Of a DNA stretch of 64,000 bases, positions 1 to 64,000 are shown one piece after another. The position numbers and the translations under genes were made by a program. Numbering within the stretch: position 1 is the stretch's first letter; each line of letters begins with the position of its first letter. The notes beneath the pieces were generated by a model. The model saw only the letters and a list, made by a program, of their open reading frames with translations. It made no database searches and was not told where the DNA came from. Source of the stretch: Bacteroidaceae bacterium (lineage in GTDB: Bacteria > Bacteroidota > Bacteroidia > Bacteroidales > Bacteroidaceae); assembly GCA_017548075.1 (NCBI GenBank), contig JAFYNL010000043.1, forward strand, positions 1 through 64,000. The letters run 5' to 3'.

Positions 1-30
1 CTGAGCCAGGATCAAACTCTTCATCGTTAA
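1..30 (-). rRNA. rrs: 16S rRNA, 5' end only (partial)
   Basis: The first 20 bases are the exact complement of the universal 16S forward-primer site (AGAGTTTGATCCTGGCTCAG on the minus strand). The gene therefore begins near base 30 and runs leftward out of the window. Only the extreme 5' end is present; the precise mature 5' end is inferred from the family. Confidence 0.95.
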
Positions 31-280
31 ATATCTTTTGTGGCTGCAATTAAGCAGCTACTGTTGTCTGTTTCAATGACGCTTGTCCCGGACTGCTAAT
101 CTTTATCCTATTCGGATATTGACGGTTCACTCGCAAATGTTCATAAAAAACATTCGCTTGTACTTGTTTCTTGTACTACAATCTCTGTCTATGTAAATCT
201 TTCAAAGAGCGTGCTCCAAAAGGAGCGCATCAAAGGTCGGCCACCCCATCAGAGAGGCGGCTTCACCTCATTTGCGGCTG
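31..280 (-). promoter_or_regulatory. rRNA operon leader with BoxA-like element
   Basis: This is the transcribed leader between the rrn promoter and the 16S 5' end, and it has no supported gene. On the minus strand it contains GCTCTTTGA (complement of 202-210), close to the BoxA antitermination core TGCTCTTTAACA. Just upstream is a GCGCTCC-TTTT-GGAGCAC hairpin (about 217-234). A second box-like GACCTTTG (231-238) lies 50 bp downstream of the main -7 box and could be a weak second promoter. Roles are inferred from position and motif only. Confidence 0.6.
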
Positions 281-312
281 CAAAGGTACGGCTTTTCCAG
301 AAACTGACAAAA
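281..312 (-). promoter_or_regulatory. rrn operon promoter
   Basis: On the minus strand TACCTTTG (complement of 281-288) fits the Bacteroidetes -7 box TAnnTTTG. It is preceded by a TTTTG -33 element about 19 bases upstream (near 308-312). This spacing is standard for the Bacteroidetes primary sigma factor. It would drive the 16S operon leftward. Confidence 0.75.
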
Positions 313-388
313 CTTTCACAGACTTTTTTCAAAAAAAGATGCGATTTTGCACTTTATACATTATATATATAATATGCGCGCGATGGGT

Positions 389-736
389 TCACACATAATG
401 ATAGTGCTTCCTTTTCTGCAGATACTGCAAGTCGGACTGATGGTTGTAAGCCTCTTTTTCGAAGCGAATGTGATGATAAGCCTTCTCTGCATCCCAATAT
501 TTCAGATAAAAGAACAACCACTCCACTCCATACCAAAAGAAGAAGGGAAGATAGAGCAGTTCTTTTTGTTGGGCTGCGTGAATGCGCTCGTGATTGTACT
601 CAACGGGATTTAGAGGCCTTACCGAAAAGATAAAGCCAAACAAGCATATCGCCATATAGGACTTTCCCATCAAATGACGCTTGATAAGATATACTTTCCT
701 TTTTTCGGACTGTTGAGTATCTTGCTTCTTCGACAC
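389..736 (-). CDS. small membrane protein with an HExxH motif, possible zinc metallopeptidase
   Basis: A 115-residue protein that I recognise only as a conserved Bacteroidetes hypothetical. A hydrophobic stretch (residues 27-38) is followed by HERIH (residues 49-53), the HExxH zinc-peptidase signature. A second hydrophobic stretch (61-78) precedes FEKEAY (92-97), whose Glu is well placed to be a third gluzincin-type metal ligand. The start is a GTG at 736; an internal ATG (residue 23) is possible. A -7 box on the same strand lies 22 bases upstream of the GTG. It stands alone beside the rrn operon. Peptidase activity is inferred from the motif only. Confidence 0.7.
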   Translation of the reverse strand: MSKKQDTQQSEKRKVYLIKRHLMGKSYMAICLFGFIFSVRPLNPVEYNHERIHAAQQKELLYLPFFFWYGVEWLFFYLKYWDAEKAYHHIRFEKEAYNHQSDLQYLQKRKHYHYV

Positions 737-757
737 CTTTTATTAATTATTTGCATG

Positions 758-765
758 CAAAGTTA
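758..765 (-). promoter_or_regulatory. -7 promoter box for the HExxH protein
   Basis: The minus strand reads TAACTTTG, an exact TAnnTTTG box, 21 bases before the GTG start at 736. The rest of the 737-991 gap is A+T-rich and shows nothing else I can support. Confidence 0.6.
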
Positions 766-991
766 CGATTTTTTCTAGGCATTTCAATATAACTCAAAAG
801 AAAATGAAGCAAAAAGAAACGATAACAACTCTGCTAATGAAAGAAATGGGACAAATGGGAAGAATGGGATTATTTACTCAACTTTAATATTGATCCGAGG
901 AAAACAATTAATTTTTAATCATAAATATCATTTCAAGTTGTTTACAAGTCTAAACAACCTATTTGAATGAGTTATGGATATATCCACTTTA

Positions 992-1534
992 TTAAAAATC
1001 CATTACACCTTTATTGCCTTTACTAAAAAGCACAATATATAAATCGTGATTCTCTTCAAATAAATTGGCATTGAAATCATAGGTGATATCAGAAGGTTTG
1101 ATACTATTAAGTATTGTAGGGTCTAACTCTTTATGTGCAACCCCAATACCACCAAAAGGTGTCCAAACACTAGTGTTATTGTTTTCTCCGACAGCTATTT
1201 TAGCCGCTTTTGCTTTTATCGCAATGGACTTCCCCCTTAATTTCTTTAGATAGTTGTTCTCGAAAGATGCCAACTCCCATGTTTCATTAGGTGAGATATG
1301 AGACGAAAGGCCAAGCGGGACTAACTCGCCATTCTCATCGGGGATGGCAACTGCTACTTGAAGAATATAATATGGAGACTTATTCTGGATAAAGATTTTG
1401 TCTTTAATATTTAAATTCTGTGGAATAGTTTTATAAAAGACATGATCATTCTCAGCAGACGGGTTTGTCGATTCTTGTGCTTTCACCTGGATTAACATAG
1501 TAATAGTTAAAGCAAAAAGAGCTATCTTTTTCAT
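992..1534 (-). CDS. secreted protein of unknown function
   Basis: A 180-residue protein with a clear N-terminal signal peptide (Lys-Lys, then a hydrophobic run, with likely cleavage after VKAQ near residue 19). The mature part looks like one small beta-rich domain; I recognise no family and see no catalytic motif. ATG start; a same-strand TATATTTG box lies 36 bases upstream. It is isolated: the HExxH gene lies beyond its end and a repeat-rich gap lies before its start. Confidence 0.7.
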   Translation of the reverse strand: MKKIALFALTITMLIQVKAQESTNPSAENDHVFYKTIPQNLNIKDKIFIQNKSPYYILQVAVAIPDENGELVPLGLSSHISPNETWELASFENNYLKKLRGKSIAIKAKAAKIAVGENNNTSVWTPFGGIGVAHKELDPTILNSIKPSDITYDFNANLFEENHDLYIVLFSKGNKGVMDF

Positions 1535-1570
1535 TGTTTATATTTTTATGTTCGTATATCCTTTTGCGTG

Positions 1571-1578
1571 CAAATATA
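1571..1578 (-). promoter_or_regulatory. -7 promoter box for the 180-residue secreted protein
   Basis: TATATTTG on the minus strand matches TAnnTTTG and lies 36 bases before the ATG at 1534. Confidence 0.55.
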
Positions 1579-1650
1579 CAACAAATAATTCAAAATTCAA
1601 AATAACTAAATTCAAAATTGCTCTTATTGTTCGAAACAAAGAAAAATCAA

Positions 1651-1807
1651 AAACACTCATCACTCGTCACCAATGCCACTTAAAAGCCTGAGTCACAGCA
1701 AAATATATGGGTGATGAGTTGGTGATGAGTCGTCAGGCACTCATCACCTCGTTAGAGGGCTAATAATCAACTGGTTAGAGTCAAAAGATGATGAGTGACG
1801 AGTGTTT
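1651..1807. repeat. 157-bp MITE-like element with imperfect terminal inverted repeats
   Basis: The left arm at 1651-1671 (begins AAACACTCATCACTCG) and the complement of the right arm at 1787-1807 (begins AAACACTCGTCACTCA) match at most positions. Inside is a perfect 10-bp stem, GGTGATGAGT at 1721-1730 with ACTCATCACC at 1739-1748, around an 8-base loop. No ORF lies inside and I see no obvious target duplication. It could equally be a cluster of the short TCATCACTC words seen between genes in Bacteroidales. It ends where the 22-bp array begins. Confidence 0.45.
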
Positions 1808-1811
1808 CTGC

Positions 1812-1966
1812 AAAACTACCTACAGGTAATTCCTCAAAGACCTTAAGGTAAATCGCTTGAGACCTTAAGGTAATTCCCAAACGACACACGTGAAGTTGGC
1901 AAACGTAACACGTTAAAATTGCAAACGACACTAGTGAAGTTTGGCAACGACACTGGGGTTGTTTTC
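1812..1966. repeat. 22-bp dyad repeat array A (7 units)
   Basis: Seven 10-bp cores start at 1818, 1840, 1862, 1884, 1906, 1928 and 1950, exactly 22 bp apart. They read ACCTACAGGT, ACCTTAAGGT (twice), ACACACGTGA, TAACACGTTA, ACACTAGTGA and ACACTGGGGT. The 12-bp linkers resemble AAATTGCAAACG. This array has the most varied cores in the window. It lies upstream of the sulfatase gene, between divergent genes. Confidence 0.9.
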
Positions 1967-1989
1967 TTGGATGCTTTTTTGCGTCGTAG

Positions 1990-2020
1990 TTGTGTATGTG
2001 GAAAAAGTTTTGTAAATTTG
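1990..2020 (+). promoter_or_regulatory. promoter of the sulfatase operon
   Basis: TTG at 1990-1992, a 20-base gap, then TAAATTTG at 2013-2020 fits the Bacteroidetes -33/-7 promoter. The ATG at 2025 starts only 4 bases after the box, so the transcript would be leaderless or nearly so unless translation starts at the next ATG (2052). Confidence 0.65.
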
Positions 2021-2024
2021 CAGC

Positions 2025-3602
2025 ATGAAACACTTTGTTCGCTTTGGGGCGATGGCTTCGGCCTTGCTGCCCATAATCCCGACTGCTGCTAAGACAACGA
2101 AGGGAAATCCTTCTGTCGATAACCGTCAGCAGCCTAATGTGATTGTCATCTTTGCCGATGATCTGGGCTATGGTGACCTCGAGTGCTTTGGAGCCACAAG
2201 AGTGCAGACTCCGAACGTTAACGCGTTGGCACAGAGTGGCATACGCTTTACGAATGTTCACGCGATTGCTGCCACGAGTACACCTTCTCGCTATGGTCTT
2301 TTGACTGGTGAGTACGCTTTCCGCCACCCAAATACGGATATTGCTCGAGGTAATGCGGGGATGATTATCAGGCCTGAGCAGTTCACGATTGCTGATGCCT
2401 TCAAGAACGCTGGCTATGCGACGGCTGCTATCGGAAAATGGCATCTGGGTTTGGGCGACAAGGATGCCGAGCAAGATTGGAACGCTCAACTGCCTATGCA
2501 TCCTGGCGACATCGGGTTCGACTACCATTATATCATGGCAGCGACAGCTGACCGAACTCCTTGTGTCTTCATAGAGCAAGGGCATGTGGCGAACTATGAC
2601 GAGACGGCTCCGATACTGGTCAGCTACGAGGAGAACTTCCCTGGAGAGCCGACGGGAAAGGAGAATCCGGAGCTTCTCTACAACCTGAAGGCCAGTCACG
2701 GCCACAATCAGAGTATTGTGAACGGCATTGGCCGAATCGGTTATATGAAGGGCGGCGGAAAGGCCCTCTGGAAGGACGAGAACATAGCCGACAGCATAGC
2801 GGCTCACGCAATTGGCTTCATCCAGAAACACCAGCAGGAGCCCTTCTTCATGTACCTCGCCACGAACGATGTGCATGTACCTCGATTCCCTCATGAACGC
2901 TTCCGTGGGAAGAATCCGATGGGCTTCAGAGGTGATGCGATTGCTCAGTTCGACTGGACTGTTGGGCAAGTTCTCAAGGAGTTGGAACGCTTGGGTTTGA
3001 GGCAGAACACCTTGATTGTGCTGAGCAGCGACAACGGTCCTGTGGTGGACGACGGCTATCAAGACAAGGCAGTCGAACTGCTTGGCGACCACAAGCCTGC
3101 AGGTCCGTATAGAGCAGGAAAGTACAGTACTTTCGAAGGCGGCACGATTGTTCCTGCGATTGTATCTTGGCCGAAGCGGATAGAGGCAGGTCAGGAGTCG
3201 GATGCTCTTGTGTCGCAGATTGACTGGCTGGCTTCGTTGAGTGCTCTCGTGGGTGCTCGCATCCCAAAAGGTGGCGCGATAGACAGTCAGAATCGGCTCA
3301 GCACGCTTCTTGGCGAGAACAAGGAAGACCGTCCTTATGTCTTGGAACAGGCTGCAAATCATGCACTCTCGGTTCGAACGAAGGAGTGGAAATACATCTC
3401 TCCAAGCCAAGGTCCAGCCGTCATTTCAGGTCCGAATATGGAGAGCGGATACAGTCGTGAGCCTCAACTCTACAACATGCAAGAGCCTTTCGAGCAAGCG
3501 AATGTGGCCCTCGAGAATCCTCAAGTTGTGTTCCAAATGCAGTCGTATATAGAAAAGGAACGCGCGAAAGGCTCCAGTTATACTTCGCCAATTTCAAAAT
3601 AA
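2025..3602 (+). CDS. secreted arylsulfatase-type sulfatase (S1 family), serine-type
   Basis: A 525-residue sulfatase that should hydrolyse sulfate esters on a glycan in the periplasm. A short signal-like N-terminus (1-22) precedes the alkaline-phosphatase-fold domain. Metal-binding FADDLGYGD is at residues 43-51, the nucleophile motif S-T-P-S-R at 85-89, and a second metal site at SSDNGP. Because the modified residue is Ser, activity would need an anSME-type maturase to make formylglycine; none lies in this window. The start keeps the basic residues of the signal peptide. It is followed 6 bases later by a GH16 enzyme, which suggests joint attack on a sulfated polysaccharide. The substrate cannot be told from the sequence. 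Confidence 0.92.
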   Translation: MKHFVRFGAMASALLPIIPTAAKTTKGNPSVDNRQQPNVIVIFADDLGYGDLECFGATRVQTPNVNALAQSGIRFTNVHAIAATSTPSRYGLLTGEYAFRHPNTDIARGNAGMIIRPEQFTIADAFKNAGYATAAIGKWHLGLGDKDAEQDWNAQLPMHPGDIGFDYHYIMAATADRTPCVFIEQGHVANYDETAPILVSYEENFPGEPTGKENPELLYNLKASHGHNQSIVNGIGRIGYMKGGGKALWKDENIADSIAAHAIGFIQKHQQEPFFMYLATNDVHVPRFPHERFRGKNPMGFRGDAIAQFDWTVGQVLKELERLGLRQNTLIVLSSDNGPVVDDGYQDKAVELLGDHKPAGPYRAGKYSTFEGGTIVPAIVSWPKRIEAGQESDALVSQIDWLASLSALVGARIPKGGAIDSQNRLSTLLGENKEDRPYVLEQAANHALSVRTKEWKYISPSQGPAVISGPNMESGYSREPQLYNMQEPFEQANVALENPQVVFQMQSYIEKERAKGSSYTSPISK

Positions 3603-3608
3603 AAGACT

Positions 3609-4490
3609 ATGATGAAGACCAGATATCTTACCTTATTTCTGCTTGTTGCAGTTTGCTTTGGTTCTTCCGATGTGTTAGCAAAGGGGAAGAAGCGTGCCGC
3701 GTGCATCAACGTCTCGAAGAAAGAGATGAAGAAAGCACTGAAGAAAGCGTCGAAATCCAAAGCTTCTATACAACGCGAAGGCTGGGAACTTGTGTGGCAC
3801 GACGAGTTCGACGGGAAGAAACTCTCAGACGATTGGACGCGAATCCCTCGCTTTCCCAACCCTCCTGAGTGGAACAAATTCATGAGCACACACGACAGGC
3901 TCTATAAGGTGAAAGGCGGTGTGCTCACGCTCTACGGCCTCGTGAACGACTTCCTGCCAGAAGATACGGCTCACGTTCTGACTGGTGGCGTCTATTCTCG
4001 CGGCAAAGTGCTCTTCCAGAGAGGCAGGATAGACATTCGTTTGAAGATGGACGATGCCTCTGGAGCCTGGCCTGCAGCTTGGCTTTTGCCTGAAGGACAA
4101 TGGCCTTTCGGAGGTGAAATCGACATTATGGAAAGGCTGAATTATGACGATTTTGCGCATCAGACCATTCATTCGGCACATACCGAGTACGAGAAAGAAA
4201 AGCGAAAGACTCAGGATTGGCATGCCACGGCACCCATCAAGAAAGGCGATTGGAACGTCTATAGCGTTGAGCTTTACGAAGATAGCGTCAGTTTCATCAT
4301 CAACGACAAACTGACTTTCACCTATCGGAAAGAGCCTCAACATGGGCCTCAACAGTTTCCATACGACCGTCCGATGTACCTCTTGCTCGATATGCAGCTG
4401 GGAGGTCATTGGGTTGGGCAAGTCAAGCCTGAAGAGTTACCCTATCGCTACCAGATAGATTACGTGCGTTTCTACAAGAAAAAGGATTAG
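3609..4490 (+). CDS. secreted glycoside hydrolase family 16 endo-glucanase-type enzyme
   Basis: A 293-residue protein with a signal peptide (about 1-24), a Lys/Ala-rich stretch (about 35-52), then a GH16 beta-sandwich from WELVWHDEFDG (59-69). The catalytic motif is E170-I-D-I-M-E175, the ExDxxE form with the extra residue typical of laminarinase-like GH16 enzymes. It retains beta-glycosidic bonds by a double displacement. Possible substrates are beta-1,3(4)-glucans or galactans. It starts 6 bases after the sulfatase stop, so the two are co-transcribed. An in-frame ATG follows immediately at 3612. No SusC/SusD pair is nearby, so this is not a full polysaccharide utilisation locus. Confidence 0.92.
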   Translation: MMKTRYLTLFLLVAVCFGSSDVLAKGKKRAACINVSKKEMKKALKKASKSKASIQREGWELVWHDEFDGKKLSDDWTRIPRFPNPPEWNKFMSTHDRLYKVKGGVLTLYGLVNDFLPEDTAHVLTGGVYSRGKVLFQRGRIDIRLKMDDASGAWPAAWLLPEGQWPFGGEIDIMERLNYDDFAHQTIHSAHTEYEKEKRKTQDWHATAPIKKGDWNVYSVELYEDSVSFIINDKLTFTYRKEPQHGPQQFPYDRPMYLLLDMQLGGHWVGQVKPEELPYRYQIDYVRFYKKKD

Positions 4491-4516
4491 GGATTAGAAG
4501 ATTAGAGATTAGGAAT
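4486..4516 (+). repeat. short GATTAG tandem words
   Basis: The GH16 stop codon and the gap before the next gene are built of GATTAG/GATTAGG words in near-tandem (GATTAGGGATTAG, GATTAGAGATTAGG). The same words occur in the same sense relative to transcription between punA and thiL (14675-14702). Confidence 0.6.
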
Positions 4517-4526
4517 TGGTTGCTAT

Positions 4527-5201
4527 ATGAAGGTGAGATTGATGACAATTCTGGCTTTGGTGCTTGTTTCGGCCTTTTGCTTTGCCCAAAAGAGCAAGAC
4601 GGCTCAGCAGATGGAAAAGCAAGGATTGGTGGATATAATGTCCGTCGATTCTACCATTCAAGTGAGTCTGATGTACAGCCGAGCAGACAATTTTACTGGC
4701 AAAGTGCTCTATACCGACCTTCGCGAAGCGTACCTCCACCCCAAAGCCGCAACCGCTCTTGCAAAGGCGCAACAGGCTCTCAAGAAACTCAGGCCGGAAC
4801 TCAGTCTGAAAGTCTATGATGCGACTCGGCCCATGAGTGTTCAACAGAAGATGTGGAACACGGTTGCGGGCACGAAGAAGAGCATTTATGTGAGCAATCC
4901 TCGCAATGGCGGAGGCATGCATAACTACGGTCTGGCCGTCGATATCACGCTTTGCAACGCACTTTCAGGTGACACCCTCGATATGGGAACCAAGGTGGAT
5001 TTCCTGGGTTCTTATGCTCATATTGATAACGAAGCTGGGCTCGTCAGTCAACACATCATTTCGAAAGAGGCGAAGAAGAACCGTGAATTGCTCCGAAAAG
5101 TGATGACTGAAGCAGGTTTCAAGCCTTTGAGGACAGAGTGGTGGCACTTCAACCTTGTTTCGAGAGCAGAGGCCAAAGCACACTATAAAGCAGTCAGGTA
5201 G
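4527..5201 (+). CDS. D-alanyl-D-alanine dipeptidase, VanX/DdpX-like (peptidase M15D)
   Basis: A 224-residue secreted zinc peptidase. A signal peptide (about 1-20) precedes the M15 fold. The family metal and catalytic residues are visible: MHNYGLAVD supplies H132 and D139, and EWWHFN supplies E204 and H207. The conserved Arg of DATRP (98-102) is present. The family cleaves D-Ala-D-Ala dipeptide, for recycling in most non-resistant bacteria. No vanH/vanA-like genes lie nearby, so a resistance role is unlikely. The gap from the GH16 gene is 36 bases. A 22-bp repeat array begins right after its stop codon. Confidence 0.9.
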   Translation: MKVRLMTILALVLVSAFCFAQKSKTAQQMEKQGLVDIMSVDSTIQVSLMYSRADNFTGKVLYTDLREAYLHPKAATALAKAQQALKKLRPELSLKVYDATRPMSVQQKMWNTVAGTKKSIYVSNPRNGGGMHNYGLAVDITLCNALSGDTLDMGTKVDFLGSYAHIDNEAGLVSQHIISKEAKKNRELLRKVMTEAGFKPLRTEWWHFNLVSRAEAKAHYKAVR

Positions 5202-5306
5202 AAAACGTAACGTAGTTAAAATGCAAACGTAACACGTTAAAATCGCAAACGTAACGTGTTATGATTGCCAACGTAACACGTTAACTTTGGCAACTTAACT
5301 GGGAGC
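5202..5306. repeat. 22-bp dyad repeat array B (5 units)
   Basis: Cores start at 5208, 5230, 5252, 5274 and 5296, exactly 22 bp apart: TAACGTAGTTA, TAACACGTTA, TAACGTGTTA, TAACACGTTA and a terminal TAACTGGGAG. It fills the whole gap between two convergent genes, starting one base after one stop codon and ending just before the other. Confidence 0.92.
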
Positions 5307-5307
5307 A

Positions 5308-6630
5308 TTATCTCCCTACCCAAGCTTCGGGGTTCAGTTTGGCAGTTTCCTTGCGCAATTGGAAGTGCAGAGTGCAGTTTCCGCTACCATCGTCGGCAAC
5401 CGTTCCGAGAATGTCTTTCGCACGAACCTTCTGCCCTTTCTTCACAATAGTGCTGGAGAGGTTGCAATAGACGGAAATGTAACTTCCGTGACGTACCAAA
5501 ACATTTCGGGTTCCGCCAAACTGGAAGACACTCGTCACAACTCCATCGAAGACCGATCTAGCCCTTGCTCCAGGCCTGCCAACATAGTTCGTGCCCTTAT
5601 TGTCGAGTTGGACATTCTTCATGCCTGGAACGTTATAAAGGCCGAAACGACTGCCCACCATATACTGGCCAGTTATGGGAACAGGCAAACGGCCCTTGTT
5701 CTGCTCGAAAGTTCCATTCAGTTGGCGGTCTTCCGCAGTTAGCCAAGTGCCCGATTTTGCTGGGGCAGAAGGAGTTGTGGTCTGTTTTGGAGTAGTCGTT
5801 GTGGTTGCAGGTTTGCCCGCTTTTTCTGCTTCTTTTGCCTTTCGAGCGGCTTCTGCAGCAGCCTTTTTGCGAGCCTCTTCCTCGGCTTTCTTGCGGGCTT
5901 GCTCTATTTCGTAGGCAATTACCTGCTCAATCTTCTTGTCGAGGGCCGCCAATTGCTTCTGTTGTTCAGCCACTTTTCCCTGCAGTCCGCTCTCTTTCTT
6001 CTTCAGTCCTGCAACCTTCTGTCGCTCTTGAACTTGTTGCGCATTTAAGTCCTTTCTTTGCAACATAACCTCGTGTAAGACGCTGTTTTTCTGGCTCTTA
6101 GTGTCGAGCAAACGATTTTGGGCCTCGAGAAGTTCGGCCTGTTTTTGCAGGATTTGCTCGCCAAGATTTTGCTGATAACAAGCATATTCGCGAGCATAAC
6201 GAGCCCTTCTGTACATCTGACTGAAGGTCTTTGCCGAAAGAACAAACACAATAGGGTCGTTGCTCTCTTTTTGCGTTCGAGCATATCGAACGGCTGCTTT
6301 GAGATGTTGACGGCGTTTGCGAACCTCTTCGTCGAGTTTCGTAATGTTCTTTTGCAGGTTCATGATGTTGCTCTCCAAGTCGTCGAGTTCCTTTTCGAGC
6401 TGATGGATGCGAGAAAGGCGCGTATTCATCTGCACTCCGAGAAAGTCCACATTCTGCTGGCCAACCTTTACTTGTTTCCTTGTTTTGTCGAGTTGTACCT
6501 TATTGTTCTGCAGTTCAGTCTTCAGTTTGGACTGTTGCTGCTTCAAATCCTTCACTTTCTTACTGTTCTGGGCAGCAAGAGGAAGGGCAATTATAAGGCT
6601 CAAAATGAGGAGAACAAGCGGTTTCTTCAT
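5308..6630 (-). CDS. EnvC-like murein hydrolase activator with degenerate LytM (M23) domain
   Basis: A 440-residue periplasmic protein. A signal peptide (1-20) precedes long coiled coils (about 24-250), a Lys/Ala-rich stretch, a Thr/Pro-rich linker (about 278-296) and a C-terminal LytM domain (about 325-440). The domain lacks the usual M23 zinc ligands: no H-x3-D, and TLHFQL replaces HLHFE. This is the state seen in EnvC/NlpD activators that switch on amidases rather than cutting peptidoglycan themselves. It is the last gene of the leftward operon, 12 bases after the DUF4292 gene, and a repeat array follows its stop. Confidence 0.9.
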   Translation of the reverse strand: MKKPLVLLILSLIIALPLAAQNSKKVKDLKQQQSKLKTELQNNKVQLDKTRKQVKVGQQNVDFLGVQMNTRLSRIHQLEKELDDLESNIMNLQKNITKLDEEVRKRRQHLKAAVRYARTQKESNDPIVFVLSAKTFSQMYRRARYAREYACYQQNLGEQILQKQAELLEAQNRLLDTKSQKNSVLHEVMLQRKDLNAQQVQERQKVAGLKKKESGLQGKVAEQQKQLAALDKKIEQVIAYEIEQARKKAEEEARKKAAAEAARKAKEAEKAGKPATTTTTPKQTTTPSAPAKSGTWLTAEDRQLNGTFEQNKGRLPVPITGQYMVGSRFGLYNVPGMKNVQLDNKGTNYVGRPGARARSVFDGVVTSVFQFGGTRNVLVRHGSYISVYCNLSSTIVKKGQKVRAKDILGTVADDGSGNCTLHFQLRKETAKLNPEAWVGR

Positions 6631-6642
6631 AACGGAACAGAA

Positions 6643-7548
6643 TTACTTAGTCAGATTCATGATGCGCGACAAGAGTTTATCTACCGTTACTTCCTTGTAG
6701 TTTCGGCCAGGAACGGCAGTTCGCGTCTCCCAATTGGAGTCGTTCTTCAGGTTGGAGAGCGAGAGGTTTGCCTTAATTGGATTGCTTCCGTTGGCAATAG
6801 TAATGAGATGCTTCGACGGGAAACTCTTCTTCCCCAACTTGCTGAAGTCCGCATATTCCCAATTCAAATAGGGCGAAGAACCTTGGGTGTGGGGCGAAAC
6901 AGAAGTCTTTTGGATGAGTCCTGAAGCTGTATTGACGAGGAAAGAAAGTACGGCAAGTTGGCTATCGGAATTCGTCAGACGGACTTTTTCACCTTCCTGC
7001 GACTTCTTGAACTGCTTGTCTGTCGGCATTGTTTTGGAGTTCGTGAGTAGGAACAACTCGTCCCAAAAGAGCGATTGAAGCGTATAGAAATCCACTCCGA
7101 CCTTCTTCAGGAAAGGCACATTCTCGAACGAAGCCTTCAAGTATTGCTTGCCCATCTTGTCGATAACCATGAAGTAGTCGGGTGTAACTTCCAGTTTTCC
7201 CACCTCGAAAATGCCTAAAGAAACGAGAGAAAGCTGTATGACGTCGTTCCTTTTCATTCGCAAAGTTCCGCCAACCGAAGCACTCTTGCTGCCCGAAGAA
7301 AGTGAAAGATTCACCTTCGCAGTTGCATAAGACTCTTCTTGTCGGTTGGCATTTACGGTCTTTACTATGTTTTGCAAGGGAGACGAAGCAGGCTTCGTAG
7401 TGGAAGGTGTCGTAGTTGTAGAAGGCTCTGCAACTGGTATTTCGGTAGCAGGCGTCAAGGTAGAAGAATCCACAACCCGCTTTCTGCTACCACAGGAAAC
7501 GAGCAAAATGCAACAGATTAATATGGAGAGTCGTATGAAAACTTTCAT
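6643..7548 (-). CDS. DUF4292 lipoprotein
   Basis: A 301-residue protein. A lipoprotein signal with the lipobox VSCG (Cys about 19) precedes a Ser/Thr/Pro-rich tether (about 30-60) and then the DUF4292 domain, found almost only in Bacteroidetes. The domain resembles LolA/LolB-type lipid-binding folds, but that is family-level knowledge and the function is not established. It sits between the TPR protein and the EnvC homologue, an order I recall as common in Bacteroidales, which suggests an envelope role. Confidence 0.85.
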   Translation of the reverse strand: MKVFIRLSILICCILLVSCGSRKRVVDSSTLTPATEIPVAEPSTTTTPSTTKPASSPLQNIVKTVNANRQEESYATAKVNLSLSSGSKSASVGGTLRMKRNDVIQLSLVSLGIFEVGKLEVTPDYFMVIDKMGKQYLKASFENVPFLKKVGVDFYTLQSLFWDELFLLTNSKTMPTDKQFKKSQEGEKVRLTNSDSQLAVLSFLVNTASGLIQKTSVSPHTQGSSPYLNWEYADFSKLGKKSFPSKHLITIANGSNPIKANLSLSNLKNDSNWETRTAVPGRNYKEVTVDKLLSRIMNLTK

Positions 7549-7557
7549 TGTTCCGTG

Positions 7558-9315
7558 TTATTTGATGTATTTCTTTCGTTTGATCTTCTTTTTAAGTTGA
7601 GGCGTACAAGTGTCGTCGCCCTTCTGTTTGGCGAGTTTCCAGAGTCGAAGAGCCGTTTCTGGTTCGTCAAGATGAGCATATATGTCGCCTGCATGTTCTA
7701 TGAGATTGCCCATAAGTTTCTCGTCGGCAAGAAGTTCTTCGTCAGTCTTTTCCGGATTCACCACCTTATCCATATAGGTTCGAGCATGGGCATAATCCTT
7801 CTTCATGAAGAGAATCCAGGCATATGTATCAAGGTAAGTGATGTTCTCCGGCTCTTGACGAATGGTGCGATAACTCATTTCTTCTGCTCTGTCGAGTTGC
7901 TCTCCCTTCAAACTCAGGTAGTAAGCATAGTTGTTGAGGCACATGATATTGTCTTCCATATAGACGAGCGAAGAGTCATAAGCCGCAAAAGCCTCCAGCT
8001 CTTTCCCTTGCTGATAATAAATGTCGCCAAGCACTCCGAATACATTCGACAAGAGACGTTCCGGGACGAACTCTGTTCTGACACGAAGTCCTTGCTGCAA
8101 GACTTCCGTTGCATCCGTAAGTTTCTTCTGCTCGGCTAACGCCATTCCAAGATAATAGGCATAAGCTATCTCCTCCGGATGGTAGTTAAGACCGCGACGA
8201 CTAATGTCTTCCACACCTTTATCATCGTTTTGCTCAGCATAATACTGCAGGAGTTCGCGCAAAGCTGTCTCGTTGCCCGGATCAACTTCAAGTACTTGCC
8301 GCATTGTTTTGCAGAGTTCCTCTCGCGGTTGCTGACTATAAACTTGATAAGCAGCCTTCATGATGAGCACTTCCGCATCTTGCTGAGGTTTGGCAAGCAA
8401 TGTGTCGAAAGCGGCACAAAGCTGTGGTGTGAATGTCGAATCGCGTTGCACATCAGCAATATAGGACTTGAGCAAGAGAACACGCAACTGTGTTGGAGAA
8501 TCGGGACTGAACAGCAAAGAATCGCGCATACTGTTGTAACGGGCATCTTGTCCGCTTTCGCGATAATAGTCCATCGTAGCAAGTTGGAGGTTTGTATTCG
8601 TGGGTTCTTGCCTTCGAACCTCATCGTAGATGCTAAGAGCCTTGAGTGTATCGCCTGCTTGCATATACTGACTTCCCACAACAACCCTGAGGTTCATATC
8701 GTGAGGAGCATCATCGCAAAGTGCCTGAAGCTGCACAAATGCCGAATCCAACTGTCCTTTCTCTTTATAAAGCCTGAACTTCTCCACACTTACTTGCGGG
8801 TTCATTCCCTCGAGCAATTCAATTCGATTGAGCGCTCCGATAGCTTTATCTATGTCACCAACTGTGCTATAGAGGGATGCAAGCTGTGAGAGGACATCAC
8901 TTCTCCTTGACTGAAGAGACGCCATCTTCTCGAGAACAGGAATCGCAGACTCTGCATCTCGCTTGCTCAAATAGAGTGCTCCCAGCGTTTCCAAGTAATA
9001 AGGATTGTTCGCATCGCGTTCGCAAGCTTGCCTTATATATGCCGTTCCGATGCTATCCGACCGCATATAAAGGTAAAGCAAACCAATGTTGTAGAGCGCT
9101 TCGGGTGCCTGCGGATTGATATCCAAGCAATGGCTGTAAAGGTCCAGTGCAGAAGAATAGTCTTCCTGAAGACGGCATTTCTCCGCTTCCAGGTAGAAAT
9201 AATCAAAGGATGCTTGTGCCTTAATGCCAAGCACCCCAAGCAGAAGGGCAAATATGATAACTGTGCGTTTCAAGAGGCTCTTACTTTGTTCCGCTGTGTC
9301 CGAAGCCTCCGGCAC
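7558..9315 (-). CDS. secreted tetratricopeptide-repeat protein
   Basis: A 585-residue protein. An N-terminal hydrophobic segment (about 17-32) looks like a signal peptide or anchor, followed by many TPR units from about residue 38 to near the end (for example the [10 protein letters not shown] and [10 protein letters not shown] helices). TPRs bind partner proteins and carry no catalysis. The ATG overlaps the end of dut by 35 bases, so the two are translationally coupled. Its place before DUF4292 and the EnvC homologue suggests an envelope assembly role; the partner is unknown. Confidence 0.85.
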
Positions 9316-9715
9316 CTCTTTCGGTATCGGAAAGGACTTCTACAGGCTCCCATTCTGCTTGTTCATGACGAGCGATAATCATCTGAGCAATACGCTCTCC
9401 GTCGGCAATAAGGAAAGGTTCGTTCGAGAGATTAACTAAGATGACACACACTTCACCACGATAATCGGCATCGATTGTGCCGGGAGTGTTGAGCACAGTA
9501 ATGCCGTGCTTTATAGCCAAACCACTTCGAGGGCGAACTTGTGCCTCGTAGCCTGGAGGCAAAGCCATAAAGAGACCTGTAGGAATAAGGCGTCGTTCCA
9601 TCGGTCTTAACTCAATTGGAGACTCGATATTGGCTCGAAGATCTACTCCTGCAGACTGCGGCGTTGCATATTGCGGAAGTGGATGATGACTGCGATTAAT
9701 TATCTGAACTTTCAT
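9281..9715 (-). CDS. dut: dUTP diphosphatase
   Basis: A 144-residue trimeric dUTPase that converts dUTP to dUMP and PPi, keeping uracil out of DNA and feeding thymidylate synthesis. The motifs are in order: motif 1 AGVDLRA (22-28), motif 2 RPRSGLA, motif 3 [10 protein letters not shown] (uracil pocket), motif 4 near GERIAQ, and C-terminal motif 5 [12 protein letters not shown]. Length is normal. It follows dgt by 26 bases and overlaps the TPR gene. Both dgt and dut shape nucleotide pools. Confidence 0.97.
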
Positions 9716-9741
9716 ATACTTTGGGGTTTATGTCTAAAATG

Positions 9742-11109
9742 TTATACATCAGGAAGGCTCATGCCGTTTATCTTTCGATAGAGATCTATGGCGAAAACGT
9801 CCGTCATACCAGAGATATAGTCAAGAACGGCCATCATGCGTTCGTAAAGAGTCGGCGCAAGAATATCGTATTGAGTGCTTACACGATTGATAAGCAACTG
9901 CGAAAATGCTCTATCAGAATGGGTTACAGCCTGCACCATCAAGTCTGTAAGAGTCATCATAACCTTGTAGCCGGCTATTTCTATATCGACAACATCCTTA
10001 CAATGGTATATCTTCTTATTGGCTATATCCTCGCATTGTTTATAAGCGAGACGAGGTAGTTCCTCAATATTTTCAATAAGAGTGCCCTCGAAACTACCGC
10101 TAAGAATGGCTTGTTCGTTCTCTATGAAGACTTTGACACATTGTTGCTCGAGGCAATTGATAACGCAAGAACGAAGATAGACAATTTGTTCGTTTACATC
10201 GTCAACCAGTTGATTCATGCGTTTTTTTATGTGTTTTTGTTGTTCCGCATCGAAATAAGCAAGGAACAATTGCCGCGTTTCCTCGGTAGTAAGGAGCTTC
10301 AACTTGTGCGCATCCTCAATGTCCATTATCTGATAACAGATGTCGTCTGCTGCCTCAACCAAGTAGACGAGAGGATATCTGGCATAGCGAATGGAACCTT
10401 TTGGTGCGGGAAGTTTCAGGATGCCGAGTTCGTTGGCGATTCGTTCGTAATCCTCCACTTCACTTCGGAAGAAGCCGAACTTGCGTTTTTCACCAGCCAA
10501 ATCGGAAGAGAAGGGGTATTTGACGATACTTGCCAAAGTGCTGTAAGTCATCACGAAGCCGCCTTTGCGACGACCTTTAAAGTGGTGTGTGAGCAAACGA
10601 AACGCGTTAGCATTACCCTCGAAATGTGTTAAGTCTTCCCACTCTTGCTGTGATATTCCGTCGTTCGTCTCGGGACAAATGTAATTCTTCAGGAAAAGTC
10701 CGTCGCCTTCACTAAAGTAAGTCCCAATCGCTTTCTCTCCACTATGTCCGAAAGGCGGGTTACCCAAGTCGTGAGCCAAGCAAGCGGCACTTACTATACT
10801 GCCCAATTCCGTGAAATGAGTACTGTATAGTTCAGGATGTTTCTGAAGGATGAGACGACTTATATCGTTGCCCAGACTTCTTCCAACACTACTTACTTCG
10901 AGACTGTGGGTAAGTCTGTTGTGCACAAAGATGCTTCCAGGAAGCGGGAAAACCTGCGTCTTATTCTGCAAACGACGAAAAGGAGCAGAGAAGATGAGAC
11001 GATCATAATCCCGCTGAAACTCGGTTCTGTCGCCGCTTCTCTGTTGCATTTCCTCCTGCCCAAGACGTTTGCTGGAGAGCAACTTTTCCCATTTCATCAT
11101 TTCTTCCAT
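9742..11109 (-). CDS. dgt: deoxyguanosinetriphosphate triphosphohydrolase (HD domain)
   Basis: A 455-residue HD-superfamily dNTP triphosphohydrolase that releases tripolyphosphate from dGTP or related dNTPs. Metal-binding motifs are HRLTHSLEV and the HD motif in AHDLGNPPFGHSGE. The size and DRTEFQRDYDR N-terminus fit the dGTPase family. The ATG at 11109 is 15 bases after glsB; a second ATG (residue 5) is also plausible. It is cotranscribed with dut. Confidence 0.95.
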   Translation of the reverse strand: MEEMMKWEKLLSSKRLGQEEMQQRSGDRTEFQRDYDRLIFSAPFRRLQNKTQVFPLPGSIFVHNRLTHSLEVSSVGRSLGNDISRLILQKHPELYSTHFTELGSIVSAACLAHDLGNPPFGHSGEKAIGTYFSEGDGLFLKNYICPETNDGISQQEWEDLTHFEGNANAFRLLTHHFKGRRKGGFVMTYSTLASIVKYPFSSDLAGEKRKFGFFRSEVEDYERIANELGILKLPAPKGSIRYARYPLVYLVEAADDICYQIMDIEDAHKLKLLTTEETRQLFLAYFDAEQQKHIKKRMNQLVDDVNEQIVYLRSCVINCLEQQCVKVFIENEQAILSGSFEGTLIENIEELPRLAYKQCEDIANKKIYHCKDVVDIEIAGYKVMMTLTDLMVQAVTHSDRAFSQLLINRVSTQYDILAPTLYERMMAVLDYISGMTDVFAIDLYRKINGMSLPDV

Positions 11110-11124
11110 CGTGAAATACCTTTA

Positions 11125-12150
11125 TTAATCTGTAGGTTTGTAGAAGATTCTGTTGGCGCCACTCGTAATTTTCACTAGTTCAGGATGTTCCGCAGCAAAG
11201 GTATCGATGTGACGCATCCTTTTTTCCTGAAGGATTTCATCAACTGCAATGAGGATTCCTGTTTCCTCCACATCGCCAAAACCATCGTTGATGGCGGTTC
11301 CGAAAAGTTTCATAGTCGGACTCAAACCCATATATGCGTTCACCAAAGGCGGGATGTTATAACCCAAAGCGCGAACTTCATGGTTGAGGATACGATAGTC
11401 TGCCTTGAAATCATCCTCGGTAAAGAGCGTCTTGAACTGTTCTGGGTCGTGCCAGAACTTGAGAGGCTTCATCGGATAGATCAAGTTGTCCGGATCAGGG
11501 AAGTGTTTGTTGAGGAAGTAGAGAATCATATCTCTTGCCATCCTATCATAGCTGGGATACATCGTGAACTTGCCGAAGAGGTATCGAATGGTTGGTTCTA
11601 TGACGACGATTGCCCCAAGTCCGTCCCAAAGATTATCAAGAGCGAAGATGCCTTTCCTGCCTCGAAGAGTGCTTTGATACTCGACTGTAACGAAACTGCG
11701 GCCAAGTTCGATAGTCCAAGGAGCATAGTCCTTCATGAACTTCTCCGAGAAGCGGAACATATGGCTGGTAGCGAGGATGGGCTGTCCGTCTGGAGCTATC
11801 TTCCAGTCTTTGCCGAGAATGTAGCGATAGCCACCAACTATCTCCTCCGTTTCAGGGTCCCAAACGAGGATTTGCTTGTAGCAGTTCTCGCAAGTGTCGA
11901 ACTCGTCGAGGTCGAAACTCTTTCCCGTTCCGCCTCCAGCAGCCCTGAATGCAATTTCGCGAAGGCGTCCTATCTCGCGAACAACATTTGGCGAATCGTG
12001 CCAAGTAACCACATAAACTTCGTTGCTGCTCTTGTTTGTCATTCGCAAACGCTTGTCTGGCGTGAGTTCCGACTTCAGCACTTCCACAGGAATAGGCTCT
12101 GCGATTGGTTCCATTATCTTGTTTTCTTCCATAATTCTCTCAACTTTCAA
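11125..12150 (-). CDS. glsB: GNAT-type N-acyltransferase, glycine-lipid synthase GlsB-like
   Basis: A 341-residue OlsB/hemolysin-like acyltransferase. Family features include EIGRLREIAFRAAGGG and the acyltransferase core around ELGRSFV. In Bacteroides, GlsB attaches a 3-hydroxy fatty acid to glycine as the first step of glycine-lipid synthesis. Here it abuts a PlsC-type acyltransferase with no gap, the same pairing as glsB/glsA in B. thetaiotaomicron. The assignment rests on family and gene order; an ornithine-lipid enzyme is the alternative. Confidence 0.82.
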   Translation of the reverse strand: MKVERIMEENKIMEPIAEPIPVEVLKSELTPDKRLRMTNKSSNEVYVVTWHDSPNVVREIGRLREIAFRAAGGGTGKSFDLDEFDTCENCYKQILVWDPETEEIVGGYRYILGKDWKIAPDGQPILATSHMFRFSEKFMKDYAPWTIELGRSFVTVEYQSTLRGRKGIFALDNLWDGLGAIVVIEPTIRYLFGKFTMYPSYDRMARDMILYFLNKHFPDPDNLIYPMKPLKFWHDPEQFKTLFTEDDFKADYRILNHEVRALGYNIPPLVNAYMGLSPTMKLFGTAINDGFGDVEETGILIAVDEILQEKRMRHIDTFAAEHPELVKITSGANRIFYKPTD

Positions 12151-12963
12151 CTAAATACTATAAACTTTGTCCTGAACCCATCTGCCCCATTCTATCGGCG
12201 TTTTCGACGAGTCGAAAGTCTGCCAGGAAATGGGTTTTCCTATGCGGACAACAAAGTGTTTGCCTTTGCATCGGTACATTTCATCGGGCAAGAGGGCCAT
12301 TGCGAAGTTTGGCAAATGCAGTCGTTTACACCATCGAGCCACATTATAGAAACGGTTACTGTTCTTTCCTTCGAAATGGATGGGCACTATATCTCGCTGA
12401 TGTTGCACGCTCTTAACGACGAAGGCCTTGTTCCAAGGGATATCGCGAATGGTTCCGTCGTCTTGTTTCCTACTGCAAAGTCCTGCTGGGAACATGATAA
12501 CATGACAATCGCTTGCAAAGGTTCCTTCTACCAGAGCAGGGAAAGAGCGGGCATTTTTGCCGATCTTGTTGATGGGAACGCAAAGCGGAGCAAGTCCGTC
12601 GAGGTTCATGAGCAAGTCGTTCACCAAGTACTTTATCTTGCTGTCGTAGTGTTCGCCTATAATCCAGCCGAGTGTAACGCCATCGACTGCTCCAAGAGGA
12701 TGGTTGCTGACAAAGGTGTAGAGCCTTCCATCGTCTGGAAGATTCTCCTTTCCCTCCACAGTAACTTCGGCTCCGACATACTCCACAACTCCTTTGCAGA
12801 AGTCCACTCCTACCCTTCCTTCGCGCAGATAACCGTTGATGAAGTCTTGGTGGATGATGCGAGCAAGCAGTTTAGTCAACCATTTCGGAATGAACTTTGC
12901 CTTCTTTCCTGCTCTTTCGCGGACTATTTTGTCGATATCTATTTCCTTGATGCCTGTAGCCAT
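12151..12963 (-). CDS. glsA: PlsC-type O-acyltransferase, GlsA-like
   Basis: A 270-residue lysophospholipid acyltransferase-family protein. The catalytic H-x4-D motif is NHPLGAVDG, and the acceptor motif is around FPAGLCSR. With glsB it would complete the diacyl glycine lipid by O-acylating the first product, at the inner membrane face. It lies 19 bases after the small secreted protein gene and its stop abuts the glsB start. Confidence 0.83.
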   Translation of the reverse strand: MATGIKEIDIDKIVRERAGKKAKFIPKWLTKLLARIIHQDFINGYLREGRVGVDFCKGVVEYVGAEVTVEGKENLPDDGRLYTFVSNHPLGAVDGVTLGWIIGEHYDSKIKYLVNDLLMNLDGLAPLCVPINKIGKNARSFPALVEGTFASDCHVIMFPAGLCSRKQDDGTIRDIPWNKAFVVKSVQHQRDIVPIHFEGKNSNRFYNVARWCKRLHLPNFAMALLPDEMYRCKGKHFVVRIGKPISWQTFDSSKTPIEWGRWVQDKVYSI

Positions 12964-12982
12964 TTTGGTCTTTTTCCTCCCG

Positions 12983-13351
12983 TCAGTTGATAGTTATCGG
13001 TCGGTTGTTGATGAAGTAACGACCTCGAGGCAGTCCTCCCAACCAGTTTGTGCCTTTGTTGAGACGAGCCGTGAGATAGAGTACGCCGTTCTGATTGTAG
13101 ATGGGCAACAGTTGGTTGCGGTCACTCTGAATCTGCACAACTCTTCCCGTAACACTTATCTGGACTGGGAAAGCCGAAGTGTTCATCTTTCTGGAGACAG
13201 GCATTTCTGGCGAAGGCATTGCCACAATGAGGGTATCTGGGTTGCGACGTTCGCGAATTTTACGTTTGCGAATGGCACCTTCAGCCGGCCAACACAATAC
13301 GGCAGCCAGCAGTAACAAGCAGATTCTCTGTATGGATGTCTTTCTCATCAA
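12983..13351 (-). CDS. small secreted protein of unknown function, first gene of the long operon
   Basis: A 122-residue protein with a signal peptide (about 1-25, cleavage after AEG/A). The mature part has a basic stretch (RKRKIRERR) and a beta-rich tail ending NNRPITIN. I do not recognise the family; the C-terminus resembles short T9SS-like or DUF tails but lacks a clear sorting signature. A -7 box lies 22 bases before its ATG, so it heads the eight-gene operon that includes glsA. Confidence 0.7.
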   Translation of the reverse strand: MMRKTSIQRICLLLLAAVLCWPAEGAIRKRKIRERRNPDTLIVAMPSPEMPVSRKMNTSAFPVQISVTGRVVQIQSDRNQLLPIYNQNGVLYLTARLNKGTNWLGGLPRGRYFINNRPITIN

Positions 13352-13373
13352 AGCCTTTTCCTCTTACAAGCGA

Positions 13374-13381
13374 CAAAAGTA
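13374..13381 (-). promoter_or_regulatory. -7 promoter box for the glsA-glsB-dgt-dut operon
   Basis: TACTTTTG on the minus strand matches TAnnTTTG, 22 bases before the ATG at 13351. It is the only good box found ahead of the tightly spaced genes down to 5308. Confidence 0.6.
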
Positions 13382-13473
13382 CAAATTTTCAAGGAAAAGG
13401 ACAAATAATTGCAAAACATTTTTTCGCAAAACTCGCAGGCAAGGAAGTTTACAAACTCTACCAGCTATGTTTG

Positions 13474-13584
13474 CGAACGACTGCAGGGTTGTTGCCAAAG
13501 ATAACACGTTAACTTTGCAAAGTTAACGTGTTATGATTGCAAACTTAACCTGTTACGTTTGCGATTTAACTGTGTTATGTTTTC
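13474..13584. repeat. 22-bp dyad repeat array C (5 units) with a perfect 34-bp palindrome
   Basis: Cores start at 13480 (ACTGCAGGGT), 13502 (TAACACGTTA), 13524 (TAACGTGTTA), 13546 (TAACCTGTTA) and 13567 (TAACTGTGTTA). Bases 13501-13534 are a perfect 34-bp inverted repeat centred on TTTGCAAA. The array lies just after the thiL stop. The rest of the 13352-13605 gap holds only the promoter of the next operon. Confidence 0.9.
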
Positions 13585-13605
13585 GAGGGCTTCTCTTTCC
13601 TCGAA

Positions 13606-14667
13606 CTAAAGCTTCCAGCCTTGAGCCTTGAGAACGAATTCTCCTCCGTCTCTTGTAATGAGAGCCTGACCCTTTTCCGGCTCAGTCATATAGCCGATTA
13701 CACGAATGTCTTCGAGGGCCGAAACTGCATCATTCTGGGCGAGAGGAACGGTGAAGAGCAGCTCGTAATCTTCTCCTCCATTCAGGGCACAAGTACTGAC
13801 ATTCAGGTTCAACTCTTCGGCCATAGCCGCAGTCTGATAGTCGAGTGGAATTCTCTCTTCATAAATGCGGCAACCAGTCTGGCTTTGCTTGCAGAGATGC
13901 ATAACCTCGCTACTCAATCCGTCACTTATATCTATCATACTTGTCGGATGAATTCCAGCCTTTTGAAGCGCTTCGACGATGTCTCCTCTTGCCTCAGGTT
14001 TAAGTTGACGCTCTAGTATGTACTCTCTTCCGCTAAAGTCGGGTTGCGATTCGCGCAAAGCCTCCATCTGTTCCTTGCTGCCACTCTTTCTGGCTTCCTC
14101 AACTTGCTCGTTATAGATGACCTTTTCCCGCTCCAAAAGTTGCAAGCCCATATAAGCCGCACCCAAGTTTCCGCTAACACAGATAAGGTCTGTCGGCTTT
14201 GCTCCACTTCGCAGAACCAGATCCTCGCTTCGAGCCTCTCCTATTGCCGTAATACTGATGCCGAGTCCAGTCAGGCTGGCAGTCGTATCTCCACCAACAA
14301 TATCAACACCCCACTTCTCACAAGCCAAACGCATTCCAGCATAGATTTCTTCTATGTCTTCAACCTTGAACTTATTGCTAATAGCGAGGCTTACGGTCAC
14401 TTGTTTCGGCTTGGCATTCATCGCGAAGATGTCGCTCAGATTCACCATAACTGCCTTATAACCAAGATGTCGCAAGGGAACATAGGTGAGATCAAAGTGA
14501 ACGCCTTCCATCAAAAGGTCGGTTGTGACTACAGTTCGCAAGCCTTCTGTCGGAGCAAGAATAGCACAATCGTCACCAATACCCTTGATGGTGGATTCGT
14601 TCTTTATGGTAATGTCTTTTGCGAGGCGTTCTATGAGGCCAAACTCGCCCAGTTCTGATATCTCCAT
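13606..14667 (-). CDS. thiL: thiamine-monophosphate kinase
   Basis: A 353-residue ThiL that phosphorylates thiamine monophosphate to the active cofactor thiamine diphosphate. The PurM-like N-terminal domain shows GIGDDCAIL (30-38) and TTDLLMEGVHFDL; WGVDIVGGDTT and the C-terminal MIDISDGLSSE and NGGEDYELLF motifs bind ATP and metal. Length is normal. It is the last gene of the sppA-lpxK-punA-thiL operon, 32 bases after punA. Confidence 0.96.
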   Translation of the reverse strand: MEISELGEFGLIERLAKDITIKNESTIKGIGDDCAILAPTEGLRTVVTTDLLMEGVHFDLTYVPLRHLGYKAVMVNLSDIFAMNAKPKQVTVSLAISNKFKVEDIEEIYAGMRLACEKWGVDIVGGDTTASLTGLGISITAIGEARSEDLVLRSGAKPTDLICVSGNLGAAYMGLQLLEREKVIYNEQVEEARKSGSKEQMEALRESQPDFSGREYILERQLKPEARGDIVEALQKAGIHPTSMIDISDGLSSEVMHLCKQSQTGCRIYEERIPLDYQTAAMAEELNLNVSTCALNGGEDYELLFTVPLAQNDAVSALEDIRVIGYMTEPEKGQALITRDGGEFVLKAQGWKL

Positions 14668-14674
14668 TCCTGTT

Positions 14675-14702
14675 TTCTCTAATCTCTAATCCCTAATCTC
14701 TA
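14675..14702 (-). repeat. GATTAG tandem words between punA and thiL
   Basis: Read on the minus strand, the gap holds repeated GATTAG words (GAGATTAGGGATTAGAGATT), the same words and sense as at 4486-4516. This is probably short-repeat expansion in an untranslated gap. Confidence 0.6.
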
Positions 14703-15509
14703 AACCGCCTTCAACATTTCTTCCATGATGGTAGCCATAAGAGGTTGAACGGCTTGAGCAGCCTTCTGCACCTCTTCATGCGTGACTTTGGGAGGATTGT
14801 CCATTCCTCCGAGGTCTGTAATAATGCTCATTCCGAATACTTTTATGCCGCAATGATTGGCCACAATCACTTCTGGAACAGTACTCATACCTACTGCATC
14901 AGCCCCCCATTTAGCAAACATTCTGTACTCGGAAGGAGTTTCGTAGGTTGGTCCTTGCGTTGCCAGATAGACTCCATGCTGGACCTTTATTCCATGTTCT
15001 TCAGCAATCTTGTCGGCTTTGGCTATGAGTTCCTTGCTATAAGCCTCGCCCATATCGGGGAAACGAGGTCCTGTAGGGATGTTCGGACCATGCAAAGGAT
15101 TTTCTGGCATATAGTTGATGTGGTCGGTAATAATCATCAAGTCGCCAATCTTGAAGTCTGGATTCGTGCCTCCAGCTGCGTTGCTCACGAAAAGAGTCTT
15201 AATGCCAAGCTCATACATAACTCGAACAGGGAACGTTACTTGCTGCATGGAGTAGCCTTCGTAATAGTGGAAACGACCTTCCATAGCCATTACTTCTACT
15301 CCTCCAAGCCTGCCAAAGATGAGTTCTCCTGCATGACCTTCGACTGTGGAAACAGGGAAGTTGGGTATTTCACTATAGGGAATGGACAGAATACGCTCGA
15401 TTCGTTCTGCAAGTTGCCCCAGTCCTGTACCAAGAACAATTGCTGTCTTGGGTGCATTTGGCATCCTCTTTTGGAGCCATTCAGCTGTTTCTTTTATTTT
15501 CTTGTACAT
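14700..15509 (-). CDS. punA: purine-nucleoside phosphorylase (trimeric, PNP-I)
   Basis: A 269-residue enzyme that splits purine nucleosides with phosphate to base and ribose-1-phosphate. Signatures are VLGTGLGQL (phosphate loop), [20 protein letters not shown] and [10 protein letters not shown], with the purine-site Asn near [11 protein letters not shown]. It fits the inosine/guanosine-specific class. It overlaps lpxK by 29 bases, so the genes are coupled. Confidence 0.95.
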
Positions 15510-16569
15510 AGTCTAAAATCGTTTTGTCGAACTTATCTTTTTCGTTTCTCATTATGCTTATGCCGATGGGAAGTACATAAGTACTCTCCTTCACTTCTTC
15601 GCTGAGTCCTTTCAAGTGCAGAAGTCGGGTTGCATCCTTCTCTGTGGTAATGATGATATGCGGTTGCGGAAGGTCCTTCAACGCTTGATTGATGGTCTCC
15701 ACATCTCGCTTCGAGAAGTAATGATGGTCGGGGAAAGTGAGCGGAGAAATGTGTTGGGCGAACTTCCTGACATCCTGTTCCATCTGCCTTGGGTTGCCTA
15801 TTCCAGTCAAGAGGAGAACATGAATGTTGTCTTTGCGCAACATATCTGGTTCGAGCGAGCCTTCACCCCAAAGTTGTTGCAAGGTTTCGTAGGTGAAAGT
15901 GCTGAAGAAAAGTTGCTGATAAGGCCTGATGTTCAGGGAAGAAAGAATCACCCTGAAGCCCATCGCATTAATATGTTGCGGACATTTTGTCACGATAACT
16001 GTTGAGGCTCGAGTGCTTGCAGAAGCCCTTTCACGCAGTCTTCCAGCAGGCAAGAGGCAGTCGTCGGAAATGATTCGATGATAGTCAACGAGCAAGATGT
16101 TGTGTCCTGCTTTCACATATCTATGCTGAAAAGCGTCATCAAGGAGAATGACTTCCACATCTTTGGTAGCCTCATCGTTCAAAAGCCGCTCTATTCCTCG
16201 CCTTCTATCGGCATCTACGGCCACATAGACATTTGGGAATTTCTGCTTTATCTGCCAAGGTTCATCGCCAATTTCCTCCATTGTTGTGGTCGTAGAAGAA
16301 AGGAGATAGCCCTTGGTTTTCCGCTTATATCCGCGACTGAGAACAGCCACTCTATACTTTCCAGAGAGGAGCTGGATGAGATACTCCACAGTTGGAGTCT
16401 TCCCAGTTCCGCCCACAGTAATATTTCCGACGTTTATAATAGGAATATCATACGACACAGAAGGCAGGACACCCATATCGAAAAGGGTGTTTCTGACGTC
16501 AACCCCCAGCCCATAAAACCAGCTGAGAGGTTTCAGCCACCTGCGTATCTGAGTCATATCTCCTTCCAT
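15481..16569 (-). CDS. lpxK: tetraacyldisaccharide 4'-kinase
   Basis: A 362-residue LpxK that phosphorylates the 4' position of the lipid A precursor at the inner membrane. The Walker A loop is [14 protein letters not shown] (about 47-60); DDAFQHRYV and DYHR follow as family motifs. The length is slightly above the usual 330-350. The N-terminal stretch [19 protein letters not shown] is the membrane-associated start. It follows sppA by 14 bases. Confidence 0.95.
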
Positions 16570-16583
16570 CGTTCAGAAATTTC

Positions 16584-18353
16584 TTACTTGATATTGGGGT
16601 CGAAAGGCAGACGAGCCTGAACGGCATCCATCTTTCCTATGCGACGAATGAGTGCGAAAGCGGGATAGTACTCACCCAAAGCGGCACGAATCTGGCTTTC
16701 CATATAGTCGTTTTTGCCTTTGTCGAGCAGGCCCATATACCAAGGTTCTGGGCTTGGATAGCGGCTAACTGTGTACTTTTCAACTTTTGCCAATTCGGCT
16801 GCAGCCTTGATTGCGTCGTCCAGATTGCCAAGTTTATCCACAAGACCAATCTTCAGAGCTTGTTCTCCAGTCCAGACTCTTCCTTCGCCAATCACTTTGA
16901 CACTATCCTGAGGCATAGCTCTTCCGCCTGCAACCCTGCTTGTAAAGAGGTCATAACCGTGGTTGATGTAGTTCTGCATCTTAGCTGCTTCGTTTGCGTT
17001 GAAAGGTCTTCCAGTCGCACCAAAGTCGCTCATAGCATTCGTTTTAACTACGTCGAAGGTAAGGCCGAGCTTTTGTGTGAGCAATTCACTTGCGTCAGGA
17101 ATCATGCCGAAGATGCCGATACTGCCTGTAAGAGTCATAGGTTCAGCATAGATCTGGTTGGCTCCGCAACTGATGTAATAGCCTCCGCTGGCTGCCATTC
17201 CACCCATACTTACCACAACTGGCTTTTCAGCTCGAAGGAGTTGGATTTCGTGCCAAATCTGTTCGCTTGCATAAGCCGAGCCACCAGGACTGTTAACGCG
17301 GATAACGACTGCTTTCACATCCTTATCTTTGCGCAGTTTCTGGAGGTCAGTTATTGTAGCCTTTGTGGTGATGGCATGTTCCTGATTGAAGCCTGAACCT
17401 GCAGCATCGTTGATTTCTCCGTAAGCATAATAGACGGCAACCTCATTGTCGACCTTATCTCCGAGGTCGTCCGAAGCCGCTACATCTGCAAGGCAAGTGA
17501 ACTTCAGGTCATCGTCGTCGTCCAATTCGAGACGTTGCTTCAGAGCATCTTTAACGTCGCTAAGATAAGCGAGTTTGTCTGCGAGTTTGTTGTTGACATA
17601 TTCTTTTGCCTCGCAAAGAACGGTAGAAGTATCGGCGAGGGCATTCAGAGCGTCCACTTCGAGCTTTCTGCTTCCAGCAACATCCTTGAGCATATTGTTC
17701 CAGATACTGCTGAGGTAGCTCATTACTTGCTCGCGATTGGCCTCACTCATCTCGGTATTGATGAAGGGTTCTACTGCGCTCTTGTAGGTTCCAACCTTGA
17801 AGACTTGCATCTTTACGCCAAGCTTCTTCATCAAGCCAGTATAGAAGATGGGCTGCGAAGACATTCCACTCCAGTCGATCATGCCGCTAGGATTGAGGTA
17901 GACCTCATCTGCAATTGAAGCAAGATAGTAGGCTGCCCTTGAATAAGTGTCGCCATAAGACACAATCCACTTGCCGCTTTCCTTGAATTCCTGCAGTCCT
18001 TGACGCAGTTCTTGCAGCATAGCTGGAGTTGCAGCAAACGAGCCTCCTTCCAGATAGATGCCCTTCACTTTGTCGTTCTTAGCAGCTTTCTTGAGAGCGT
18101 CGAGAGCCTGATCGAGTCCGATAGTGAGGTCTTCTCCCTGATTCAGGATGTCCAGAGGAGAGCCTTCGCCAGCTCTTTCCACAAGTTCGCCTTGCAGTTT
18201 GATACGGAGAATGCTGTTCTTCTCAACAGAACTGGTGGCGCCTTCGTTTGCCATCATACCTGCAACTGAGACAATTGCAATGATTGTGAAAATGATGCTG
18301 GTCAGGATAATACCTACAATCGTTGCCAGCACATACTTGAAAAATTCTTTCAT
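16584..18353 (-). CDS. sppA: signal peptide peptidase SppA, 67-kDa type
   Basis: A 589-residue membrane protease with duplicated S49 domains. It has an N-terminal membrane anchor (about 6-33), an N-terminal S49 half containing SRAAYYLASIADEVYLNPSG (catalytic Lys-bearing half), and a C-terminal half with the Ser nucleophile in GGMAASGGYYIS. It degrades signal peptides left in the membrane. It is the first gene of its operon: a TAACTTTG box lies 52 bases upstream. Confidence 0.95.
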   Translation of the reverse strand: MKEFFKYVLATIVGIILTSIIFTIIAIVSVAGMMANEGATSSVEKNSILRIKLQGELVERAGEGSPLDILNQGEDLTIGLDQALDALKKAAKNDKVKGIYLEGGSFAATPAMLQELRQGLQEFKESGKWIVSYGDTYSRAAYYLASIADEVYLNPSGMIDWSGMSSQPIFYTGLMKKLGVKMQVFKVGTYKSAVEPFINTEMSEANREQVMSYLSSIWNNMLKDVAGSRKLEVDALNALADTSTVLCEAKEYVNNKLADKLAYLSDVKDALKQRLELDDDDDLKFTCLADVAASDDLGDKVDNEVAVYYAYGEINDAAGSGFNQEHAITTKATITDLQKLRKDKDVKAVVIRVNSPGGSAYASEQIWHEIQLLRAEKPVVVSMGGMAASGGYYISCGANQIYAEPMTLTGSIGIFGMIPDASELLTQKLGLTFDVVKTNAMSDFGATGRPFNANEAAKMQNYINHGYDLFTSRVAGGRAMPQDSVKVIGEGRVWTGEQALKIGLVDKLGNLDDAIKAAAELAKVEKYTVSRYPSPEPWYMGLLDKGKNDYMESQIRAALGEYYPAFALIRRIGKMDAVQARLPFDPNIK

Positions 18354-18405
18354 TTCTTTTTTATAATTAGTTAATACCTTTCTTATTTTTATATATATCG
18401 GCAGG

Positions 18406-18413
18406 CAAAGTTA
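18406..18413 (-). promoter_or_regulatory. -7 promoter box for sppA-lpxK-punA-thiL
   Basis: TAACTTTG on the minus strand, 52 bases before the sppA ATG. No other box is seen within the operon. Confidence 0.6.
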
Positions 18414-18467
18414 GCGATTCTTTGCCACATACACAAGGTTTTTGCAAAAAAAAGGCAGTTGCGTCGC

Positions 18468-18600
18468 AAAACTACTCCAGTTAAGTTCCCAAACGACTGC
18501 AGTTACGTTGGCAAAGTTAACCTGTTACGTTGGCGATTTTAACGAGTTAAGTTTGCAAAGTTAACGTGTTATGATTGCAATCGTAACTGGGGTTGTTTTC
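18468..18600. repeat. 22-bp dyad repeat array D (6 units)
   Basis: Cores are exactly 22 bp apart at 18474 (ACTCCAGTTA), 18496 (ACTGCAGTTA), 18518 (TAACCTGTTA), 18540 (TAACGAGTTA), 18562 (TAACGTGTTA) and 18584 (TAACTGGGGT). The outer units keep only the inward half-site (GTTA on the left end, TAAC on the right end). It lies between the flippase-like gene's 3' end and the sppA promoter. Confidence 0.93.
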
Positions 18601-18609
18601 AATCACACC

Positions 18610-19593
18610 TTAATTAGTCTTGCTTTTCCTCAAGGCAAGGGCTACGGAAGACCACACTCCAAGCAACGCAACTAGCAGAGTCTGAAGGGTATGGACTATG
18701 AGAACAAAGAGTGCGGCATCAGTTTGACCGACTCCATAAAGCACCAAAACTGTCTTGACTGCAAAGTGCCAAGAACCTGCACCATTAGGTGTGGGCACCA
18801 ATACGGCGAAACTGCCGACCACAAAGGCAACGAGAGCAGCAAGAGGTCCAAGTCCTGCAGTAAAGTCGAAACAGAAGAAAGTCAGGTAGAAATGCAGGAA
18901 ATAGCTCACCCAAATGCCTATCGAATAGATCCAGAAAAGCAAAGGATTCTGCACTTCTCTAACGGAAAGAAGGCCGTTTTTCAAGTCCGAAACGACTGAT
19001 TTGGTCTTCGAAAAGATGCGGAAACGTCTGGCTACAAGCACGATACAAATAAGGGCAAGAAGTCCGCAAACTGCCGTCACAAGCCATCCTGTAAGCGAAA
19101 ACTTACCCAAAAGACCACTCATAGAAACTCCCGTCTCTTGGAAGAAGTCCAAAAAGACTGGGATTTGAGTCAGGAAAGCCAGAACAGAAAGTACCAATAT
19201 AAGTAATGTATCGATAATTCTTTCCGTTACAACTGTACCCACACTCAGGGTGAAATTGGTTCCCTCGTAACGCCGCAAAACCCCGCAGCGAAGGACTTCG
19301 CCCACTCTTGGCACAACAAGACTGCTGGCATAACTGAGGAAGATTGCATGCGTGCAAGTAGAAAGTCTTGGTTTTTCGCCAGTTGGAGCCAGAACTTGCC
19401 TCCATCTCATAGCTCGCAAAACTTGGGCCAAGATTCCGAAAGGCATGCTCAGAAGCATCCAAGTCCACGACATTTTGTGCGAAAGAGCGTCCACAAGTTC
19501 CTCCCATCGAATGCCTCGATACATCCACCAAAGTATTCCTACAGCCAAAGCTAAAGGCACACCTATCTTGATTATTTTCCTTACTCTTTGCAC
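18610..19593 (-). CDS. flippase-like (lysylphosphatidylglycerol synthase TM-type, UPF0104) membrane protein
   Basis: A polytopic membrane protein of the LPG_synthase_TM/AglD-like family with about eight hydrophobic segments. PFGILAQVLRAMRW and YASSLVVPRVGEVLRCG are typical family motifs. The role is probably lipid or glycolipid handling in the inner membrane; no substrate can be named. I place the start at the GTG at 19593 (327 residues). The more upstream ATG at 19638 lies inside this gene's own -7 box (19628-19635) and would not be transcribed. It is divergent from ksgA. Confidence 0.82.
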   Translation of the reverse strand: MQRVRKIIKIGVPLALAVGILWWMYRGIRWEELVDALSHKMSWTWMLLSMPFGILAQVLRAMRWRQVLAPTGEKPRLSTCTHAIFLSYASSLVVPRVGEVLRCGVLRRYEGTNFTLSVGTVVTERIIDTLLILVLSVLAFLTQIPVFLDFFQETGVSMSGLLGKFSLTGWLVTAVCGLLALICIVLVARRFRIFSKTKSVVSDLKNGLLSVREVQNPLLFWIYSIGIWVSYFLHFYLTFFCFDFTAGLGPLAALVAFVVGSFAVLVPTPNGAGSWHFAVKTVLVLYGVGQTDAALFVLIVHTLQTLLVALLGVWSSVALALRKSKTN

Positions 19594-19613
19594 AAAAACT
19601 ATGAACTTTTTCT

Positions 19614-19621
19614 TATCTTTG
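19614..19621 (+). promoter_or_regulatory. -7 promoter box of ksgA
   Basis: TATCTTTG matches TAnnTTTG, 31 bases before the ksgA ATG. It faces the minus-strand box 19628-19635, so the two start sites must overlap. Confidence 0.65.
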
Positions 19622-19627
19622 CATCGG

Positions 19628-19635
19628 CAAAGGTA
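19628..19635 (-). promoter_or_regulatory. -7 promoter box of the flippase-like gene
   Basis: TACCTTTG on the minus strand. It lies 6 bases from the opposing ksgA box. It rules out the ATG at 19638 as the start of the flippase-like gene. Confidence 0.6.
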
Positions 19636-19652
19636 CAAAGAAATAAGAAATA

Positions 19653-20471
19653 ATGAGAGTAGTCAAGCCAAAAAAGTTCCTCGGACAGCATTTTTTGACC
19701 GATTTGAGCATAGCTTCCCGCATTGCCGACACAGTTGATGCGTGCCCAGAACTGCCCATCTTGGAGGTCGGACCAGGTATGGGAGTGATGACTCAATACC
19801 TTGTTCAGAAGTCGAGGCAAGTGAAAGTGGTCGAGATAGACTATGAAAGTGTGGAATATCTGCGGAAAACTTACCCAGAACTGGAAGATAGCATCATAGA
19901 AGACGACTTCCTGAAGATGCATCTCGACCGCACTTTCGAGGGCAAACCTTTCGTCCTGACTGGCAATTATCCCTATAACATTTCCAGCCAAATCTTCTTT
20001 AAGATGCTCGACTTCAAGGAGTTGATTCCTTGTTGCACAGGCATGATTCAGAAAGAAGTTGCGGAAAGAATGGCTGCAAAACCAGGCAGTAAGACTTACG
20101 GAATACTGAGTGTGCTCATTCAAGCCTGGTATGATGTGGAATATCTCTTTACTGTGGAGCCAAATGTCTTCAATCCTCCTCCAAAAGTTCGAAGCGCAGT
20201 CATTCGGATGACTCGCAATAAAACGATTGATTTGGGCTGCGACGAAAAGCTCTTCAAAAGGCTGGTGAAGACGACTTTCAATCAGAGAAGAAAGACTCTG
20301 CGCAATAACATCAAGCCTCTTCTCTCGCAGCTTCAGTCGGAAAGAGGTGTGGCGATAGATTTCACTACTCTTCTCGCAGACCAAATGATGAACCTTCGAC
20401 CTGAACAACTAAGTGTGGAAGACTTCAAAAACCTGACTCTTCGCATCCAAAACATAATGCAAAATGACTAA
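19653..20471 (+). CDS. rsmA: 16S rRNA (adenine1518/1519-N6)-dimethyltransferase
   Basis: A 272-residue KsgA that dimethylates two adjacent adenines at the 3' end of 16S rRNA late in 30S assembly. Seen: VKPKKFLGQHFL N-terminus, SAM motif I LEVGPGMGVMT (about 36-46), catalytic motif IV NYPYNIS (about 109-115) and the FNPPPKVRSAV segment. Its stop overlaps the fbp start by 8 bases. Confidence 0.97.
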   Translation: MRVVKPKKFLGQHFLTDLSIASRIADTVDACPELPILEVGPGMGVMTQYLVQKSRQVKVVEIDYESVEYLRKTYPELEDSIIEDDFLKMHLDRTFEGKPFVLTGNYPYNISSQIFFKMLDFKELIPCCTGMIQKEVAERMAAKPGSKTYGILSVLIQAWYDVEYLFTVEPNVFNPPPKVRSAVIRMTRNKTIDLGCDEKLFKRLVKTTFNQRRKTLRNNIKPLLSQLQSERGVAIDFTTLLADQMMNLRPEQLSVEDFKNLTLRIQNIMQND

Positions 20472-22440
20472 CAATTCCGATATGCGATTGCTCCAACTCC
20501 TCGCTCAAACCTTTCCCAATAGCGAGAGTGCAAGCACAGAAATCATAAATCTCGAGGCCATTCTAAGTCTTCCGAAAGGTACTGAACACTTCGTCGCAGA
20601 CATTCATGGCGAGCATGAAGCCTTCCTTCATATCCTCAGAAATGCCAGCGGAAACATTAAGAGAAAGGTTTACGACTTGTTCGAAGACTCGCTTCCAAAG
20701 CAGGAAATGCGCGACCTTTGCACGCTCATCTACTATCCTGAAAAGCGTCTCGAAATGATTGAGGAAAGTTCGGAAGAAGACTTATCTGGTTTCTATGCTC
20801 GAACACTCTTGCAGCTCATTCAAGTTTGCCAGTCTGTGAGCAGTAAGTACACCAGAAGCAAGGTCCGCAAAGCCCTGCCGAAGCAGTTCGCTTACATCAT
20901 CGAAGAACTCCTCCACGAAAGTCCGAACGACGAAGATAAGGATGCTTATGTACAGAGAATTGTTGAGACAATCGTCCAGATTGGGCAGGCAAGGAACTTC
21001 ATTATCGCTATTTGTAATGTCATCCACAAGTTGAGTATCGACCAACTTCACATTCTTGGCGACATCTTTGATCGAGGTCCTGGAGCCCACATCATTATGG
21101 ATTATCTGCTGACTCGCGAGAACTTCGACCTGCAATGGGGTAATCATGATGCGCTTTGGATGGGGGCTGCAGCTGGATGCGACGCTTGTATCGCCATAGT
21201 TTTGCGTCTTTCTCTTCGCTTCGCAAACTTAGCCACGCTCGAAGAAGGCTACGGAATCAACCTCCTTCCACTTGCCACATTTGCTCTCGAAACTTATGCC
21301 GACGATCCTTGCCTGCAGTTCCAACCAATCGGAACACTTGCCGAAGTCAAAGGCGACGAGAAGCGACTTCGTCTGATTGCCCAGATGCATAAAGCCATTT
21401 CAGTCATTCAGTTCAAACTCGAAGGACAAATCATCAACCAACATCCTGAGTGGAACATCGACAGAAGGGGCACTTTGGAGAACATCAACCTCAGTCGAGG
21501 AACCTATCGATTCGAGGGAAAAGACTATCCTTTGCTCGACACTTTCTTCCCCACTCTTGATGAAAACGACCCATACAAACTGACTCAAGAGGAAGAGGAA
21601 CTCGTTAAACGACTCCACCACTCTTTCCGCATTTCCGAAAAGCTTCAGAAACACATTCGATGTCTCTTCAGTCATGGGTCGATGTTCTCTGTTTGCAACA
21701 GTAATCTCCTCTATCATGCTTCCGTTCCTCTCAATGCTGATGGGAGTTTGCGACAGGTTACGATAGATGGAAAAGCATGCCAAGGTCGTGAACTTATGCA
21801 GCAAATCGACCTCAAGATGCGAACTGCTTTCCAACATGATACACCTCGAGAACAACGACTCAAAGCGAGAGATTTCTTCTGGTATCTTTGGTGCGGACCC
21901 GATAGTCCACTTTTCGATAAGAGCAGAATGACGACTTTCGAACGATATTTCCTTGCTGATCCAGCCACTCATCATGAAGAAAAGGGTGCTTATTACCAGC
22001 TTCGAGAAGATCCTGAAGTGTGCACTCGCATCTTAGACCACTTTGGAGTAGAAGGAAAGACTCGTCACATCATTAATGGTCACGTTCCTGTTCATGCAGG
22101 GCAAGGTGAGAACCCCATCAAAGCAGATGGTATGCTGATGGTTATCGACGGAGGTTTCTCGAAGTCGTATCATCATACAACTGGTATTGCAGGCTATACT
22201 TTGGTCTATCACAGCCGCGGCTTCCAACTCATTCAGCATGAGCCATTTACGAGTACGCAAGAGGCTGTTGCGAATGGAACCGATATTAAGAGCAGTACAC
22301 AAATTGTCGAGATGATGGGCAGACGCATTCGAGTTCGCGATACTGACAAAGGTCGTCAGCTTCAGGAACAGATTAAGGAGCTTCGACAACTGCTTCGAGC
22401 TTATCGTCACGGCCTCATCAAAGAGAACACGAAAAAGTAG
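20464..22440 (+). CDS. fbp: fructose-1,6-bisphosphatase, class III
   Basis: A 658-residue class III FBPase, a metallophosphoesterase-fold enzyme of gluconeogenesis that makes fructose-6-phosphate. The metal motifs are DIHGEHEAF, GDIFDRGPG and WGNHDALWMG (first half), with NGHVPVHAGQ near the C-terminus. The size is typical of this Firmicutes/Bacteroidetes class. It overlaps rsmA by 8 bases. A second in-frame Met (residue 7) is possible. A repeat array follows 7 bases after the stop. Confidence 0.95.
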   Translation: MTNNSDMRLLQLLAQTFPNSESASTEIINLEAILSLPKGTEHFVADIHGEHEAFLHILRNASGNIKRKVYDLFEDSLPKQEMRDLCTLIYYPEKRLEMIEESSEEDLSGFYARTLLQLIQVCQSVSSKYTRSKVRKALPKQFAYIIEELLHESPNDEDKDAYVQRIVETIVQIGQARNFIIAICNVIHKLSIDQLHILGDIFDRGPGAHIIMDYLLTRENFDLQWGNHDALWMGAAAGCDACIAIVLRLSLRFANLATLEEGYGINLLPLATFALETYADDPCLQFQPIGTLAEVKGDEKRLRLIAQMHKAISVIQFKLEGQIINQHPEWNIDRRGTLENINLSRGTYRFEGKDYPLLDTFFPTLDENDPYKLTQEEEELVKRLHHSFRISEKLQKHIRCLFSHGSMFSVCNSNLLYHASVPLNADGSLRQVTIDGKACQGRELMQQIDLKMRTAFQHDTPREQRLKARDFFWYLWCGPDSPLFDKSRMTTFERYFLADPATHHEEKGAYYQLREDPEVCTRILDHFGVEGKTRHIINGHVPVHAGQGENPIKADGMLMVIDGGFSKSYHHTTGIAGYTLVYHSRGFQLIQHEPFTSTQEAVANGTDIKSSTQIVEMMGRRIRVRDTDKGRQLQEQIKELRQLLRAYRHGLIKENTKK

Positions 22441-22447
22441 AAGTTTC

Positions 22448-22598
22448 CTGACTTCGCTAGAGTCGTTTTCAAACGACTGCAGTTACGTTGGCAAAGTTAA
22501 CGTGTTACGTTTGCAATTTTAACGTGTTAAGTTTGCAAAGTTAACGTGTTACGTTTGCAATCGTAACTAGGGTTGTTTACAAACTTAACTGGCCTCAA
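22448..22598. repeat. 22-bp dyad repeat array E (6 units, possibly 7)
   Basis: Cores are exactly 22 bp apart at 22476 (ACTGCAGTTA), 22498, 22520 and 22542 (TAACGTGTTA each), 22564 (TAACTAGGGT) and 22586 (TAACTGGCCT). A worn unit may sit at 22454. It fills the gap between the convergent fbp and pssA. Confidence 0.93.
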
Positions 22599-22607
22599 CT
22601 TTTCTTC

Positions 22608-23309
22608 TCAGCTTTTAACTATTCTGGGAAAGGCAATCGAAACTGCCACATACCATACTATAATAGCTGCGAGAGCCGAGTAGCCAAGGAACAAGAGGGG
22701 CACACATCCTATCAGGAAAACGTATTTCTCCTTGTTGTCTGCCCAGCTGAAATTCTTGAACTTCAACGCCAGCATGGGAACTTCGCTAACCAAAAGCATG
22801 CAGAAGAGCAGCATGAAAAGGAAGAGAAAGACTGCGTTGAACTTCAACGAAACCAGGAATGCGTGCTCTCCCAACACCAGACTTCCCCAGAAGAGGGCAT
22901 TTGCAGGAGTGGGAAGACCTATGAATTGTTGATGCTGACGCTCGTCGAGATTGAACTTTGCAAGTCTCAAAGCCGAGAAAGCAGCCATCAGAAAAGCCGT
23001 ATAAGGAAGCACACTCTTGATGGGCAACAACATTTCAGGACAATGAACTTCGTGGAAAAGATAGAAGATAATCGTGCTTGGAGCCACACCAAAGGTAACC
23101 ACATCGGCCAGAGAATCGAGCTCCTTACCTATATCGGAAGACACTTTGAGGGCTCTTGCAACCATTCCATCGAAGAAATCAAACACGGCTCCAATGATAA
23201 TTATCAATACAGCATAATGATATTGGCCGTAGAAAGCGCAGCCAGTTGCTATGCAACCACAGATGAGATTGCAGCAAGTAAGGGAATTGGGAATGTTACG
23301 CTTGATCAT
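22608..23309 (-). CDS. pssA: CDP-diacylglycerol-serine O-phosphatidyltransferase
   Basis: A 233-residue integral membrane CDP-alcohol phosphatidyltransferase that makes phosphatidylserine. The family signature D-G-x2-A-R-x8-G-x3-D-x3-D appears as [24 protein letters not shown] (the residues are seen around positions 44-66). About six to eight hydrophobic segments. It overlaps psd by 14 bases, so the two successive steps to phosphatidylethanolamine are coupled. Confidence 0.96.
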
Positions 23310-24000
23310 TTATCTTTAGCTTTGCTATGATTGTCTCGTTGCCAACAGTCTTCTGATTCAGTTCCACACAAACCTCTGTATCGAGAGGAAGATAGAGGTC
23401 AACGCGGGAACCAAACTTGATGAAACCAAGGTGTTCGTCCACATAACAGTCCTCTCCAACAGTAGGATAAGTGACGATTCTGCGAGCCATTGCTCCTGCA
23501 ACTTGTCGAGCAAGTATTTCTGTTCCGTCTGGAGTCTCGATAACTATTGTGCAACGTTCGTTCTCCTCGCTTGCTTTCGGCAGCCAAGCCTTATGGAAAT
23601 TGCCGTCATAATGGCAGACATACTTAATGGTTCCATCAACAGGAATCCAGTTTGCATGCACATTAAACAGGCTCATGAAGATGCTGACCATAATCCTACG
23701 ATCATGGAAATACTCCGTCTCTTCCGTCTCCTCCACAACAACAACCTTTCCATCGGCAGGAGCGAGGACCAATCCTTCTGTTTCACCCTCGAAAGTTCGA
23801 ATGGGACATTGGAAGAAATTCAACAGAATTCCATAGAGAACGGCACTTATCACGACACAAATATCAAAGGGAAGTCGCGAATCGAAAATGTGCAAGATGG
23901 CAAAGTTAAGCACCACAAGCACAACTGCACTCCAGAAAAGAGTGTTCTTTCCTTCGTGATGAAGACGTATTTTCTTTAGTTTTCTGAGCCTTTTTCCCAT
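23296..24000 (-). CDS. psd: phosphatidylserine decarboxylase proenzyme (short type)
   Basis: A 234-residue pyruvoyl enzyme that turns phosphatidylserine into phosphatidylethanolamine. Seen: membrane segments near the N-terminus, [15 protein letters not shown], and the self-cleavage site [10 protein letters not shown], where the Gly-Ser bond breaks and Ser becomes the pyruvoyl group. I choose the ATG at 24000, because a longer reading to 24057 would run through the gene's own -7 box (24022-24029). The length then matches the short class. The gene is divergent from dnaE. Confidence 0.93.
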
Positions 24001-24021
24001 TCTTTTTGATATAGTGCGGCT

Positions 24022-24029
24022 CAAAGTTA
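24022..24029 (-). promoter_or_regulatory. -7 promoter box of psd-pssA
   Basis: TAACTTTG on the minus strand, 21 bases before the ATG at 24000. It sets the psd start. Confidence 0.65.
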
Positions 24030-24102
24030 ACACTTTTTTTTGAACCTGCAAGGGCAAATGAGACGTTTTTCTTCATCGCAGGAGAAAAAAGATGTCAATC
24101 TC

Positions 24103-24133
24103 TTGTCCGAAACAAAAAAAAGTACTAACTTCG
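24103..24133 (+). promoter_or_regulatory. probable promoter of dnaE
   Basis: TTG at 24103-24105, a 20-base gap, then TAACTTCG at 24126-24133: one mismatch from TAnnTTTG at the correct spacing. It supports the GTG at 24160 as the dnaE start. Confidence 0.45.
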
Positions 24134-24159
24134 CCATCTCATATCTAATATATACCAAC

Positions 24160-27100
24160 GTGGAGGACTTCGTACACTTACACGTCCACTCACAATACTC
24201 ATTGCTCGACGGACAAGCATCCATTAAGAGCATGGTGGACAAAGCTATTGGCGACGGCATGCGTGGTATGGCTCTTACCGACCACGGAAATATGTTCGGC
24301 GTCAAAGAGTTGTACGACTACTGCAAAAAGGTCAATAAAACAAGAATAGAGGAGGGAGAAGAACCCTTCAAGCCTATCTTCGGCTGCGAAATGTATGTGG
24401 CCAGAGGTGGAGACAAGAGCGTAAAAGAGGGAAAAGAAAACCAGTCTGGCTGGCACCTCATCGTTCTTGCCAAGAACCTTATTGGCTATCACAACCTCAT
24501 CAAACTTGTTTCGCGCTCTTGGGTAGATGGCTTCTATATGCGACCTCGCACAGATCATAAAGACCTGGAAAAGTTCCACGAAGGCCTCATCATTTGCTCT
24601 GCCTGCATAGGTGGCGAGGTTCCCAAGAAAGTTTTGAGTGGAGACATTGAGACTGCGGAGAAGGCTATCAAGTGGTTCCACGACATTTGGGGAGACGATT
24701 ATTACATCGAACTGCAACGCCACGAAGTAACCAACCCCACTCAAATCGCGAATCGCGAGTTCTATGAAATACAGAAACGAGTCAATCCAACACTCATCGA
24801 ACTGGCTCGCAAGCACGGAGTAAAGATCATTTGCTCTAACGACTCACACTTCGTCAACGAAGATGATGCCGAAGCTCACGACCTCCTCCTTTGTCTCTCG
24901 ACAGGAAGAGACCTCGACGACCCCAATCGAATGCGGTATAGCAAGCAGGAATGGTTCAAGACAAAGGCAGAGATGAATGCCATCTTCAACGATATTCCTG
25001 AGGCTTTAGCCAATACTTGCGAGGTTCTGGACAAGGTCGAAATGTACGACCTCGAGTCGAATGCCATCATGCCTTTCTTCCCTATCCCAGAAGACTTCGG
25101 CACAGAAGAACTCTGGAGACAGAAGTTCACAGAGGAAGATCTCTTCAAGGAGTTTACAAGCGACGAGAATGGAGAGAACCAACTTCCCGAAGAAGAAGGA
25201 AAGAAGAAGATAGAAAAACTTGGTGGCATAGACAAACTCTATCGCATTAAGTTCGAGGCAGACTACCTTGCGAAACTTGCTTATGAAGGTGCCGCTCGCC
25301 TCTACCCCACTCCACTTTCAAAGGAATTGGACGAACGAATCCGTTATGAGTTGCACATCATGAAGACGATGGGCTTCCCAGGTTACTTCCTCATTGTGCA
25401 AGACTTCATCAATAGTGCTCGCAACGAACTTGGTGTTTGGGTAGGACCAGGCAGAGGTTCGGCTGCTGGCTCGGTTGTTGCATATTGCTTAGGCATTACT
25501 CGTCTCGACCCACTTAAGTACGACCTTCTGTTCGAGCGTTTCCTTAATCCAGACCGTATCTCTCTTCCTGATATTGATACCGACTTCGATGATGACGGCA
25601 GAGGAAAGGTCCTGCAATGGGTTATGGACAAATATGGCGAAGAAAATTGCGCCCACATTATTACTTATGGCAAGATGGCGGCAAAGAATAGCATCAAAGA
25701 TGTCGGTCGAGTTGAGAAGGTTCCTCTCTCCATCGTTAATGCTTGGTGCAAAGCTATGCCTGAACGTCTGCCAGATGGTAAGAAGCAGACATTGGAGAAC
25801 TATATTGATGTAACTCCCGAACTGAAAGAAGCAAAGTTCTCGAAAGACCCAAAGGAAGCCGACACCATCAAATACGCTTTGAAACTCGAGGGAACGGTTC
25901 GCAACATTGGCATCCATGCTTGTGGCTTTATCATTTGTCGTGACCCGATAAGCGATCATGTTCCTGTCTCGACTGCCGACGACCCGGACTTCCCTGACCG
26001 CAAGACTGCCGTTACTCAATACGACGGTCATGTCATCGAAAGTACTGGCCTCATCAAGATGGACTTCCTTGGTCTGAAGACGCTTTCGCAACTCAAAGAA
26101 GCTTGTCGTATCGTCAAAGAGGCTCACGGCATAGACATCGACATAGACAACATTCCTATCGATGACCCGCTGACATACAAACTTTATCAGGAAGGTAGAA
26201 CAGTTGGAACTTTCCAGTTCGAGTCTCCTGGCATGAGAAAGTACCTGAAGGAACTGCATCCTACAGTCTTCGAGGACCTCATCGCCATGAATGCTCTCTA
26301 TCGTCCAGGTCCAATGGATAAGATTCCGCAGTTCATCAGACGCAAGAATGGAGCCGAGCCTATCACTTACGACCTCGAGGCTTGCGAAGAATACCTTCGT
26401 GACACTTACGGCATTACCGTCTATCAAGAGCAAGTCATGTTGCTTTCGCGCAAACTCGCAGGCTTCACTCGAGGTGAGAGCGACACTCTGCGAAAGGCGA
26501 TGGGCAAGAAGATGAAGGATGTCATCCTGAAGATGAAGCCCAAGTTCATCGATGGTGGAACGAAGAACGGACACGACAAGAAGATTCTCGAAAAGATCTG
26601 GAGCGAATGGGAGAAGTTTGCCGAATATGCTTTCAACAAGTCGCATGCCGCTTGCTATTCTTGGGTTGCTTACCAGACAGCTTACATGAAGGCCCACTAT
26701 CCTGCCGAGTTCATGGCTGCCTTGCTGACTCGAGGAAAGGACGATGTTAAGGAAGTGACCAAGTTGCTGGAAGAATGTCACGCAATGAAACTGGAGGTTC
26801 TCGGTCCGGATGTTAACGAATCGCATCGTGACTTTGGCGTCAACGACCGTCAGCAGATTCGCTATGGACTCACGGCTATTAAAGGTCTTGGCGAAGCGGC
26901 AGTTCAAGCCATTGTCGATGAAAGAGTGGAGCATGGGCCGTTCAAGGACATCTTCAACTTTGCAGAGCGCGTCAACCTTTCTGCCATCAAGCGAAACGGA
27001 ATGGAATGTCTCGCCATGAGTGGTGCTTTCGACAGTATTGCAGGAAACATTCATCGTGAACAGTTTGTTGCTGCAAACATGAAGGGCGACATTTTCCTTG

Positions 27101-27873
27101 ACCAGTTGATGCGTTACGGCTCTCAATTCCAACAAACGCAGATGGAGGCTGAGTTCTCGCTGTTTGGTGTGGATGATATTGAACTCAAGAAGCCCGACAT
27201 TCCCGAAGCAGAGGAATGGAGTGTACTTGAACGCCTGAATAAGGAGCGTTCGCTGGTGGGAATCTATCTCTCAGCTCATCCTCTCGACGAATATTATGTT
27301 ATTCTGGAGAACGTCTGCAACCTGAAGATGGCAGAGATGGAAAACCTCAAAGCCTTTGCTGGTCAGAGTGTTCGAATGGGTGGAATCGTTACAGAGGTTC
27401 GTTCTGGTACAACTAAGAACGGAAAGCCTTTCGGCGTAGCTACCATCGAGGACTTTAGCGGAACTGGCGAGATTGCTCTCTTTGGCGACAATTGGGTGAA
27501 TTGGGGAGGTTATCTTAGCATCGACCGTTCCATTATCATTAGTGGAACTGTAGAGAAGCATCGCTTCAAAGAAGGCGAGTTCGAACTTCGTATAGGCAAA
27601 ATAGACTGGCTTGCCGACGTTAGCGATAGTGTGATAGAGCGCATCACAATCTCTGTAAACACTAATGCCCTGAATATGGATGATGTGGAGATGTTGACAT
27701 CTTATGCCGAAGAGAATCCTGGAAAAACAGTTATGCGACTCGTCTTCATTGATGCCACCAACCCTCACAACCAACTTTATATGACCTCTCGAGCCTATCA
27801 AATTAAGGTAAATAGGAATCTTCTGGACGAAATAGAGGCAAGCGACGCACTTTCATATAGCATTAACCAATAA
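24160..27873 (+). CDS. dnaE: DNA polymerase III alpha subunit
   Basis: The replicative polymerase, 1237 residues from the GTG at 24160. The GTG directly precedes the PHP domain start (FVHLHVHSQYSLLDG), and an upstream ATG at 24040 would precede the likely promoter. Order: PHP domain (about 1-270), palm with GPGRGSAAGS and the catalytic acidic motif PDIDTDFDDDGR, the finger/beta-binding region with CGFIICRDP and YRPGPM, helix-hairpin-helix, then an OB-fold (VRMGGIVTEVRSGTTKNGKPFG). The PHP His residues look intact. trxA follows 13 bases after the stop. Confidence 0.97.
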   Translation: MEDFVHLHVHSQYSLLDGQASIKSMVDKAIGDGMRGMALTDHGNMFGVKELYDYCKKVNKTRIEEGEEPFKPIFGCEMYVARGGDKSVKEGKENQSGWHLIVLAKNLIGYHNLIKLVSRSWVDGFYMRPRTDHKDLEKFHEGLIICSACIGGEVPKKVLSGDIETAEKAIKWFHDIWGDDYYIELQRHEVTNPTQIANREFYEIQKRVNPTLIELARKHGVKIICSNDSHFVNEDDAEAHDLLLCLSTGRDLDDPNRMRYSKQEWFKTKAEMNAIFNDIPEALANTCEVLDKVEMYDLESNAIMPFFPIPEDFGTEELWRQKFTEEDLFKEFTSDENGENQLPEEEGKKKIEKLGGIDKLYRIKFEADYLAKLAYEGAARLYPTPLSKELDERIRYELHIMKTMGFPGYFLIVQDFINSARNELGVWVGPGRGSAAGSVVAYCLGITRLDPLKYDLLFERFLNPDRISLPDIDTDFDDDGRGKVLQWVMDKYGEENCAHIITYGKMAAKNSIKDVGRVEKVPLSIVNAWCKAMPERLPDGKKQTLENYIDVTPELKEAKFSKDPKEADTIKYALKLEGTVRNIGIHACGFIICRDPISDHVPVSTADDPDFPDRKTAVTQYDGHVIESTGLIKMDFLGLKTLSQLKEACRIVKEAHGIDIDIDNIPIDDPLTYKLYQEGRTVGTFQFESPGMRKYLKELHPTVFEDLIAMNALYRPGPMDKIPQFIRRKNGAEPITYDLEACEEYLRDTYGITVYQEQVMLLSRKLAGFTRGESDTLRKAMGKKMKDVILKMKPKFIDGGTKNGHDKKILEKIWSEWEKFAEYAFNKSHAACYSWVAYQTAYMKAHYPAEFMAALLTRGKDDVKEVTKLLEECHAMKLEVLGPDVNESHRDFGVNDRQQIRYGLTAIKGLGEAAVQAIVDERVEHGPFKDIFNFAERVNLSAIKRNGMECLAMSGAFDSIAGNIHREQFVAANMKGDIFLDQLMRYGSQFQQTQMEAEFSLFGVDDIELKKPDIPEAEEWSVLERLNKERSLVGIYLSAHPLDEYYVILENVCNLKMAEMENLKAFAGQSVRMGGIVTEVRSGTTKNGKPFGVATIEDFSGTGEIALFGDNWVNWGGYLSIDRSIIISGTVEKHRFKEGEFELRIGKIDWLADVSDSVIERITISVNTNALNMDDVEMLTSYAEENPGKTVMRLVFIDATNPHNQLYMTSRAYQIKVNRNLLDEIEASDALSYSINQ

Positions 27874-27886
27874 ATATATAAGTATT

Positions 27887-28201
27887 ATGGCACAAGTAAT
27901 TAACTCTGGAAACTTAGAGGCTTTGGTAGCAACCGGAAAGCCTGTTGTTATTGACTTTTGGGCAACTTGGTGTGGTCCTTGCAAGCGTCTCGCTTCCGTT
28001 ATCGAGGAACTGGCAAAGGATTACGACGGAATTGCCATCGTCGGCAAATGCGATGTAGAAGAAGACGAAGATCTGCCAGCTCGCTTTGGAGTCCGCAACA
28101 TCCCAACTGTTGTCTTCCTGAAAGACGGCAAAGAGGTGGACCGCAGCGTAGGTCTTGTTCCTCGTCCTCTCCTCGAAGATAAAATCAAAGCAATGCTCTA
28201 A
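27887..28201 (+). CDS. trxA: thioredoxin
   Basis: A 104-residue cytoplasmic thioredoxin. The redox motif WCGPC sits in FWATWCGPCKR, and the cis-proline motif is RNIPTVVFLKDG. It has no signal peptide. Length is standard. It lies 13 bases after dnaE, probably co-transcribed. Confidence 0.97.
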   Translation: MAQVINSGNLEALVATGKPVVIDFWATWCGPCKRLASVIEELAKDYDGIAIVGKCDVEEDEDLPARFGVRNIPTVVFLKDGKEVDRSVGLVPRPLLEDKIKAML

Positions 28202-28248
28202 TCGCTACCCGCTAACCCTTAACCACAAACCTTTAACTTTTAACCACT

Positions 28249-28572
28249 ATGGCTACCTTTGAAGAAGACCTCCTCAATGATGCTGAGGACGATCGTTTGA
28301 CGGTCGAATACATCAAGAACTACCTGCCACAGGAACTCAAGGACAAGTTTACTGAGGACGAACTCTACTACTTCATCGATGTCATCGGAGAGTATTATGT
28401 CGATTTGCTCGACAAACATTCTGGTGACGAAGACATTGATATCGATGTGGAGGAAGTGGCAAAGTATGTCGCGAAGCAAGCCAAGAAGGACAAGATGGGC
28501 GAGTTCGATCCTGAAGACCTTCGGTGGGTTGTGGACGGCGAACTGGAGTACGGCGAAAGCCAAGAACAGTAA
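28249..28572 (+). CDS. small acidic conserved protein of unknown function
   Basis: A 107-residue, very acidic soluble protein (many Asp/Glu, for example the DEDIDIDVEEV stretch) predicted to be helical. I recall homologues next to trxA or dnaE in Bacteroidales but know no function. It has no signal peptide or membrane segment. The gap after trxA (28202-28248) is made of short CTTTAACTTTTAACC-like words. cysS begins 18 bases after its stop. Confidence 0.75.
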   Translation: MATFEEDLLNDAEDDRLTVEYIKNYLPQELKDKFTEDELYYFIDVIGEYYVDLLDKHSGDEDIDIDVEEVAKYVAKQAKKDKMGEFDPEDLRWVVDGELEYGESQEQ

Positions 28573-28590
28573 AAGATTTTTTCATACACT

Positions 28591-30090
28591 ATGGAACAAC
28601 CTCTTCTTATTTATAATACGCTAAGCAGACAGAAGGAACTCTTCAAACCGCTCAACCCGGGAAGAGTAGGAATGTACGTCTGCGGCCCTACCGTCTATGG
28701 TGATGCGCACCTCGGACACGCTCGTCCTGCCATCACTTTCGACCTTCTTTTCCGTTATCTGCAACATATCGGCTACAAAGTTCGCTATGTTCGAAACATT
28801 ACGGATGTAGGTCATCTAGAGCACGATGCTGATGAGGGTGAGGACAAGATTGCAAAGAAAGCCCGACTGGAACAGCTTGAGCCGATGGAAGTGGCACAAT
28901 ATTATACGAATCGCTTCCACGAAGCTATGGATGCTTTGGGTTGTCTGCCACCAAGCATAGAGCCTCACGCAACTGGTCACATCATCGAGCAACAGGCTCT
29001 TGTTCAGCAGATTCTCGACAACGGCTATGCTTACGAAAGCAACGGAAGCATTTACTTCGACATCGAGAAGTACAACAAGGACCATCGTTGGGGCATTCTT
29101 TCTGGTCGAGACCTCGAGAACATCAAGGACGCAAGCCGCGATTTGGCTGGAGTTGGAGAAAAGAAAAACCAAGCCGACTTCGCTTTGTGGAAGGCCGCTC
29201 AACCTGAGCATATCATGCGTTGGCCGAGTCCTTGGAGCGATGGATTCCCGGGTTGGCATTGCGAATGTACTGCTATGGGACGCAAGTACTTAGGCGATCA
29301 TTTCGACATTCACGGCGGAGGAATGGACCTCATCTTCCCGCATCATGAATGCGAGATTGCTCAAGCCGTTGCAAGTCAAGGCGACCAGATGGTCCATTAC
29401 TGGATGCACAACAACATGATCACCATCGACGGCAAGAAGATGGGCAAGTCGTACAACAACTTCATCACTTTGCCCGAGTTCTTCAGCGGCAATCATCCGC
29501 TTCTCGAACAAGCCTACACGCCGATGACCATCCGCTTCTTCATCCTGCAAGCCCACTATCGTTCTACGGTTGACTTCGGCAACGAGGCTCTACAGGCTGC
29601 GGAAAAGGGATTGGCTCGACTGATGGACGGACTCAAGAACCTGCGTCGCCTCCAAGAAGGACAAAAGGTGAAAGGTCAGCCACAAATAGAGATGAAGTAC
29701 GTCGACGAACTTCGCACAAAGCTCTACGACGCGATGAACGACGACCTGAACTCACCTATCGTCATCAGCCATCTGTTCGACGCTTGCAGAGTTGTCAACA
29801 CTCTGACCGACAAGAAAGCCAGCATCACAGCCGAAGTGGCTCAGGCCCTGCTCCAACTCATGGAGACCTTCACAACTGAGATTCTTGGTCTTCGTCAGGA
29901 TACTGGCGTCAGCAACAAGGCTCGCGAAGAGGCTTTCGGAGCTGTTGTGAACATGCTTCTGGAGCAAAGACAAGCAGCTAAGGCCGAGAAGAACTGGGCT
30001 CTCAGCGATAAGATTCGTGACGACCTTGCGGCTCTGGGCTTCGAAGTGAAGGACACAAAAGACGGCTTCTCCTGGACGCTCAACAAGTAA
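28591..30090 (+). CDS. cysS: cysteinyl-tRNA synthetase
   Basis: A 499-residue class I synthetase that charges tRNA-Cys. The HIGH motif appears as [10 protein letters not shown], and the zinc-site Cys in [19 protein letters not shown] and HHECEIAQ supply other zinc ligands. KMSKS appears as KKMGKSYNN. The C-terminal DALR-type helical domain is present and length is normal. A repeat array begins 5 bases after the stop. Confidence 0.97.
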
Positions 30091-30094
30091 ACAG

Positions 30095-30244
30095 GAAACA
30101 ACCCCAGTTACGATGCCAAACGTAACACGTTAACTTTGCAATCGTAACACGTTAAGATCGCCAACGTAACACGTTAAGTTTGGATTTTAACCACGTTAAC
30201 TTTTAAAAGCAAGCACGCTTAGTTTTTCTGCTAGGCGTGCTCTC
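30095..30244. repeat. 22-bp dyad repeat array F (7 units), ending in a terminator-like hairpin
   Basis: Cores are exactly 22 bp apart at 30101 (ACCCCAGTTA), 30123, 30145 and 30167 (TAACACGTTA each), 30189 (AACCACGTTA), 30211 (AAGCACGCTT) and 30233 (AGGCGTGCTC). The array lies in the opposite orientation to most others. The last two cores pair as a hairpin but stay in the 22-bp register. It fills the gap between convergent genes. Confidence 0.92.
30212..30241. terminator. hairpin, possible bidirectional terminator
   Basis: AGCACGCTTAG at 30212-30222 pairs with CTAGGCGTGCT at 30231-30241 (one G-T pair) around TTTTTCTG. It sits between the ends of cysS and the DUF4294 gene. U-tracts are weak on both sides, so termination is plausible but unproven. 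Confidence 0.5.
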
Positions 30245-30245
30245 T

Positions 30246-30881
30246 TTATATCTGTCCCGTTTCTACCTGACGGACAACGCGTTCTATGAGTTTGTCTTCC
30301 TCTTCAGGATGATACTCTTTCTTCAGGCTTGCTCGGAAAGTCCAGGCAAAAACCTGATAGAAAGCGGCTCTGGCCGGCCCCAAGAAAGCCTGCACAATTT
30401 CGTAGGAAGACTGATTGCATTCCCTGTCCACAAGCTTGATGAGGAGCTTGCCTTGCGAGTAGGTAAGCTTCTTCATCTGAGGCGTGTAAATCTCCTTGAT
30501 TTCCTTTTCCACCGCACTGATGTGGGCCTGTTTCTCCTTCTTTGTGGGAAGAGCCTCCAGCGCAACATAGGTCTCCTCGAGAAGCGCGCTAGCCTGTTGA
30601 GCGATGGGAAGAACCTTCTTCACATTATTGACAAGACGATTGTAGGCTTTCCGTTGCTTCTCGCTCTTGAATTTGAGTGGCGGATATACCCAAAGCTCTG
30701 GCAAGAGGTAGCACCAAACCGTATCGCCATTCTCGATGAGAGGCTTTACATAGCGGAACCTCTGCAACTTCAGCTTGTAGTGGACCGGCTCTTGCGGAAG
30801 CAGTTCATCGTCTTCTTCCTGAGCATAAACAAACCCGCTCAGAAGCATCAACAAGCTAAATATAATCGTCTTACGTATCAT
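30246..30881 (-). CDS. DUF4294 family protein
   Basis: A 211-residue protein with a signal peptide (about 1-20, ending FVYAQ). The mature part is the DUF4294 domain known only from Bacteroidetes (motifs YLLPELWVYPPLKF and GQAF-like QAFLGPARAAFYQ). The function is unknown; it is probably periplasmic. A TATTTTTG box lies only 8 bases before the ATG, so the mRNA may be nearly leaderless. It converges with cysS. Confidence 0.85.
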   Translation of the reverse strand: MIRKTIIFSLLMLLSGFVYAQEEDDELLPQEPVHYKLKLQRFRYVKPLIENGDTVWCYLLPELWVYPPLKFKSEKQRKAYNRLVNNVKKVLPIAQQASALLEETYVALEALPTKKEKQAHISAVEKEIKEIYTPQMKKLTYSQGKLLIKLVDRECNQSSYEIVQAFLGPARAAFYQVFAWTFRASLKKEYHPEEEDKLIERVVRQVETGQI

Positions 30882-30889
30882 TTTCGCTG

Positions 30890-30897
30890 CAAAAATA
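30890..30897 (-). promoter_or_regulatory. -7 promoter box of the DUF4294 gene
   Basis: TATTTTTG on the minus strand, separated from the ATG at 30881 by 8 bases. Confidence 0.6.
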
Positions 30898-30995
30898 CAA
30901 AGAATAAGTGAAGAGTGAAGAATTATGTTTTTTTAATTCTTGTACCTCTTTAAATCTTAAACTCTTAAACTTTTAAACATTTCAACTTTTTTTCG

Positions 30996-31003
30996 TACCT
31001 TTG
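30996..31003 (+). promoter_or_regulatory. -7 promoter box of the radical SAM gene
   Basis: TACCTTTG matches TAnnTTTG, 8 bases before the ATG at 31012. Upstream (30905-30990) are AGTGAAGAGTGAAG and CTTAAACTTTTAAAC short-repeat words. Confidence 0.6.
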
Positions 31004-31011
31004 CATCCGAT

Positions 31012-31788
31012 ATGAGCACAATCATCTACGATTCACCTGTTTTCGGCCCCATTCACAGCCGTCGTTTGGGTATTTCTCTCGGCATAAATCTCTTGCCGAA
31101 AGGAGGGAAGAAGTGCAGTTTCGACTGCATCTATTGCGAGTGTGGCCTGAACAAAGAGCGTCGCACCAAGAACCCTCTGCCAACCGCAGACGAGGTTGTG
31201 GAGGGACTTCGCAGCAAGCTCCTCGAACTGAGGGCTGAGGGAATTGTTCCCGATGTGCTGACTTTCGCAGGAAACGGCGAGCCAACCCTGCATCCTCACT
31301 TCCCCGAAATCGTCGATAGAGTACGCGACGTCAGGGATTCGCTCTGCCCTTCGGCAAAGATGAGCATCCTCTCGAACGCCACACAGATTCGCCGTCCTGA
31401 GATTCGCAAAGCCCTACTCCACTTCGACAACAACATTCTGAAGCTCGACACGGTCAACCCTACATATATAAATAAGGTAGACAGGCCGCAAGGACATTAT
31501 GATGTGGAGGAGCAAATCGAGTACCTCGCGCTCTTCAACGGCCATTGCATCATCCAGACAATGCTCATGAAAGGCGAGTACGAAGGACAGTCTCTCGACA
31601 ACACAACCGAGGAGTTCGTAGTCCCCTATCTCGAGGCTCTGGCACACATCAAACCCCAAGCCGTAATGCTCTACACGCTCGATAGGGAAACGCCCGTCAG
31701 TGGCCTCGAGAAAGCAACTCCCGAAGCTATGCAATCCATCGCTTCCCGCATCCGTTCCCTCGGCATCGAAGTCTCCGTAAGTTGCTGA
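31012..31788 (+). CDS. radical SAM protein (COG0731-like)
   Basis: A 258-residue radical SAM protein. The [4Fe-4S] cluster motif C-x3-C-x2-C is at C35, C39 and C42 (CSFDCIYC). A GNGEPTLHP motif (about residues 83-91) binds SAM. The family is related to the TYW1/wyosine-type Fe-S oxidoreductases, but the substrate in bacteria is not known. It stands alone, with a near-leaderless start. Confidence 0.88.
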   Translation: MSTIIYDSPVFGPIHSRRLGISLGINLLPKGGKKCSFDCIYCECGLNKERRTKNPLPTADEVVEGLRSKLLELRAEGIVPDVLTFAGNGEPTLHPHFPEIVDRVRDVRDSLCPSAKMSILSNATQIRRPEIRKALLHFDNNILKLDTVNPTYINKVDRPQGHYDVEEQIEYLALFNGHCIIQTMLMKGEYEGQSLDNTTEEFVVPYLEALAHIKPQAVMLYTLDRETPVSGLEKATPEAMQSIASRIRSLGIEVSVSC

Positions 31789-31852
31789 ACTTCCCCCTAC
31801 AAAAAATCTGTGAAAGGTTGCTATTTTAACTCTTCTCTGAACAATTGGAAAG

Positions 31853-32674
31853 TCAGTTAGACTCCTTCAATACTTTATCTACGCTGCCTTTTTCAAGCAG
31901 GCGTTCCTGTGCTTCGTCGTAACTCAGACCGAGCGACTCCTGAATCATTCTGGTGCCACGATTTACGAGTTTGGCGTTGGTCAGTTGCATCTTCACCATT
32001 CGGTTGCCCTTAACTCGCCCCATACGAATCATCAGCGAAGTGGAAATCATGTTCAGCACCATTTTCTGCGCTGTGCCGCTCTTCATACGACTGGAACCTG
32101 TTACAAACTCAGGGCCGACAATCGTCTCGATAGGATGCTCTGAAACGGCTGCCAAAGGCGTATCAGGATTGCTTGTAATGCAGCCCGTAAGCAAGCCGTT
32201 CTTTCTTGCCTCGCTGACAGCTCCTACCACATAAGGCGTTGTGCCTGAGGCCGCTATACCAAGAACTGTATCGTCCGTCGTGGGAGAGAACTTCTGCAGG
32301 TCTTCCCAACCCTTTTCAGGGAAATCCTCAGCCTTCTCCACTGCATGGTGCAAAGCTCTATCGCCGCCTGCTATGAGGCCTATTACGAGGTCTTCCGAGA
32401 CACCAAAAGTAGGAGGCAACTCACTGGCATCGAGCACACCAAGGCGTCCGCTCGTCCCCGCTCCCACATAGAAGAGCCTGCCACCTCGCTTCATCCTCGG
32501 CTCGATGGCTTCCACAAACGCCTGTATCTGCGGAATGACCTTGCGAACCGCCTCTGCCACCAACGCATCTTCCTGATTGATATGCGTCAGCAATTCGCCT
32601 ACCGACATCTGCTCCAAATCGTCGTAATGCGACGGCTGCTCCGTGATGGGTATCTTGCCTTCAAAGTCTGCCAT
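31853..32674 (-). CDS. murQ: N-acetylmuramic acid 6-phosphate etherase
   Basis: A 273-residue SIS-fold enzyme that removes the lactyl ether from MurNAc-6-phosphate, giving GlcNAc-6-phosphate in cell-wall recycling. Signatures are GAGTSGRLGVLDASELPPTFG, split here as GAGTSGRLG (about 71-79) and DASELPPTFG, plus ITSNPDTPL and the MKSGTAQKMVLNM helix. No recycling kinase is adjacent. It follows the frdB terminator on the same strand. Confidence 0.96.
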   Translation of the reverse strand: MADFEGKIPITEQPSHYDDLEQMSVGELLTHINQEDALVAEAVRKVIPQIQAFVEAIEPRMKRGGRLFYVGAGTSGRLGVLDASELPPTFGVSEDLVIGLIAGGDRALHHAVEKAEDFPEKGWEDLQKFSPTTDDTVLGIAASGTTPYVVGAVSEARKNGLLTGCITSNPDTPLAAVSEHPIETIVGPEFVTGSSRMKSGTAQKMVLNMISTSLMIRMGRVKGNRMVKMQLTNAKLVNRGTRMIQESLGLSYDEAQERLLEKGSVDKVLKESN

Positions 32675-32691
32675 TTCCCAATGCTCGTATT

Positions 32692-32726
32692 AAAAAAGTG
32701 GCGATTCCATCGAAGGAATCACCACT
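32692..32726 (-). terminator. intrinsic terminator after frdB
   Basis: On the minus strand, a 13-bp stem (AAGTGGTGATTCC with its partner, one G-U pair) and a 5-6 base loop are followed by a run of T. It lies directly after the frdB stop (32745) and before murQ. Confidence 0.8.
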
Positions 32727-32744
32727 TATGATTGAGATCAATTC

Positions 32745-33503
<759 letters not shown>

Positions 33504-33508
33504 AATGA

Positions 33509-35491
33509 TTAATTCTTGTAGTTACGTGTCTGTACTTTGATAATCTCGTAGTTGAGGGGCTCTTTGATAAGTTCGGGAGCCTTGTCGTCGCTGCCTTGAT
33601 AGTCCCAGCAACCAACATAGAAGAAGTTCTCGTCGTCGCGCTTTGCTTCGCCTTCCTCTGTCTGATGCTCCTCGCGGAAATGTCCGCCGCAGCTCTCTTC
33701 ACGATGCAGGGCGTCATAAGCCACGAGCTCGCCCATCAGGATGAAGTCGCGAAGGTGGATAGCCTTATCAAGCTCGACATTCAGACCTTCCTTAGAACCA
33801 GGAATGAAAAGGTTGGTGTCAAACTCTTTGCGAAGTTCTTTGAGCAACTTCAAGCCTTCCTCCAAGCCTTCCTTCGTGCGACCCATACCAACATGCTCCC
33901 ACATAATGTGGCCGAGCTCCTTGTGGATGGAGTCGACAGAACGCTTACCCTTGATGTTCATCAGGCGGTCAATCTCTGCCTCGACAGCCTTCTCCGTTGC
34001 CTCGAACTCGGGCATATCGGTAGAGAGGCGCGGCCAAATAGCCTGGTCAGCCAGGTAGTTCTGAATGGTATAAGGCAGAACGAAGTAACCGTCGGCAAGT
34101 CCCTGCATGAGTGCAGAAGCGCCGAGGCGGTTGGCTCCATGGTCGGAGAAGTTGCACTCGCCAATAGCGAAGAGGCCAGGAATCGTGGTTTGCAGTTCGT
34201 AGTCAACCCAAACGCCACCCATCGTATAGTGGATTGCGGGGAAGATCATCATTGGATAGTAGTAATCGACACCGTCCTTTGTGCAAGCCTTCTCGCCTGG
34301 ATTGACGTCCGTAATCTCCTCATACATATCGAAGAGGTTGCCGTAACGCTGACGAATCTCGTCGATGCCGAGGCGCTGGATGCTCTCGCTGAAGTCAAGG
34401 AAGACTGCAAGACCTGTGTTGTTCACGCCAAAGCCTTTGTCGCAACGCTCTTTAGCTGCGCGGCTGGCAACGTCGCGAGGAACAAGATTACCGAATGCGG
34501 GATAGCGACGTTCGAGGTAGTAGTCGCGGTCCTCTTCAGGAATCTCATAGCCTTGCTTAGTGCCTGCCTGAAGAGCCTTTGCGTCTTCAAGTTTCTTGGG
34601 AACCCAAATGCGGCCATCGTTACGAAGTGACTCGGACATCAAGGTGAGCTTCGACTGCTTGTCACCATGCACAGGAATACAAGTGGGGTGAATCTGCACA
34701 TACGAAGGATTTGCCATCATAGCACCCTTGCGGAAGCATTGGATAGCGGCTGTGCAGTTACATCCCATCGCATTTGTAGAGAGGAAATAGGTGTTGCCAT
34801 AACCACCAGTAGCGATTACAACGGCATTTGCAGAGAAGCGTTCCAGCTTGCCTGTAACGAGGTTCTTGGCAATGATGCCACGAGCTCTGCCGTCAACAAT
34901 CACAACATCTTCCATTTCATAGCGGGTGAAGAGCTTCACTTTACCACGCTGAACTTCCTTCGAGAGAGAAGAATAAGCGCCGAGAAGCAATTGCTGACCA
35001 GTCTGTCCCTTTGCATAGAAAGTACGGCTTACCTGAGCACCACCAAAACTGCGGTTAGCAAGCATGCCACCATATTCGCGAGCAAAAGGCACGCCTTGAG
35101 CTACGCACTGGTCGATGATGTTGTTACTTACTTCTGCCAGACGATAAACGTTAGCTTCACGAGCACGATAGTCACCACCTTTAACTGTATCATAGAAGAG
35201 GCGATAAACTGAGTCGCCATCGTTCTGATAGTTCTTGGCTGCATTGATACCACCCTGAGCGGCAATTGAGTGAGCGCGACGAGGGCTGTCCTGAATGCAG
35301 AAATTATAAACGTTGAAGCCCATCTCGGCAAGAGAGGCGGCTGCACTTGCACCAGCAAGACCTGTGCCGACAACAATGACATCGAGTTTGAGCTTGTTCT
35401 TCGGGTTCACCAAACGCTGGTGAGCTTTATATTCTTTCCATTTTTCAGGCACTGGACCTGCAGGAATCTTAGAATCTAATACTTTTGCCAT
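33509..35491 (-). CDS. frdA: fumarate reductase / succinate dehydrogenase flavoprotein subunit
   Basis: A 660-residue flavoprotein that carries the dicarboxylate active site. Seen: FAD-binding [19 protein letters not shown], the covalent-FAD His region [16 protein letters not shown] (split HSIAAQGG and INAAKN), the active-site Arg region around PRDVASRA, and [20 protein letters not shown]. The length fits the long B-type (Bacteroides/Wolinella-like) subunit. It follows frdC by 40 bases. Confidence 0.97.
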
Positions 35492-35531
35492 AATCTTATT
35501 TGACTATTTTACAATTTCACAATTAAGACAA

Positions 35532-36227
35532 TTACGCACCACAACTGCCTGCACAACAGGGACTGAAGTACTTCACAGCAAACACAACGACTACGGCTGC
35601 GAACATGAGCACAACGAGGGTTGCATAGATGTTACCGATGCAACGCCAACGGTTGAACCACACTTTACCACTCCAACCAAGAGTCTGCAGAGCGCTCCAG
35701 ATGCCGTGTGTCAGATGGAACCAAAGTGCTGCAAGCCATACAAGATACAGGCCTGAATAAACGGGACAGCCGAAGGTCTTCTTTATCCAGAACACTCCGT
35801 TGGCCGCATTCTCAGCAGCTTCGCCGTCAATCAACTCGGCAGCCATCATGTGCCACCAGAAGTTGTAGAGGTGCAAACCCATACCCAGAATGACGATGAT
35901 GCCGAGCACAAGCATGTTCTGGCTCGCCCACTCTACCTTTTCGGGCTTGTCCGTCACAGCATACTTGTTGTTGCCGCGAGCCTTCTGGTTCTGCAAAGTC
36001 AGCCAGAATGCATAGATGAAGTGAATGGCCACAAGGCCTGCCAGACCAACTGTTGCAGCTACGGCATACCAATTGGCTCCCAGCATCTCACAAATCCAGT
36101 TGTAGCCTTCCTCGCTGATGAGAGCCACAACATTCATTGACGCATGAAACGTCAGGAACAGGACAAGTGCGATGCCGGTAACAGACATCACTACTTTCCT
36201 GCCGATTGATGAATTAATTAACCACAT
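35532..36227 (-). CDS. frdC: fumarate reductase / succinate dehydrogenase cytochrome b subunit
   Basis: A 231-residue membrane anchor with five hydrophobic segments and His residues placed to ligate two hemes b, typical of type-B succinate:quinone oxidoreductases, which use a single large cytochrome b. It accepts electrons from menaquinol. It is the first gene of frdCAB; the promoter box lies 76 bases upstream. The C-terminus ends in Cys-rich CCAGSCGA, which is unusual but I give it no function. Confidence 0.95.
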   Translation of the reverse strand: MWLINSSIGRKVVMSVTGIALVLFLTFHASMNVVALISEEGYNWICEMLGANWYAVAATVGLAGLVAIHFIYAFWLTLQNQKARGNNKYAVTDKPEKVEWASQNMLVLGIIVILGMGLHLYNFWWHMMAAELIDGEAAENAANGVFWIKKTFGCPVYSGLYLVWLAALWFHLTHGIWSALQTLGWSGKVWFNRWRCIGNIYATLVVLMFAAVVVVFAVKYFSPCCAGSCGA

Positions 36228-36303
36228 AGAAATAATGAATTAAGTTATGTTTAGTTGTAGGTTTCTTTTGCGCGCGTACCTTAAATTAGGTATAATACGG
36301 AGA

Positions 36304-36334
36304 CAAAATTACACAAAAAAGGTTAAATGCGCAA
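36304..36334 (-). promoter_or_regulatory. promoter of frdCAB
   Basis: On the minus strand TAATTTTG (complement of 36304-36311) lies 20 bases downstream of a TTG -33 element (complement of about 36332-36334). It gives a leader of roughly 70 bases before frdC. Confidence 0.7.
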
Positions 36335-36364
36335 CTTTTTCGAGGAAATGTTGCAGGAAATAAG

Positions 36365-36372
36365 TACTTTTG
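36365..36372 (+). promoter_or_regulatory. -7 promoter box of mnmG
   Basis: TACTTTTG matches TAnnTTTG, 27 bases before the ATG at 36400. The longer reading from a TTG at 36370 would start inside the box. The -33 element is weak. Confidence 0.6.
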
Positions 36373-36399
36373 TACCTAAATAAACGTGCGAAAGAGCAG

Positions 36400-38322
36400 A
36401 TGGAGCTTAAATTCGATGTCGTAGTAGTTGGTGCTGGGCATGCTGGATGCGAGGCTGCAACAGCCGCAGCAAAGCTTGGAGCAAAGACTTGTCTCATTAC
36501 GATGGACATGAACAAGATTGCGCAAATGTCGTGCAATCCTGCCATCGGTGGCATAGCTAAAGGCCAGATTGTCAGGGAGATAGACGCTCTTGGAGGTCAT
36601 ACAGGCGAGGTTACAGATGCAACTGCCATTCAGTTTCGAATGCTGAACCGTTCGAAAGGACCTGCTATGTGGAGTCCCAGAGCACAATGTGACAGAGGAA
36701 AATTCATTTGGGCTTGGCGAGAAGCTCTTGAGAACACACCCAACCTTTCCATCTGGCAAGATCAAGTCGTAGAACTACTCACGGATAAAACCCAAACTTC
36801 ACACGTGAACTTTGCCAACGACACACGTGAACTTTGCCAACTTCACGTGTGTGGTTTGCGAACTATGCTGGGAGTGATTTTCAAGGCACCTTGCGTCATC
36901 ATTACAGCAGGCACTTTCCTCAATGGTTTGATGCATATCGGACGAACCCAGATTCCTGGAGGTCGTTGTGCAGAACTTCCAAGCCTGCATCTCTCAGAAA
37001 GTATCGCAGCTTGCGGCATTACTGTAGGCCGCATGAAGACTGGCACTCCTGTTCGTATTGATGGACGTTCTGTCGACTTCTCTTTGATGCAGGAACAAGA
37101 AGGAGAACAAGATTTTCACAAGTTCTCGTATATGGGCGAGCCTCGTCAGTTGCCACAGTTGCCTTGCTGGATTACCTATACGAATGAGGCTGTTCATGAG
37201 CGTTTGCGTGCTGCCCTACCCGATTCTCCGCTCTATAATGGGCAGATTCAAAGCATAGGTCCGCGTTATTGTCCGAGTATCGAAACTAAACTCGTCACTT
37301 TCTCGGAACGCTCTGAGCATCAGCTATTTCTGGAACCAGAAGGTACTTCGACGAATGAATATTACCTGAACGGCTTCTCGAGTTCGCTCCCTATCGAAGC
37401 TCAAATTGAGGCTTTGAAACTGATTCCTGCATTCCGCAACCTGCAAGTTTATCGTCCTGGCTATGCTATCGAGTACGATTACTTTGACCCAACGCAGCTT
37501 CGACACTCGTTGGAATCGAAGATTGTAGAGGGTCTGTTTATGGCTGGACAAGTGAATGGAACGACTGGTTACGAGGAAGCTGCAGGACAAGGACTCGTTG
37601 CTGGCGTTAATGCGGCTCGCAAACTTGCTGGACAAGAGCCGTTTGTGATGCGAAGGGATGAATCCTACATTGGTGTTTTGATTGACGATCTCGTGACGAA
37701 AGGTGTGGATGAACCCTACAGAATGTTCACTTCAAGGGCCGAATATCGCATCCTTCTTCGTCAAGATGATGCAGATGCACGACTTACAGAACGAAGCTAC
37801 GAAATGGGTTTAGCCTCTCGAGAACGATACGATCATTGGCTACGTAAGAAGCAGGAAATCAATGAGATAGAAGAGTTTTGCAACTCTTATAGCGTGAAAG
37901 CCGCATATATAAACAAAGGACTGAAAGCTTTGGGAAGCGAGGAACTACAGAGAGGCTGCAAACTTATTGACCTCGTAATGCGTCCACAACTCACTCTCTC
38001 CAATCTCGCACCTCTCATCCCTGCCCTATCCAACAAGTTGAATAGTATAAAGGATCGTCGCGAGGAAATCATCGAGGCTGCTGAAGTTCGCATGAAATAT
38101 AGCGGTTACATCCGTCGAGAAAAAGAGATTGCAGAGAAGATTCAACGCCTCGAGAACATTCGCATCAAGGGACGCTTCAATTACGAGGACATTCAATCGC
38201 TCAGCACAGAAGCTCGCCAAAAGCTTGCTAAAATAGACCCGGAGACGATGGCACAAGCCAGTCGTATTCCAGGAGTTAGTCCTAGCGACATAAATGTCTT
38301 GTTGGTGATGATGAATCGATAA
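36400..38322 (+). CDS. mnmG: tRNA uridine 5-carboxymethylaminomethyl modification enzyme MnmG, with an in-frame repeat insertion
   Basis: A 640-residue FAD enzyme that, with MnmE, modifies the wobble uridine of several tRNAs. Seen: N-terminal FAD motif VVVGAGHAGCEAA, NPAIGGIAKGQIVREIDALGG, and TGYEEAAGQGLVAGVNA, followed by a helical C-terminal domain. The start is set by the -7 box at 36365. Oddity: residues about 131-154 are encoded by three 22-bp repeat units (36793-36859). They replace the short hairpin found between the VEDL and VTQMG segments of other MnmG proteins and add roughly 18-20 residues. Flanking conserved motifs are intact, so the enzyme is probably active. A parS-like site overlaps its stop codon. 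Confidence 0.96.
   Translation: MELKFDVVVVGAGHAGCEAATAAAKLGAKTCLITMDMNKIAQMSCNPAIGGIAKGQIVREIDALGGHTGEVTDATAIQFRMLNRSKGPAMWSPRAQCDRGKFIWAWREALENTPNLSIWQDQVVELLTDKTQTSHVNFANDTRELCQLHVCGLRTMLGVIFKAPCVIITAGTFLNGLMHIGRTQIPGGRCAELPSLHLSESIAACGITVGRMKTGTPVRIDGRSVDFSLMQEQEGEQDFHKFSYMGEPRQLPQLPCWITYTNEAVHERLRAALPDSPLYNGQIQSIGPRYCPSIETKLVTFSERSEHQLFLEPEGTSTNEYYLNGFSSSLPIEAQIEALKLIPAFRNLQVYRPGYAIEYDYFDPTQLRHSLESKIVEGLFMAGQVNGTTGYEEAAGQGLVAGVNAARKLAGQEPFVMRRDESYIGVLIDDLVTKGVDEPYRMFTSRAEYRILLRQDDADARLTERSYEMGLASRERYDHWLRKKQEINEIEEFCNSYSVKAAYINKGLKALGSEELQRGCKLIDLVMRPQLTLSNLAPLIPALSNKLNSIKDRREEIIEAAEVRMKYSGYIRREKEIAEKIQRLENIRIKGRFNYEDIQSLSTEARQKLAKIDPETMAQASRIPGVSPSDINVLLVMMNR
36793..36859. repeat. 22-bp dyad repeat array G (3 units) inside mnmG
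   Basis: Cores at 36799 (TCACACGTGA), 36821 (ACACACGTGA) and 36843 (TCACGTGTGT) are exactly 22 bp apart with linkers like ACTTTGCCAACG. Three units are 66 bp, or 22 codons, so the frame is kept. These cores lack the TAA stop that the commoner TAACNNGTTA core would bring in one frame. The second and third cores can form a hairpin. Confidence 0.9.
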
Positions 38323-38337
38323 GTTTCACGTGAAACA
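38322..38337. promoter_or_regulatory. parS-like ParB-binding site
   Basis: AGTTTCACGTGAAACA matches the widely conserved chromosomal parS consensus TGTTTCACGTGAAACA at 15 of 16 positions and contains a perfect 14-bp palindrome. It overlaps the last base of the mnmG stop and lies 31 bases before apt. parS sites cluster near replication origins. No parA or parB lies in the window. Confidence 0.75.
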
Positions 38338-38368
38338 TTAACACGAAAAGATACATAACATACTGAAT

Positions 38369-38899
38369 ATGAACAACGAAATACTACTGAAAAACCTTCG
38401 AAATGTGCCAGATTTCCCAGTTCCTGGAATACAGTTCAAAGACGTGAGCACATTATATAAGAATGCCAAATGTCTGAAGATAATGGTGAACGAACTGTAC
38501 GAACTCTACAAGGACAAAGGCATAACAAAGGTCGTAGGCATTGAGAGTCGAGGCTTTGTGGTTGGTGCCGCTCTAGCAGTTAAGTTAGGAGCTGGGTTCG
38601 TGATGTGTCGCAAACCAGGCAAACTTCCTGCTGAAACACGCCAAGAAAGCTACATGAAGGAGTATGGCAAAGACACTATAGAGATTCACACAGACGCAAT
38701 TGATGAGAAAGATGTTGTGCTTCTCCACGATGATCTGCTTGCAACAGGAGGAAGCATGAAAGCAGCCTACAACCTTGTTAAGCAGTTCAATCCCAAGAAG
38801 ATATACATCAACTTCATCATAGAACTGACCATCGAAGGATTGAATGGCAGAGCTGTTTTCGACAAAGATGTAGAAATGACAACGCTGATAAAGATATAA
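38369..38899 (+). CDS. apt: adenine phosphoribosyltransferase
   Basis: A 176-residue purine salvage enzyme making AMP from adenine and PRPP. Seen: FPVPGIQFKDVS N-terminus, GIESRGFVVGAALA, RKPGKLP, and the PRPP-binding loop VVLLHDDLLATGGSMKAA. Length is standard. It follows mnmG by 46 bases across the parS-like site, and a repeat array follows its stop. Confidence 0.97.
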   Translation: MNNEILLKNLRNVPDFPVPGIQFKDVSTLYKNAKCLKIMVNELYELYKDKGITKVVGIESRGFVVGAALAVKLGAGFVMCRKPGKLPAETRQESYMKEYGKDTIEIHTDAIDEKDVVLLHDDLLATGGSMKAAYNLVKQFNPKKIYINFIIELTIEGLNGRAVFDKDVEMTTLIKI

Positions 38900-38904
38900 G
38901 AAGA

Positions 38905-38989
38905 AAAACATGCCACGTTATGATTGCCATCATAACACGTTACAAATGCAATCGTAACACGTTATGTTTGTCATCGTAACAGCAGACAT
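38905..38989. repeat. 22-bp dyad repeat array H (4 units)
   Basis: Cores are exactly 22 bp apart at 38911 (TGCCACGTTA), 38933 (TAACACGTTA), 38955 (TAACACGTTA) and 38977 (TAACAGCAGA). The array fills the gap between apt and uvrC on the same strand and ends 6 bases before the uvrC ATG, so it would be the uvrC leader or ribosome-binding region. Confidence 0.88.
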
Positions 38990-38992
38990 TAA

Positions 38993-40831
38993 ATGGGTAA
39001 GGAAGAGAAAGACAAACGCAGAGCCTATTTGATGGGCATTGTAAGCAATTTGCCTGAATGCCCAGGATGTTACCAATATCTCGACGAAACTGGTAACATT
39101 ATATATGTAGGTAAAGCAAAGAACCTTAAAAGGCGCGTTTATTCCTATTTTTCGAAAGAACATGATAGCAGAAAGACCGCTATTCTTGTGTCTAAGATAC
39201 ACGATATCAAGTACATAGTGGTCAAGACAGAAGAGGATGCACTACTGCTTGACAACAACCTCAACAAGCAATGGGCTCCACGATACAACATCCTTCTCAA
39301 GGATGGAAAAACGTATCCAAGCATCGTTATCACTAACGAATACCTGCCTCGAATATTCCAAACACGCAAGATAGACAAGCGTTTAGGCACTTATTTCGGC
39401 CCCTACAGTCATGTTCCAACAATGTATATGTTGCTGGAACTCATTGGAAAACTCTATCCTTTAAGGCGTTGCAGAGAACACATAACAGCCGATTCCATTG
39501 CAAAAGGCAAGCATAAAGAATGCCTGGAATACCATATAAAGAACTGTAAAGCGCCTTGTACAAATCGCCAAAGCCACGATGAATACATGGAAGACATCGC
39601 TGAAGCAAAGGAAATTCTGAAGGGAAACACAGCACAAATTGAACGACAAATGCACAAGAAAATGCAGGAATACGCAGAAAAAATGCAGTTCGAAGAGGCT
39701 GAAACAATAAAACGAAAGTATTTACTGCTTGAAAACTATCGCAACAAAAGCGAGGTCGTAAGTAATACTCTCCATAATATAGATGTCTTCAACATTGAGA
39801 ACAACGAAAAGGTGGCATACATCAACTACCTTCATGTCACTAATGGCTGTATAACTCAGGCTTTTACGTTCGAATATGCGAAACGGCTTGAAGAATCGGA
39901 CGAAGAGCTACTTGCTGCAGGAATCATAGAAATGCGGCAACGTTATCATAGTGAAAGTAAGGAAGTTATCGTGCCGTTCCTCGTGGAACATTTAGGTTCA
40001 GATTTGATAGTTACTGTGCCTCAAAAGGGCGATAAAAAGAAGTTGTTGGAACTTTCGAAGTTGAATGTTCTTCAATACAAAAAGGATAGAATAAGTCAAA
40101 GCGACAAACTTAATCCAGAGCAAAAGCAAGTAAGGTTGATGAAGGAACTGCAGGAAGCACTCAGACTCCCTACTCTACCAATGCAGATAGAATGCTTTGA
40201 CAACTCGAACATCAGCGGAAAAGATGCTGTGGCTGGTTGTGTGGTGTTCAAGAAATGCAAGCCTTCGAAGCAAGATTACCGCAAATACAACATAAAAACA
40301 GTAGTTGGACCTGATGATTATGCCAGCATGCAAGAGGTTGTAAGAAGGCGATATAGCCGAATGATGCAAGAAGGAACACCTCTGCCAGACTTGATTATAA
40401 CTGATGGTGGCAAGGGACAGATGGAGGTTGTACGAGAGGTTGTGGAGGATGAACTACACCTATCTATTCCAATTGCTGGGCTTGCAAAGAACGATAAACA
40501 CAGAACAAACGAACTTCTATTTGGTTTTCCACCTCAAGTTATAGCGTTAAAGACGGATTCATCGCTCTTCCGTTTGCTCACTCAAATACAGGATGAAGTG
40601 CACAGATATGCAATAACTTTCCATCGAGACAAGCGTAGCAAACATCAAGTGGCAAGCGTCTTAGACAACATTCCTGGGGTAGGGGAGAAGACAAAGGCTT
40701 TGTTGTTACGCAAATGGCATAGTGTAAAGCGTATTCGCGAGGCTTCAGAAGAGGATTTGACTGCAGTTATTGGAGCTGCAAAGGCGAAGATTTTGAAGGA
40801 AAGACTTGCAGAAGAGGATGAAAAATCGTAG
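38993..40831 (+). CDS. uvrC: excinuclease ABC subunit C
   Basis: A 612-residue nucleotide excision repair nuclease that makes both incisions. GIY-YIG domain: PGCYQYLD, then IIYVGKAKNLKRRVYSYF (about residues 20-50). UVR motif: MQFEEAETIKRKYLLLENY (about 222-240). The RNase H-like domain has ECFDNSNISGKDAVAG and the D-containing LIITDGGKGQ. Two helix-hairpin-helix motifs close the protein (NIPGVGEKTKALLL). It has no TAnnTTTG box of its own that I see and may be read from mnmG. Confidence 0.97.
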   Translation: MGKEEKDKRRAYLMGIVSNLPECPGCYQYLDETGNIIYVGKAKNLKRRVYSYFSKEHDSRKTAILVSKIHDIKYIVVKTEEDALLLDNNLNKQWAPRYNILLKDGKTYPSIVITNEYLPRIFQTRKIDKRLGTYFGPYSHVPTMYMLLELIGKLYPLRRCREHITADSIAKGKHKECLEYHIKNCKAPCTNRQSHDEYMEDIAEAKEILKGNTAQIERQMHKKMQEYAEKMQFEEAETIKRKYLLLENYRNKSEVVSNTLHNIDVFNIENNEKVAYINYLHVTNGCITQAFTFEYAKRLEESDEELLAAGIIEMRQRYHSESKEVIVPFLVEHLGSDLIVTVPQKGDKKKLLELSKLNVLQYKKDRISQSDKLNPEQKQVRLMKELQEALRLPTLPMQIECFDNSNISGKDAVAGCVVFKKCKPSKQDYRKYNIKTVVGPDDYASMQEVVRRRYSRMMQEGTPLPDLIITDGGKGQMEVVREVVEDELHLSIPIAGLAKNDKHRTNELLFGFPPQVIALKTDSSLFRLLTQIQDEVHRYAITFHRDKRSKHQVASVLDNIPGVGEKTKALLLRKWHSVKRIREASEEDLTAVIGAAKAKILKERLAEEDEKS

Positions 40832-40883
40832 CTTTGCAGAACATATTATATATGTAATAGGAGGAAAAGAAAAAGGGAGAAAG

Positions 40884-41336
40884 ATGAGAGTCGTCATTCA
40901 AAGAGTACAAAGAGCAAGCGTTAGTGTTGGTGGATCAACAGTTTCAAACATTGGAAAGGGGCTGTTGATATTGCTCGGAATAGAGGATTCAGATACAAAA
41001 GAAGATGCAGAATGGTTATGCCATAAAGTGCTGGGACTCAGGATTTTCGATGATGATGAAGGCGTGATGAACAGAAGCGTTATGGATGTAAACGGGGACA
41101 TTATTGTGGTGAGCCAATTTACATTGATGGCAAGCTACAAAAAAGGGAACCGACCTAGCTGGATAAGAGCTGCAGGACACGAGCATGCAATACCTCTTTA
41201 TGAAGGTTTCGTTGACTTACTAAGCGAAGGTCTTGGGAAACAAGTAGGTAAAGGAGTATTCGGAGCAGAAATGCAAGTGGAACTCATCAACGATGGTCCT
41301 GTGACGATTTGCATGGATACAAAGAATAAGGAATAA
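40884..41336 (+). CDS. dtd: D-aminoacyl-tRNA deacylase
   Basis: A 150-residue DTD that hydrolyses D-amino acids from tRNA. The active-site motifs are VVSQFTL (SQxxL) and NDGPVTICMDT (GPVT with cross-subunit Gly-cisPro). I use the ATG at 40884, which gives the canonical MRVVIQRVQRASV start; an upstream ATG at 40806 lies inside uvrC. The gap after the uvrC stop is 52 bases. Confidence 0.96.
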   Translation: MRVVIQRVQRASVSVGGSTVSNIGKGLLILLGIEDSDTKEDAEWLCHKVLGLRIFDDDEGVMNRSVMDVNGDIIVVSQFTLMASYKKGNRPSWIRAAGHEHAIPLYEGFVDLLSEGLGKQVGKGVFGAEMQVELINDGPVTICMDTKNKE

Positions 41337-41364
41337 AGATAAAAGAATAGATACAAAAGGAAAT

Positions 41365-41694
41365 ATGACGATACAAGAAGCGCAAAGTCGTGTAGATCAA
41401 TGGATTAAGTTGTATGGCGTACGCTATTTTAACGAGCTTACCAATATGGCGATTCTGACCGAAGAAGTAGGGGAGTTGGCTCGCGTAATTGCCCGAAAGT
41501 ATGGAGAACAGTCGTTCAAAGAAGGTGAGAATCAAGACCTTAGCGAGGAAATGGCTGATGTACTTTGGGTTCTAATCTGCCTGGCAAACCAGACAGGAGT
41601 TGATTTGACGACTGCTTTGGAAGCTAGTTTCGAGAAGAAAACCCTTCGAGATAAGGACAGACACAAGAATAACATTAAACTTCGAGAACAATAA
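41365..41694 (+). CDS. MazG-like nucleotide pyrophosphohydrolase
   Basis: A 109-residue single-domain MazG-type protein, a helical metal-dependent NTP pyrophosphohydrolase. The metal-binding acidic motifs are EEVGELARV (E-E-x-x-E) and EEMADVLWVL (E-x-x-x-D). Short members act on dNTPs or modified NTPs. It sits 28 bases after dtd and 39 before deoC, fitting a nucleotide clean-up role. Confidence 0.92.
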   Translation: MTIQEAQSRVDQWIKLYGVRYFNELTNMAILTEEVGELARVIARKYGEQSFKEGENQDLSEEMADVLWVLICLANQTGVDLTTALEASFEKKTLRDKDRHKNNIKLREQ

Positions 41695-41733
41695 AACAGT
41701 CAAAACATTAAAACAACATAAAACTAAAATAAC

Positions 41734-42630
41734 ATGGAAACAATGGAGAAAAGTAAGTACGATCAGATGCTTTCGCAGTATAATACTGACCTGAAAGACA
41801 GCGAGATAGCCGCAAAAGTTGCTGAAATTATCGAGAAGAAAGTGCCTGAGAATGACACTTTGGCAGTCAAGAAGTTTCTGATGGGCAGTGTGGAACTCAC
41901 AACACTCAAGACAACTGATAGCGAAGAAAGTGTTTTGGCGTTCACAGAAAAAGTGAATAAGTTCGAAGATGCTTACCCTGATCTACCCCATATCGCTACC
42001 ATTTGCGTCTATCCTTGCTTTGCAAAAATCGTGAGTCAAAGTCTTGAGGTTGAGGGTGTTGAAGTAGCCTGCGTAAGTGGAAGCTTCCCTTCTTCGCAAG
42101 CTTTGATAGAGATAAAGACCGTAGAAACGGCCCTCGCCTTGAAAGATGGCGCAACAGAAATCGACATAGTCATGAGTGTGGGCAAGTACCTGAGCGGCGA
42201 CTACGAGACGCTTTGCGACGAGATTAGTGAGTTGAAGGCCATTTGCGGAGACAAAAAGATGAAAGTCATCCTGGAAACAGGCTTGCTTCCAAGTGCTTCG
42301 GACATCAAGAAAGCGAGTCTTTTGGCTATATATGCTGGAGCCGATTACATCAAAACAAGTACTGGAAAGGAAAAGCCAGCAGCTACTCCAGAAGCCGCTT
42401 ATGTTATGTGTCAAGCGATAAAGGAGTACTATGATAAGACTGGAATCCAGATCGGCTTCAAGCCTGCAGGTGGACTCAACACAGTTCACGATGCCCTCAT
42501 CTATTATACAGTAGTAAAAGAGGTGCTTGGCGAGAAGTGGCTCACCAACCAATGGCTGCGACTTGGGACAAGCAGATTGGCAAATCTCTTGTTGAGCGAA
42601 GTCGTTGGCGAAGAGGTGAAGTTCTTCTAA
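41734..42630 (+). CDS. deoC: deoxyribose-phosphate aldolase
   Basis: A 298-residue class I aldolase splitting 2-deoxyribose-5-phosphate to glyceraldehyde-3-phosphate and acetaldehyde. The Schiff-base Lys is in ADYIKTSTGK, with a second active-site Lys in MKVILETG. The length matches the longer Bacteroidetes type. It follows the MazG-like gene and ends in an intrinsic terminator (42697-42718). Confidence 0.95.
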   Translation: METMEKSKYDQMLSQYNTDLKDSEIAAKVAEIIEKKVPENDTLAVKKFLMGSVELTTLKTTDSEESVLAFTEKVNKFEDAYPDLPHIATICVYPCFAKIVSQSLEVEGVEVACVSGSFPSSQALIEIKTVETALALKDGATEIDIVMSVGKYLSGDYETLCDEISELKAICGDKKMKVILETGLLPSASDIKKASLLAIYAGADYIKTSTGKEKPAATPEAAYVMCQAIKEYYDKTGIQIGFKPAGGLNTVHDALIYYTVVKEVLGEKWLTNQWLRLGTSRLANLLLSEVVGEEVKFF

Positions 42631-42696
42631 CGGGCAACAAAAGTTTATCGAACAAAAAGAGAAAATTGGAGAAGGTGCGAGAGTTTGGAACATTTA

Positions 42697-42718
42697 TTTT
42701 GAGTGAAAACGCTCTTTT
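42697..42718 (+). terminator. intrinsic terminator after deoC
   Basis: GAGTG-AAAA-CGCTC (42701-42714, one G-T pair) is preceded by TTTT and followed by TTTT. It closes the mnmG-to-deoC run. Confidence 0.65.
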
Positions 42719-42725
42719 ACCTTCG

Positions 42726-42781
42726 TGAGAATCGAAAATTTGAAGGCTTAGGGTAGGGCGGACGAAAAGAAACGATTCTCA
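42726..42781 (+). other. inverted repeat in the gap before the OmpA gene
   Basis: TGAGAATCG at 42726-42734 and CGATTCTCA at 42773-42781 form a perfect 9-bp inverted repeat around 38 bases that include a G-rich stretch (TTAGGGTAGGGCGG). It could be a small structured RNA or an operator. I recognise no known riboswitch or RNA family. Confidence 0.35.
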
Positions 42782-42852
42782 GAAGCCCATTTCGAGCCTA
42801 ATCTCTTGAAACAAAGAGGTTTAAGCCACAAAATAACGAACGAGAAAAAACT

Positions 42853-42860
42853 TAATTTTG
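42853..42860 (+). promoter_or_regulatory. -7 promoter box of the OmpA lipoprotein gene
   Basis: TAATTTTG matches TAnnTTTG, 7 bases before the ATG at 42868, so the mRNA may be nearly leaderless. Confidence 0.6.
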
Positions 42861-42867
42861 AAAAGAA

Positions 42868-43719
42868 ATGAATAAAAAGAGTCTTTTGGTGCTTGGGGCA
42901 GCCGTAATGTTGCTCTCATCTTGCGTCGTAAGTAAAAAGAAGTTCGAGATTGCCGAAGCAGGCAGGTTGGCTGCACTCTATAGTCGAGACAGCTTGGCCG
43001 ATTTGCTTGGCATAAGTCGGAATGATTGCGCTTTGTTCAGCGAGCGATTAAATGCTTTGGAGGCTGACACAACTCTGCTCAAAAACAGTATTCGCAATTA
43101 TCAACAACTGCTTGCTTCAGGTCAGAATGAGAATCAGAAACTCAATGCGAACCTCGCTCAAAAGATTAGCGAGCTTCAGGACCGCGAAAAGACGATTGCG
43201 GAACTGCAGAAAATGATTGACCAACAAAAGAAGAAGGTCAAGGACTTGCTGAATAGTGTGAAAGATGCTCTGCTTGGCTTCAGTAGCGACGAACTGACTG
43301 TTCGCGAGGAAGACGGCAAAGTCTATGTGGCGATGAGTGATAAGTTGCTCTTCGAATCTGGCAAAGCCATTGTAAATCAGCAGGGTAGGGAAGCGCTTGG
43401 AAAGCTTGCTCAGGTCCTCAACAAACAGACCGACATAGATGTTTACATTGAAGGTCATACGGATAATGTGCCCATCAAGACCGCAGTCTTTCAAGATAAC
43501 TGGGACCTTAGTGTGATTCGAGCCACAAGTGTGGTACGCATCCTGACTGAGACTTATGGCGTAAATCCTTTGCAGATACTGCCTTGCGGACGAGGAGAGT
43601 TCAAGCCTGTTGATGTAAATACGACTGTTGAAGGCAAAGCTCGCAACCGTAGAACGGAGATTATTATGGCTCCGCGCCTAGACAAACTCTTCAAGATGCT
43701 CGAGGAAAGCGGGCAATAA
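42868..43719 (+). CDS. OmpA-family lipoprotein
   Basis: A 283-residue outer-membrane lipoprotein. The signal ends in lipobox LSSC (Cys about 18). A coiled-coil region spans about 60-135. The C-terminal OmpA-like peptidoglycan-binding domain has YIEGHTDNVPI and NRRTEIIMAP. It should tether the outer membrane to peptidoglycan. It stands alone, with a repeat array after its stop. Confidence 0.93.
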   Translation: MNKKSLLVLGAAVMLLSSCVVSKKKFEIAEAGRLAALYSRDSLADLLGISRNDCALFSERLNALEADTTLLKNSIRNYQQLLASGQNENQKLNANLAQKISELQDREKTIAELQKMIDQQKKKVKDLLNSVKDALLGFSSDELTVREEDGKVYVAMSDKLLFESGKAIVNQQGREALGKLAQVLNKQTDIDVYIEGHTDNVPIKTAVFQDNWDLSVIRATSVVRILTETYGVNPLQILPCGRGEFKPVDVNTTVEGKARNRRTEIIMAPRLDKLFKMLEESGQ

Positions 43720-43722
43720 TTG

Positions 43723-43895
43723 CAGAGACCTTGTAGGTTGTTTTCAAACGACTGCAGAGTCGTTGGCGAATGACTGCAGTTACGTTGGCAAAGTTAACGT
43801 GTTATGATTGCAAACTTAACTCGTTACGATTGCCAACGTAACTGCAGTCGTTTGGAAAGTTAACTAGGGTTCTTTTCAAAGTTAACTAGAGTAGG
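43723..43895. repeat. 22-bp dyad repeat array I (8 units, longest)
   Basis: Cores at 43728 (ACCTTGTAGGT), 43751 (ACTGCAGAGT), 43773 (ACTGCAGTTA), 43795 (TAACGTGTTA), 43817 (TAACTCGTTA), 43839 (TAACTGCAGT), 43861 (TAACTAGGGT) and 43883 (TAACTAGAGT). All steps are 22 bp except the first (23). The mix of whole and chimeric cores shows half-sites as the exchangeable parts. It lies between the OmpA gene and the S41 protease promoter. Confidence 0.92.
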
Positions 43896-43952
43896 GGAGA
43901 ATGTTTTTGTGTACTTTTTCCTCTCAGCTATCGTAATGTCGAAAAAAAATTG

Positions 43953-43960
43953 TAACTTTG
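43953..43960 (+). promoter_or_regulatory. -7 promoter box of the S41 protease operon
   Basis: TAACTTTG matches TAnnTTTG, 45 bases before the ATG at 44006. Confidence 0.6.
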
Positions 43961-44005
43961 CGAACGCAAAAGTATATTTAAAAAGCATATTTTTCACTGA
44001 TTCCT

Positions 44006-45610
44006 ATGAAGAAAATCCTCTTGGTTGTAGCCGCTTTGCTTGTAGGTACGAGCCTCTCGGCACAACTGTTATATGGCAATTCGCCTGCAAATAAGAACTC
44101 TGTAAGCGACCTGGAAAAGAACATTCAAAAGCTTGTGATGGCCAGCTTCATGATAGACAAATTCTATGTCGATAGCGTTGACAGTAAGAAACTTACAGAA
44201 GATGCCATCAACGGAATACTCTCCAAACTCGACCCTCACTCGGCCTATACGAATGCGGCAGATACTAAGAAGTTTACTGAACCTCTCGAAGGCTCCTTCG
44301 AAGGCATTGGCGTGCAGTTCAATATGCTGGAAGACACACTTCTCGTCATTCAACCAGTTCCAAAAGGTCCCAGCGAAAGAGTGGGCATTCTGGCTGGTGA
44401 TCGAATCGTTAGTGTTGCCGATACGGCCATTGCTGGCGTGAAGATGAGTCGCGAAGAAATCATGCATCGACTTCGCGGAAAGAAGGGAACCATCGCCCAT
44501 CTCGGCATAGTTCGTCGAGGAATCAAAGACACACTCTACTTCGATGTAAAGCGAGACCGCATTCCTGTCAACTCTGTCGATGCCGCTTATATGGTGACGC
44601 CAACAATCGGACTGATTCGCTTCAACAATTTCGCCCAAACAACTCATAATGAGGTGGTTGAAGCTATCAAGAAGTTGAAAGGCGAAGGCATGAAAGACCT
44701 CATCATCGACCTGCAACAGAACTCTGGCGGCTTCCTCCAAGCTGCTGCCGATATTGCCAGCGAATTCCTGCAAAAAGGCGATATGATAGTCTATACGAAA
44801 GGCAGAAGCGTTCCCAGTCAGGAGTTCCGAAGCACAGGTGGAGGCTGTTTCCAAGAGGGAAAAGTGGCCGTTTTGATTGATGAATATAGTGCCTCAGCAG
44901 CCGAAATTCTGTCAGGCTCCATCCAAGATCAGGATAGAGGACTCGTTGTGGGCCGTCGTTCTTTTGGTAAAGGCCTCGTTCAACGCCCGTTCGATATGCC
45001 TGATGGAAGTATGATCAGACTGACTACGGCTCGCTACTATACCCCGAGTGGCCGCAGTATTCAGAAGCCTTACGAGAAAGGAAAGGGCCTCGATTATGCC
45101 AAGGACGTCATCAATCGCTACAATAGTGGCGAGTTGACGAATGCCGATAGCATCCACTTCCCTGATTCTCTGCGCTATCAAACCCTCAGAAAAGGTCGCA
45201 CAGTTTATGGTGGAGGCGGCATTATGCCTGACTGTTTCGTGCCTCTCGACACAATGAAGTATGCGAAATGCTATCGCGAAATGTCCGCCAAGAGCATCAT
45301 CATCAACGCCAACCTCAAGTATATGGACAAGAACAGGAAGAAGTTGGCGAAGGCTTACCCCAGTTTCGAGCAGTTCAAGAACGAGTATCAACTGCCTCAG
45401 GAACTCATCGACGACATCTTCAAAGAAGGCGAAAAGCAGAACATCAAGCCGAAAGATGATGAAGAACGGCAGAAGACAACGGAGAACATAAAACTCATCG
45501 TCAAAGCCCTTGTAGCAAGGGATTTGTGGGATACAAGCGAGTACTTTGCCATCATCTACGAGAACGATGAGGTAGTTAAAAAGGCTGTCGAACTCCTTCA
45601 GACTGAATGA
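44006..45610 (+). CDS. C-terminal processing peptidase (S41 family, PDZ domain)
   Basis: A 534-residue periplasmic protease. A signal peptide (1-20) precedes an N-terminal helical part, a PDZ domain (about 85-165, VQPVPKGPSERVGILAGDRI) and the S41 tail-specific protease domain with Ser in YSASAAEILSGS and Lys in RRSFGKGLVQ. It trims or degrades envelope proteins from the C-terminus. It overlaps ybeY by 4 bases (ATGA), so the genes are coupled. Confidence 0.95.
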   Translation: MKKILLVVAALLVGTSLSAQLLYGNSPANKNSVSDLEKNIQKLVMASFMIDKFYVDSVDSKKLTEDAINGILSKLDPHSAYTNAADTKKFTEPLEGSFEGIGVQFNMLEDTLLVIQPVPKGPSERVGILAGDRIVSVADTAIAGVKMSREEIMHRLRGKKGTIAHLGIVRRGIKDTLYFDVKRDRIPVNSVDAAYMVTPTIGLIRFNNFAQTTHNEVVEAIKKLKGEGMKDLIIDLQQNSGGFLQAAADIASEFLQKGDMIVYTKGRSVPSQEFRSTGGGCFQEGKVAVLIDEYSASAAEILSGSIQDQDRGLVVGRRSFGKGLVQRPFDMPDGSMIRLTTARYYTPSGRSIQKPYEKGKGLDYAKDVINRYNSGELTNADSIHFPDSLRYQTLRKGRTVYGGGGIMPDCFVPLDTMKYAKCYREMSAKSIIINANLKYMDKNRKKLAKAYPSFEQFKNEYQLPQELIDDIFKEGEKQNIKPKDDEERQKTTENIKLIVKALVARDLWDTSEYFAIIYENDEVVKKAVELLQTE

Positions 45611-46017
45611 TTACCTACAACACCATAAATGTGGCGATGCCTGAACTCGTCGAGACAGAGGTTTCGGCTTGGGTCAGGAATACGGCAGCAACATATAATA
45701 AAAAGGTAGGCGACATCAACTACATCTTCGTGGATGATGAAACAATGCTCGATATCAACCGCCGATTCATCGGACACGACTACTATACCGACCACATCGG
45801 CTTCGATTACAGCAAAGACGATTCGTTGAGCGGAGACATTTACATTAGCCTCGATACCGTCAAAACCAATGCTGAACTCTATCAAGTCAAGCCAGAAGAG
45901 GAACTTCGACGCATCATCATTCACGGACTTCTGCATCTTTGCGGCTTTCGAGACAAGACAGACGAGGAAAGAGAACTGATGCAACAGGCTGAAGACAAAG
46001 CACTTAAAGAACTATAA
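45607..46017 (+). CDS. ybeY: endoribonuclease YbeY (16S rRNA maturation)
   Basis: A 136-residue zinc RNase. The H-x3-H-x5-H metal site is in [11 protein letters not shown], with the rest of the UPF0054 fold ahead ([20 protein letters not shown]). The N-terminus is slightly short but usual for Bacteroidetes. The ATG overlaps the stop of the S41 gene. ruvB begins 5 bases after its stop. Confidence 0.95.
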
Positions 46018-46022
46018 CCAAT

Positions 46023-47051
46023 ATGGAAGATTTCGACATAAGACAAGAAGGAAGGCAAAAGGAAAAGGACTTCGAGAACGCACTCCGACCTTTGTGCTTC
46101 GAGGACTTTAGCGGACAAAACAAAGTTGTCGAGAACTTGCGCATCTTTGTCGAGGCTGCGAAGTACAGAGGAGAACCCCTCGACCACACTCTTCTGCATG
46201 GCCCTCCAGGCTTGGGAAAGACCACGCTCTCCAACATCATTGCCAACGAGCTTGGAGTCGGCTTTAAGCTGACGAGCGGACCTGTGCTCGACAAACCTGG
46301 CGACCTTGCAGGCATCCTCACTTCTCTCGAGCCGAATGATGTCCTTTTCATCGACGAAATACATCGTCTCTCACCCATAGTTGAGGAATATCTCTACTCT
46401 GCGATGGAGGATTACCGCATCGACATCATGATCGACAAAGGTCCTTCGGCTCGAAGCATCCAGATAGATTTGGCGCCATTCACTTTGGTGGGAGCAACCA
46501 CAAGAAGTGGCTTGCTGACGGCTCCTTTGCGAGCTCGATTCGGCATCAACATGCATTTGGAGTACTATGATGCCGACACACTCCAGAAGATTGTGATGCG
46601 TTCGAGCAAAATCCTTGGCGTACCCATCGACTTCGATGCTGCAGGCGAGATTGCTAGCCGCAGTCGAGGAACGCCTCGAATCGCCAACGCCCTTCTCAGA
46701 CGAGTTCGCGACTTCGCCCAAGTCAAGGGAAATGGCAATATTGACCTTGAGATTGCTCGCATTGCACTTGAGGCTCTCAACATCGATCGCTATGGTCTCG
46801 ACGAGATTGACAACAAGATCCTGACCACCATCATCAACAAGTTCCAAGGCGGACCTGTTGGTATCAATACAATTGCTACTGCTGTGGGCGAAGATGCAGG
46901 CACAGTCGAGGAGGTTTACGAGCCGTTCCTCATCAAGGAAGGCTTCATCAAACGAACTCCAAGAGGCCGCGAAGTGACAGAACTCGCCTACAGACACCTG
47001 CGCATCAGCCCTTCCAAAGACGGCTACATACAAGGCGACCTCTTCTCATAA
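46023..47051 (+). CDS. ruvB: Holliday junction branch-migration helicase RuvB
   Basis: A 342-residue AAA+ motor that works with RuvA to move Holliday junctions. Seen: Walker [11 protein letters not shown], Walker [11 protein letters not shown], sensor region VGATTRSG, arginine-finger region PLRARFG, and a C-terminal winged helix ([25 protein letters not shown]). Length is normal. ruvA and ruvC are not in the window. Confidence 0.97.
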
Positions 47052-47071
47052 ACAAGCAAACATCGACAGAT

Positions 47072-48301
47072 ATGGTACTGAATTACATCTGGATAGGCTT
47101 CTTCTTTATCGCGTTTCTTATTGCTTTGGTGCAGCTCTTTATGGGCAATACCGAGGTTTTTCCCGCGATAATGAACAGTACTTTCGATAATGCGAAGACG
47201 GCTTTCGAGATTTCTCTCGGCCTTACAGGCGTGCTTTCTTTGTGGATGGGCATCATGAAGATAGGTGAAAAAGGCGGTCTGGTCGATACTTTAGCCCGTT
47301 GGTTGTCACCACTTATGGTTCGTCTCTTCCCTGAAATTCCTGCAGGTCATCCAGTCTTTGGACACATCTTTATGAACTTCAGCGCCAATATGTTAGGCCT
47401 CGACAACGCAGCTACTCCGTTGGGACTCAAGGCGATGGAAGGTCTGCAAGAGTTGAATCAGAAGAAAGATACTGCAACGAATGCGATGATTATGTTCCTT
47501 GTGTTGAACACAAGTGGCTTGACCTTGATTCCTGTTGGCGTGATGACTTATCGCGCAGTTGCAGGAGCGGCTCAGCCTACAGATGTCTTCATTCCCATTC
47601 TAATCGCGACTGCAATTGCCACGCTTGCAGGTATGGTCATCACAAGTCTGTACCAACGCATCAATCTCTTCAACCGAGCCATTATGGCTTTCGTCATCGG
47701 CATTTGTCTTGTGGTTGGTGGTGTTATTTGGCTTAGCACACAACTCGACCAAGAAACGATGAACAAATGGAGTACCGTCGTTGCTAATGTTTTGCTTTTC
47801 AGTATCATAATCGCCTTCATTTGGGCAGGTGTGCGGAAGAAGATAAATGTTTACGAGGCCTTCATCGAAGGGGCAAAAGGAGGATTTGAAACAGCCGTTC
47901 GCATCATTCCTTACTTGGTCGCAATCCTCGTTTCCATCGGAGTTTTTCGTGCTTCAGGAGCTATGGACTTCATTGTAGGCGGTTTAGGAAAGTTCGTCGA
48001 AATGCTTGGAGGCAACGCAGATTATGTTGCGGCACTTCCCACAGCCATAATGAAGCCTCTATCTGGCAGCGGAGCAAGGGGAATGATGGTCGATGCTATG
48101 CAGCAATACGGACCTGATTCCTTTATTGCTCGCCTGTCCTGCATCTTCCAAGGAGCAACCGATACGACCTTCTATATACTGGCCGTTTACTTTGGTTCCG
48201 TAGGTATTCGCAAGACCAGACACGCCGTTGCAGCAGGCCTGCTGACCGACATTTGCGGAGTTATTGCGGCTATTGCCGTTGCGGCACTCTTCTTTGGATA
48301 A
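47072..48301 (+). CDS. fused SpmA/SpmB nucleoside-recognition (Gate) membrane protein
   Basis: A 409-residue membrane protein that joins the two spore maturation proteins SpmA (first half) and SpmB (second half). Both halves have Gate-domain features: ANMLGLDNAATPLGLKAM in the first and MKPLSGSGARGMMVDAM in the second, with about 8-10 membrane segments. The fusion is typical of non-sporulating Bacteroidetes. The transported substrate is unknown. It lies 20 bases after ruvB. Confidence 0.93.
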   Translation: MVLNYIWIGFFFIAFLIALVQLFMGNTEVFPAIMNSTFDNAKTAFEISLGLTGVLSLWMGIMKIGEKGGLVDTLARWLSPLMVRLFPEIPAGHPVFGHIFMNFSANMLGLDNAATPLGLKAMEGLQELNQKKDTATNAMIMFLVLNTSGLTLIPVGVMTYRAVAGAAQPTDVFIPILIATAIATLAGMVITSLYQRINLFNRAIMAFVIGICLVVGGVIWLSTQLDQETMNKWSTVVANVLLFSIIIAFIWAGVRKKINVYEAFIEGAKGGFETAVRIIPYLVAILVSIGVFRASGAMDFIVGGLGKFVEMLGGNADYVAALPTAIMKPLSGSGARGMMVDAMQQYGPDSFIARLSCIFQGATDTTFYILAVYFGSVGIRKTRHAVAAGLLTDICGVIAAIAVAALFFG

Positions 48302-48328
48302 ATCAATCTTTACTTTTCTTCATTTCTC

Positions 48329-49807
48329 ATGCTTTCCCTCAATTCCACCACAGCTGTTAAAACTCAACGCCCAGAGCGCATCATACAGTTCGGCGAAGGC
48401 AATTTCCTTCGTGCATTCGTCGATTGGATTGTATGGAAAATGGACCTGCACACCGACTTCAACGCTTCTGTTGTCATTGTGCAGCCCATTACACAAGGTA
48501 TGGCAGAGCGGCTTGAGGCACAGAATTGCCTCTATCATGTTAATCTACAGGGCCTTACCGACGGCCAACCCGTGAACTCCCTAGAGCTTATTGACTGCGT
48601 TAGCCGCACCGTCAATCCTTATGCCGACCATGCCTCTTACCTTGCATTGGCAACTCAACCCGACATCCGTTTCGTCATCTCTAATACTACGGAAGCAGGT
48701 ATAGCCTTCGACCCAGAATGTCATCTTGACGACACACCACCAGCTTCCTATCCTGCTAAACTGACGCAACTGCTGTACCACCGCTTTCGCGCCTTTGGCG
48801 GCGACCTGGCCAAAGGTCTCATCATCATGCCATGCGAACTCATATTCCAGAACGGACATCACCTTATGGATTGCATCCGCAAGTACATCAAGTTGTGGCA
48901 GGACGAACTGGGTGCCGACTACGAACCTTTCCTACAGTGGTTCGAACAGGCATGTTTCGTCTGCACAACACTCGTTGATCGTATCGTTCCAGGTTTTCCT
49001 CGAAAAGATATCGAAAGTATTCAGCAGAAAGTAGGCTATGCCGACCAGATGGTGGTGCAAGCTGAATCTTTTCATCTCTGGGTCATTGAAACTGCTCCCA
49101 ATCTGCCATTGGAAAAGCTTGCCCGCGAGTTTCCGGCCGATAAAGCAGGCTTGCATGTGGTCTTCACACACGAAGAATCGCCCTACCACGAGCGCAAGGT
49201 TACATTGCTCAACGGGCCACACACTGTGCTCTCGCCCATCGCTTTTCTGGCAGGGTTGAATATTGTGCGTGACGCCTGTCAACATGAAGTTATAGGACCT
49301 TTCATCCATCGCGTGATGTACGAGGAATTGCTGCCAACGCTCAATTTGCCGGAGGATGAACTACGCCACTTTGCAGATGATGTGATGGAACGTTTCTGCA
49401 ATCCCTTCGTTGACCATCAACTCACGAGCATTATGCTCAACTCCTTTCCTAAATTCCAGACACGTGACCTGCCTGGACTTAAAACCTATCTTGAACGAAA
49501 AGGTTCCCTGCCAAAAGGCATTGTTCTTGGCCTCGCTGCTATTTGTGTCTATTACCGTGGTGGCCAACGCGCGGACGGAACTTTTATTCAACCTAATGAT
49601 GATCCACGCATCATGCAGCTCCTGACAGACCTTTGGCAAACAGAAGATCCACAATGTGTAGCTGAAGGTGTCCTCGCTGCTCAAGAACTCATCTGGCACG
49701 AACATGGTGACCTCAATGCCATTCCCGGCCTTACCAACCTCCTCGCCCAAGACATCCAAAGCATTCTGGACTACGGCATGATGACTACCGTAGAAAACAT
49801 TTTCTGA
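48329..49807 (+). CDS. uxaB: tagaturonate reductase (altronate oxidoreductase)
   Basis: A 492-residue NADH-dependent polyol-type dehydrogenase that reduces D-tagaturonate to D-altronate in galacturonate breakdown. The N-terminal PERIIQFGEGNFLRAFVDW segment and the central KVTLLNGPHTVLSP motif are typical, with conserved Lys/Asn/His active-site residues. It lies one base before uxaA. The pair gives the two steps before KDG; no uxaC or kdg genes are in the window. Confidence 0.95.
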   Translation: MLSLNSTTAVKTQRPERIIQFGEGNFLRAFVDWIVWKMDLHTDFNASVVIVQPITQGMAERLEAQNCLYHVNLQGLTDGQPVNSLELIDCVSRTVNPYADHASYLALATQPDIRFVISNTTEAGIAFDPECHLDDTPPASYPAKLTQLLYHRFRAFGGDLAKGLIIMPCELIFQNGHHLMDCIRKYIKLWQDELGADYEPFLQWFEQACFVCTTLVDRIVPGFPRKDIESIQQKVGYADQMVVQAESFHLWVIETAPNLPLEKLAREFPADKAGLHVVFTHEESPYHERKVTLLNGPHTVLSPIAFLAGLNIVRDACQHEVIGPFIHRVMYEELLPTLNLPEDELRHFADDVMERFCNPFVDHQLTSIMLNSFPKFQTRDLPGLKTYLERKGSLPKGIVLGLAAICVYYRGGQRADGTFIQPNDDPRIMQLLTDLWQTEDPQCVAEGVLAAQELIWHEHGDLNAIPGLTNLLAQDIQSILDYGMMTTVENIF

Positions 49808-49808
49808 C

Positions 49809-51284
49809 ATGCAGAAATACATAAAAATCAATCCTCTCGATACCGTAGCTGTAGCCCTTCAAGACCTGCCTGGCATTCCAGCAGGCCATAAGTTCGCTCT
49901 CCGCGACATTGCACAGGGCGAAGATGTCATCAAATATGGTAACCCTATTGGCCATGCCACATGTGCCATCCGCAAGGGTGAACTCGTAGATCACAATAAT
50001 ATCACCACCAACCTTAGCAATATACTTAACTATGAGGAAGTGAAAAGGGATATTCATTCTATATCTTCATTCACGCCTCACTCTTCACCCTTGACCTTTG
50101 AGGGCTATCCACGTCCTGATGGTCAGGTAGGCATCCGAAACGACATTTGGGTCATTCCCACTGTAGGTTGCGTAAATGGAATCTGCCAACAAATCGTTGA
50201 GCGGGCAAAAGAGCAATTATCAATTGTCAATTGTCATTTATCAATTCAATACTTCCCTCATAATTACGGCTGTTCTCAATTGGGCGATGACCATGAAAAC
50301 ACGCGAAGGATCCTTCGCGATATGGTCCTGCATCCTAATGCTGGAGGAATTCTCGTCGTAGGCCTCGGTTGCGAGAACAACCAGCCACGGGATTTCGAGA
50401 AACTGTTAGGCGATTATGACCGTCAGCACATCCGTTTCCTTATTGCACAGGAAGTGGAAGATTACGAGGTGGAGGCCGGTGTGCAGATCGTCAAGGAACT
50501 TTATGAACATGCACAGAACTACAAACGTGTCCAGATTCCTTTGTCTCATCTACGTGTTGGACTAAAATGTGGTGGCTCCGACGGCTTCTCAGGCATTACT
50601 GCCAACCCGCTCCTTGGTGCTTTCTCTGATTGGCTCTGCGCCCAAGGCGGTACCACCATCCTTACAGAAGTACCTGAGATGTTCGGTGCTGAACACCTTC
50701 TGATGCGTCGAGCCGCCTCTGACGATGTCTTGCAAAACACTATCCATCTCATCAATGACTTCAAGGAATACTATCTCAATCATGGTCAGCCCGTCGGTGA
50801 AAACCCTTCGCCCGGCAACAAGGCTGGTGGCATCTCAACCCTTGAAGAGAAAGCTCTCGGCTGCACCCAAAAAGGTGGCACATCGCCAGTTGTGGGAGTA
50901 CTTGCCTACGGCGAACGCCTTAATGAGCAATTAACAAGGAACAATGGACTCCATCTACTTTCTGCTCCAGGCAACGACCTTGTAGCCTCGACAGCCCTTG
51001 CCGCTGCAGGATGTCAGTTGGTCCTCTTTACCACAGGTCGTGGCACTCCCTTTTCCACCTTCGTACCAACACTGAAGGTTGCCACCAACAGCGATCTTGT
51101 CAGGCGTAAGCCCCAGTGGATAGACTTCGACGCAGGCACCATCGTCAGCCAGGCCGAACCTATGGATTCACTATTGAAAAGGTTCATAACCTGTGTAATG
51201 GATGTTGTCAATGGACAATCCACAAAGGCAGAACAAGCACACATCCACGACATGGCCATCTGGAAAAATGGTGTCACGCTGTAA
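49809..51284 (+). CDS. uxaA: altronate dehydratase, with repeat-like insertions in surface loops
   Basis: A 491-residue iron-dependent dehydratase that turns D-altronate into 2-keto-3-deoxygluconate. SAF-like N-terminal domain (about 1-90), then the main domain with FPHNYGCSQLGDDHENT, VGLGCENNQP, VGLKCGGSDGFSGITANP and FTTGRGTPFSTFVPT. Three loops differ from homologues I know: about residues 76-96 (TCATTCACGCCTCACTCTTC-type DNA), 134-147 (five CAATTGT-type heptads) and near 375-382 (CAATTAACAAGG). Conserved active-site segments are untouched, so activity is expected. Convergent with gluQ, with only 8 bases between stops. Confidence 0.94.
   Translation: MQKYIKINPLDTVAVALQDLPGIPAGHKFALRDIAQGEDVIKYGNPIGHATCAIRKGELVDHNNITTNLSNILNYEEVKRDIHSISSFTPHSSPLTFEGYPRPDGQVGIRNDIWVIPTVGCVNGICQQIVERAKEQLSIVNCHLSIQYFPHNYGCSQLGDDHENTRRILRDMVLHPNAGGILVVGLGCENNQPRDFEKLLGDYDRQHIRFLIAQEVEDYEVEAGVQIVKELYEHAQNYKRVQIPLSHLRVGLKCGGSDGFSGITANPLLGAFSDWLCAQGGTTILTEVPEMFGAEHLLMRRAASDDVLQNTIHLINDFKEYYLNHGQPVGENPSPGNKAGGISTLEEKALGCTQKGGTSPVVGVLAYGERLNEQLTRNNGLHLLSAPGNDLVASTALAAAGCQLVLFTTGRGTPFSTFVPTLKVATNSDLVRRKPQWIDFDAGTIVSQAEPMDSLLKRFITCVMDVVNGQSTKAEQAHIHDMAIWKNGVTL
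50214..50248 (+). repeat. five CAATTGT-type heptads inside uxaA
   Basis: Five 7-bp words in a row: CAATTAT, CAATTGT, CAATTGT, CATTTAT, CAATTCA. They encode part of the loop just before the conserved FPHNYGCSQ motif. From memory, similar heptad tracts are common between genes in Prevotella/Bacteroides, so this looks like an intergenic-type repeat held in frame. Confidence 0.75.
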
Positions 51285-51292
51285 AGCACTTA

Positions 51293-52195
51293 TCATTTAA
51301 GATTATTACAAGTGATATCCTTTTTTGGAACCTTTTGCCAAGAGAAGAAAGACAACAGATCTTGAGGTTTGATGGGAGTAGGAGAGGGGAGAAGACCTGC
51401 GAGGAAAGCAAGAAAACCCACGATTTCATCGGGATTTTTATGTTTTTCGCGAAGGGCAGAAAGGTCCATTCCTTTGTCTCGTTTGCAGAGTCGTTGCCCA
51501 TTTTCATTCACCAAAAGTGGATGATGAAAGTAGTTTGGTGACTCGAAACCTAAGGTGCGCAACAAATGCAACTGTTGCGGAGTACTCAGAAGAAGGTCGC
51601 GTCCTCGCACAACCTCTGTGATTCCCATCAAAGCATCATCAACCACAACTGCCAACTGATAAGCCCAAGCCCCATCCTTTCGCCGCAGGACATAATCGCC
51701 ACAATGCTGTGAAAGGTTCACACTTTGCTCGCCATAATGACCATCTTGGAAAGTTATGACTTCATTCGGGACCATAAATCTTGTGGCAAAGGGCGTATTT
51801 TGCGCCATTTCATCGAGTTTTTTGCCCCTACAAGTGCCTGCATAAACCACTCTTCCATCTGTTTCGTGAGGAGCCTGAGTGGCCATAATGTCAGCCCTCG
51901 AACAAAAGCAAGGGTAGGTGAGACCTAAGTCCTGTAACTGCCTGAGATACTGCTCATAAAGGTCGAAACGCTGGCTTTGCCACACAACTTCCCCGTCCCA
52001 AGAAAGTCCCAACCATTGCAAATCGTCCATCAATTGCAGAGCAAAGTCGCGACGAGAGCGGTCAGGATCGAGGTCTTCAATGCGCAGACGCCATTCTCCG
52101 CCTTTGCTCTTAGCCGAAAGCCACGAGAGAAGGGCACAAAACACATTGCCCAAATGCATTCGTCCAGTTGGGGAAGGGGCAAAACGACCTACCAT
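51293..52195 (-). CDS. gluQ: glutamyl-Q tRNA(Asp) synthetase or truncated glutamyl-tRNA synthetase-like protein
   Basis: A 300-residue class I synthetase core without an anticodon-binding domain. The HIGH motif is in FAPSPTGRMHLGNV, the zinc-site Cys pair in TYPCFCSRAD with a later Cys (AGTCRG), and the KMSKS motif is LCKRDKG. The size fits GluQRS, which attaches Glu to queuosine at the wobble base of tRNA-Asp. It is too short for full GltX. It follows ispB by 23 bases. Confidence 0.9.
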   Translation of the reverse strand: MVGRFAPSPTGRMHLGNVFCALLSWLSAKSKGGEWRLRIEDLDPDRSRRDFALQLMDDLQWLGLSWDGEVVWQSQRFDLYEQYLRQLQDLGLTYPCFCSRADIMATQAPHETDGRVVYAGTCRGKKLDEMAQNTPFATRFMVPNEVITFQDGHYGEQSVNLSQHCGDYVLRRKDGAWAYQLAVVVDDALMGITEVVRGRDLLLSTPQQLHLLRTLGFESPNYFHHPLLVNENGQRLCKRDKGMDLSALREKHKNPDEIVGFLAFLAGLLPSPTPIKPQDLLSFFSWQKVPKKDITCNNLK

Positions 52196-52218
52196 AATAT
52201 AAATGATGAGGTGAGGAA

Positions 52219-53190
52219 CTAGAACACTCTTTCCGCAACAAAGGAGGCGAGAAGGTGCAGAGCTTCAGCTATCGAGGCTTCGCGAGTATCATCGATAAGG
52301 CCGTCAGCCATTCCCTGCATATCTTTCATGTGCCATGCCGCATACTCCAATCCGCCCTCACTAACTGTAAAATCTATGAGTTTTTGTATTTCCTTGGCAG
52401 TTGCTTCACGACGGCGAACCTTCAAAGCCAACTCGAACATTTCCTCATTCTCACTATGTTTGACGGCATAAATGGCTGGGAGTGTGAGTTTTCCCTCCTT
52501 CATATCATTACCAACAGGCTTGCCCACCTCAGCCGTTCCATAATCGAAAACATCGTCACGAATCTGGAAACAAATGCCGACAAGCTTGCCGAACTGACCT
52601 AATCGTTCCGCATCTGCCTCGCTTCCACCTGCAGCCAAAGCACCCAAACGGGCACAAACTGAGAACAGACTTGCCGTTTTGCGAGAGATTATATCAAAGT
52701 AGGCGGACTCTGAAAGAACGTCTGAATCCTTGTTGTCAAGTTGCAGAAGTTCGCCATCGGCAAGCGCTTGACCAAGCTGAGCAATGTAGCGAACTACCCG
52801 AACATCCTCAGTCAAAGCGGCACATTCGAGTGCCTTGCTGAGTATGTAATCGCCAGTAAGAACTGCAACCTGACTGGAGAGAAGAGCGTTCACAGAAGGC
52901 AATCCACGCCGACGATCACTTTCGTCCACAACATCATCGTGCACCAAAGTGGCAGTATGAAGCATTTCCAAAGCCAAAGCCACATTGATGACTTTCTCGT
53001 CGACCTTGCCCACCATTCTCGCCGAAAGCAGGACCAAAAGCGGACGAATCTGCTTTCCTGGAGCCTTAAGCAAGTGTTCCACAGCCGTTTCGAGCAATGG
53101 ATTGTCGCTATAAAGCGTTTTGCGGAAAGCCTCGTTAAATTGCTCTAATTCAGCCGCAACAGAAGCCTTTATCTTATCAAGTACGTCCAT
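52219..53190 (-). CDS. ispB: trans-polyprenyl diphosphate synthase (octaprenyl type)
   Basis: A 323-residue all-helical prenyl transferase that builds the menaquinone side chain. First Asp-rich motif HDDVVDESDRRRG, second QIRDDVFDYG, plus GKQIRPLLVLLSA. The product length is not certain. A TAAATTTG box lies 19 bases before the ATG. Divergent from polA. Confidence 0.94.
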   Translation of the reverse strand: MDVLDKIKASVAAELEQFNEAFRKTLYSDNPLLETAVEHLLKAPGKQIRPLLVLLSARMVGKVDEKVINVALALEMLHTATLVHDDVVDESDRRRGLPSVNALLSSQVAVLTGDYILSKALECAALTEDVRVVRYIAQLGQALADGELLQLDNKDSDVLSESAYFDIISRKTASLFSVCARLGALAAGGSEADAERLGQFGKLVGICFQIRDDVFDYGTAEVGKPVGNDMKEGKLTLPAIYAVKHSENEEMFELALKVRRREATAKEIQKLIDFTVSEGGLEYAAWHMKDMQGMADGLIDDTREASIAEALHLLASFVAERVF

Positions 53191-53209
53191 TTATCGCATC
53201 TTTAGAGTG

Positions 53210-53217
53210 CAAATTTA
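53210..53217 (-). promoter_or_regulatory. -7 promoter box of ispB-gluQ
   Basis: TAAATTTG on the minus strand, 19 bases before the ispB ATG. On the plus strand, TAATTTTA at 53250-53257 is a possible weak box for polA. Confidence 0.6.
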
Positions 53218-53279
53218 CATAAAAAAGTGCTTCTTTCATATTTTTTCCGTAATTTTACCTCATAAAAGGACAGAAAAAG

Positions 53280-55784
53280 ATGCAGAAACTCTATTTACTT
53301 GATGCTTACGCACTCATTTATCGTGCTTATTACGCCTTCATAAAGAACCCGCGAATCAATTCGAAGGGAGAAAATACGTCTGCAATTCTCGGATTTGTGA
53401 ACACGCTTGAAGAGGTGATTAGCAAGGGCAATCCCACTCATTTGGGCGTAGCTTTCGATCCTCATGGTGGCACTTTCAGGCACGAAGCATTCCCTGAATA
53501 TAAGGCTCAAAGAGAGGAAACTCCAGAAGCCATCAGGTTTGCAGTTCCCATCATCAAAGAGATTCTGGCCGCTTATCGCATTCCTGTCCTCGAAGTTCAA
53601 GGGTTTGAGGCCGACGATGTTATAGGAACGCTTGCTCATCAGGCTGACAAAAAAGGCATAGAAACCTATATGATGACGCCAGATAAAGACTTCGGACAAC
53701 TTGTTACAGAAAGGGTTAAAATCTATCGACCTGCAGTTGGAAAGAATAGCGAGGCAGAGATTCTGGGCATCGAAGAAGTGAAAAAGAAGTGGGGACTGCA
53801 GACGCCTTCGCAAGTTATCGATATGCTGGGACTGATGGGAGATGCAGTCGATAACATTCCTGGCTGTCCTGGAGTGGGGGAGAAGACTGCTCAGAAGCTC
53901 ATCGAAGAGTTTGGAAGCATCGAAAACTTGCTGGCTTCTACCCAAAAACTGAAGGGTGCGTTGAAGGAAAAGGTTGAGAATAATGTAGAAAAAATCAAGC
54001 AAAGCAAGTGGTTGGCAACTATCAACCAAGAGGTTCCAATCAGTCTCGATATGGATCTTCTGCAGCTTCGCGAACCTGATACAAAGAAGTTGCAGGAACT
54101 CTTCAAACGCCTCGAATTCAGACAGTTGCTGAATAAAGCGCAGATAAAACCAGAAGAGCTGAAGGAAACAAAACCCGAACCCTCCAAGAACAACGACGGT
54201 TCCTTGCAACTCGACCTTTTCGGGGCAACTCCTGCCCCTCAGCAAAAGGCCGAAGACAAAGGGCCTGTTCAGCTCGATTTATTCAGTTCAACTCCTAATC
54301 CGCCACAAAAAAAAGAGGAAAAGAGCGAGCCTTTTGTGGTGAAAGACAACATTGTTATCGGCCACAACCTCAAGTCTCAATGGAAGGAAATCGAGGCTAA
54401 AGGCCTGACAGACAATGAGATGTTCGATACTGAGATTGCTCATTATCTGCTTCATCCAGAGATGCGTCACTACTTGGACTACTTGCTTTCCGTCTATAAT
54501 TGCTCCGATGTTTGTCAACTTAAGCAGCTTCTCGAAGCTGAACTGAAGCAAGAAGGACTTTGGAATCTCTTTGTGGAGATAGAAATGCCGCTAATGCCTG
54601 TCCTCGCTGAAATGGAGGAAGCCGGCGTTCTTATCGATACTGAAGGGCTGAAGGAAACAAGCAAACTCTTTACTGAACAACTTTTCGCCCTTGAAAAGGA
54701 AATACATTCTTTGGCCAAAATCAACTTCAACATTTCGAGTCCAAAGCAAGTTGGCGAGGTTCTTTTCGAGAGTCTCAAACTCGATAGCAAAGCGAAGAAG
54801 ACAAAAACGGGACAATATGTTACGAGCGAGGAAGTGTTGGAAGGACTCAAGCGAAAGCATCCGATTGTCGGTAAGATACTGGAATACAGAGGATTAAAGA
54901 AGTTGCTGAGCACTTATATCGATGCTCTTCCACAACTCATAAATCCTGAAACTGGCCACATTCATACTTCGTTCAACCAGACAGTTACGGCTACAGGAAG
55001 GCTCTCATCGTCGAATCCGAACCTGCAGAACATTCCTGTTCGAGAGGCTCAAGGTAAAGAGGTTCGAAAAGCCTTTATTCCCTATCCTGGACAAATCTTC
55101 TTTAGTGCCGACTACAGCCAGATTGAGTTGAGAATTATGGCACATCTCAGTCAGGACAAGAACCTGATTGAAGCCTTCCTGCAAGGTAACGACATTCATG
55201 CCGCAACTGCAGCCAAAATCTTCAAGAAAGAGTTGAGCGAGGTCACTTCAGACGAGAGAAGAAAGGCCAAAACTGCCAATTTTGGTATCATTTACGGCAT
55301 AAGTGCCTTTGGTTTGGCTGAGAGGATGGGCGTTTCGAGGACTGAAGCCAAACAACTTATTGATGAGTATTTCGCCACTTATCCGGGTGTGAAAGCCTAT
55401 ATGGAAAAGAGCATCAGAATGGCTCGCGAGAAAGGTTATACGGAGACTATCTTCAAGAGAAGATGCCAACTTCCTGACATCAACTCGAACAATTCAGTTG
55501 TTCGCGGATATGCTGAGCGAAACGCCATCAACGCGCCTATACAAGGGAGTGCAGCAGACATTATCAAGATTGCGATGATTCGTGTTCATAAACGAATGAA
55601 GGAAGAAGGTCTGAAGTCGAAGATGATTCTTCAAGTGCACGACGAACTCAATTTCTCAGTTCTTCCAGAAGAGAAAGATAGGCTTCAGAACTTGGTTATC
55701 GAGGAGATGCAAGGTGCTGCAAATCTGAGTGTTCCACTCATTGCCGACTGTGGTTGGGGCACAAATTGGCTCGAAGCACATTAG
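53280..55784 (+). CDS. polA: DNA polymerase I with a reduced proofreading domain and two QLDLF motifs
   Basis: An 834-residue PolA, about 90-110 residues shorter than the Bacteroides proteins I recall. The 5'-3' exonuclease is complete (1-290: GFEADDVIGTLA, MTPDKDFGQL, GDAVDNIPGCPGVGEKTA). A Pro/Lys-rich linker carries QLDLF at 310-314 and again at 331-335, matching the beta-clamp-binding consensus QL[SD]LF. The 3'-5' exonuclease part begins late (about 352): the exo I DxE motif is absent and exo II is degraded (GHNLKSQW), leaving only the MFDTEIAHYLLHP segment. The polymerase domain is intact: DYSQIELRIMAH, RRKAKTANFGIIYG, QVHDELNF. It should do gap filling and primer removal without proofreading. 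Confidence 0.96.
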   Translation: MQKLYLLDAYALIYRAYYAFIKNPRINSKGENTSAILGFVNTLEEVISKGNPTHLGVAFDPHGGTFRHEAFPEYKAQREETPEAIRFAVPIIKEILAAYRIPVLEVQGFEADDVIGTLAHQADKKGIETYMMTPDKDFGQLVTERVKIYRPAVGKNSEAEILGIEEVKKKWGLQTPSQVIDMLGLMGDAVDNIPGCPGVGEKTAQKLIEEFGSIENLLASTQKLKGALKEKVENNVEKIKQSKWLATINQEVPISLDMDLLQLREPDTKKLQELFKRLEFRQLLNKAQIKPEELKETKPEPSKNNDGSLQLDLFGATPAPQQKAEDKGPVQLDLFSSTPNPPQKKEEKSEPFVVKDNIVIGHNLKSQWKEIEAKGLTDNEMFDTEIAHYLLHPEMRHYLDYLLSVYNCSDVCQLKQLLEAELKQEGLWNLFVEIEMPLMPVLAEMEEAGVLIDTEGLKETSKLFTEQLFALEKEIHSLAKINFNISSPKQVGEVLFESLKLDSKAKKTKTGQYVTSEEVLEGLKRKHPIVGKILEYRGLKKLLSTYIDALPQLINPETGHIHTSFNQTVTATGRLSSSNPNLQNIPVREAQGKEVRKAFIPYPGQIFFSADYSQIELRIMAHLSQDKNLIEAFLQGNDIHAATAAKIFKKELSEVTSDERRKAKTANFGIIYGISAFGLAERMGVSRTEAKQLIDEYFATYPGVKAYMEKSIRMAREKGYTETIFKRRCQLPDINSNNSVVRGYAERNAINAPIQGSAADIIKIAMIRVHKRMKEEGLKSKMILQVHDELNFSVLPEEKDRLQNLVIEEMQGAANLSVPLIADCGWGTNWLEAH

Positions 55785-55791
55785 TCGTTTT

Positions 55792-55920
55792 GAAACGACC
55801 TTAGTTAAGTTGGCAAACGACTGCAGTTACGTTGGCAAAGTTAACGTGTTATGATTGCAAACTTAACTCGTTACGATTGCAATCATAACTGGGGTTGTTT
55901 GGAAACTACCTTAAGGTTGG
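55792..55920. repeat. 22-bp dyad repeat array J (6 units)
   Basis: Cores are exactly 22 bp apart at 55798 (ACCTTAGTTA, a chimera of the ACCT and GTTA half-sites), 55820 (ACTGCAGTTA), 55842 (TAACGTGTTA), 55864 (TAACTCGTTA), 55886 (TAACTGGGGT) and 55908 (ACCTTAAGGT). It fills the gap between the convergent polA and antiporter genes. Confidence 0.93.
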
Positions 55921-55939
55921 TTGAAAAGTTCACCAAAAC

Positions 55940-58186
55940 TTATATCACCATCGAAAGCATGCTAAGGTCGGCTTCCTCTCCCACAACCCAAACTATATCG
56001 TTTTCCTGGAACTGTCGCTTCGCTTGAATGGTGCCAAGATGACCTTCTTCGTTCTCCACTCCAACCACCATACAATGGTAACGAAGGCGAAAGTCAACAT
56101 CCTGCAAAGTCTTTCCAATGAGGGGACTACTCTCGCCAAGCTTGACGGAAATGATGGATAAATTGTGCTTTTCTTTGTTCCTTTCCTGCAAAGGCAACAC
56201 TTCTTGTTCGCTCCTTTGACGAAGAGCTTCTATGGCTTCGACTCCTGCCACAACCTCCAGAATATCACCAGGATAGATGCGATGACTGCCTCCAGGAATG
56301 TTTATTCTGTGTCCTGCTCGAAGAATAGCCGCAATATGAACTCGATCAGTCCTTCCGAAATGAAGTTGAGCAAGTGTGTGACCACCCCATTTTGAATGGG
56401 CAGGAATCTTCACTCGAGCAATCTGAAGGTCTCTTCCTCGTAGTTTTCTTCCGTAACTCAAAGCGGCTTGCTGGTCTCGAAGACGAAGGTTCTGCTTGAA
56501 TGTTCGTTCCATTCTGATGCTCGTATACTTCACAAGTCGGCTCACAACCATCAATAAGAGAGCTGCAAGACTGATGAGAACCTTCCAAAACCACCAAAGT
56601 GGAGCAACGAAAGAGACTACATTATATATTATTACGAAACCTAAAAGTACCTTCGCAAACAAGACAAGTCGAACGAGCAAAGCATTCATTTTTCCCGATG
56701 AAATCAGGTATTTTACCTCTCTACTGTGGTTTTTCTTGATGATAATCGGTCTTATGCAAGGCGACAAAAGCAGGAGAGTGATGACTAAGCCCACAATATA
56801 ACCGTACTTTTCGCCAATTATATGTTGGCAAAGAGGTAGGATTGTGGCAAAACTAAACAATGCAAGTGCCACACTTATAGTGAGATAAGCTATCGTTTGA
56901 ACAAGAATTGCTTTGAATAACTTCCGCCAAGCAAGAGCAGGAGAAAGCCTTAAACGCTCGTTTCGTCTGCTTACAGAAATTGATTTGCCTCGATTGAATA
57001 GCGATTGTAACTCGTTGCTCATCGACTTTTCAATTCGATTGGCGGCTTTTGGAGAGAGTTTTATGATGTAAGGAGTCAGGAAAGTTGTGATAATACTTAC
57101 TGATACAACAACTGGATAAAGGAACTTACTCGTAACTCCCAACTCTTGTCCCAAAGCCGCAATAATAAAGGCAAACTCACCTATCTGCACCATAGAGAAG
57201 CCACTTCGAACGGCTGTTTGAACGTTTCCACTTGTTGCAAAGAAACTCAGACTGCCGAAAAACATCTGTCCAAGCACGACTGCTAAGGTCAAAACAAGTA
57301 TAGGAAGCCAATATTCACTCAGTACTGAAGGCTCAACCATCATGCCTACAGATACGAAAAAAACTGCTCCAAAGAGGTCTCGAAGCGAGCCAACTCCCTT
57401 CTCAATATTCTCTGCTTCGAGCGTCTCAGCAAGAATACTTCCCATCATAAACGCACCAAAAGCAGGACTATAACCAACCTTTGTTGCAATCACAGCCATT
57501 AGAAAACACAATCCAACAGAAACAACAAGAAGAGTTTCGCTATTTATATACTTCTTGGCTTTGCGTAGAAGAAGTGGAAGAAGATAGATACCAACCAAGA
57601 ACCACAGCAAAAGAAAGAATCCTAACTGCATCAGACTCTTCATCAACTCTAATCCCTGGAAAGTTCTACTTACGGCTAAAGCACTCAGCATCACCATTAA
57701 AAGGATGCCAAGAATGTCCTCAATTATCAAAACTGAAATGACTCCAGAAGCAAAACGCTTACTTCTTAGACCTAAGTCATCGAATGCTTTATAGATAATT
57801 GTTGTGGAACTCATGCTCAGCATACCACCCAAAAAGAGTCTATCCATACTGCTCCAACCAAAGAGCAACGCAATCATTCCACCAATTCCAATCATGCAAC
57901 ACATCACCATAACTGCAGTAAGGATAGGTTGCATGCCCATCTTCAATATTTTCTTAAAAGAGAACTCAAGTCCAAGAGTGAACATCAGGAAGACAACACC
58001 CAATTGACTCCACTCTTCAATGCCTTCCATACTGCTTACAGAAGGCGTATAAGGCATATGAGGACCTGCAAGAAAACCAGCCACAATATAGCCCAAAACT
58101 AGTGGTTGACGCAGTCGTTTGAATATGATTGTTACGATGCTAGCAACAACTAGAATGTAGGCGAGGTCGGTTATCAGCGAGGACAT
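55940..58186 (-). CDS. CPA2-family cation:proton antiporter with C-terminal TrkA-C domain
   Basis: A 748-residue membrane protein. Roughly 12 hydrophobic segments of a KefB/Kha1-like Na+/H+ exchanger fold lie at 1-400 (motifs YSPAFGAFMMGSILAET and QIGEFAFIIAA). A further membrane part follows (about 410-560), then a soluble C-terminus with TrkA-C-like regulatory folds (ESSPLIGKTLQDVDFRLRYH). It exchanges K+ or Na+ for protons; the ion cannot be told. It follows nadA by 3 bases, an unexplained pairing. Confidence 0.9.
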   Translation of the reverse strand: MSSLITDLAYILVVASIVTIIFKRLRQPLVLGYIVAGFLAGPHMPYTPSVSSMEGIEEWSQLGVVFLMFTLGLEFSFKKILKMGMQPILTAVMVMCCMIGIGGMIALLFGWSSMDRLFLGGMLSMSSTTIIYKAFDDLGLRSKRFASGVISVLIIEDILGILLMVMLSALAVSRTFQGLELMKSLMQLGFFLLLWFLVGIYLLPLLLRKAKKYINSETLLVVSVGLCFLMAVIATKVGYSPAFGAFMMGSILAETLEAENIEKGVGSLRDLFGAVFFVSVGMMVEPSVLSEYWLPILVLTLAVVLGQMFFGSLSFFATSGNVQTAVRSGFSMVQIGEFAFIIAALGQELGVTSKFLYPVVVSVSIITTFLTPYIIKLSPKAANRIEKSMSNELQSLFNRGKSISVSRRNERLRLSPALAWRKLFKAILVQTIAYLTISVALALFSFATILPLCQHIIGEKYGYIVGLVITLLLLSPCIRPIIIKKNHSREVKYLISSGKMNALLVRLVLFAKVLLGFVIIYNVVSFVAPLWWFWKVLISLAALLLMVVSRLVKYTSIRMERTFKQNLRLRDQQAALSYGRKLRGRDLQIARVKIPAHSKWGGHTLAQLHFGRTDRVHIAAILRAGHRINIPGGSHRIYPGDILEVVAGVEAIEALRQRSEQEVLPLQERNKEKHNLSIISVKLGESSPLIGKTLQDVDFRLRYHCMVVGVENEEGHLGTIQAKRQFQENDIVWVVGEEADLSMLSMVI

Positions 58187-58189
58187 AAA

Positions 58190-59170
58190 CTACTTACTCA
58201 TTTCGAGCATTCTATTGATGGATTTTACAGCCTTCTCCGCAACTCTTTTATTGACCTTAATCTCTGGCCATTCATACTTGAGACAGTTGTAGAGCTTTTC
58301 CATCGTAATGAGTTTCATATAGTTACACTCATTGCAAGCACAAGTACTATCATTAGGTGGAGCAGGAAGAAAGACCTTTTCTGGACAAGCTTGTTGCATT
58401 TTATGAAGGATTCCGCTTTCAGTTGCAACAATAAATTCCTTTGCTTCATCTTCCTGACTGAACTTGAGAAGAGCAGCAGTACTACCAACCTTATCAGCTA
58501 CTTTAACAATAGGTCCTTTACATTCTGGGTGCACAAGTATCTTGGCTTGAGGATGTTTCTCCTTCAATTCAAGTATGCGTTCAAGGCTGAACTTCTCATG
58601 AACATGACAAGCACCATTCCACAAAAGCATATTTCTACCAGTAAGAGAGTTTATATAATTGCCGAGATTGCGGTCTGGACCAAATATTATCTTCTCATCT
58701 TTAGGCAGTTGATTCACTATTTTCAGAGCGTTTCCACTCGTAACAACCACATCTGTAAGAGCTTTGATGGCTGCAGTTGTATTCACATAACTAATGACAG
58801 TATGACCAGGATTGGCTTTCACAAACTCTCCAAACTCTTTTGCCGGACAACTTTCTGCAAGGCTGCAAGTTGCATTTAGGTCAGGAACAAGAACCTTTTT
58901 GTCTGGACAAAGTATCTTATTTGTCTCGCCCATAAAATGGACTCCACACATTACAATAATGTCCGCATCAGTCTTTGCAGCCTGTTGAGCAAGAGCAAGA
59001 CTATCGCCTACAAAGTCCGCAATATCCTGTATCTCGCCTTGAGTATAGTAATGCGCCATTATGACTGCATTCTTTTCCTTGCACATTTTGCGAATCTCAG
59101 CCTTCATATCTGTACCTTCAGGAACAGTTTCTGTCACAAATCCGGCAGCTTTCCAACTCTTGTCAACCAT
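58190..59170 (-). CDS. nadA: quinolinate synthase A
   Basis: A 326-residue [4Fe-4S] enzyme that condenses iminoaspartate with dihydroxyacetone phosphate to quinolinate, the first NAD ring. Cluster Cys residues are in VMCGVHFMGETN, LLWNGACHVHE and STCACNECNYM; AHYYTQGEIQDIADFVGDSL is the substrate-side signature. nadB and nadC are not nearby. Its 5' side is the A+T-only part of the candidate origin. I see no TAnnTTTG box for it. Confidence 0.96.
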   Translation of the reverse strand: MVDKSWKAAGFVTETVPEGTDMKAEIRKMCKEKNAVIMAHYYTQGEIQDIADFVGDSLALAQQAAKTDADIIVMCGVHFMGETNKILCPDKKVLVPDLNATCSLAESCPAKEFGEFVKANPGHTVISYVNTTAAIKALTDVVVTSGNALKIVNQLPKDEKIIFGPDRNLGNYINSLTGRNMLLWNGACHVHEKFSLERILELKEKHPQAKILVHPECKGPIVKVADKVGSTAALLKFSQEDEAKEFIVATESGILHKMQQACPEKVFLPAPPNDSTCACNECNYMKLITMEKLYNCLKYEWPEIKVNKRVAEKAVKSINRMLEMSK

Positions 59171-59607
59171 CTTTATATTATTATATTCTTATTATATTTT
59201 AAAATTTAAATACTTTAATGATGATGATTATATAAGGTGGATAAGTGTATAACTTTTACCCCATTTCATCGAGAATTTAGTTATGAACACTCTTTCCACA
59301 CTTTAACTTTATTTGTTCACCATTTTATATTCTTTTCTTCTTCTTAATTTATAAGCAGATACCTCACTTTATGCAGTATAGTTATCCACAAATATTAATA
59401 ACATGCAAAGTTAATAATTTTCCTTGATATGCTGGCTTGATAACTCCAAATTTTTGCGTTGAAATTGCTTTTATAACTTTTAATGAATGTGAATAAAGGG
59501 GAGTAAGGCATCAAATTACACACATTAGAGTGAATAAGTAGAGGTTTATCAACCAAGTTATACACATAAATTGTTAACTTTGTCCACGAAAAGAAAGTCT
59601 TCATAAC
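59171..59607. other. candidate chromosomal replication origin (oriC): A+T-rich element plus DnaA-box cluster
   Basis: A 437-bp gene-free gap. Bases 59172-59235 are almost only A and T and could be the unwinding element. DnaA boxes: TTATCCACA at 59382-59390 (exact consensus), TTATACACA at 59558-59566, complement-strand TTATCCACC at 59236-59244 and TTATACACT at 59244-59252, and weaker ones near 59281, 59292, 59516, 59546 and 59580. By hand count the plus strand turns G-rich in the gene to the right (G 62, C 33 over 59641-59880), against about equal in polA on the left. The rRNA at the left edge is transcribed away from this point. dnaA itself is not in the window. Confidence 0.7.
59575..59582 (+). 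promoter_or_regulatory. -7 promoter box of the TrmH-like gene
   Basis: TAACTTTG matches TAnnTTTG, 25 bases before the ATG at 59608. It overlaps a weak DnaA box (TTGTCCACG, 59580-59588), so DnaA could affect this gene. Confidence 0.6.
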
Positions 59608-60132
59608 ATGAGAAAGTTGAAAGTTACAGAGATGGGCCGAATGAGTGTGGCTGAGTTCAGGGACTCGAAAAAGCAGCCTATTGTAGTCGTTTTGGATCAT
59701 GTTAGAAGTCTTTACAATGTAGGAAGTGTGTTTCGTAGTAGTGATGCTTTTCGAATTGAAGGTGTCTTTCTTTGTGGAATAACTGCCAGACCTCCTCATC
59801 CTGAAATACATAAAACTGCTTTAGGAGCAGAAGAAAGTGTTCCTTGGAAGTATTTTGAGAAGACTGAAGATGCAGTTAGTTTGCTTAAGGAAGAGGGTTA
59901 TACTGTTCTTGCAGTTGAGCAATGTGAGGGCAGTACTATGCTTCAGAACTTTCAAAGACAACCTGACAGGAAGTATGCAATTGTGTTAGGTAACGAAGTT
60001 AAAGGCGTTCAACAACAGATTGTAGACAGTTGTGACGGTTGTCTTGAAATTCCCCAGTTTGGAACGAAACACAGTTTGAATGTGAGTGTTGCTGCTGGAA
60101 TAGTTCTTTGGCACTTATCGAGAAAAGAGTAA
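59608..60132 (+). CDS. SpoU/TrmH-family RNA 2'-O-methyltransferase
   Basis: A 174-residue SPOUT methyltransferase. The knotted SAM site is seen in LDHVRSLYNVGSVFRSSDAF (motif 1), IVLGNEVKGVQQQIVDSCD (motif 2) and IPQFGTKHSLNVSVAAGI (motif 3). The family methylates ribose in tRNA or rRNA; the short form without an N-terminal RNA-binding domain leaves the target open. Its plus strand is noticeably richer in G than C. First gene to the right of the candidate origin. Confidence 0.92.
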   Translation: MRKLKVTEMGRMSVAEFRDSKKQPIVVVLDHVRSLYNVGSVFRSSDAFRIEGVFLCGITARPPHPEIHKTALGAEESVPWKYFEKTEDAVSLLKEEGYTVLAVEQCEGSTMLQNFQRQPDRKYAIVLGNEVKGVQQQIVDSCDGCLEIPQFGTKHSLNVSVAAGIVLWHLSRKE

Positions 60133-60148
60133 TTCTGTGGTATGTTGA

Positions 60149-60236
60149 AGAACTAAGCGTGCCTACTTAATGAATTAGACACGCCTAGTTTGACAATTAA
60201 ACGTGCTTAGTTGGCTGATTAAGCACGCTTAATTTA
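60149..60236. repeat. 22-bp dyad repeat array L (4 units, AAGCACGCTT type)
   Basis: Cores at 60155 (AAGCGTGCCT), 60177 (AGACACGCCT), 60199 (AAACGTGCTT) and 60221 (AAGCACGCTT) are exactly 22 bp apart. The linkers (such as AGTTGGCTGATT) differ from the other arrays, but period and layout are the same. AAGCACGCTT is identical to the core at 30211 in array F. Units 3 and 4 can pair as a hairpin (CGTGCTTA with TAAGCACG). It lies between convergent genes. Confidence 0.85.
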
Positions 60237-60237
60237 T

Positions 60238-60816
60238 TTACTTCCTTATTCCGTTGATGAGGAACTTCTTAGCTTCTTCTCTTGAATCCTTAGCCTTGGT
60301 GATTTCGCTCTGAGTTTGTGCGTGCTCATCCTTCAAGTTTGCCATATTGGTTTGAGTGCTCTCAATCTCTTGGCGAACGTTTTCAAGTTTCTGTTGAGCC
60401 TTTTGAAGATTCTGTTCTGCCTTAGCTACACTCTGTTCAGCCTTAGTGGCTTTCGACTGAAGCTTCGAGAGTTTATCGCCAGCTTTACTGGATTTGTTCT
60501 GCAATTTAACTGACTTGCTCTGAGCTTTTGCCAGAGAGGATTCACCTTTCTTCTCAAGTGCAGCAGCTTTCTTAGCGACCTTGAGGTTTGCCTGAGCCTT
60601 TTTCAGTTCCTCAGCTTTTTTGCTGATTTCTGACTTTGTTACTGTGCTTGCATCCAGTTTTGCCTTTTGCTTCAAGGTGTTGAGCTCGCCTTTAAGGGTT
60701 GCAGCCTCTACTTCGAATTCGTTCTTCCACTGTTCGCAAGTCTTGCCGTCATTCAGCGTTTGAGCCATTACAGGCATCGAGATGGCTATAGCCACCATTG
60801 CTAAAATCTTTTTCAT
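60238..60816 (-). CDS. secreted Lys/Ala-rich coiled-coil protein
   Basis: A 192-residue protein with a signal peptide (about 1-18, ending VMAQ). Almost all of the rest (about 30-180) is a predicted coiled coil rich in Lys, Ala, Glu and Gln. I recognise no family beyond general periplasmic coiled-coil proteins. It is downstream of dacB (gap of 51 bases) and probably co-transcribed, which hints at an envelope role. Confidence 0.75.
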   Translation of the reverse strand: MKKILAMVAIAISMPVMAQTLNDGKTCEQWKNEFEVEAATLKGELNTLKQKAKLDASTVTKSEISKKAEELKKAQANLKVAKKAAALEKKGESSLAKAQSKSVKLQNKSSKAGDKLSKLQSKATKAEQSVAKAEQNLQKAQQKLENVRQEIESTQTNMANLKDEHAQTQSEITKAKDSREEAKKFLINGIRK

Positions 60817-60867
60817 AATGTTTGAATTTTATAAGTTAAAGAGTTAAATAGTTAGTTGTTACATTAT

Positions 60868-62199
60868 TTATTTGCAGAGTTCTATGCATACTTTGTCTTG
60901 GAAAGAACGTCCTATTCCTGATGAACTTACGCCTTGATTGATGATGGCAAAGGCGAGAGTGTGTCCGTTAGCTGCAGTTATGTAGCCTGCAAGCGAGGTA
61001 ATTCCAGTCACAGTACCAGTTTTTGCTCTCACATTTCCATCGGCTTCTGTCCCAATCATGCGGTTTTTCAGGGTTCCGTCGAAACCTGCAATAGGCAAGG
61101 ATGGCAAGAGATGTTCCTTGATATCGGGTGTTCTCCAAGCATATCCAAGAAGCGCCACAAGCATTTCAGCCGAGACATAATCGTAGAGAGAAAGTCCACT
61201 TCCATCTGCAACTTTGTAGGGACTTGGGTCTATACCTATTTTATTATTAAGGAGTTCTTCAGTTCTTTGAGCTGCTTCTTTTCGGCCTGCAAACTTCTTT
61301 CCTGTAGAGGCTGCAGTCTGATAGAACAAGCATTCGGCATAGATATTGTCGCTATTCTTCATCATCGGCTCTAGAAGTTCGTCTATTTCATGATGGATGA
61401 CGCAAGCCGTTCGAGCCTGTCTGTCTGCTTGAGACCTATTGATTGAGGTGGAACGAAGTTGAATGCCAGCTCCTTCAAGAGCCGAGAGCCATTCTTGCTC
61501 GAAGTTGTCCTTTCCGTTTACAAGCAGAGCGGAGAGAGGTCCGTAGTCATCATCCCAGCACCAACCCCAGCCTAATGGCTTGTCTTCGCGCATCGAAAGG
61601 TCGAAGACGACATTTCCTGCAACAGTTTCTATACCTTGATTCTGCTTGATGGTATAAGCCGCTTGCAACAGTTCGTCTGAAGTTACTAGCGGATCCATTC
61701 CGCCAACCACAATCAGGTCGCCTTCCAAAACTCCATTCCTCACCTTTCCTGAGATGCGGAACTCAGTCCGAAGCTGGTAGTTTCCTTTGAGATAGTGAAG
61801 AGCTGTGATAGCCGTAACAAGCTTCTGGCACGAGGCTGGACGCATTCTGTGGGCTGCGTTTACGGCATACAAAGGCTCTCCATCAGTCAAATCATACACA
61901 TAAAGTCCGAGTTGAGTGGTCTCGAAAAGCGAAGACTGACAAAGCAGGTCGAGGGCTTGTTGCTTGGCTGCTTGCCAGCTTCCTTCAGGAGCTCGACGCA
62001 CTTGGGAAACCAAAGGCCGAGCACTCACCACAGGTTCCTCAGCCTCAGACTCTTCCTCTTCGACTACAACAACTGGTTGCTCCACAACTGCAGGCTGGGC
62101 AGGTTGACTGTCAGCCTGATGGCCGTAATACTGAGAAAAGCGTTTCGATGCACACGAACTCAGCAGCAGTAAAAGAAGAAGATACTTTGTGTATTTCAT
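60868..62199 (-). CDS. dacB: D-alanyl-D-alanine carboxypeptidase/endopeptidase (PBP4-type, S13), lipoprotein
   Basis: A 443-residue penicillin-binding protein that cuts the terminal D-Ala or the cross-link of peptidoglycan. The signal ends in lipobox LSSCAS (Cys about 16), followed by a Pro/Val/Glu-rich tether (about 30-60). Catalytic motifs: SxxK in RPASCQKLV, SxN in KNSDNIYAE, and KTG in RAKTGTVTG. The domain between SxxK and SxN seems shorter than in E. coli PBP4, as in other Bacteroidetes. A TAACTTTG box with a TTG element 19 bases upstream drives it. Confidence 0.94.
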   Translation of the reverse strand: MKYTKYLLLLLLLSSCASKRFSQYYGHQADSQPAQPAVVEQPVVVVEEEESEAEEPVVSARPLVSQVRRAPEGSWQAAKQQALDLLCQSSLFETTQLGLYVYDLTDGEPLYAVNAAHRMRPASCQKLVTAITALHYLKGNYQLRTEFRISGKVRNGVLEGDLIVVGGMDPLVTSDELLQAAYTIKQNQGIETVAGNVVFDLSMREDKPLGWGWCWDDDYGPLSALLVNGKDNFEQEWLSALEGAGIQLRSTSINRSQADRQARTACVIHHEIDELLEPMMKNSDNIYAECLFYQTAASTGKKFAGRKEAAQRTEELLNNKIGIDPSPYKVADGSGLSLYDYVSAEMLVALLGYAWRTPDIKEHLLPSLPIAGFDGTLKNRMIGTEADGNVRAKTGTVTGITSLAGYITAANGHTLAFAIINQGVSSSGIGRSFQDKVCIELCK

Positions 62200-62221
62200 T
62201 CAAACTTGATATTTACGAATG

Positions 62222-62251
62222 CAAAGTTACAAATAAGTGCGAGAACTACAA
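62222..62251 (-). promoter_or_regulatory. promoter of dacB
   Basis: On the minus strand TAACTTTG (complement of 62222-62229) follows a TTG element after 19 bases. The ATG lies 22 bases downstream. Confidence 0.7.
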
Positions 62252-62283
62252 AAGAAAAGAGTAACTTTCTTTTGTTATGTTGA

Positions 62284-62412
62284 AAAACGACCTCAGTTAC
62301 GTTGCCAAACATAACACGTTAACTTTGCCAACTTAACACGTTAAAAACGCAAACGTAACACGTTAACTTTGCAATCGTAACTGGGGTTGTTTGGAAACGC
62401 CTCCAGTTCCGT
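62284..62412. repeat. 22-bp dyad repeat array K (6 units)
   Basis: Cores are exactly 22 bp apart at 62290 (ACCTCAGTTA), 62312, 62334 and 62356 (TAACACGTTA each), 62378 (TAACTGGGGT) and 62400 (CCTCCAGTTC). It lies between the divergent dacB and the Cthe_2159-like gene, upstream of both promoters. The rest of the 62200-62537 gap holds only those promoters. Confidence 0.92.
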
Positions 62413-62472
62413 CATTTTGTCATACTCAAATTTACAATAGGAAAGGTTTTGTTAGATAATATTCTCAAAAAG

Positions 62473-62503
62473 TTGTATCGAGTAACAAAAAAACTTATTT
62501 TTG
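62473..62503 (+). promoter_or_regulatory. promoter of the Cthe_2159-like gene
   Basis: TTG at 62473-62475, a 20-base gap, then TATTTTTG at 62496-62503 is a standard Bacteroidetes promoter, 34 bases before the ATG at 62538. Confidence 0.7.
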
Positions 62504-62537
62504 CCGAGATAAAGTCTATAAATGACTGATTTAGAAT

Positions 62538-64000
62538 ATGAAACGGACAAAATACATACTTGCTTCCTGTATGGCAATCGGGCTTCTGGCCCTTTCGGCT
62601 GCTGAGATAGACGGCCTCTACTTCTGGAAAAACGGCACTTACACCAGGTTCGATGTGTGCGATTTGCTTTTCGGAGACGACAAAGTGACTTTTGGTGAGC
62701 ATTCTTTCGACGTTAGCGAAATAGACAGTATCACCTTCAGAAAACCCGATGAAATGGGCGAAATTGTGACCGATACCTTATATATTATATATGAAGGAGG
62801 GGTTGCGATAGTAAGTCCGAAAAATGTTTCTGGCATTACAACCGAGATAAATGGAGCCGCAGTCACTTTGACGAATGCCAACGAAGATCGTGAAATGTGC
62901 TTCATCCTCAGCGGAGAAAGTAACGAGGGAAATTTCACCTACAACGGAACCTACAAGACTTGCATCCGATTGGCTGGCGTAAGTCTGAAAAGTACTACTG
63001 GTGCGGCTCTCGACATAAAATGCGGCAAGCGAATCGCTCTCGAACTCTTCGAAGGAACGGAGAACTATCTGGAGGATTCTGCAGATAGTCTCGACCAGAA
63101 AGCAGCCCTTTATTGTAAGGGACATCTCGAGGTCAGCAAAGCAGGAACGCTTACTGTGAAAGGCAACTACACCCACGCAATCAAGACGAAGGAATACATG
63201 CTTGTGAAGGCTTCGGCTGGCAGCATCAATGTGATTGGAGCGAAAGGCGACGGCATTCATGCAGGTCAGTACTTCAAGATGAATGGCAGTTCCGTCTCTG
63301 TTAGTGGCGTGAAAGGCGATGGAATACAGGCTGAAGCAACTAAGGAAGGCGATGAATTCGACGGACAAGTTATGCTTCGAGGAGGCACACTCAACGTTTC
63401 TGTGACTGAAAGAGACGTAGCCGCCATCAAAGCCGACAGCTTGATTTATGTTTCCGCAGGCAACATAACCATCAATACGACTGGCGACGGAAACAAAGGT
63501 CTCAAGAGTAAAGACGCCCTTGAAATAGTAGGAGGAGAACTCTCGATTACCCAAAGCGGGAAATACATTGTGGTTAACAACGACCCAGGCTATGTCGTTG
63601 GTATCAAAGCAGATAAGGATCTGGATATTAGTGGTGGCTCAATCACTATCAACAATACTGCCGAAGCAGGAAAGGGACTGAGTGCCGATGGTAATATTAC
63701 CACAAGTGAAGAGTCGGGAGAACTCACCATAAACATCAAGGCAAACGGCTCTGGTGCAGCCCTCGACTTTTCGCGAAACGTCGATGACGACAGCGGTTCT
63801 GGTGGAGGCGATGGTGGAGATGACCCAGACGACCCAGATCCAGTCTATCGCATCTGTGCCGCTCTCAATTCCACAACCAGTCAGTATTGGAAGAATGTCG
63901 TATATCTCTATAGTTCAGACGGCACCAGGATTGCTCAATTAACGAACACAATTACCGTCTCTGCCTCAGGTCAGACCACAAGAACCTTCTATTACTACGA
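62538..64000 (+). CDS. secreted Cthe_2159-like (DUF4353) carbohydrate-binding protein, partial at its 3' end
   Basis: Open reading frame of at least 487 residues that runs off the window. A signal peptide (about 1-22, SAAEIDG) is followed by a short domain (about 25-75), then a right-handed beta-helix-like domain of the Cthe_2159/DUF4353 type. The repeating pattern is seen in GAALDIKCGKRIALELFEG, AIKTKEYMLV, GIHAGQYFKMNG, GIQAEATKEG and GLKSKDALEI. Near residues 416-432 is a Gly/Asp/Pro-rich linker (SGSGGGDGGDDPDDPDP), then a second domain begins. The founding member binds pectin-like acidic sugars, which would fit uxaBA elsewhere in the window; this link is inferred. Confidence 0.85.
   Translation, partial: MKRTKYILASCMAIGLLALSAAEIDGLYFWKNGTYTRFDVCDLLFGDDKVTFGEHSFDVSEIDSITFRKPDEMGEIVTDTLYIIYEGGVAIVSPKNVSGITTEINGAAVTLTNANEDREMCFILSGESNEGNFTYNGTYKTCIRLAGVSLKSTTGAALDIKCGKRIALELFEGTENYLEDSADSLDQKAALYCKGHLEVSKAGTLTVKGNYTHAIKTKEYMLVKASAGSINVIGAKGDGIHAGQYFKMNGSSVSVSGVKGDGIQAEATKEGDEFDGQVMLRGGTLNVSVTERDVAAIKADSLIYVSAGNITINTTGDGNKGLKSKDALEIVGGELSITQSGKYIVVNNDPGYVVGIKADKDLDISGGSITINNTAEAGKGLSADGNITTSEESGELTINIKANGSGAALDFSRNVDDDSGSGGGDGGDDPDDPDPVYRICAALNSTTSQYWKNVVYLYSSDGTRIAQLTNTITVSASGQTTRTFYYY

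Follow-up and report, generated by a model that had tools for sequence, protein, structure and literature searches.

Palindromic 22-bp arrays in lineage-specific dialects point to a possible undescribed system for marking or organising the chromosome

Tandem arrays with a period of 22 bp are scattered along the chromosomes of a Bacteroidaceae bacterium (genome G000) and of its close relatives (G005, G011, G012, G019, G023, G026, G034, and G035), and their conserved feature is the 22-bp period and its dyad symmetry, not their sequence. The palindromic 22-bp arrays of the relatives are spelled differently, in what are here termed dialects, and many of the array addresses are probably old, as their sharing between genomes suggests. 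Such arrays suggest a chromosome-marking or chromosome-organising system not described so far. They are tentatively explained as tiled sites for a putative, co-evolving dimeric DNA-binding protein serving such a system, a reading whose probability falls somewhat short of even.

Period and dyad symmetry

The window, a 64-kb stretch of G000, the genome of a rumen bacterium, was scanned for self-match at a lag of 22 bp with no motif used, which returned 12 arrays (Table 1) at the same places where the first-pass annotation had described a dispersed repeat family. Among the other lags from 13 to 45, one array appeared at lag 21 and 8 at lag 44, a multiple of 22, and all the rest gave 0. The annotation had counted approximately 67 units in these arrays; their summed length corresponds to approximately 58.5. 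Its gene context agrees with that found here, with five arrays in convergent gaps, two in divergent gaps, one intragenic, and the rest at gene ends, these last being four arrays in codirectional gaps directly past a stop codon. The array at 60.2 kb is spelled otherwise than most, and ACCT..AGGT and TCAC..GTGA arms are present in the 1.8-kb and 36.8-kb arrays.

Table 1. Period-22 arrays of the window and the gene that contains one of them.
Position	Strand	Units	Feature	Evidence
1818..1964	.	~6.7	array, divergent gap; ACCTTAAGGT and CACACGTG among its spellings	lag-22 score 30.4
5203..5299	.	4.4	array, convergent gap, TAAC dialect	lag-22 score 31.0
13496..13586	.	4.1	array, past stop of thiL (13606-14667, -)	lag-22 score 27.2
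18444..18604	.	7.3	array, past stop of flippase-like gene (18610-19524, -)	lag-22 score 40.0
22482..22590	.	5.0	array, convergent gap, TAAC dialect, capped by CTGCAG and TAGGG	lag-22 score 45.2
30117..30226	.	5.0	array, convergent gap after cysS	lag-22 score 28.6
36370..38322	+		mnmG, array translated in frame	TIGR00136; length comparison
36795..36864	.	3.2	array, in frame inside mnmG	lag-22 score 26.0
38909..38981	.	3.3	array, apt/uvrC gap	lag-22 score 22.4
43737..43892	.	7.1	array, precedes prc-type peptidase; outer units CTGCAG, inner TAAC	lag-22 score 37.2
55793..55890	.	4.5	array, convergent gap after polA	lag-22 score 29.8
60145..60234	.	4.1	array, convergent gap, AAGC..GCTT arms	lag-22 score 15.2
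62296..62381	.	3.9	array, divergent gap, TAAC dialect; CCTCAG and CTGGGG caps just outside	lag-22 score 26.6

The strict 22-bp register that had been claimed for the window holds in a G000 sample of 41 stretches (736,070 bases, 5,475 of them N), in which 115 of 120 core-to-core distances, counted inside clusters of cores that have one mismatch or none, are exactly 22. Searching the whole of G000 for the core spaced by 22 bp, the check that the annotation had proposed, yielded 323 exact TAACNNGTTA-N12-TAACNNGTTA pairs, against 0 for a reversed-pattern control. The sample contains 74 arrays across 736 kb. The genome total is estimated at approximately 270 tandem arrays, and their density at about one per 6 kb. 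No array occurs in a 20-kb stretch that carries defence and relaxase genes, nor in another of 14.7 kb (L044), where three genes were checked, including those for a peptidase and a ROK-family protein, and none is mobile.

The lag-22 scan found 70 arrays in G000, 77 in close relatives, 10 in far congeners, and 0 in 11 stretches from other families. Spread across the family was judged from one 20-kb stretch per genome. Only the multiples 44 and 66 join lag 22 in standing out; the remaining lags between 13 and 35 yielded 0-6 arrays. The unit consensuses are palindromic at 7.3 of 11 pairs, compared with 5.4 in shuffles.

Dialects and shared addresses

That 7 of 61 genomes contain TAACNNGTTA pairs had suggested a species-specific repeat defined by a single motif, a view dropped once motif-free scans revealed other spellings in the relatives; the annotation's description by this motif stands for most G000 arrays and fails for those of the relatives. 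Dialects are nearly exclusive between genomes: G026 has 0 TAAC pairs, the type counted 323 times in G000, and 418 CCGC-type pairs, of which G000 has 0. Several dialects lie side by side in some genomes (G005 and G034), and the G026 dialect was met as a foreign array in contig 116 of G035. A CACG centre recurs between differing arms, in 16 of 67 cores and 9 of 25 genomes compared with 2.2% in shuffles, the cores having been selected for inverted arms, and is almost missing from G023 and G011. Single-motif searches miss families of this kind, and every species then seems to own an unrelated repeat.

The clearest shared address lies within a gene. All nine close genomes carry an in-frame array in mnmG, in seven spellings, and its codon position is the same in all eight close relatives; mnmG of G000 is here 51 bp longer than the 105-bp form that prevails among distant congeners, and none of the 20 distant congeners readable at this place has an array. 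After cysS, otherwise-spelled arrays are found in five of the eight close relatives (G005, G011, G019, G023, and G035). The sister species G011 and G023 have all 10 compared arrays in common, with no gain or loss, and comparison of the window with the eight relatives gave 13 shared cases, 6 confined to G000, 0 confined to a relative, and 25 with an array in neither. The notion that arrays are always the fastest-diverging intergenic DNA was not borne out.

Spacing and gene context

When six genomes were tested singly, arrays were spaced more evenly than expected from random choice of gaps in five of them (G000, G023, G026, G011, and G035), the exception being G005, with a coefficient of variation (CV) of 0.86 against a null of 0.69. 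Neighbours closer than 2 kb number 0 of 40 in G000 (null 6.0) and 3 of 69 in the relatives (null 17.6), which when pooled are only mildly even by CV (0.67 compared with 0.80, 81 of 2000).

The location at gene ends described in the first-pass annotation extends to the G000 sample, where convergent gaps hold 22 arrays against 11.0 expected and 33 of 36 codirectional arrays lie closer to the upstream stop, a bias that is weak in the relatives (23 of 35, p 0.09). Divergent gaps hold 13 of the 74 arrays. There are approximately 0.6 arrays per convergent gap of at least 60 bp, so many such gaps are without one. In G000, arrays favour neither strand with respect to genes (14 and 15). They rarely enter genes: 1 of the 74 sampled arrays is intragenic, and with mnmG set aside, called genes contain just 2 of the 151 arrays of G000 and the eight relatives.

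A putative DNA-binding protein and its alternatives

The array would be a row of contiguous 22-bp sites for a putative dimeric (or oligomerising) host DNA-binding protein, each core (an arm, a 2-bp centre, and an inverted arm) taking one dimer and adjacent dimers tiling gaplessly on nearly the same helix face. Placed every 4.5-6 kb or so, mostly just past genes, such arrays could mark or insulate the chromosome, their most likely role being to set topological or loop boundaries where transcription units end. In G000, 2-5 such sites would make up an array, and a distinctive cap unit is frequently present at one of its ends. The specificity of the protein is proposed to drift, with the arms of hundreds of arrays following in place, so that each lineage would come to have its own dialect and yet keep the period, the dyad, and many addresses. 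Of the three roles that the annotation had offered, the binding array, for which a protein is predicted, is favoured because the arrays combine a fixed 22-bp palindromic tile with lineage-specific arms, even spacing in five of the six genomes tested singly, and, in G000, no strand bias; RNA hairpins are weakened, and a mobile repeat is possible.

The mobile repeat, combined with target immunity, is the main rival. Here the arrays would be palindromic, non-autonomous elements of approximately 110 bp (a cap, about three units, and a cap), moved by a putative enzyme and evenly spaced through target immunity, with new dialects arriving, spreading, and converting or nesting into old arrays. Copies in the hundreds, dialects that are nearly exclusive save for an occasional foreign array, as in G035, and an array sitting inside mnmG all suit this account; transposition immunity predicts even spacing equally well. 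Cap units that point outward, with an outer arm of GGGT or CAGT, were recognised at 55 of 130 array ends and might represent terminal inverted repeats. It is nonetheless unlikely, since the Y1/RAYT transposase has 0 matches in G000 (an assembly 88% complete, so that one gene may have been missed), the addresses appear old in mnmG and in the sister species, and unrelated sequences at exactly period 22 would require many independent elements with one period.

Improbable, too, is a role at the RNA level, by which the arrays would act as bidirectional terminators or stabilisers of 3' ends, folding as rods or rows of hairpins. This would account for the gene-end bias, and in six genomes the folding of sampled arrays surpasses that of dinucleotide shuffles (mean z from -2.6 to -5.2), with a modest outward T bias at array ends. 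It is weakened by the lack of strand bias, by the arrays in divergent gaps, and by array ends that are uncoupled. A recognised cap stands on at least one end in 38 of 65 arrays and on both in 15, left and right caps are no better matched than chance (9.89 compared with 10.04 ± 0.34), and the in-register signal is lost by the third outer unit. Nor is there support for a long-range RNA hairpin between the left and right caps, which are uncoupled within an array. As RNA, the G000 arms would be AU-rich 4-bp stems with a 2-nt centre between them, and there is no preference for half-linkers that are identical and pair perfectly (0 observed against 2.4 expected in oriented arrays, P 0.07). The account does not predict the even spacing, and the stop-proximal bias is weak in the relatives. 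An avoidance of perfectly palindromic linkers (2 against 8.4 expected unoriented) is only suggestive, being weaker once arrays are oriented.

The DNA uptake sequences (DUS) of Neisseriaceae, as described in one account, likewise form genome-wide dialects with a conserved core (CTG), together with inverted pairs linked to terminators, 'peregrine' copies, counts in thousands per genome, and common intragenic copies (PMC3630211). They are, as far as that account goes, short words rather than tandem period-22 arrays, of which the sampled 736 kb hold 74. That the arrays tag self-DNA for a DUS- or USS-like receptor for uptake or exchange, biased uptake driving concerted change across the genome, is suggested by a likeness to DUS in the dialects, recurring core, even spacing, gene-end location, occasional foreign arrays, and one array-free stretch carrying defence and relaxase genes. 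It is very improbable given their estimated number in the hundreds and their rarity in genes; among uptake signals, none is known to us to take the form of a period-22 tandem array.

Under the binding-protein reading, the predicted dialect-reading protein should be findable by pull-down or co-evolution, the arrays would offer a candidate explanation of chromosome partitioning in Bacteroidaceae, and the seven spellings at one mnmG codon position would serve as natural replicates for joint change of a specificity and hundreds of sites. Eukaryotic centromere satellites conserve period and address as their sequence is turned over, and to our knowledge no bacterial case of this combination has been described. 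The wider interpretation, that the arrays are a bacterial counterpart of satellite DNA, is conceivable at clearly less than an even chance; it would make them a family-wide system of chromosomal addressing, in which palindromic tiles of exactly 22 bp stay at old, evenly spaced gene-end addresses and have their sequence changed genome-wide between dialects in step with a putative fast-evolving, chromosome-organising DNA-binding protein.

Relation to known repeats and proteins

REP/BIME elements are described as high-copy extragenic palindromes in alternating orientation, species-specific and dynamic, which may serve in termination and in organising the chromosome (PMC2817692). The G000 arrays resemble them as palindromes in high copy outside genes and differ in their gapless 22-bp tiling and in the lack of any RAYT match or REP tag, GTAG and CGTC occurring at 0.04 and 0.06 per unit in the 74 arrays, compared with 0.68 for CACG; an identity with RAYT/REP was accordingly rejected for G000. 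Across the relatives, many spellings with one period and shared addresses with other sequence add to the difference. Y1_Tnp lies above cut-off in 11 of 41 genomes of the genus, including the close relatives G012, G026, and G034.

Within Bacteroidales, BrickBuilt of Porphyromonas gingivalis is presented as a MITE minisatellite of intergenic 23-nt tandem direct repeats, with 19 elements in one strain, a leader and tail, terminal repeats near those of IS5-family elements, and one sequence family (PMC4596501). The present arrays share the intergenic tandem repeats, whereas a leader, a tail, and 23-nt direct repeats were not found and the period is exactly 22. PINSR of Prevotella intermedia and P. 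nigrescens, described as a single 188-bp consensus, is intergenic, numbers 177 copies in one strain and 184 in another, and has no terminal inverted repeats; approximately three quarters of its regions are shared between strains, and most strain-specific regions are without it (PMC4755523). Compared by this description rather than by sequence, PINSR may be a member of the period-22 arrays.

Two further comparisons concern reading frame and tiling. Rickettsia palindromic elements are single palindromes read in frame within protein genes, as the mnmG array is, and are not period-22 arrays. Plasmid iterons and ParR centromeres consist of tandem repeats of approximately 20-22 bp tiled by dimers, with one or few per replicon, whereas the period-22 arrays number hundreds along the chromosome. 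We know of no described family that fits period-22 dialect arrays, and none was found in the open PMC literature, subscription papers and figures lying outside the search.

Rfam gave 0 matches above gathering thresholds in the window, and no binding protein for the arrays was found. ParB was represented by one PF02195 match in each of the nine close genomes, all of them incomplete (62-89%), and as it is single-copy in all nine no Noc-like paralogue was seen. Viral contigs carry the pairs as well: 15 have the TAAC pair, a lag-22 array being present in 5 of these, and 2 have the CCGC pair.

Array structure in the parent genome

The 22-bp arrays of the parent genome, G000, and its relatives are constant in period and dyad and variable in their letters, lie in both orientations relative to genes and occupy spaced addresses. 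A motif-free self-match of the window at a 22-bp lag returned 12 arrays with about 58.5 units in total, at the same 12 places where the first-pass annotation had reported period-22 arrays, and Tandem Repeats Finder gave the same period; among the other lags from 13 to 45, arrays appeared only at lag 21 (one) and at the multiple 44 (eight). Gene calls made in this analysis place five arrays in convergent gaps, four in codirectional gaps after a stop codon, two in divergent gaps and one inside a gene, matching the convergent, divergent and intragenic counts of the annotation, and the flanking genes (NCBIfam) include thiL, cysS, mnmG, apt, uvrC, a prc-type peptidase gene and polA. The 22-bp spacing claimed for the family also holds genome-wide, with 323 exact core pairs in the whole G000 assembly (66 contigs, 88% complete) vs none in the control, and 115 of 120 core-to-core distances within clusters exactly 22 bp in 41 stretches. 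These stretches amount to about 28% of the genome (736,070 bases, including 5,475 Ns), and their density of 74 arrays in 736 kb leads to an estimate of about 270 arrays in the entire genome.

Each unit joins a 10-bp core, in which a 2-bp centre separates a 4-bp arm from its inverted counterpart, to a 12-bp linker that divides into two 6-bp half-linkers. The core centre is AC/GT in 150 of 181 exact G000 cores, and the half-linker vocabulary is small (ACTTTG, CGATTG, AGTTTG, TGATTG, CGTTGG and others). Two or more exact cores are present in 65 G000 arrays; these contain 2-5 in-register units, and 38 of them contain three. A cap, or special end unit, is recognised at one end or more in 38 of the 65 and at both ends in 15, with no excess of left/right cap matching over chance. 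The outer arm is GGGT or CAGT in 55 of the 130 units flanking these arrays, which are then frequently spelled TAAC-TG-GGGT or TAAC-TG-CAGT; the outward half-linker is T-rich, and by the third outer unit the register is already gone. The CTGCAG of G000 caps is the core of arrays seen in two relatives, G005 and G023, and the array edges may preserve an old dialect (a lineage-specific core and arm spelling on the unchanged period) around a newer interior. The 30.1-kb array has at its edge an extra hairpin, AAGCACGCTTAG...CTAGGCGTGCT, that is similar to the minor dialect of the 60.2-kb array.

Constancy of the period and change of dialect

The exact motif is almost confined to G000: it occurs in 7 of 61 genomes, with at most 14 pairs in any genome but G000, and a 24-base piece of it is also present in two named records, both yak-rumen Bacteroidaceae MAGs. 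The 22-bp period is not confined in this way. Motif-free scans returned 77 arrays at lag 22 in 12 stretches (516 kb) of the eight close congeners, where the remaining lags between 13 and 35 gave 0-6, and 10 in 20 stretches (400 kb) of other congeners, with 0-4 at other lags. At a slightly lower score cut, lag-22 arrays were found in each of four further congener stretches from three genomes. In the family's other genera, sampled through one 20-kb stretch from each of 16 members, seven members had them, with 10 arrays, not all palindromic-looking; the runner-up below lag 42 was lag 21, with three. Other families of the order yielded no lag-22 arrays in 11 stretches (171 kb). One stretch from such a family, L162 of genome G054, carries period-23 tandem repeats, CTCACAAGTTTGTCAGTTTTTAC, which may reflect a related phenomenon that differs in period.

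The main dialect of G026, CCGCACGCGG, forms 418 pairs there (at most one mismatch), none in G000 and 0-7 in six others. The main dialect is of the GGTTAACC type in G011 and G023, of the TCACGTG type in G035 and CCCTATAGGG in G005, and is mixed in G034. In G072, which belongs to a different genus, a type of its own, AAACA-N4-TGTTT, gives 292 matches (at most two mismatches) vs 2 in the control, and arrays on G072 contig 1 combine two core types, AAACAATATTGTTT and AAACACTTGTGTTT. One G035 array is written in the G026 dialect, unlike the main dialect of its host, and may be a foreign array that arrived by horizontal transfer. Across 173 arrays the unit consensus has 7.3 of 11 palindromic pairs vs 5.4 in shuffles. 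Among 67 non-redundant cores, all selected for having three or more inverted flanking pairs, 16 have the centre CACG, vs 2.2% in shuffles treated alike, and these 16 come from 9 of 25 genomes; its arms are AAC/GTT, CAC/GTG, GAC/GTC, CTC/GAG, CGC/GCG or GGC/GCC, and it is almost missing from G023 and G011.

Shared addresses and array divergence

Orthologous gaps of at least 60 bp, compared between the window and the eight relatives, held arrays in both genomes in 13 cases, in G000 only in six, in the relative only in none and in neither in 25 (Fisher, 5e-7), or 13, 5, 0 and 12 without divergent gaps (p 9e-5), the pairs being non-independent through the relatives' common ancestry. In the gaps compared between the sister species G023 and G011 (95% identity), 10 of 10 arrays are present in both, and ten pairings among relatives (two in both directions) gave 24 shared, 12 unshared and 75 neither.

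The mnmG gene was taken from 30 of 41 genus genomes. In each of the nine close genomes it contains a lag-22 array, always at one shared codon position and with the frame open, which exceeds the 105-bp form by 51, 72 or 96 bp; among the other 21 genomes, none of the 20 with the anchor has an array there. The array is spelled TTCACACGTGAA in G000, TTCACTGCAGAA in G011 and G023, CGCCGCACGCGGCG in G026, TATCACACGTGATA in G035, the G005 main-dialect spelling in G005 and G034, TTTCTCACACGAGAGAAA in G019 and TTACCTCACGAGGTAA in G012, with TCACACGTGA common to G000 and G035. An additional 75-100 bp interrupts the MnmG match near codon 260 in several of the distant congeners, a position that may be a second insertion-taking site. 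Arrays follow cysS in G000 and five of eight close relatives, in several spellings, with none in G026 or G012 and only 146 bp covered in G034; none occurs in the 17 distant congeners with the anchor, and outside these, G024 and G021 have arrays 12-70 and ~130-220 bp past cysS. G012 (L102) carries CTAGA-based repeats at the position that the 22-bp array takes in other species.

Fourteen between-dialect comparisons cover 100 or more array sites. In these, the share of aligned sites that differ is 18-38% in arrays vs 13-26% in array-free intergenic DNA, and indels per 100 bp number 6-13 vs 1.6-6.3. Arrays are the most diverged class for substitutions in 11 and for indels in 12; between G000 and G023 they are the least substituted class. 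Between the sister species, array divergence is 10.9% vs 10.3% and 9.4% elsewhere, with fewer indels in arrays. On the compared contig, 11 of 14 G011 arrays align in one piece, several with entire half-linkers swapped in register; array 8504 has large indels.

Spacing and placement along the chromosome

Spacing was compared with random picks among real gaps of at least 90 bp, gap classes being weighted by observed use. The median distance between arrays is 6.0 kb in G000, 4.5 in G023 and G011, 5.8 in G026, 4.6 in G035, 6.9 in G005 and 5.2 in G034. The coefficient of variation (CV) in G000 is 0.45 vs 0.68, as even in 0 of 2000 simulations, and 0 of 40 neighbours lie less than 2 kb apart vs 6.0 ± 1.8. 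Even spacing recurs in G023 (0.33 vs 0.67; 0/2000), G026 (0.34 vs 0.73; 0/2000), G011 (0.35 vs 0.56; 20/2000) and G035 (0.28 vs 0.68; 11/2000), and is absent in G005 (0.86 vs 0.69). The pooled relatives have a CV of 0.67 vs 0.80 (81/2000), with 3 of 69 neighbours below 2 kb vs 17.6 ± 2.6 (0/2000).

By length, G000 convergent gaps are enriched (22 arrays vs 11.0 expected) and divergent gaps depleted (13 vs 20.9), and in codirectional gaps the array is closer to the upstream stop in 33 of 36. The relatives keep the convergent enrichment (17 vs 8.3) and show a weak stop bias (23/35, p 0.09); 10 of their arrays lie within called genes, eight of them in mnmG. Neither G000 (14 vs 15) nor G026 (3 vs 4) shows a bias in array orientation relative to genes; the counts in G023 are 6 vs 1 (p 0.125). 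The 20-kb stretch L035 contains no arrays; it has a G+C of 0.43 and EH_Signature, SNF2-helicase, Schlafen-type AlbA_2 and relaxase genes, and appears to be an acquired island, of defence or mobile type, with a likeness to Zorya (ZorC, ZorD). The 14.7-kb L044 also has none, and none of three genes checked there is mobile.

Coordinates of individual features
Feature	Location	Position
Extra mnmG insert, split MnmG match	G013, C28	80451-80542
Extra mnmG insert, split MnmG match	G021, C78	39580-39659
Extra mnmG insert, split MnmG match	G016, C3	89094-89170
Extra hairpin at array edge	window	~30190-30240
Other short tandem repeat	window	4485
Other short tandem repeat	window	14676
Array in G026 dialect	G035, contig 116	1454-1529
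Period-23 repeat	L162	8231-8298
Period-23 repeat	L162	9647-9736
Array-free stretch L035	G000, contig 6	1-20000

Possible function and relation to known repeats

In the favoured reading a homodimer would tile the array without gaps, one 22-bp site per dimer, which would account for the period, the symmetric arms and the absence of strand bias, and drift in the specificity of this putative protein would produce genome-wide dialects. Since the arrays are spaced and placed at gene ends, boundary or anchoring work on the chromosome is suggested; we infer the protein, its binding to the arrays and the boundary role alike. The strongest alternative is a mobile repeat subject to target immunity. A role at the RNA level has real folding behind it (six genomes sampled, mean z from -2.6 to -5.2), but RNA structure accounts for neither array spacing nor orientation, and a DNA-uptake tag is less likely.

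No Rfam match was found in the window, and no second ParB in the nine close genomes (assemblies 62-89% complete). A REP/RAYT system is ruled out by the tests made, because G000 yielded neither a Y1_Tnp gene nor a REP tag at its arrays. BrickBuilt of Porphyromonas gingivalis is unlike the arrays in period and anatomy (PMC4596501). PINSR of Prevotella intermedia/nigrescens resembles them in placement and copy number, compared by description (PMC4755523), and could be a member of the family. Other short intergenic tandem repeats, with periods of 7, 9, 14 and 15, are common in the genus.
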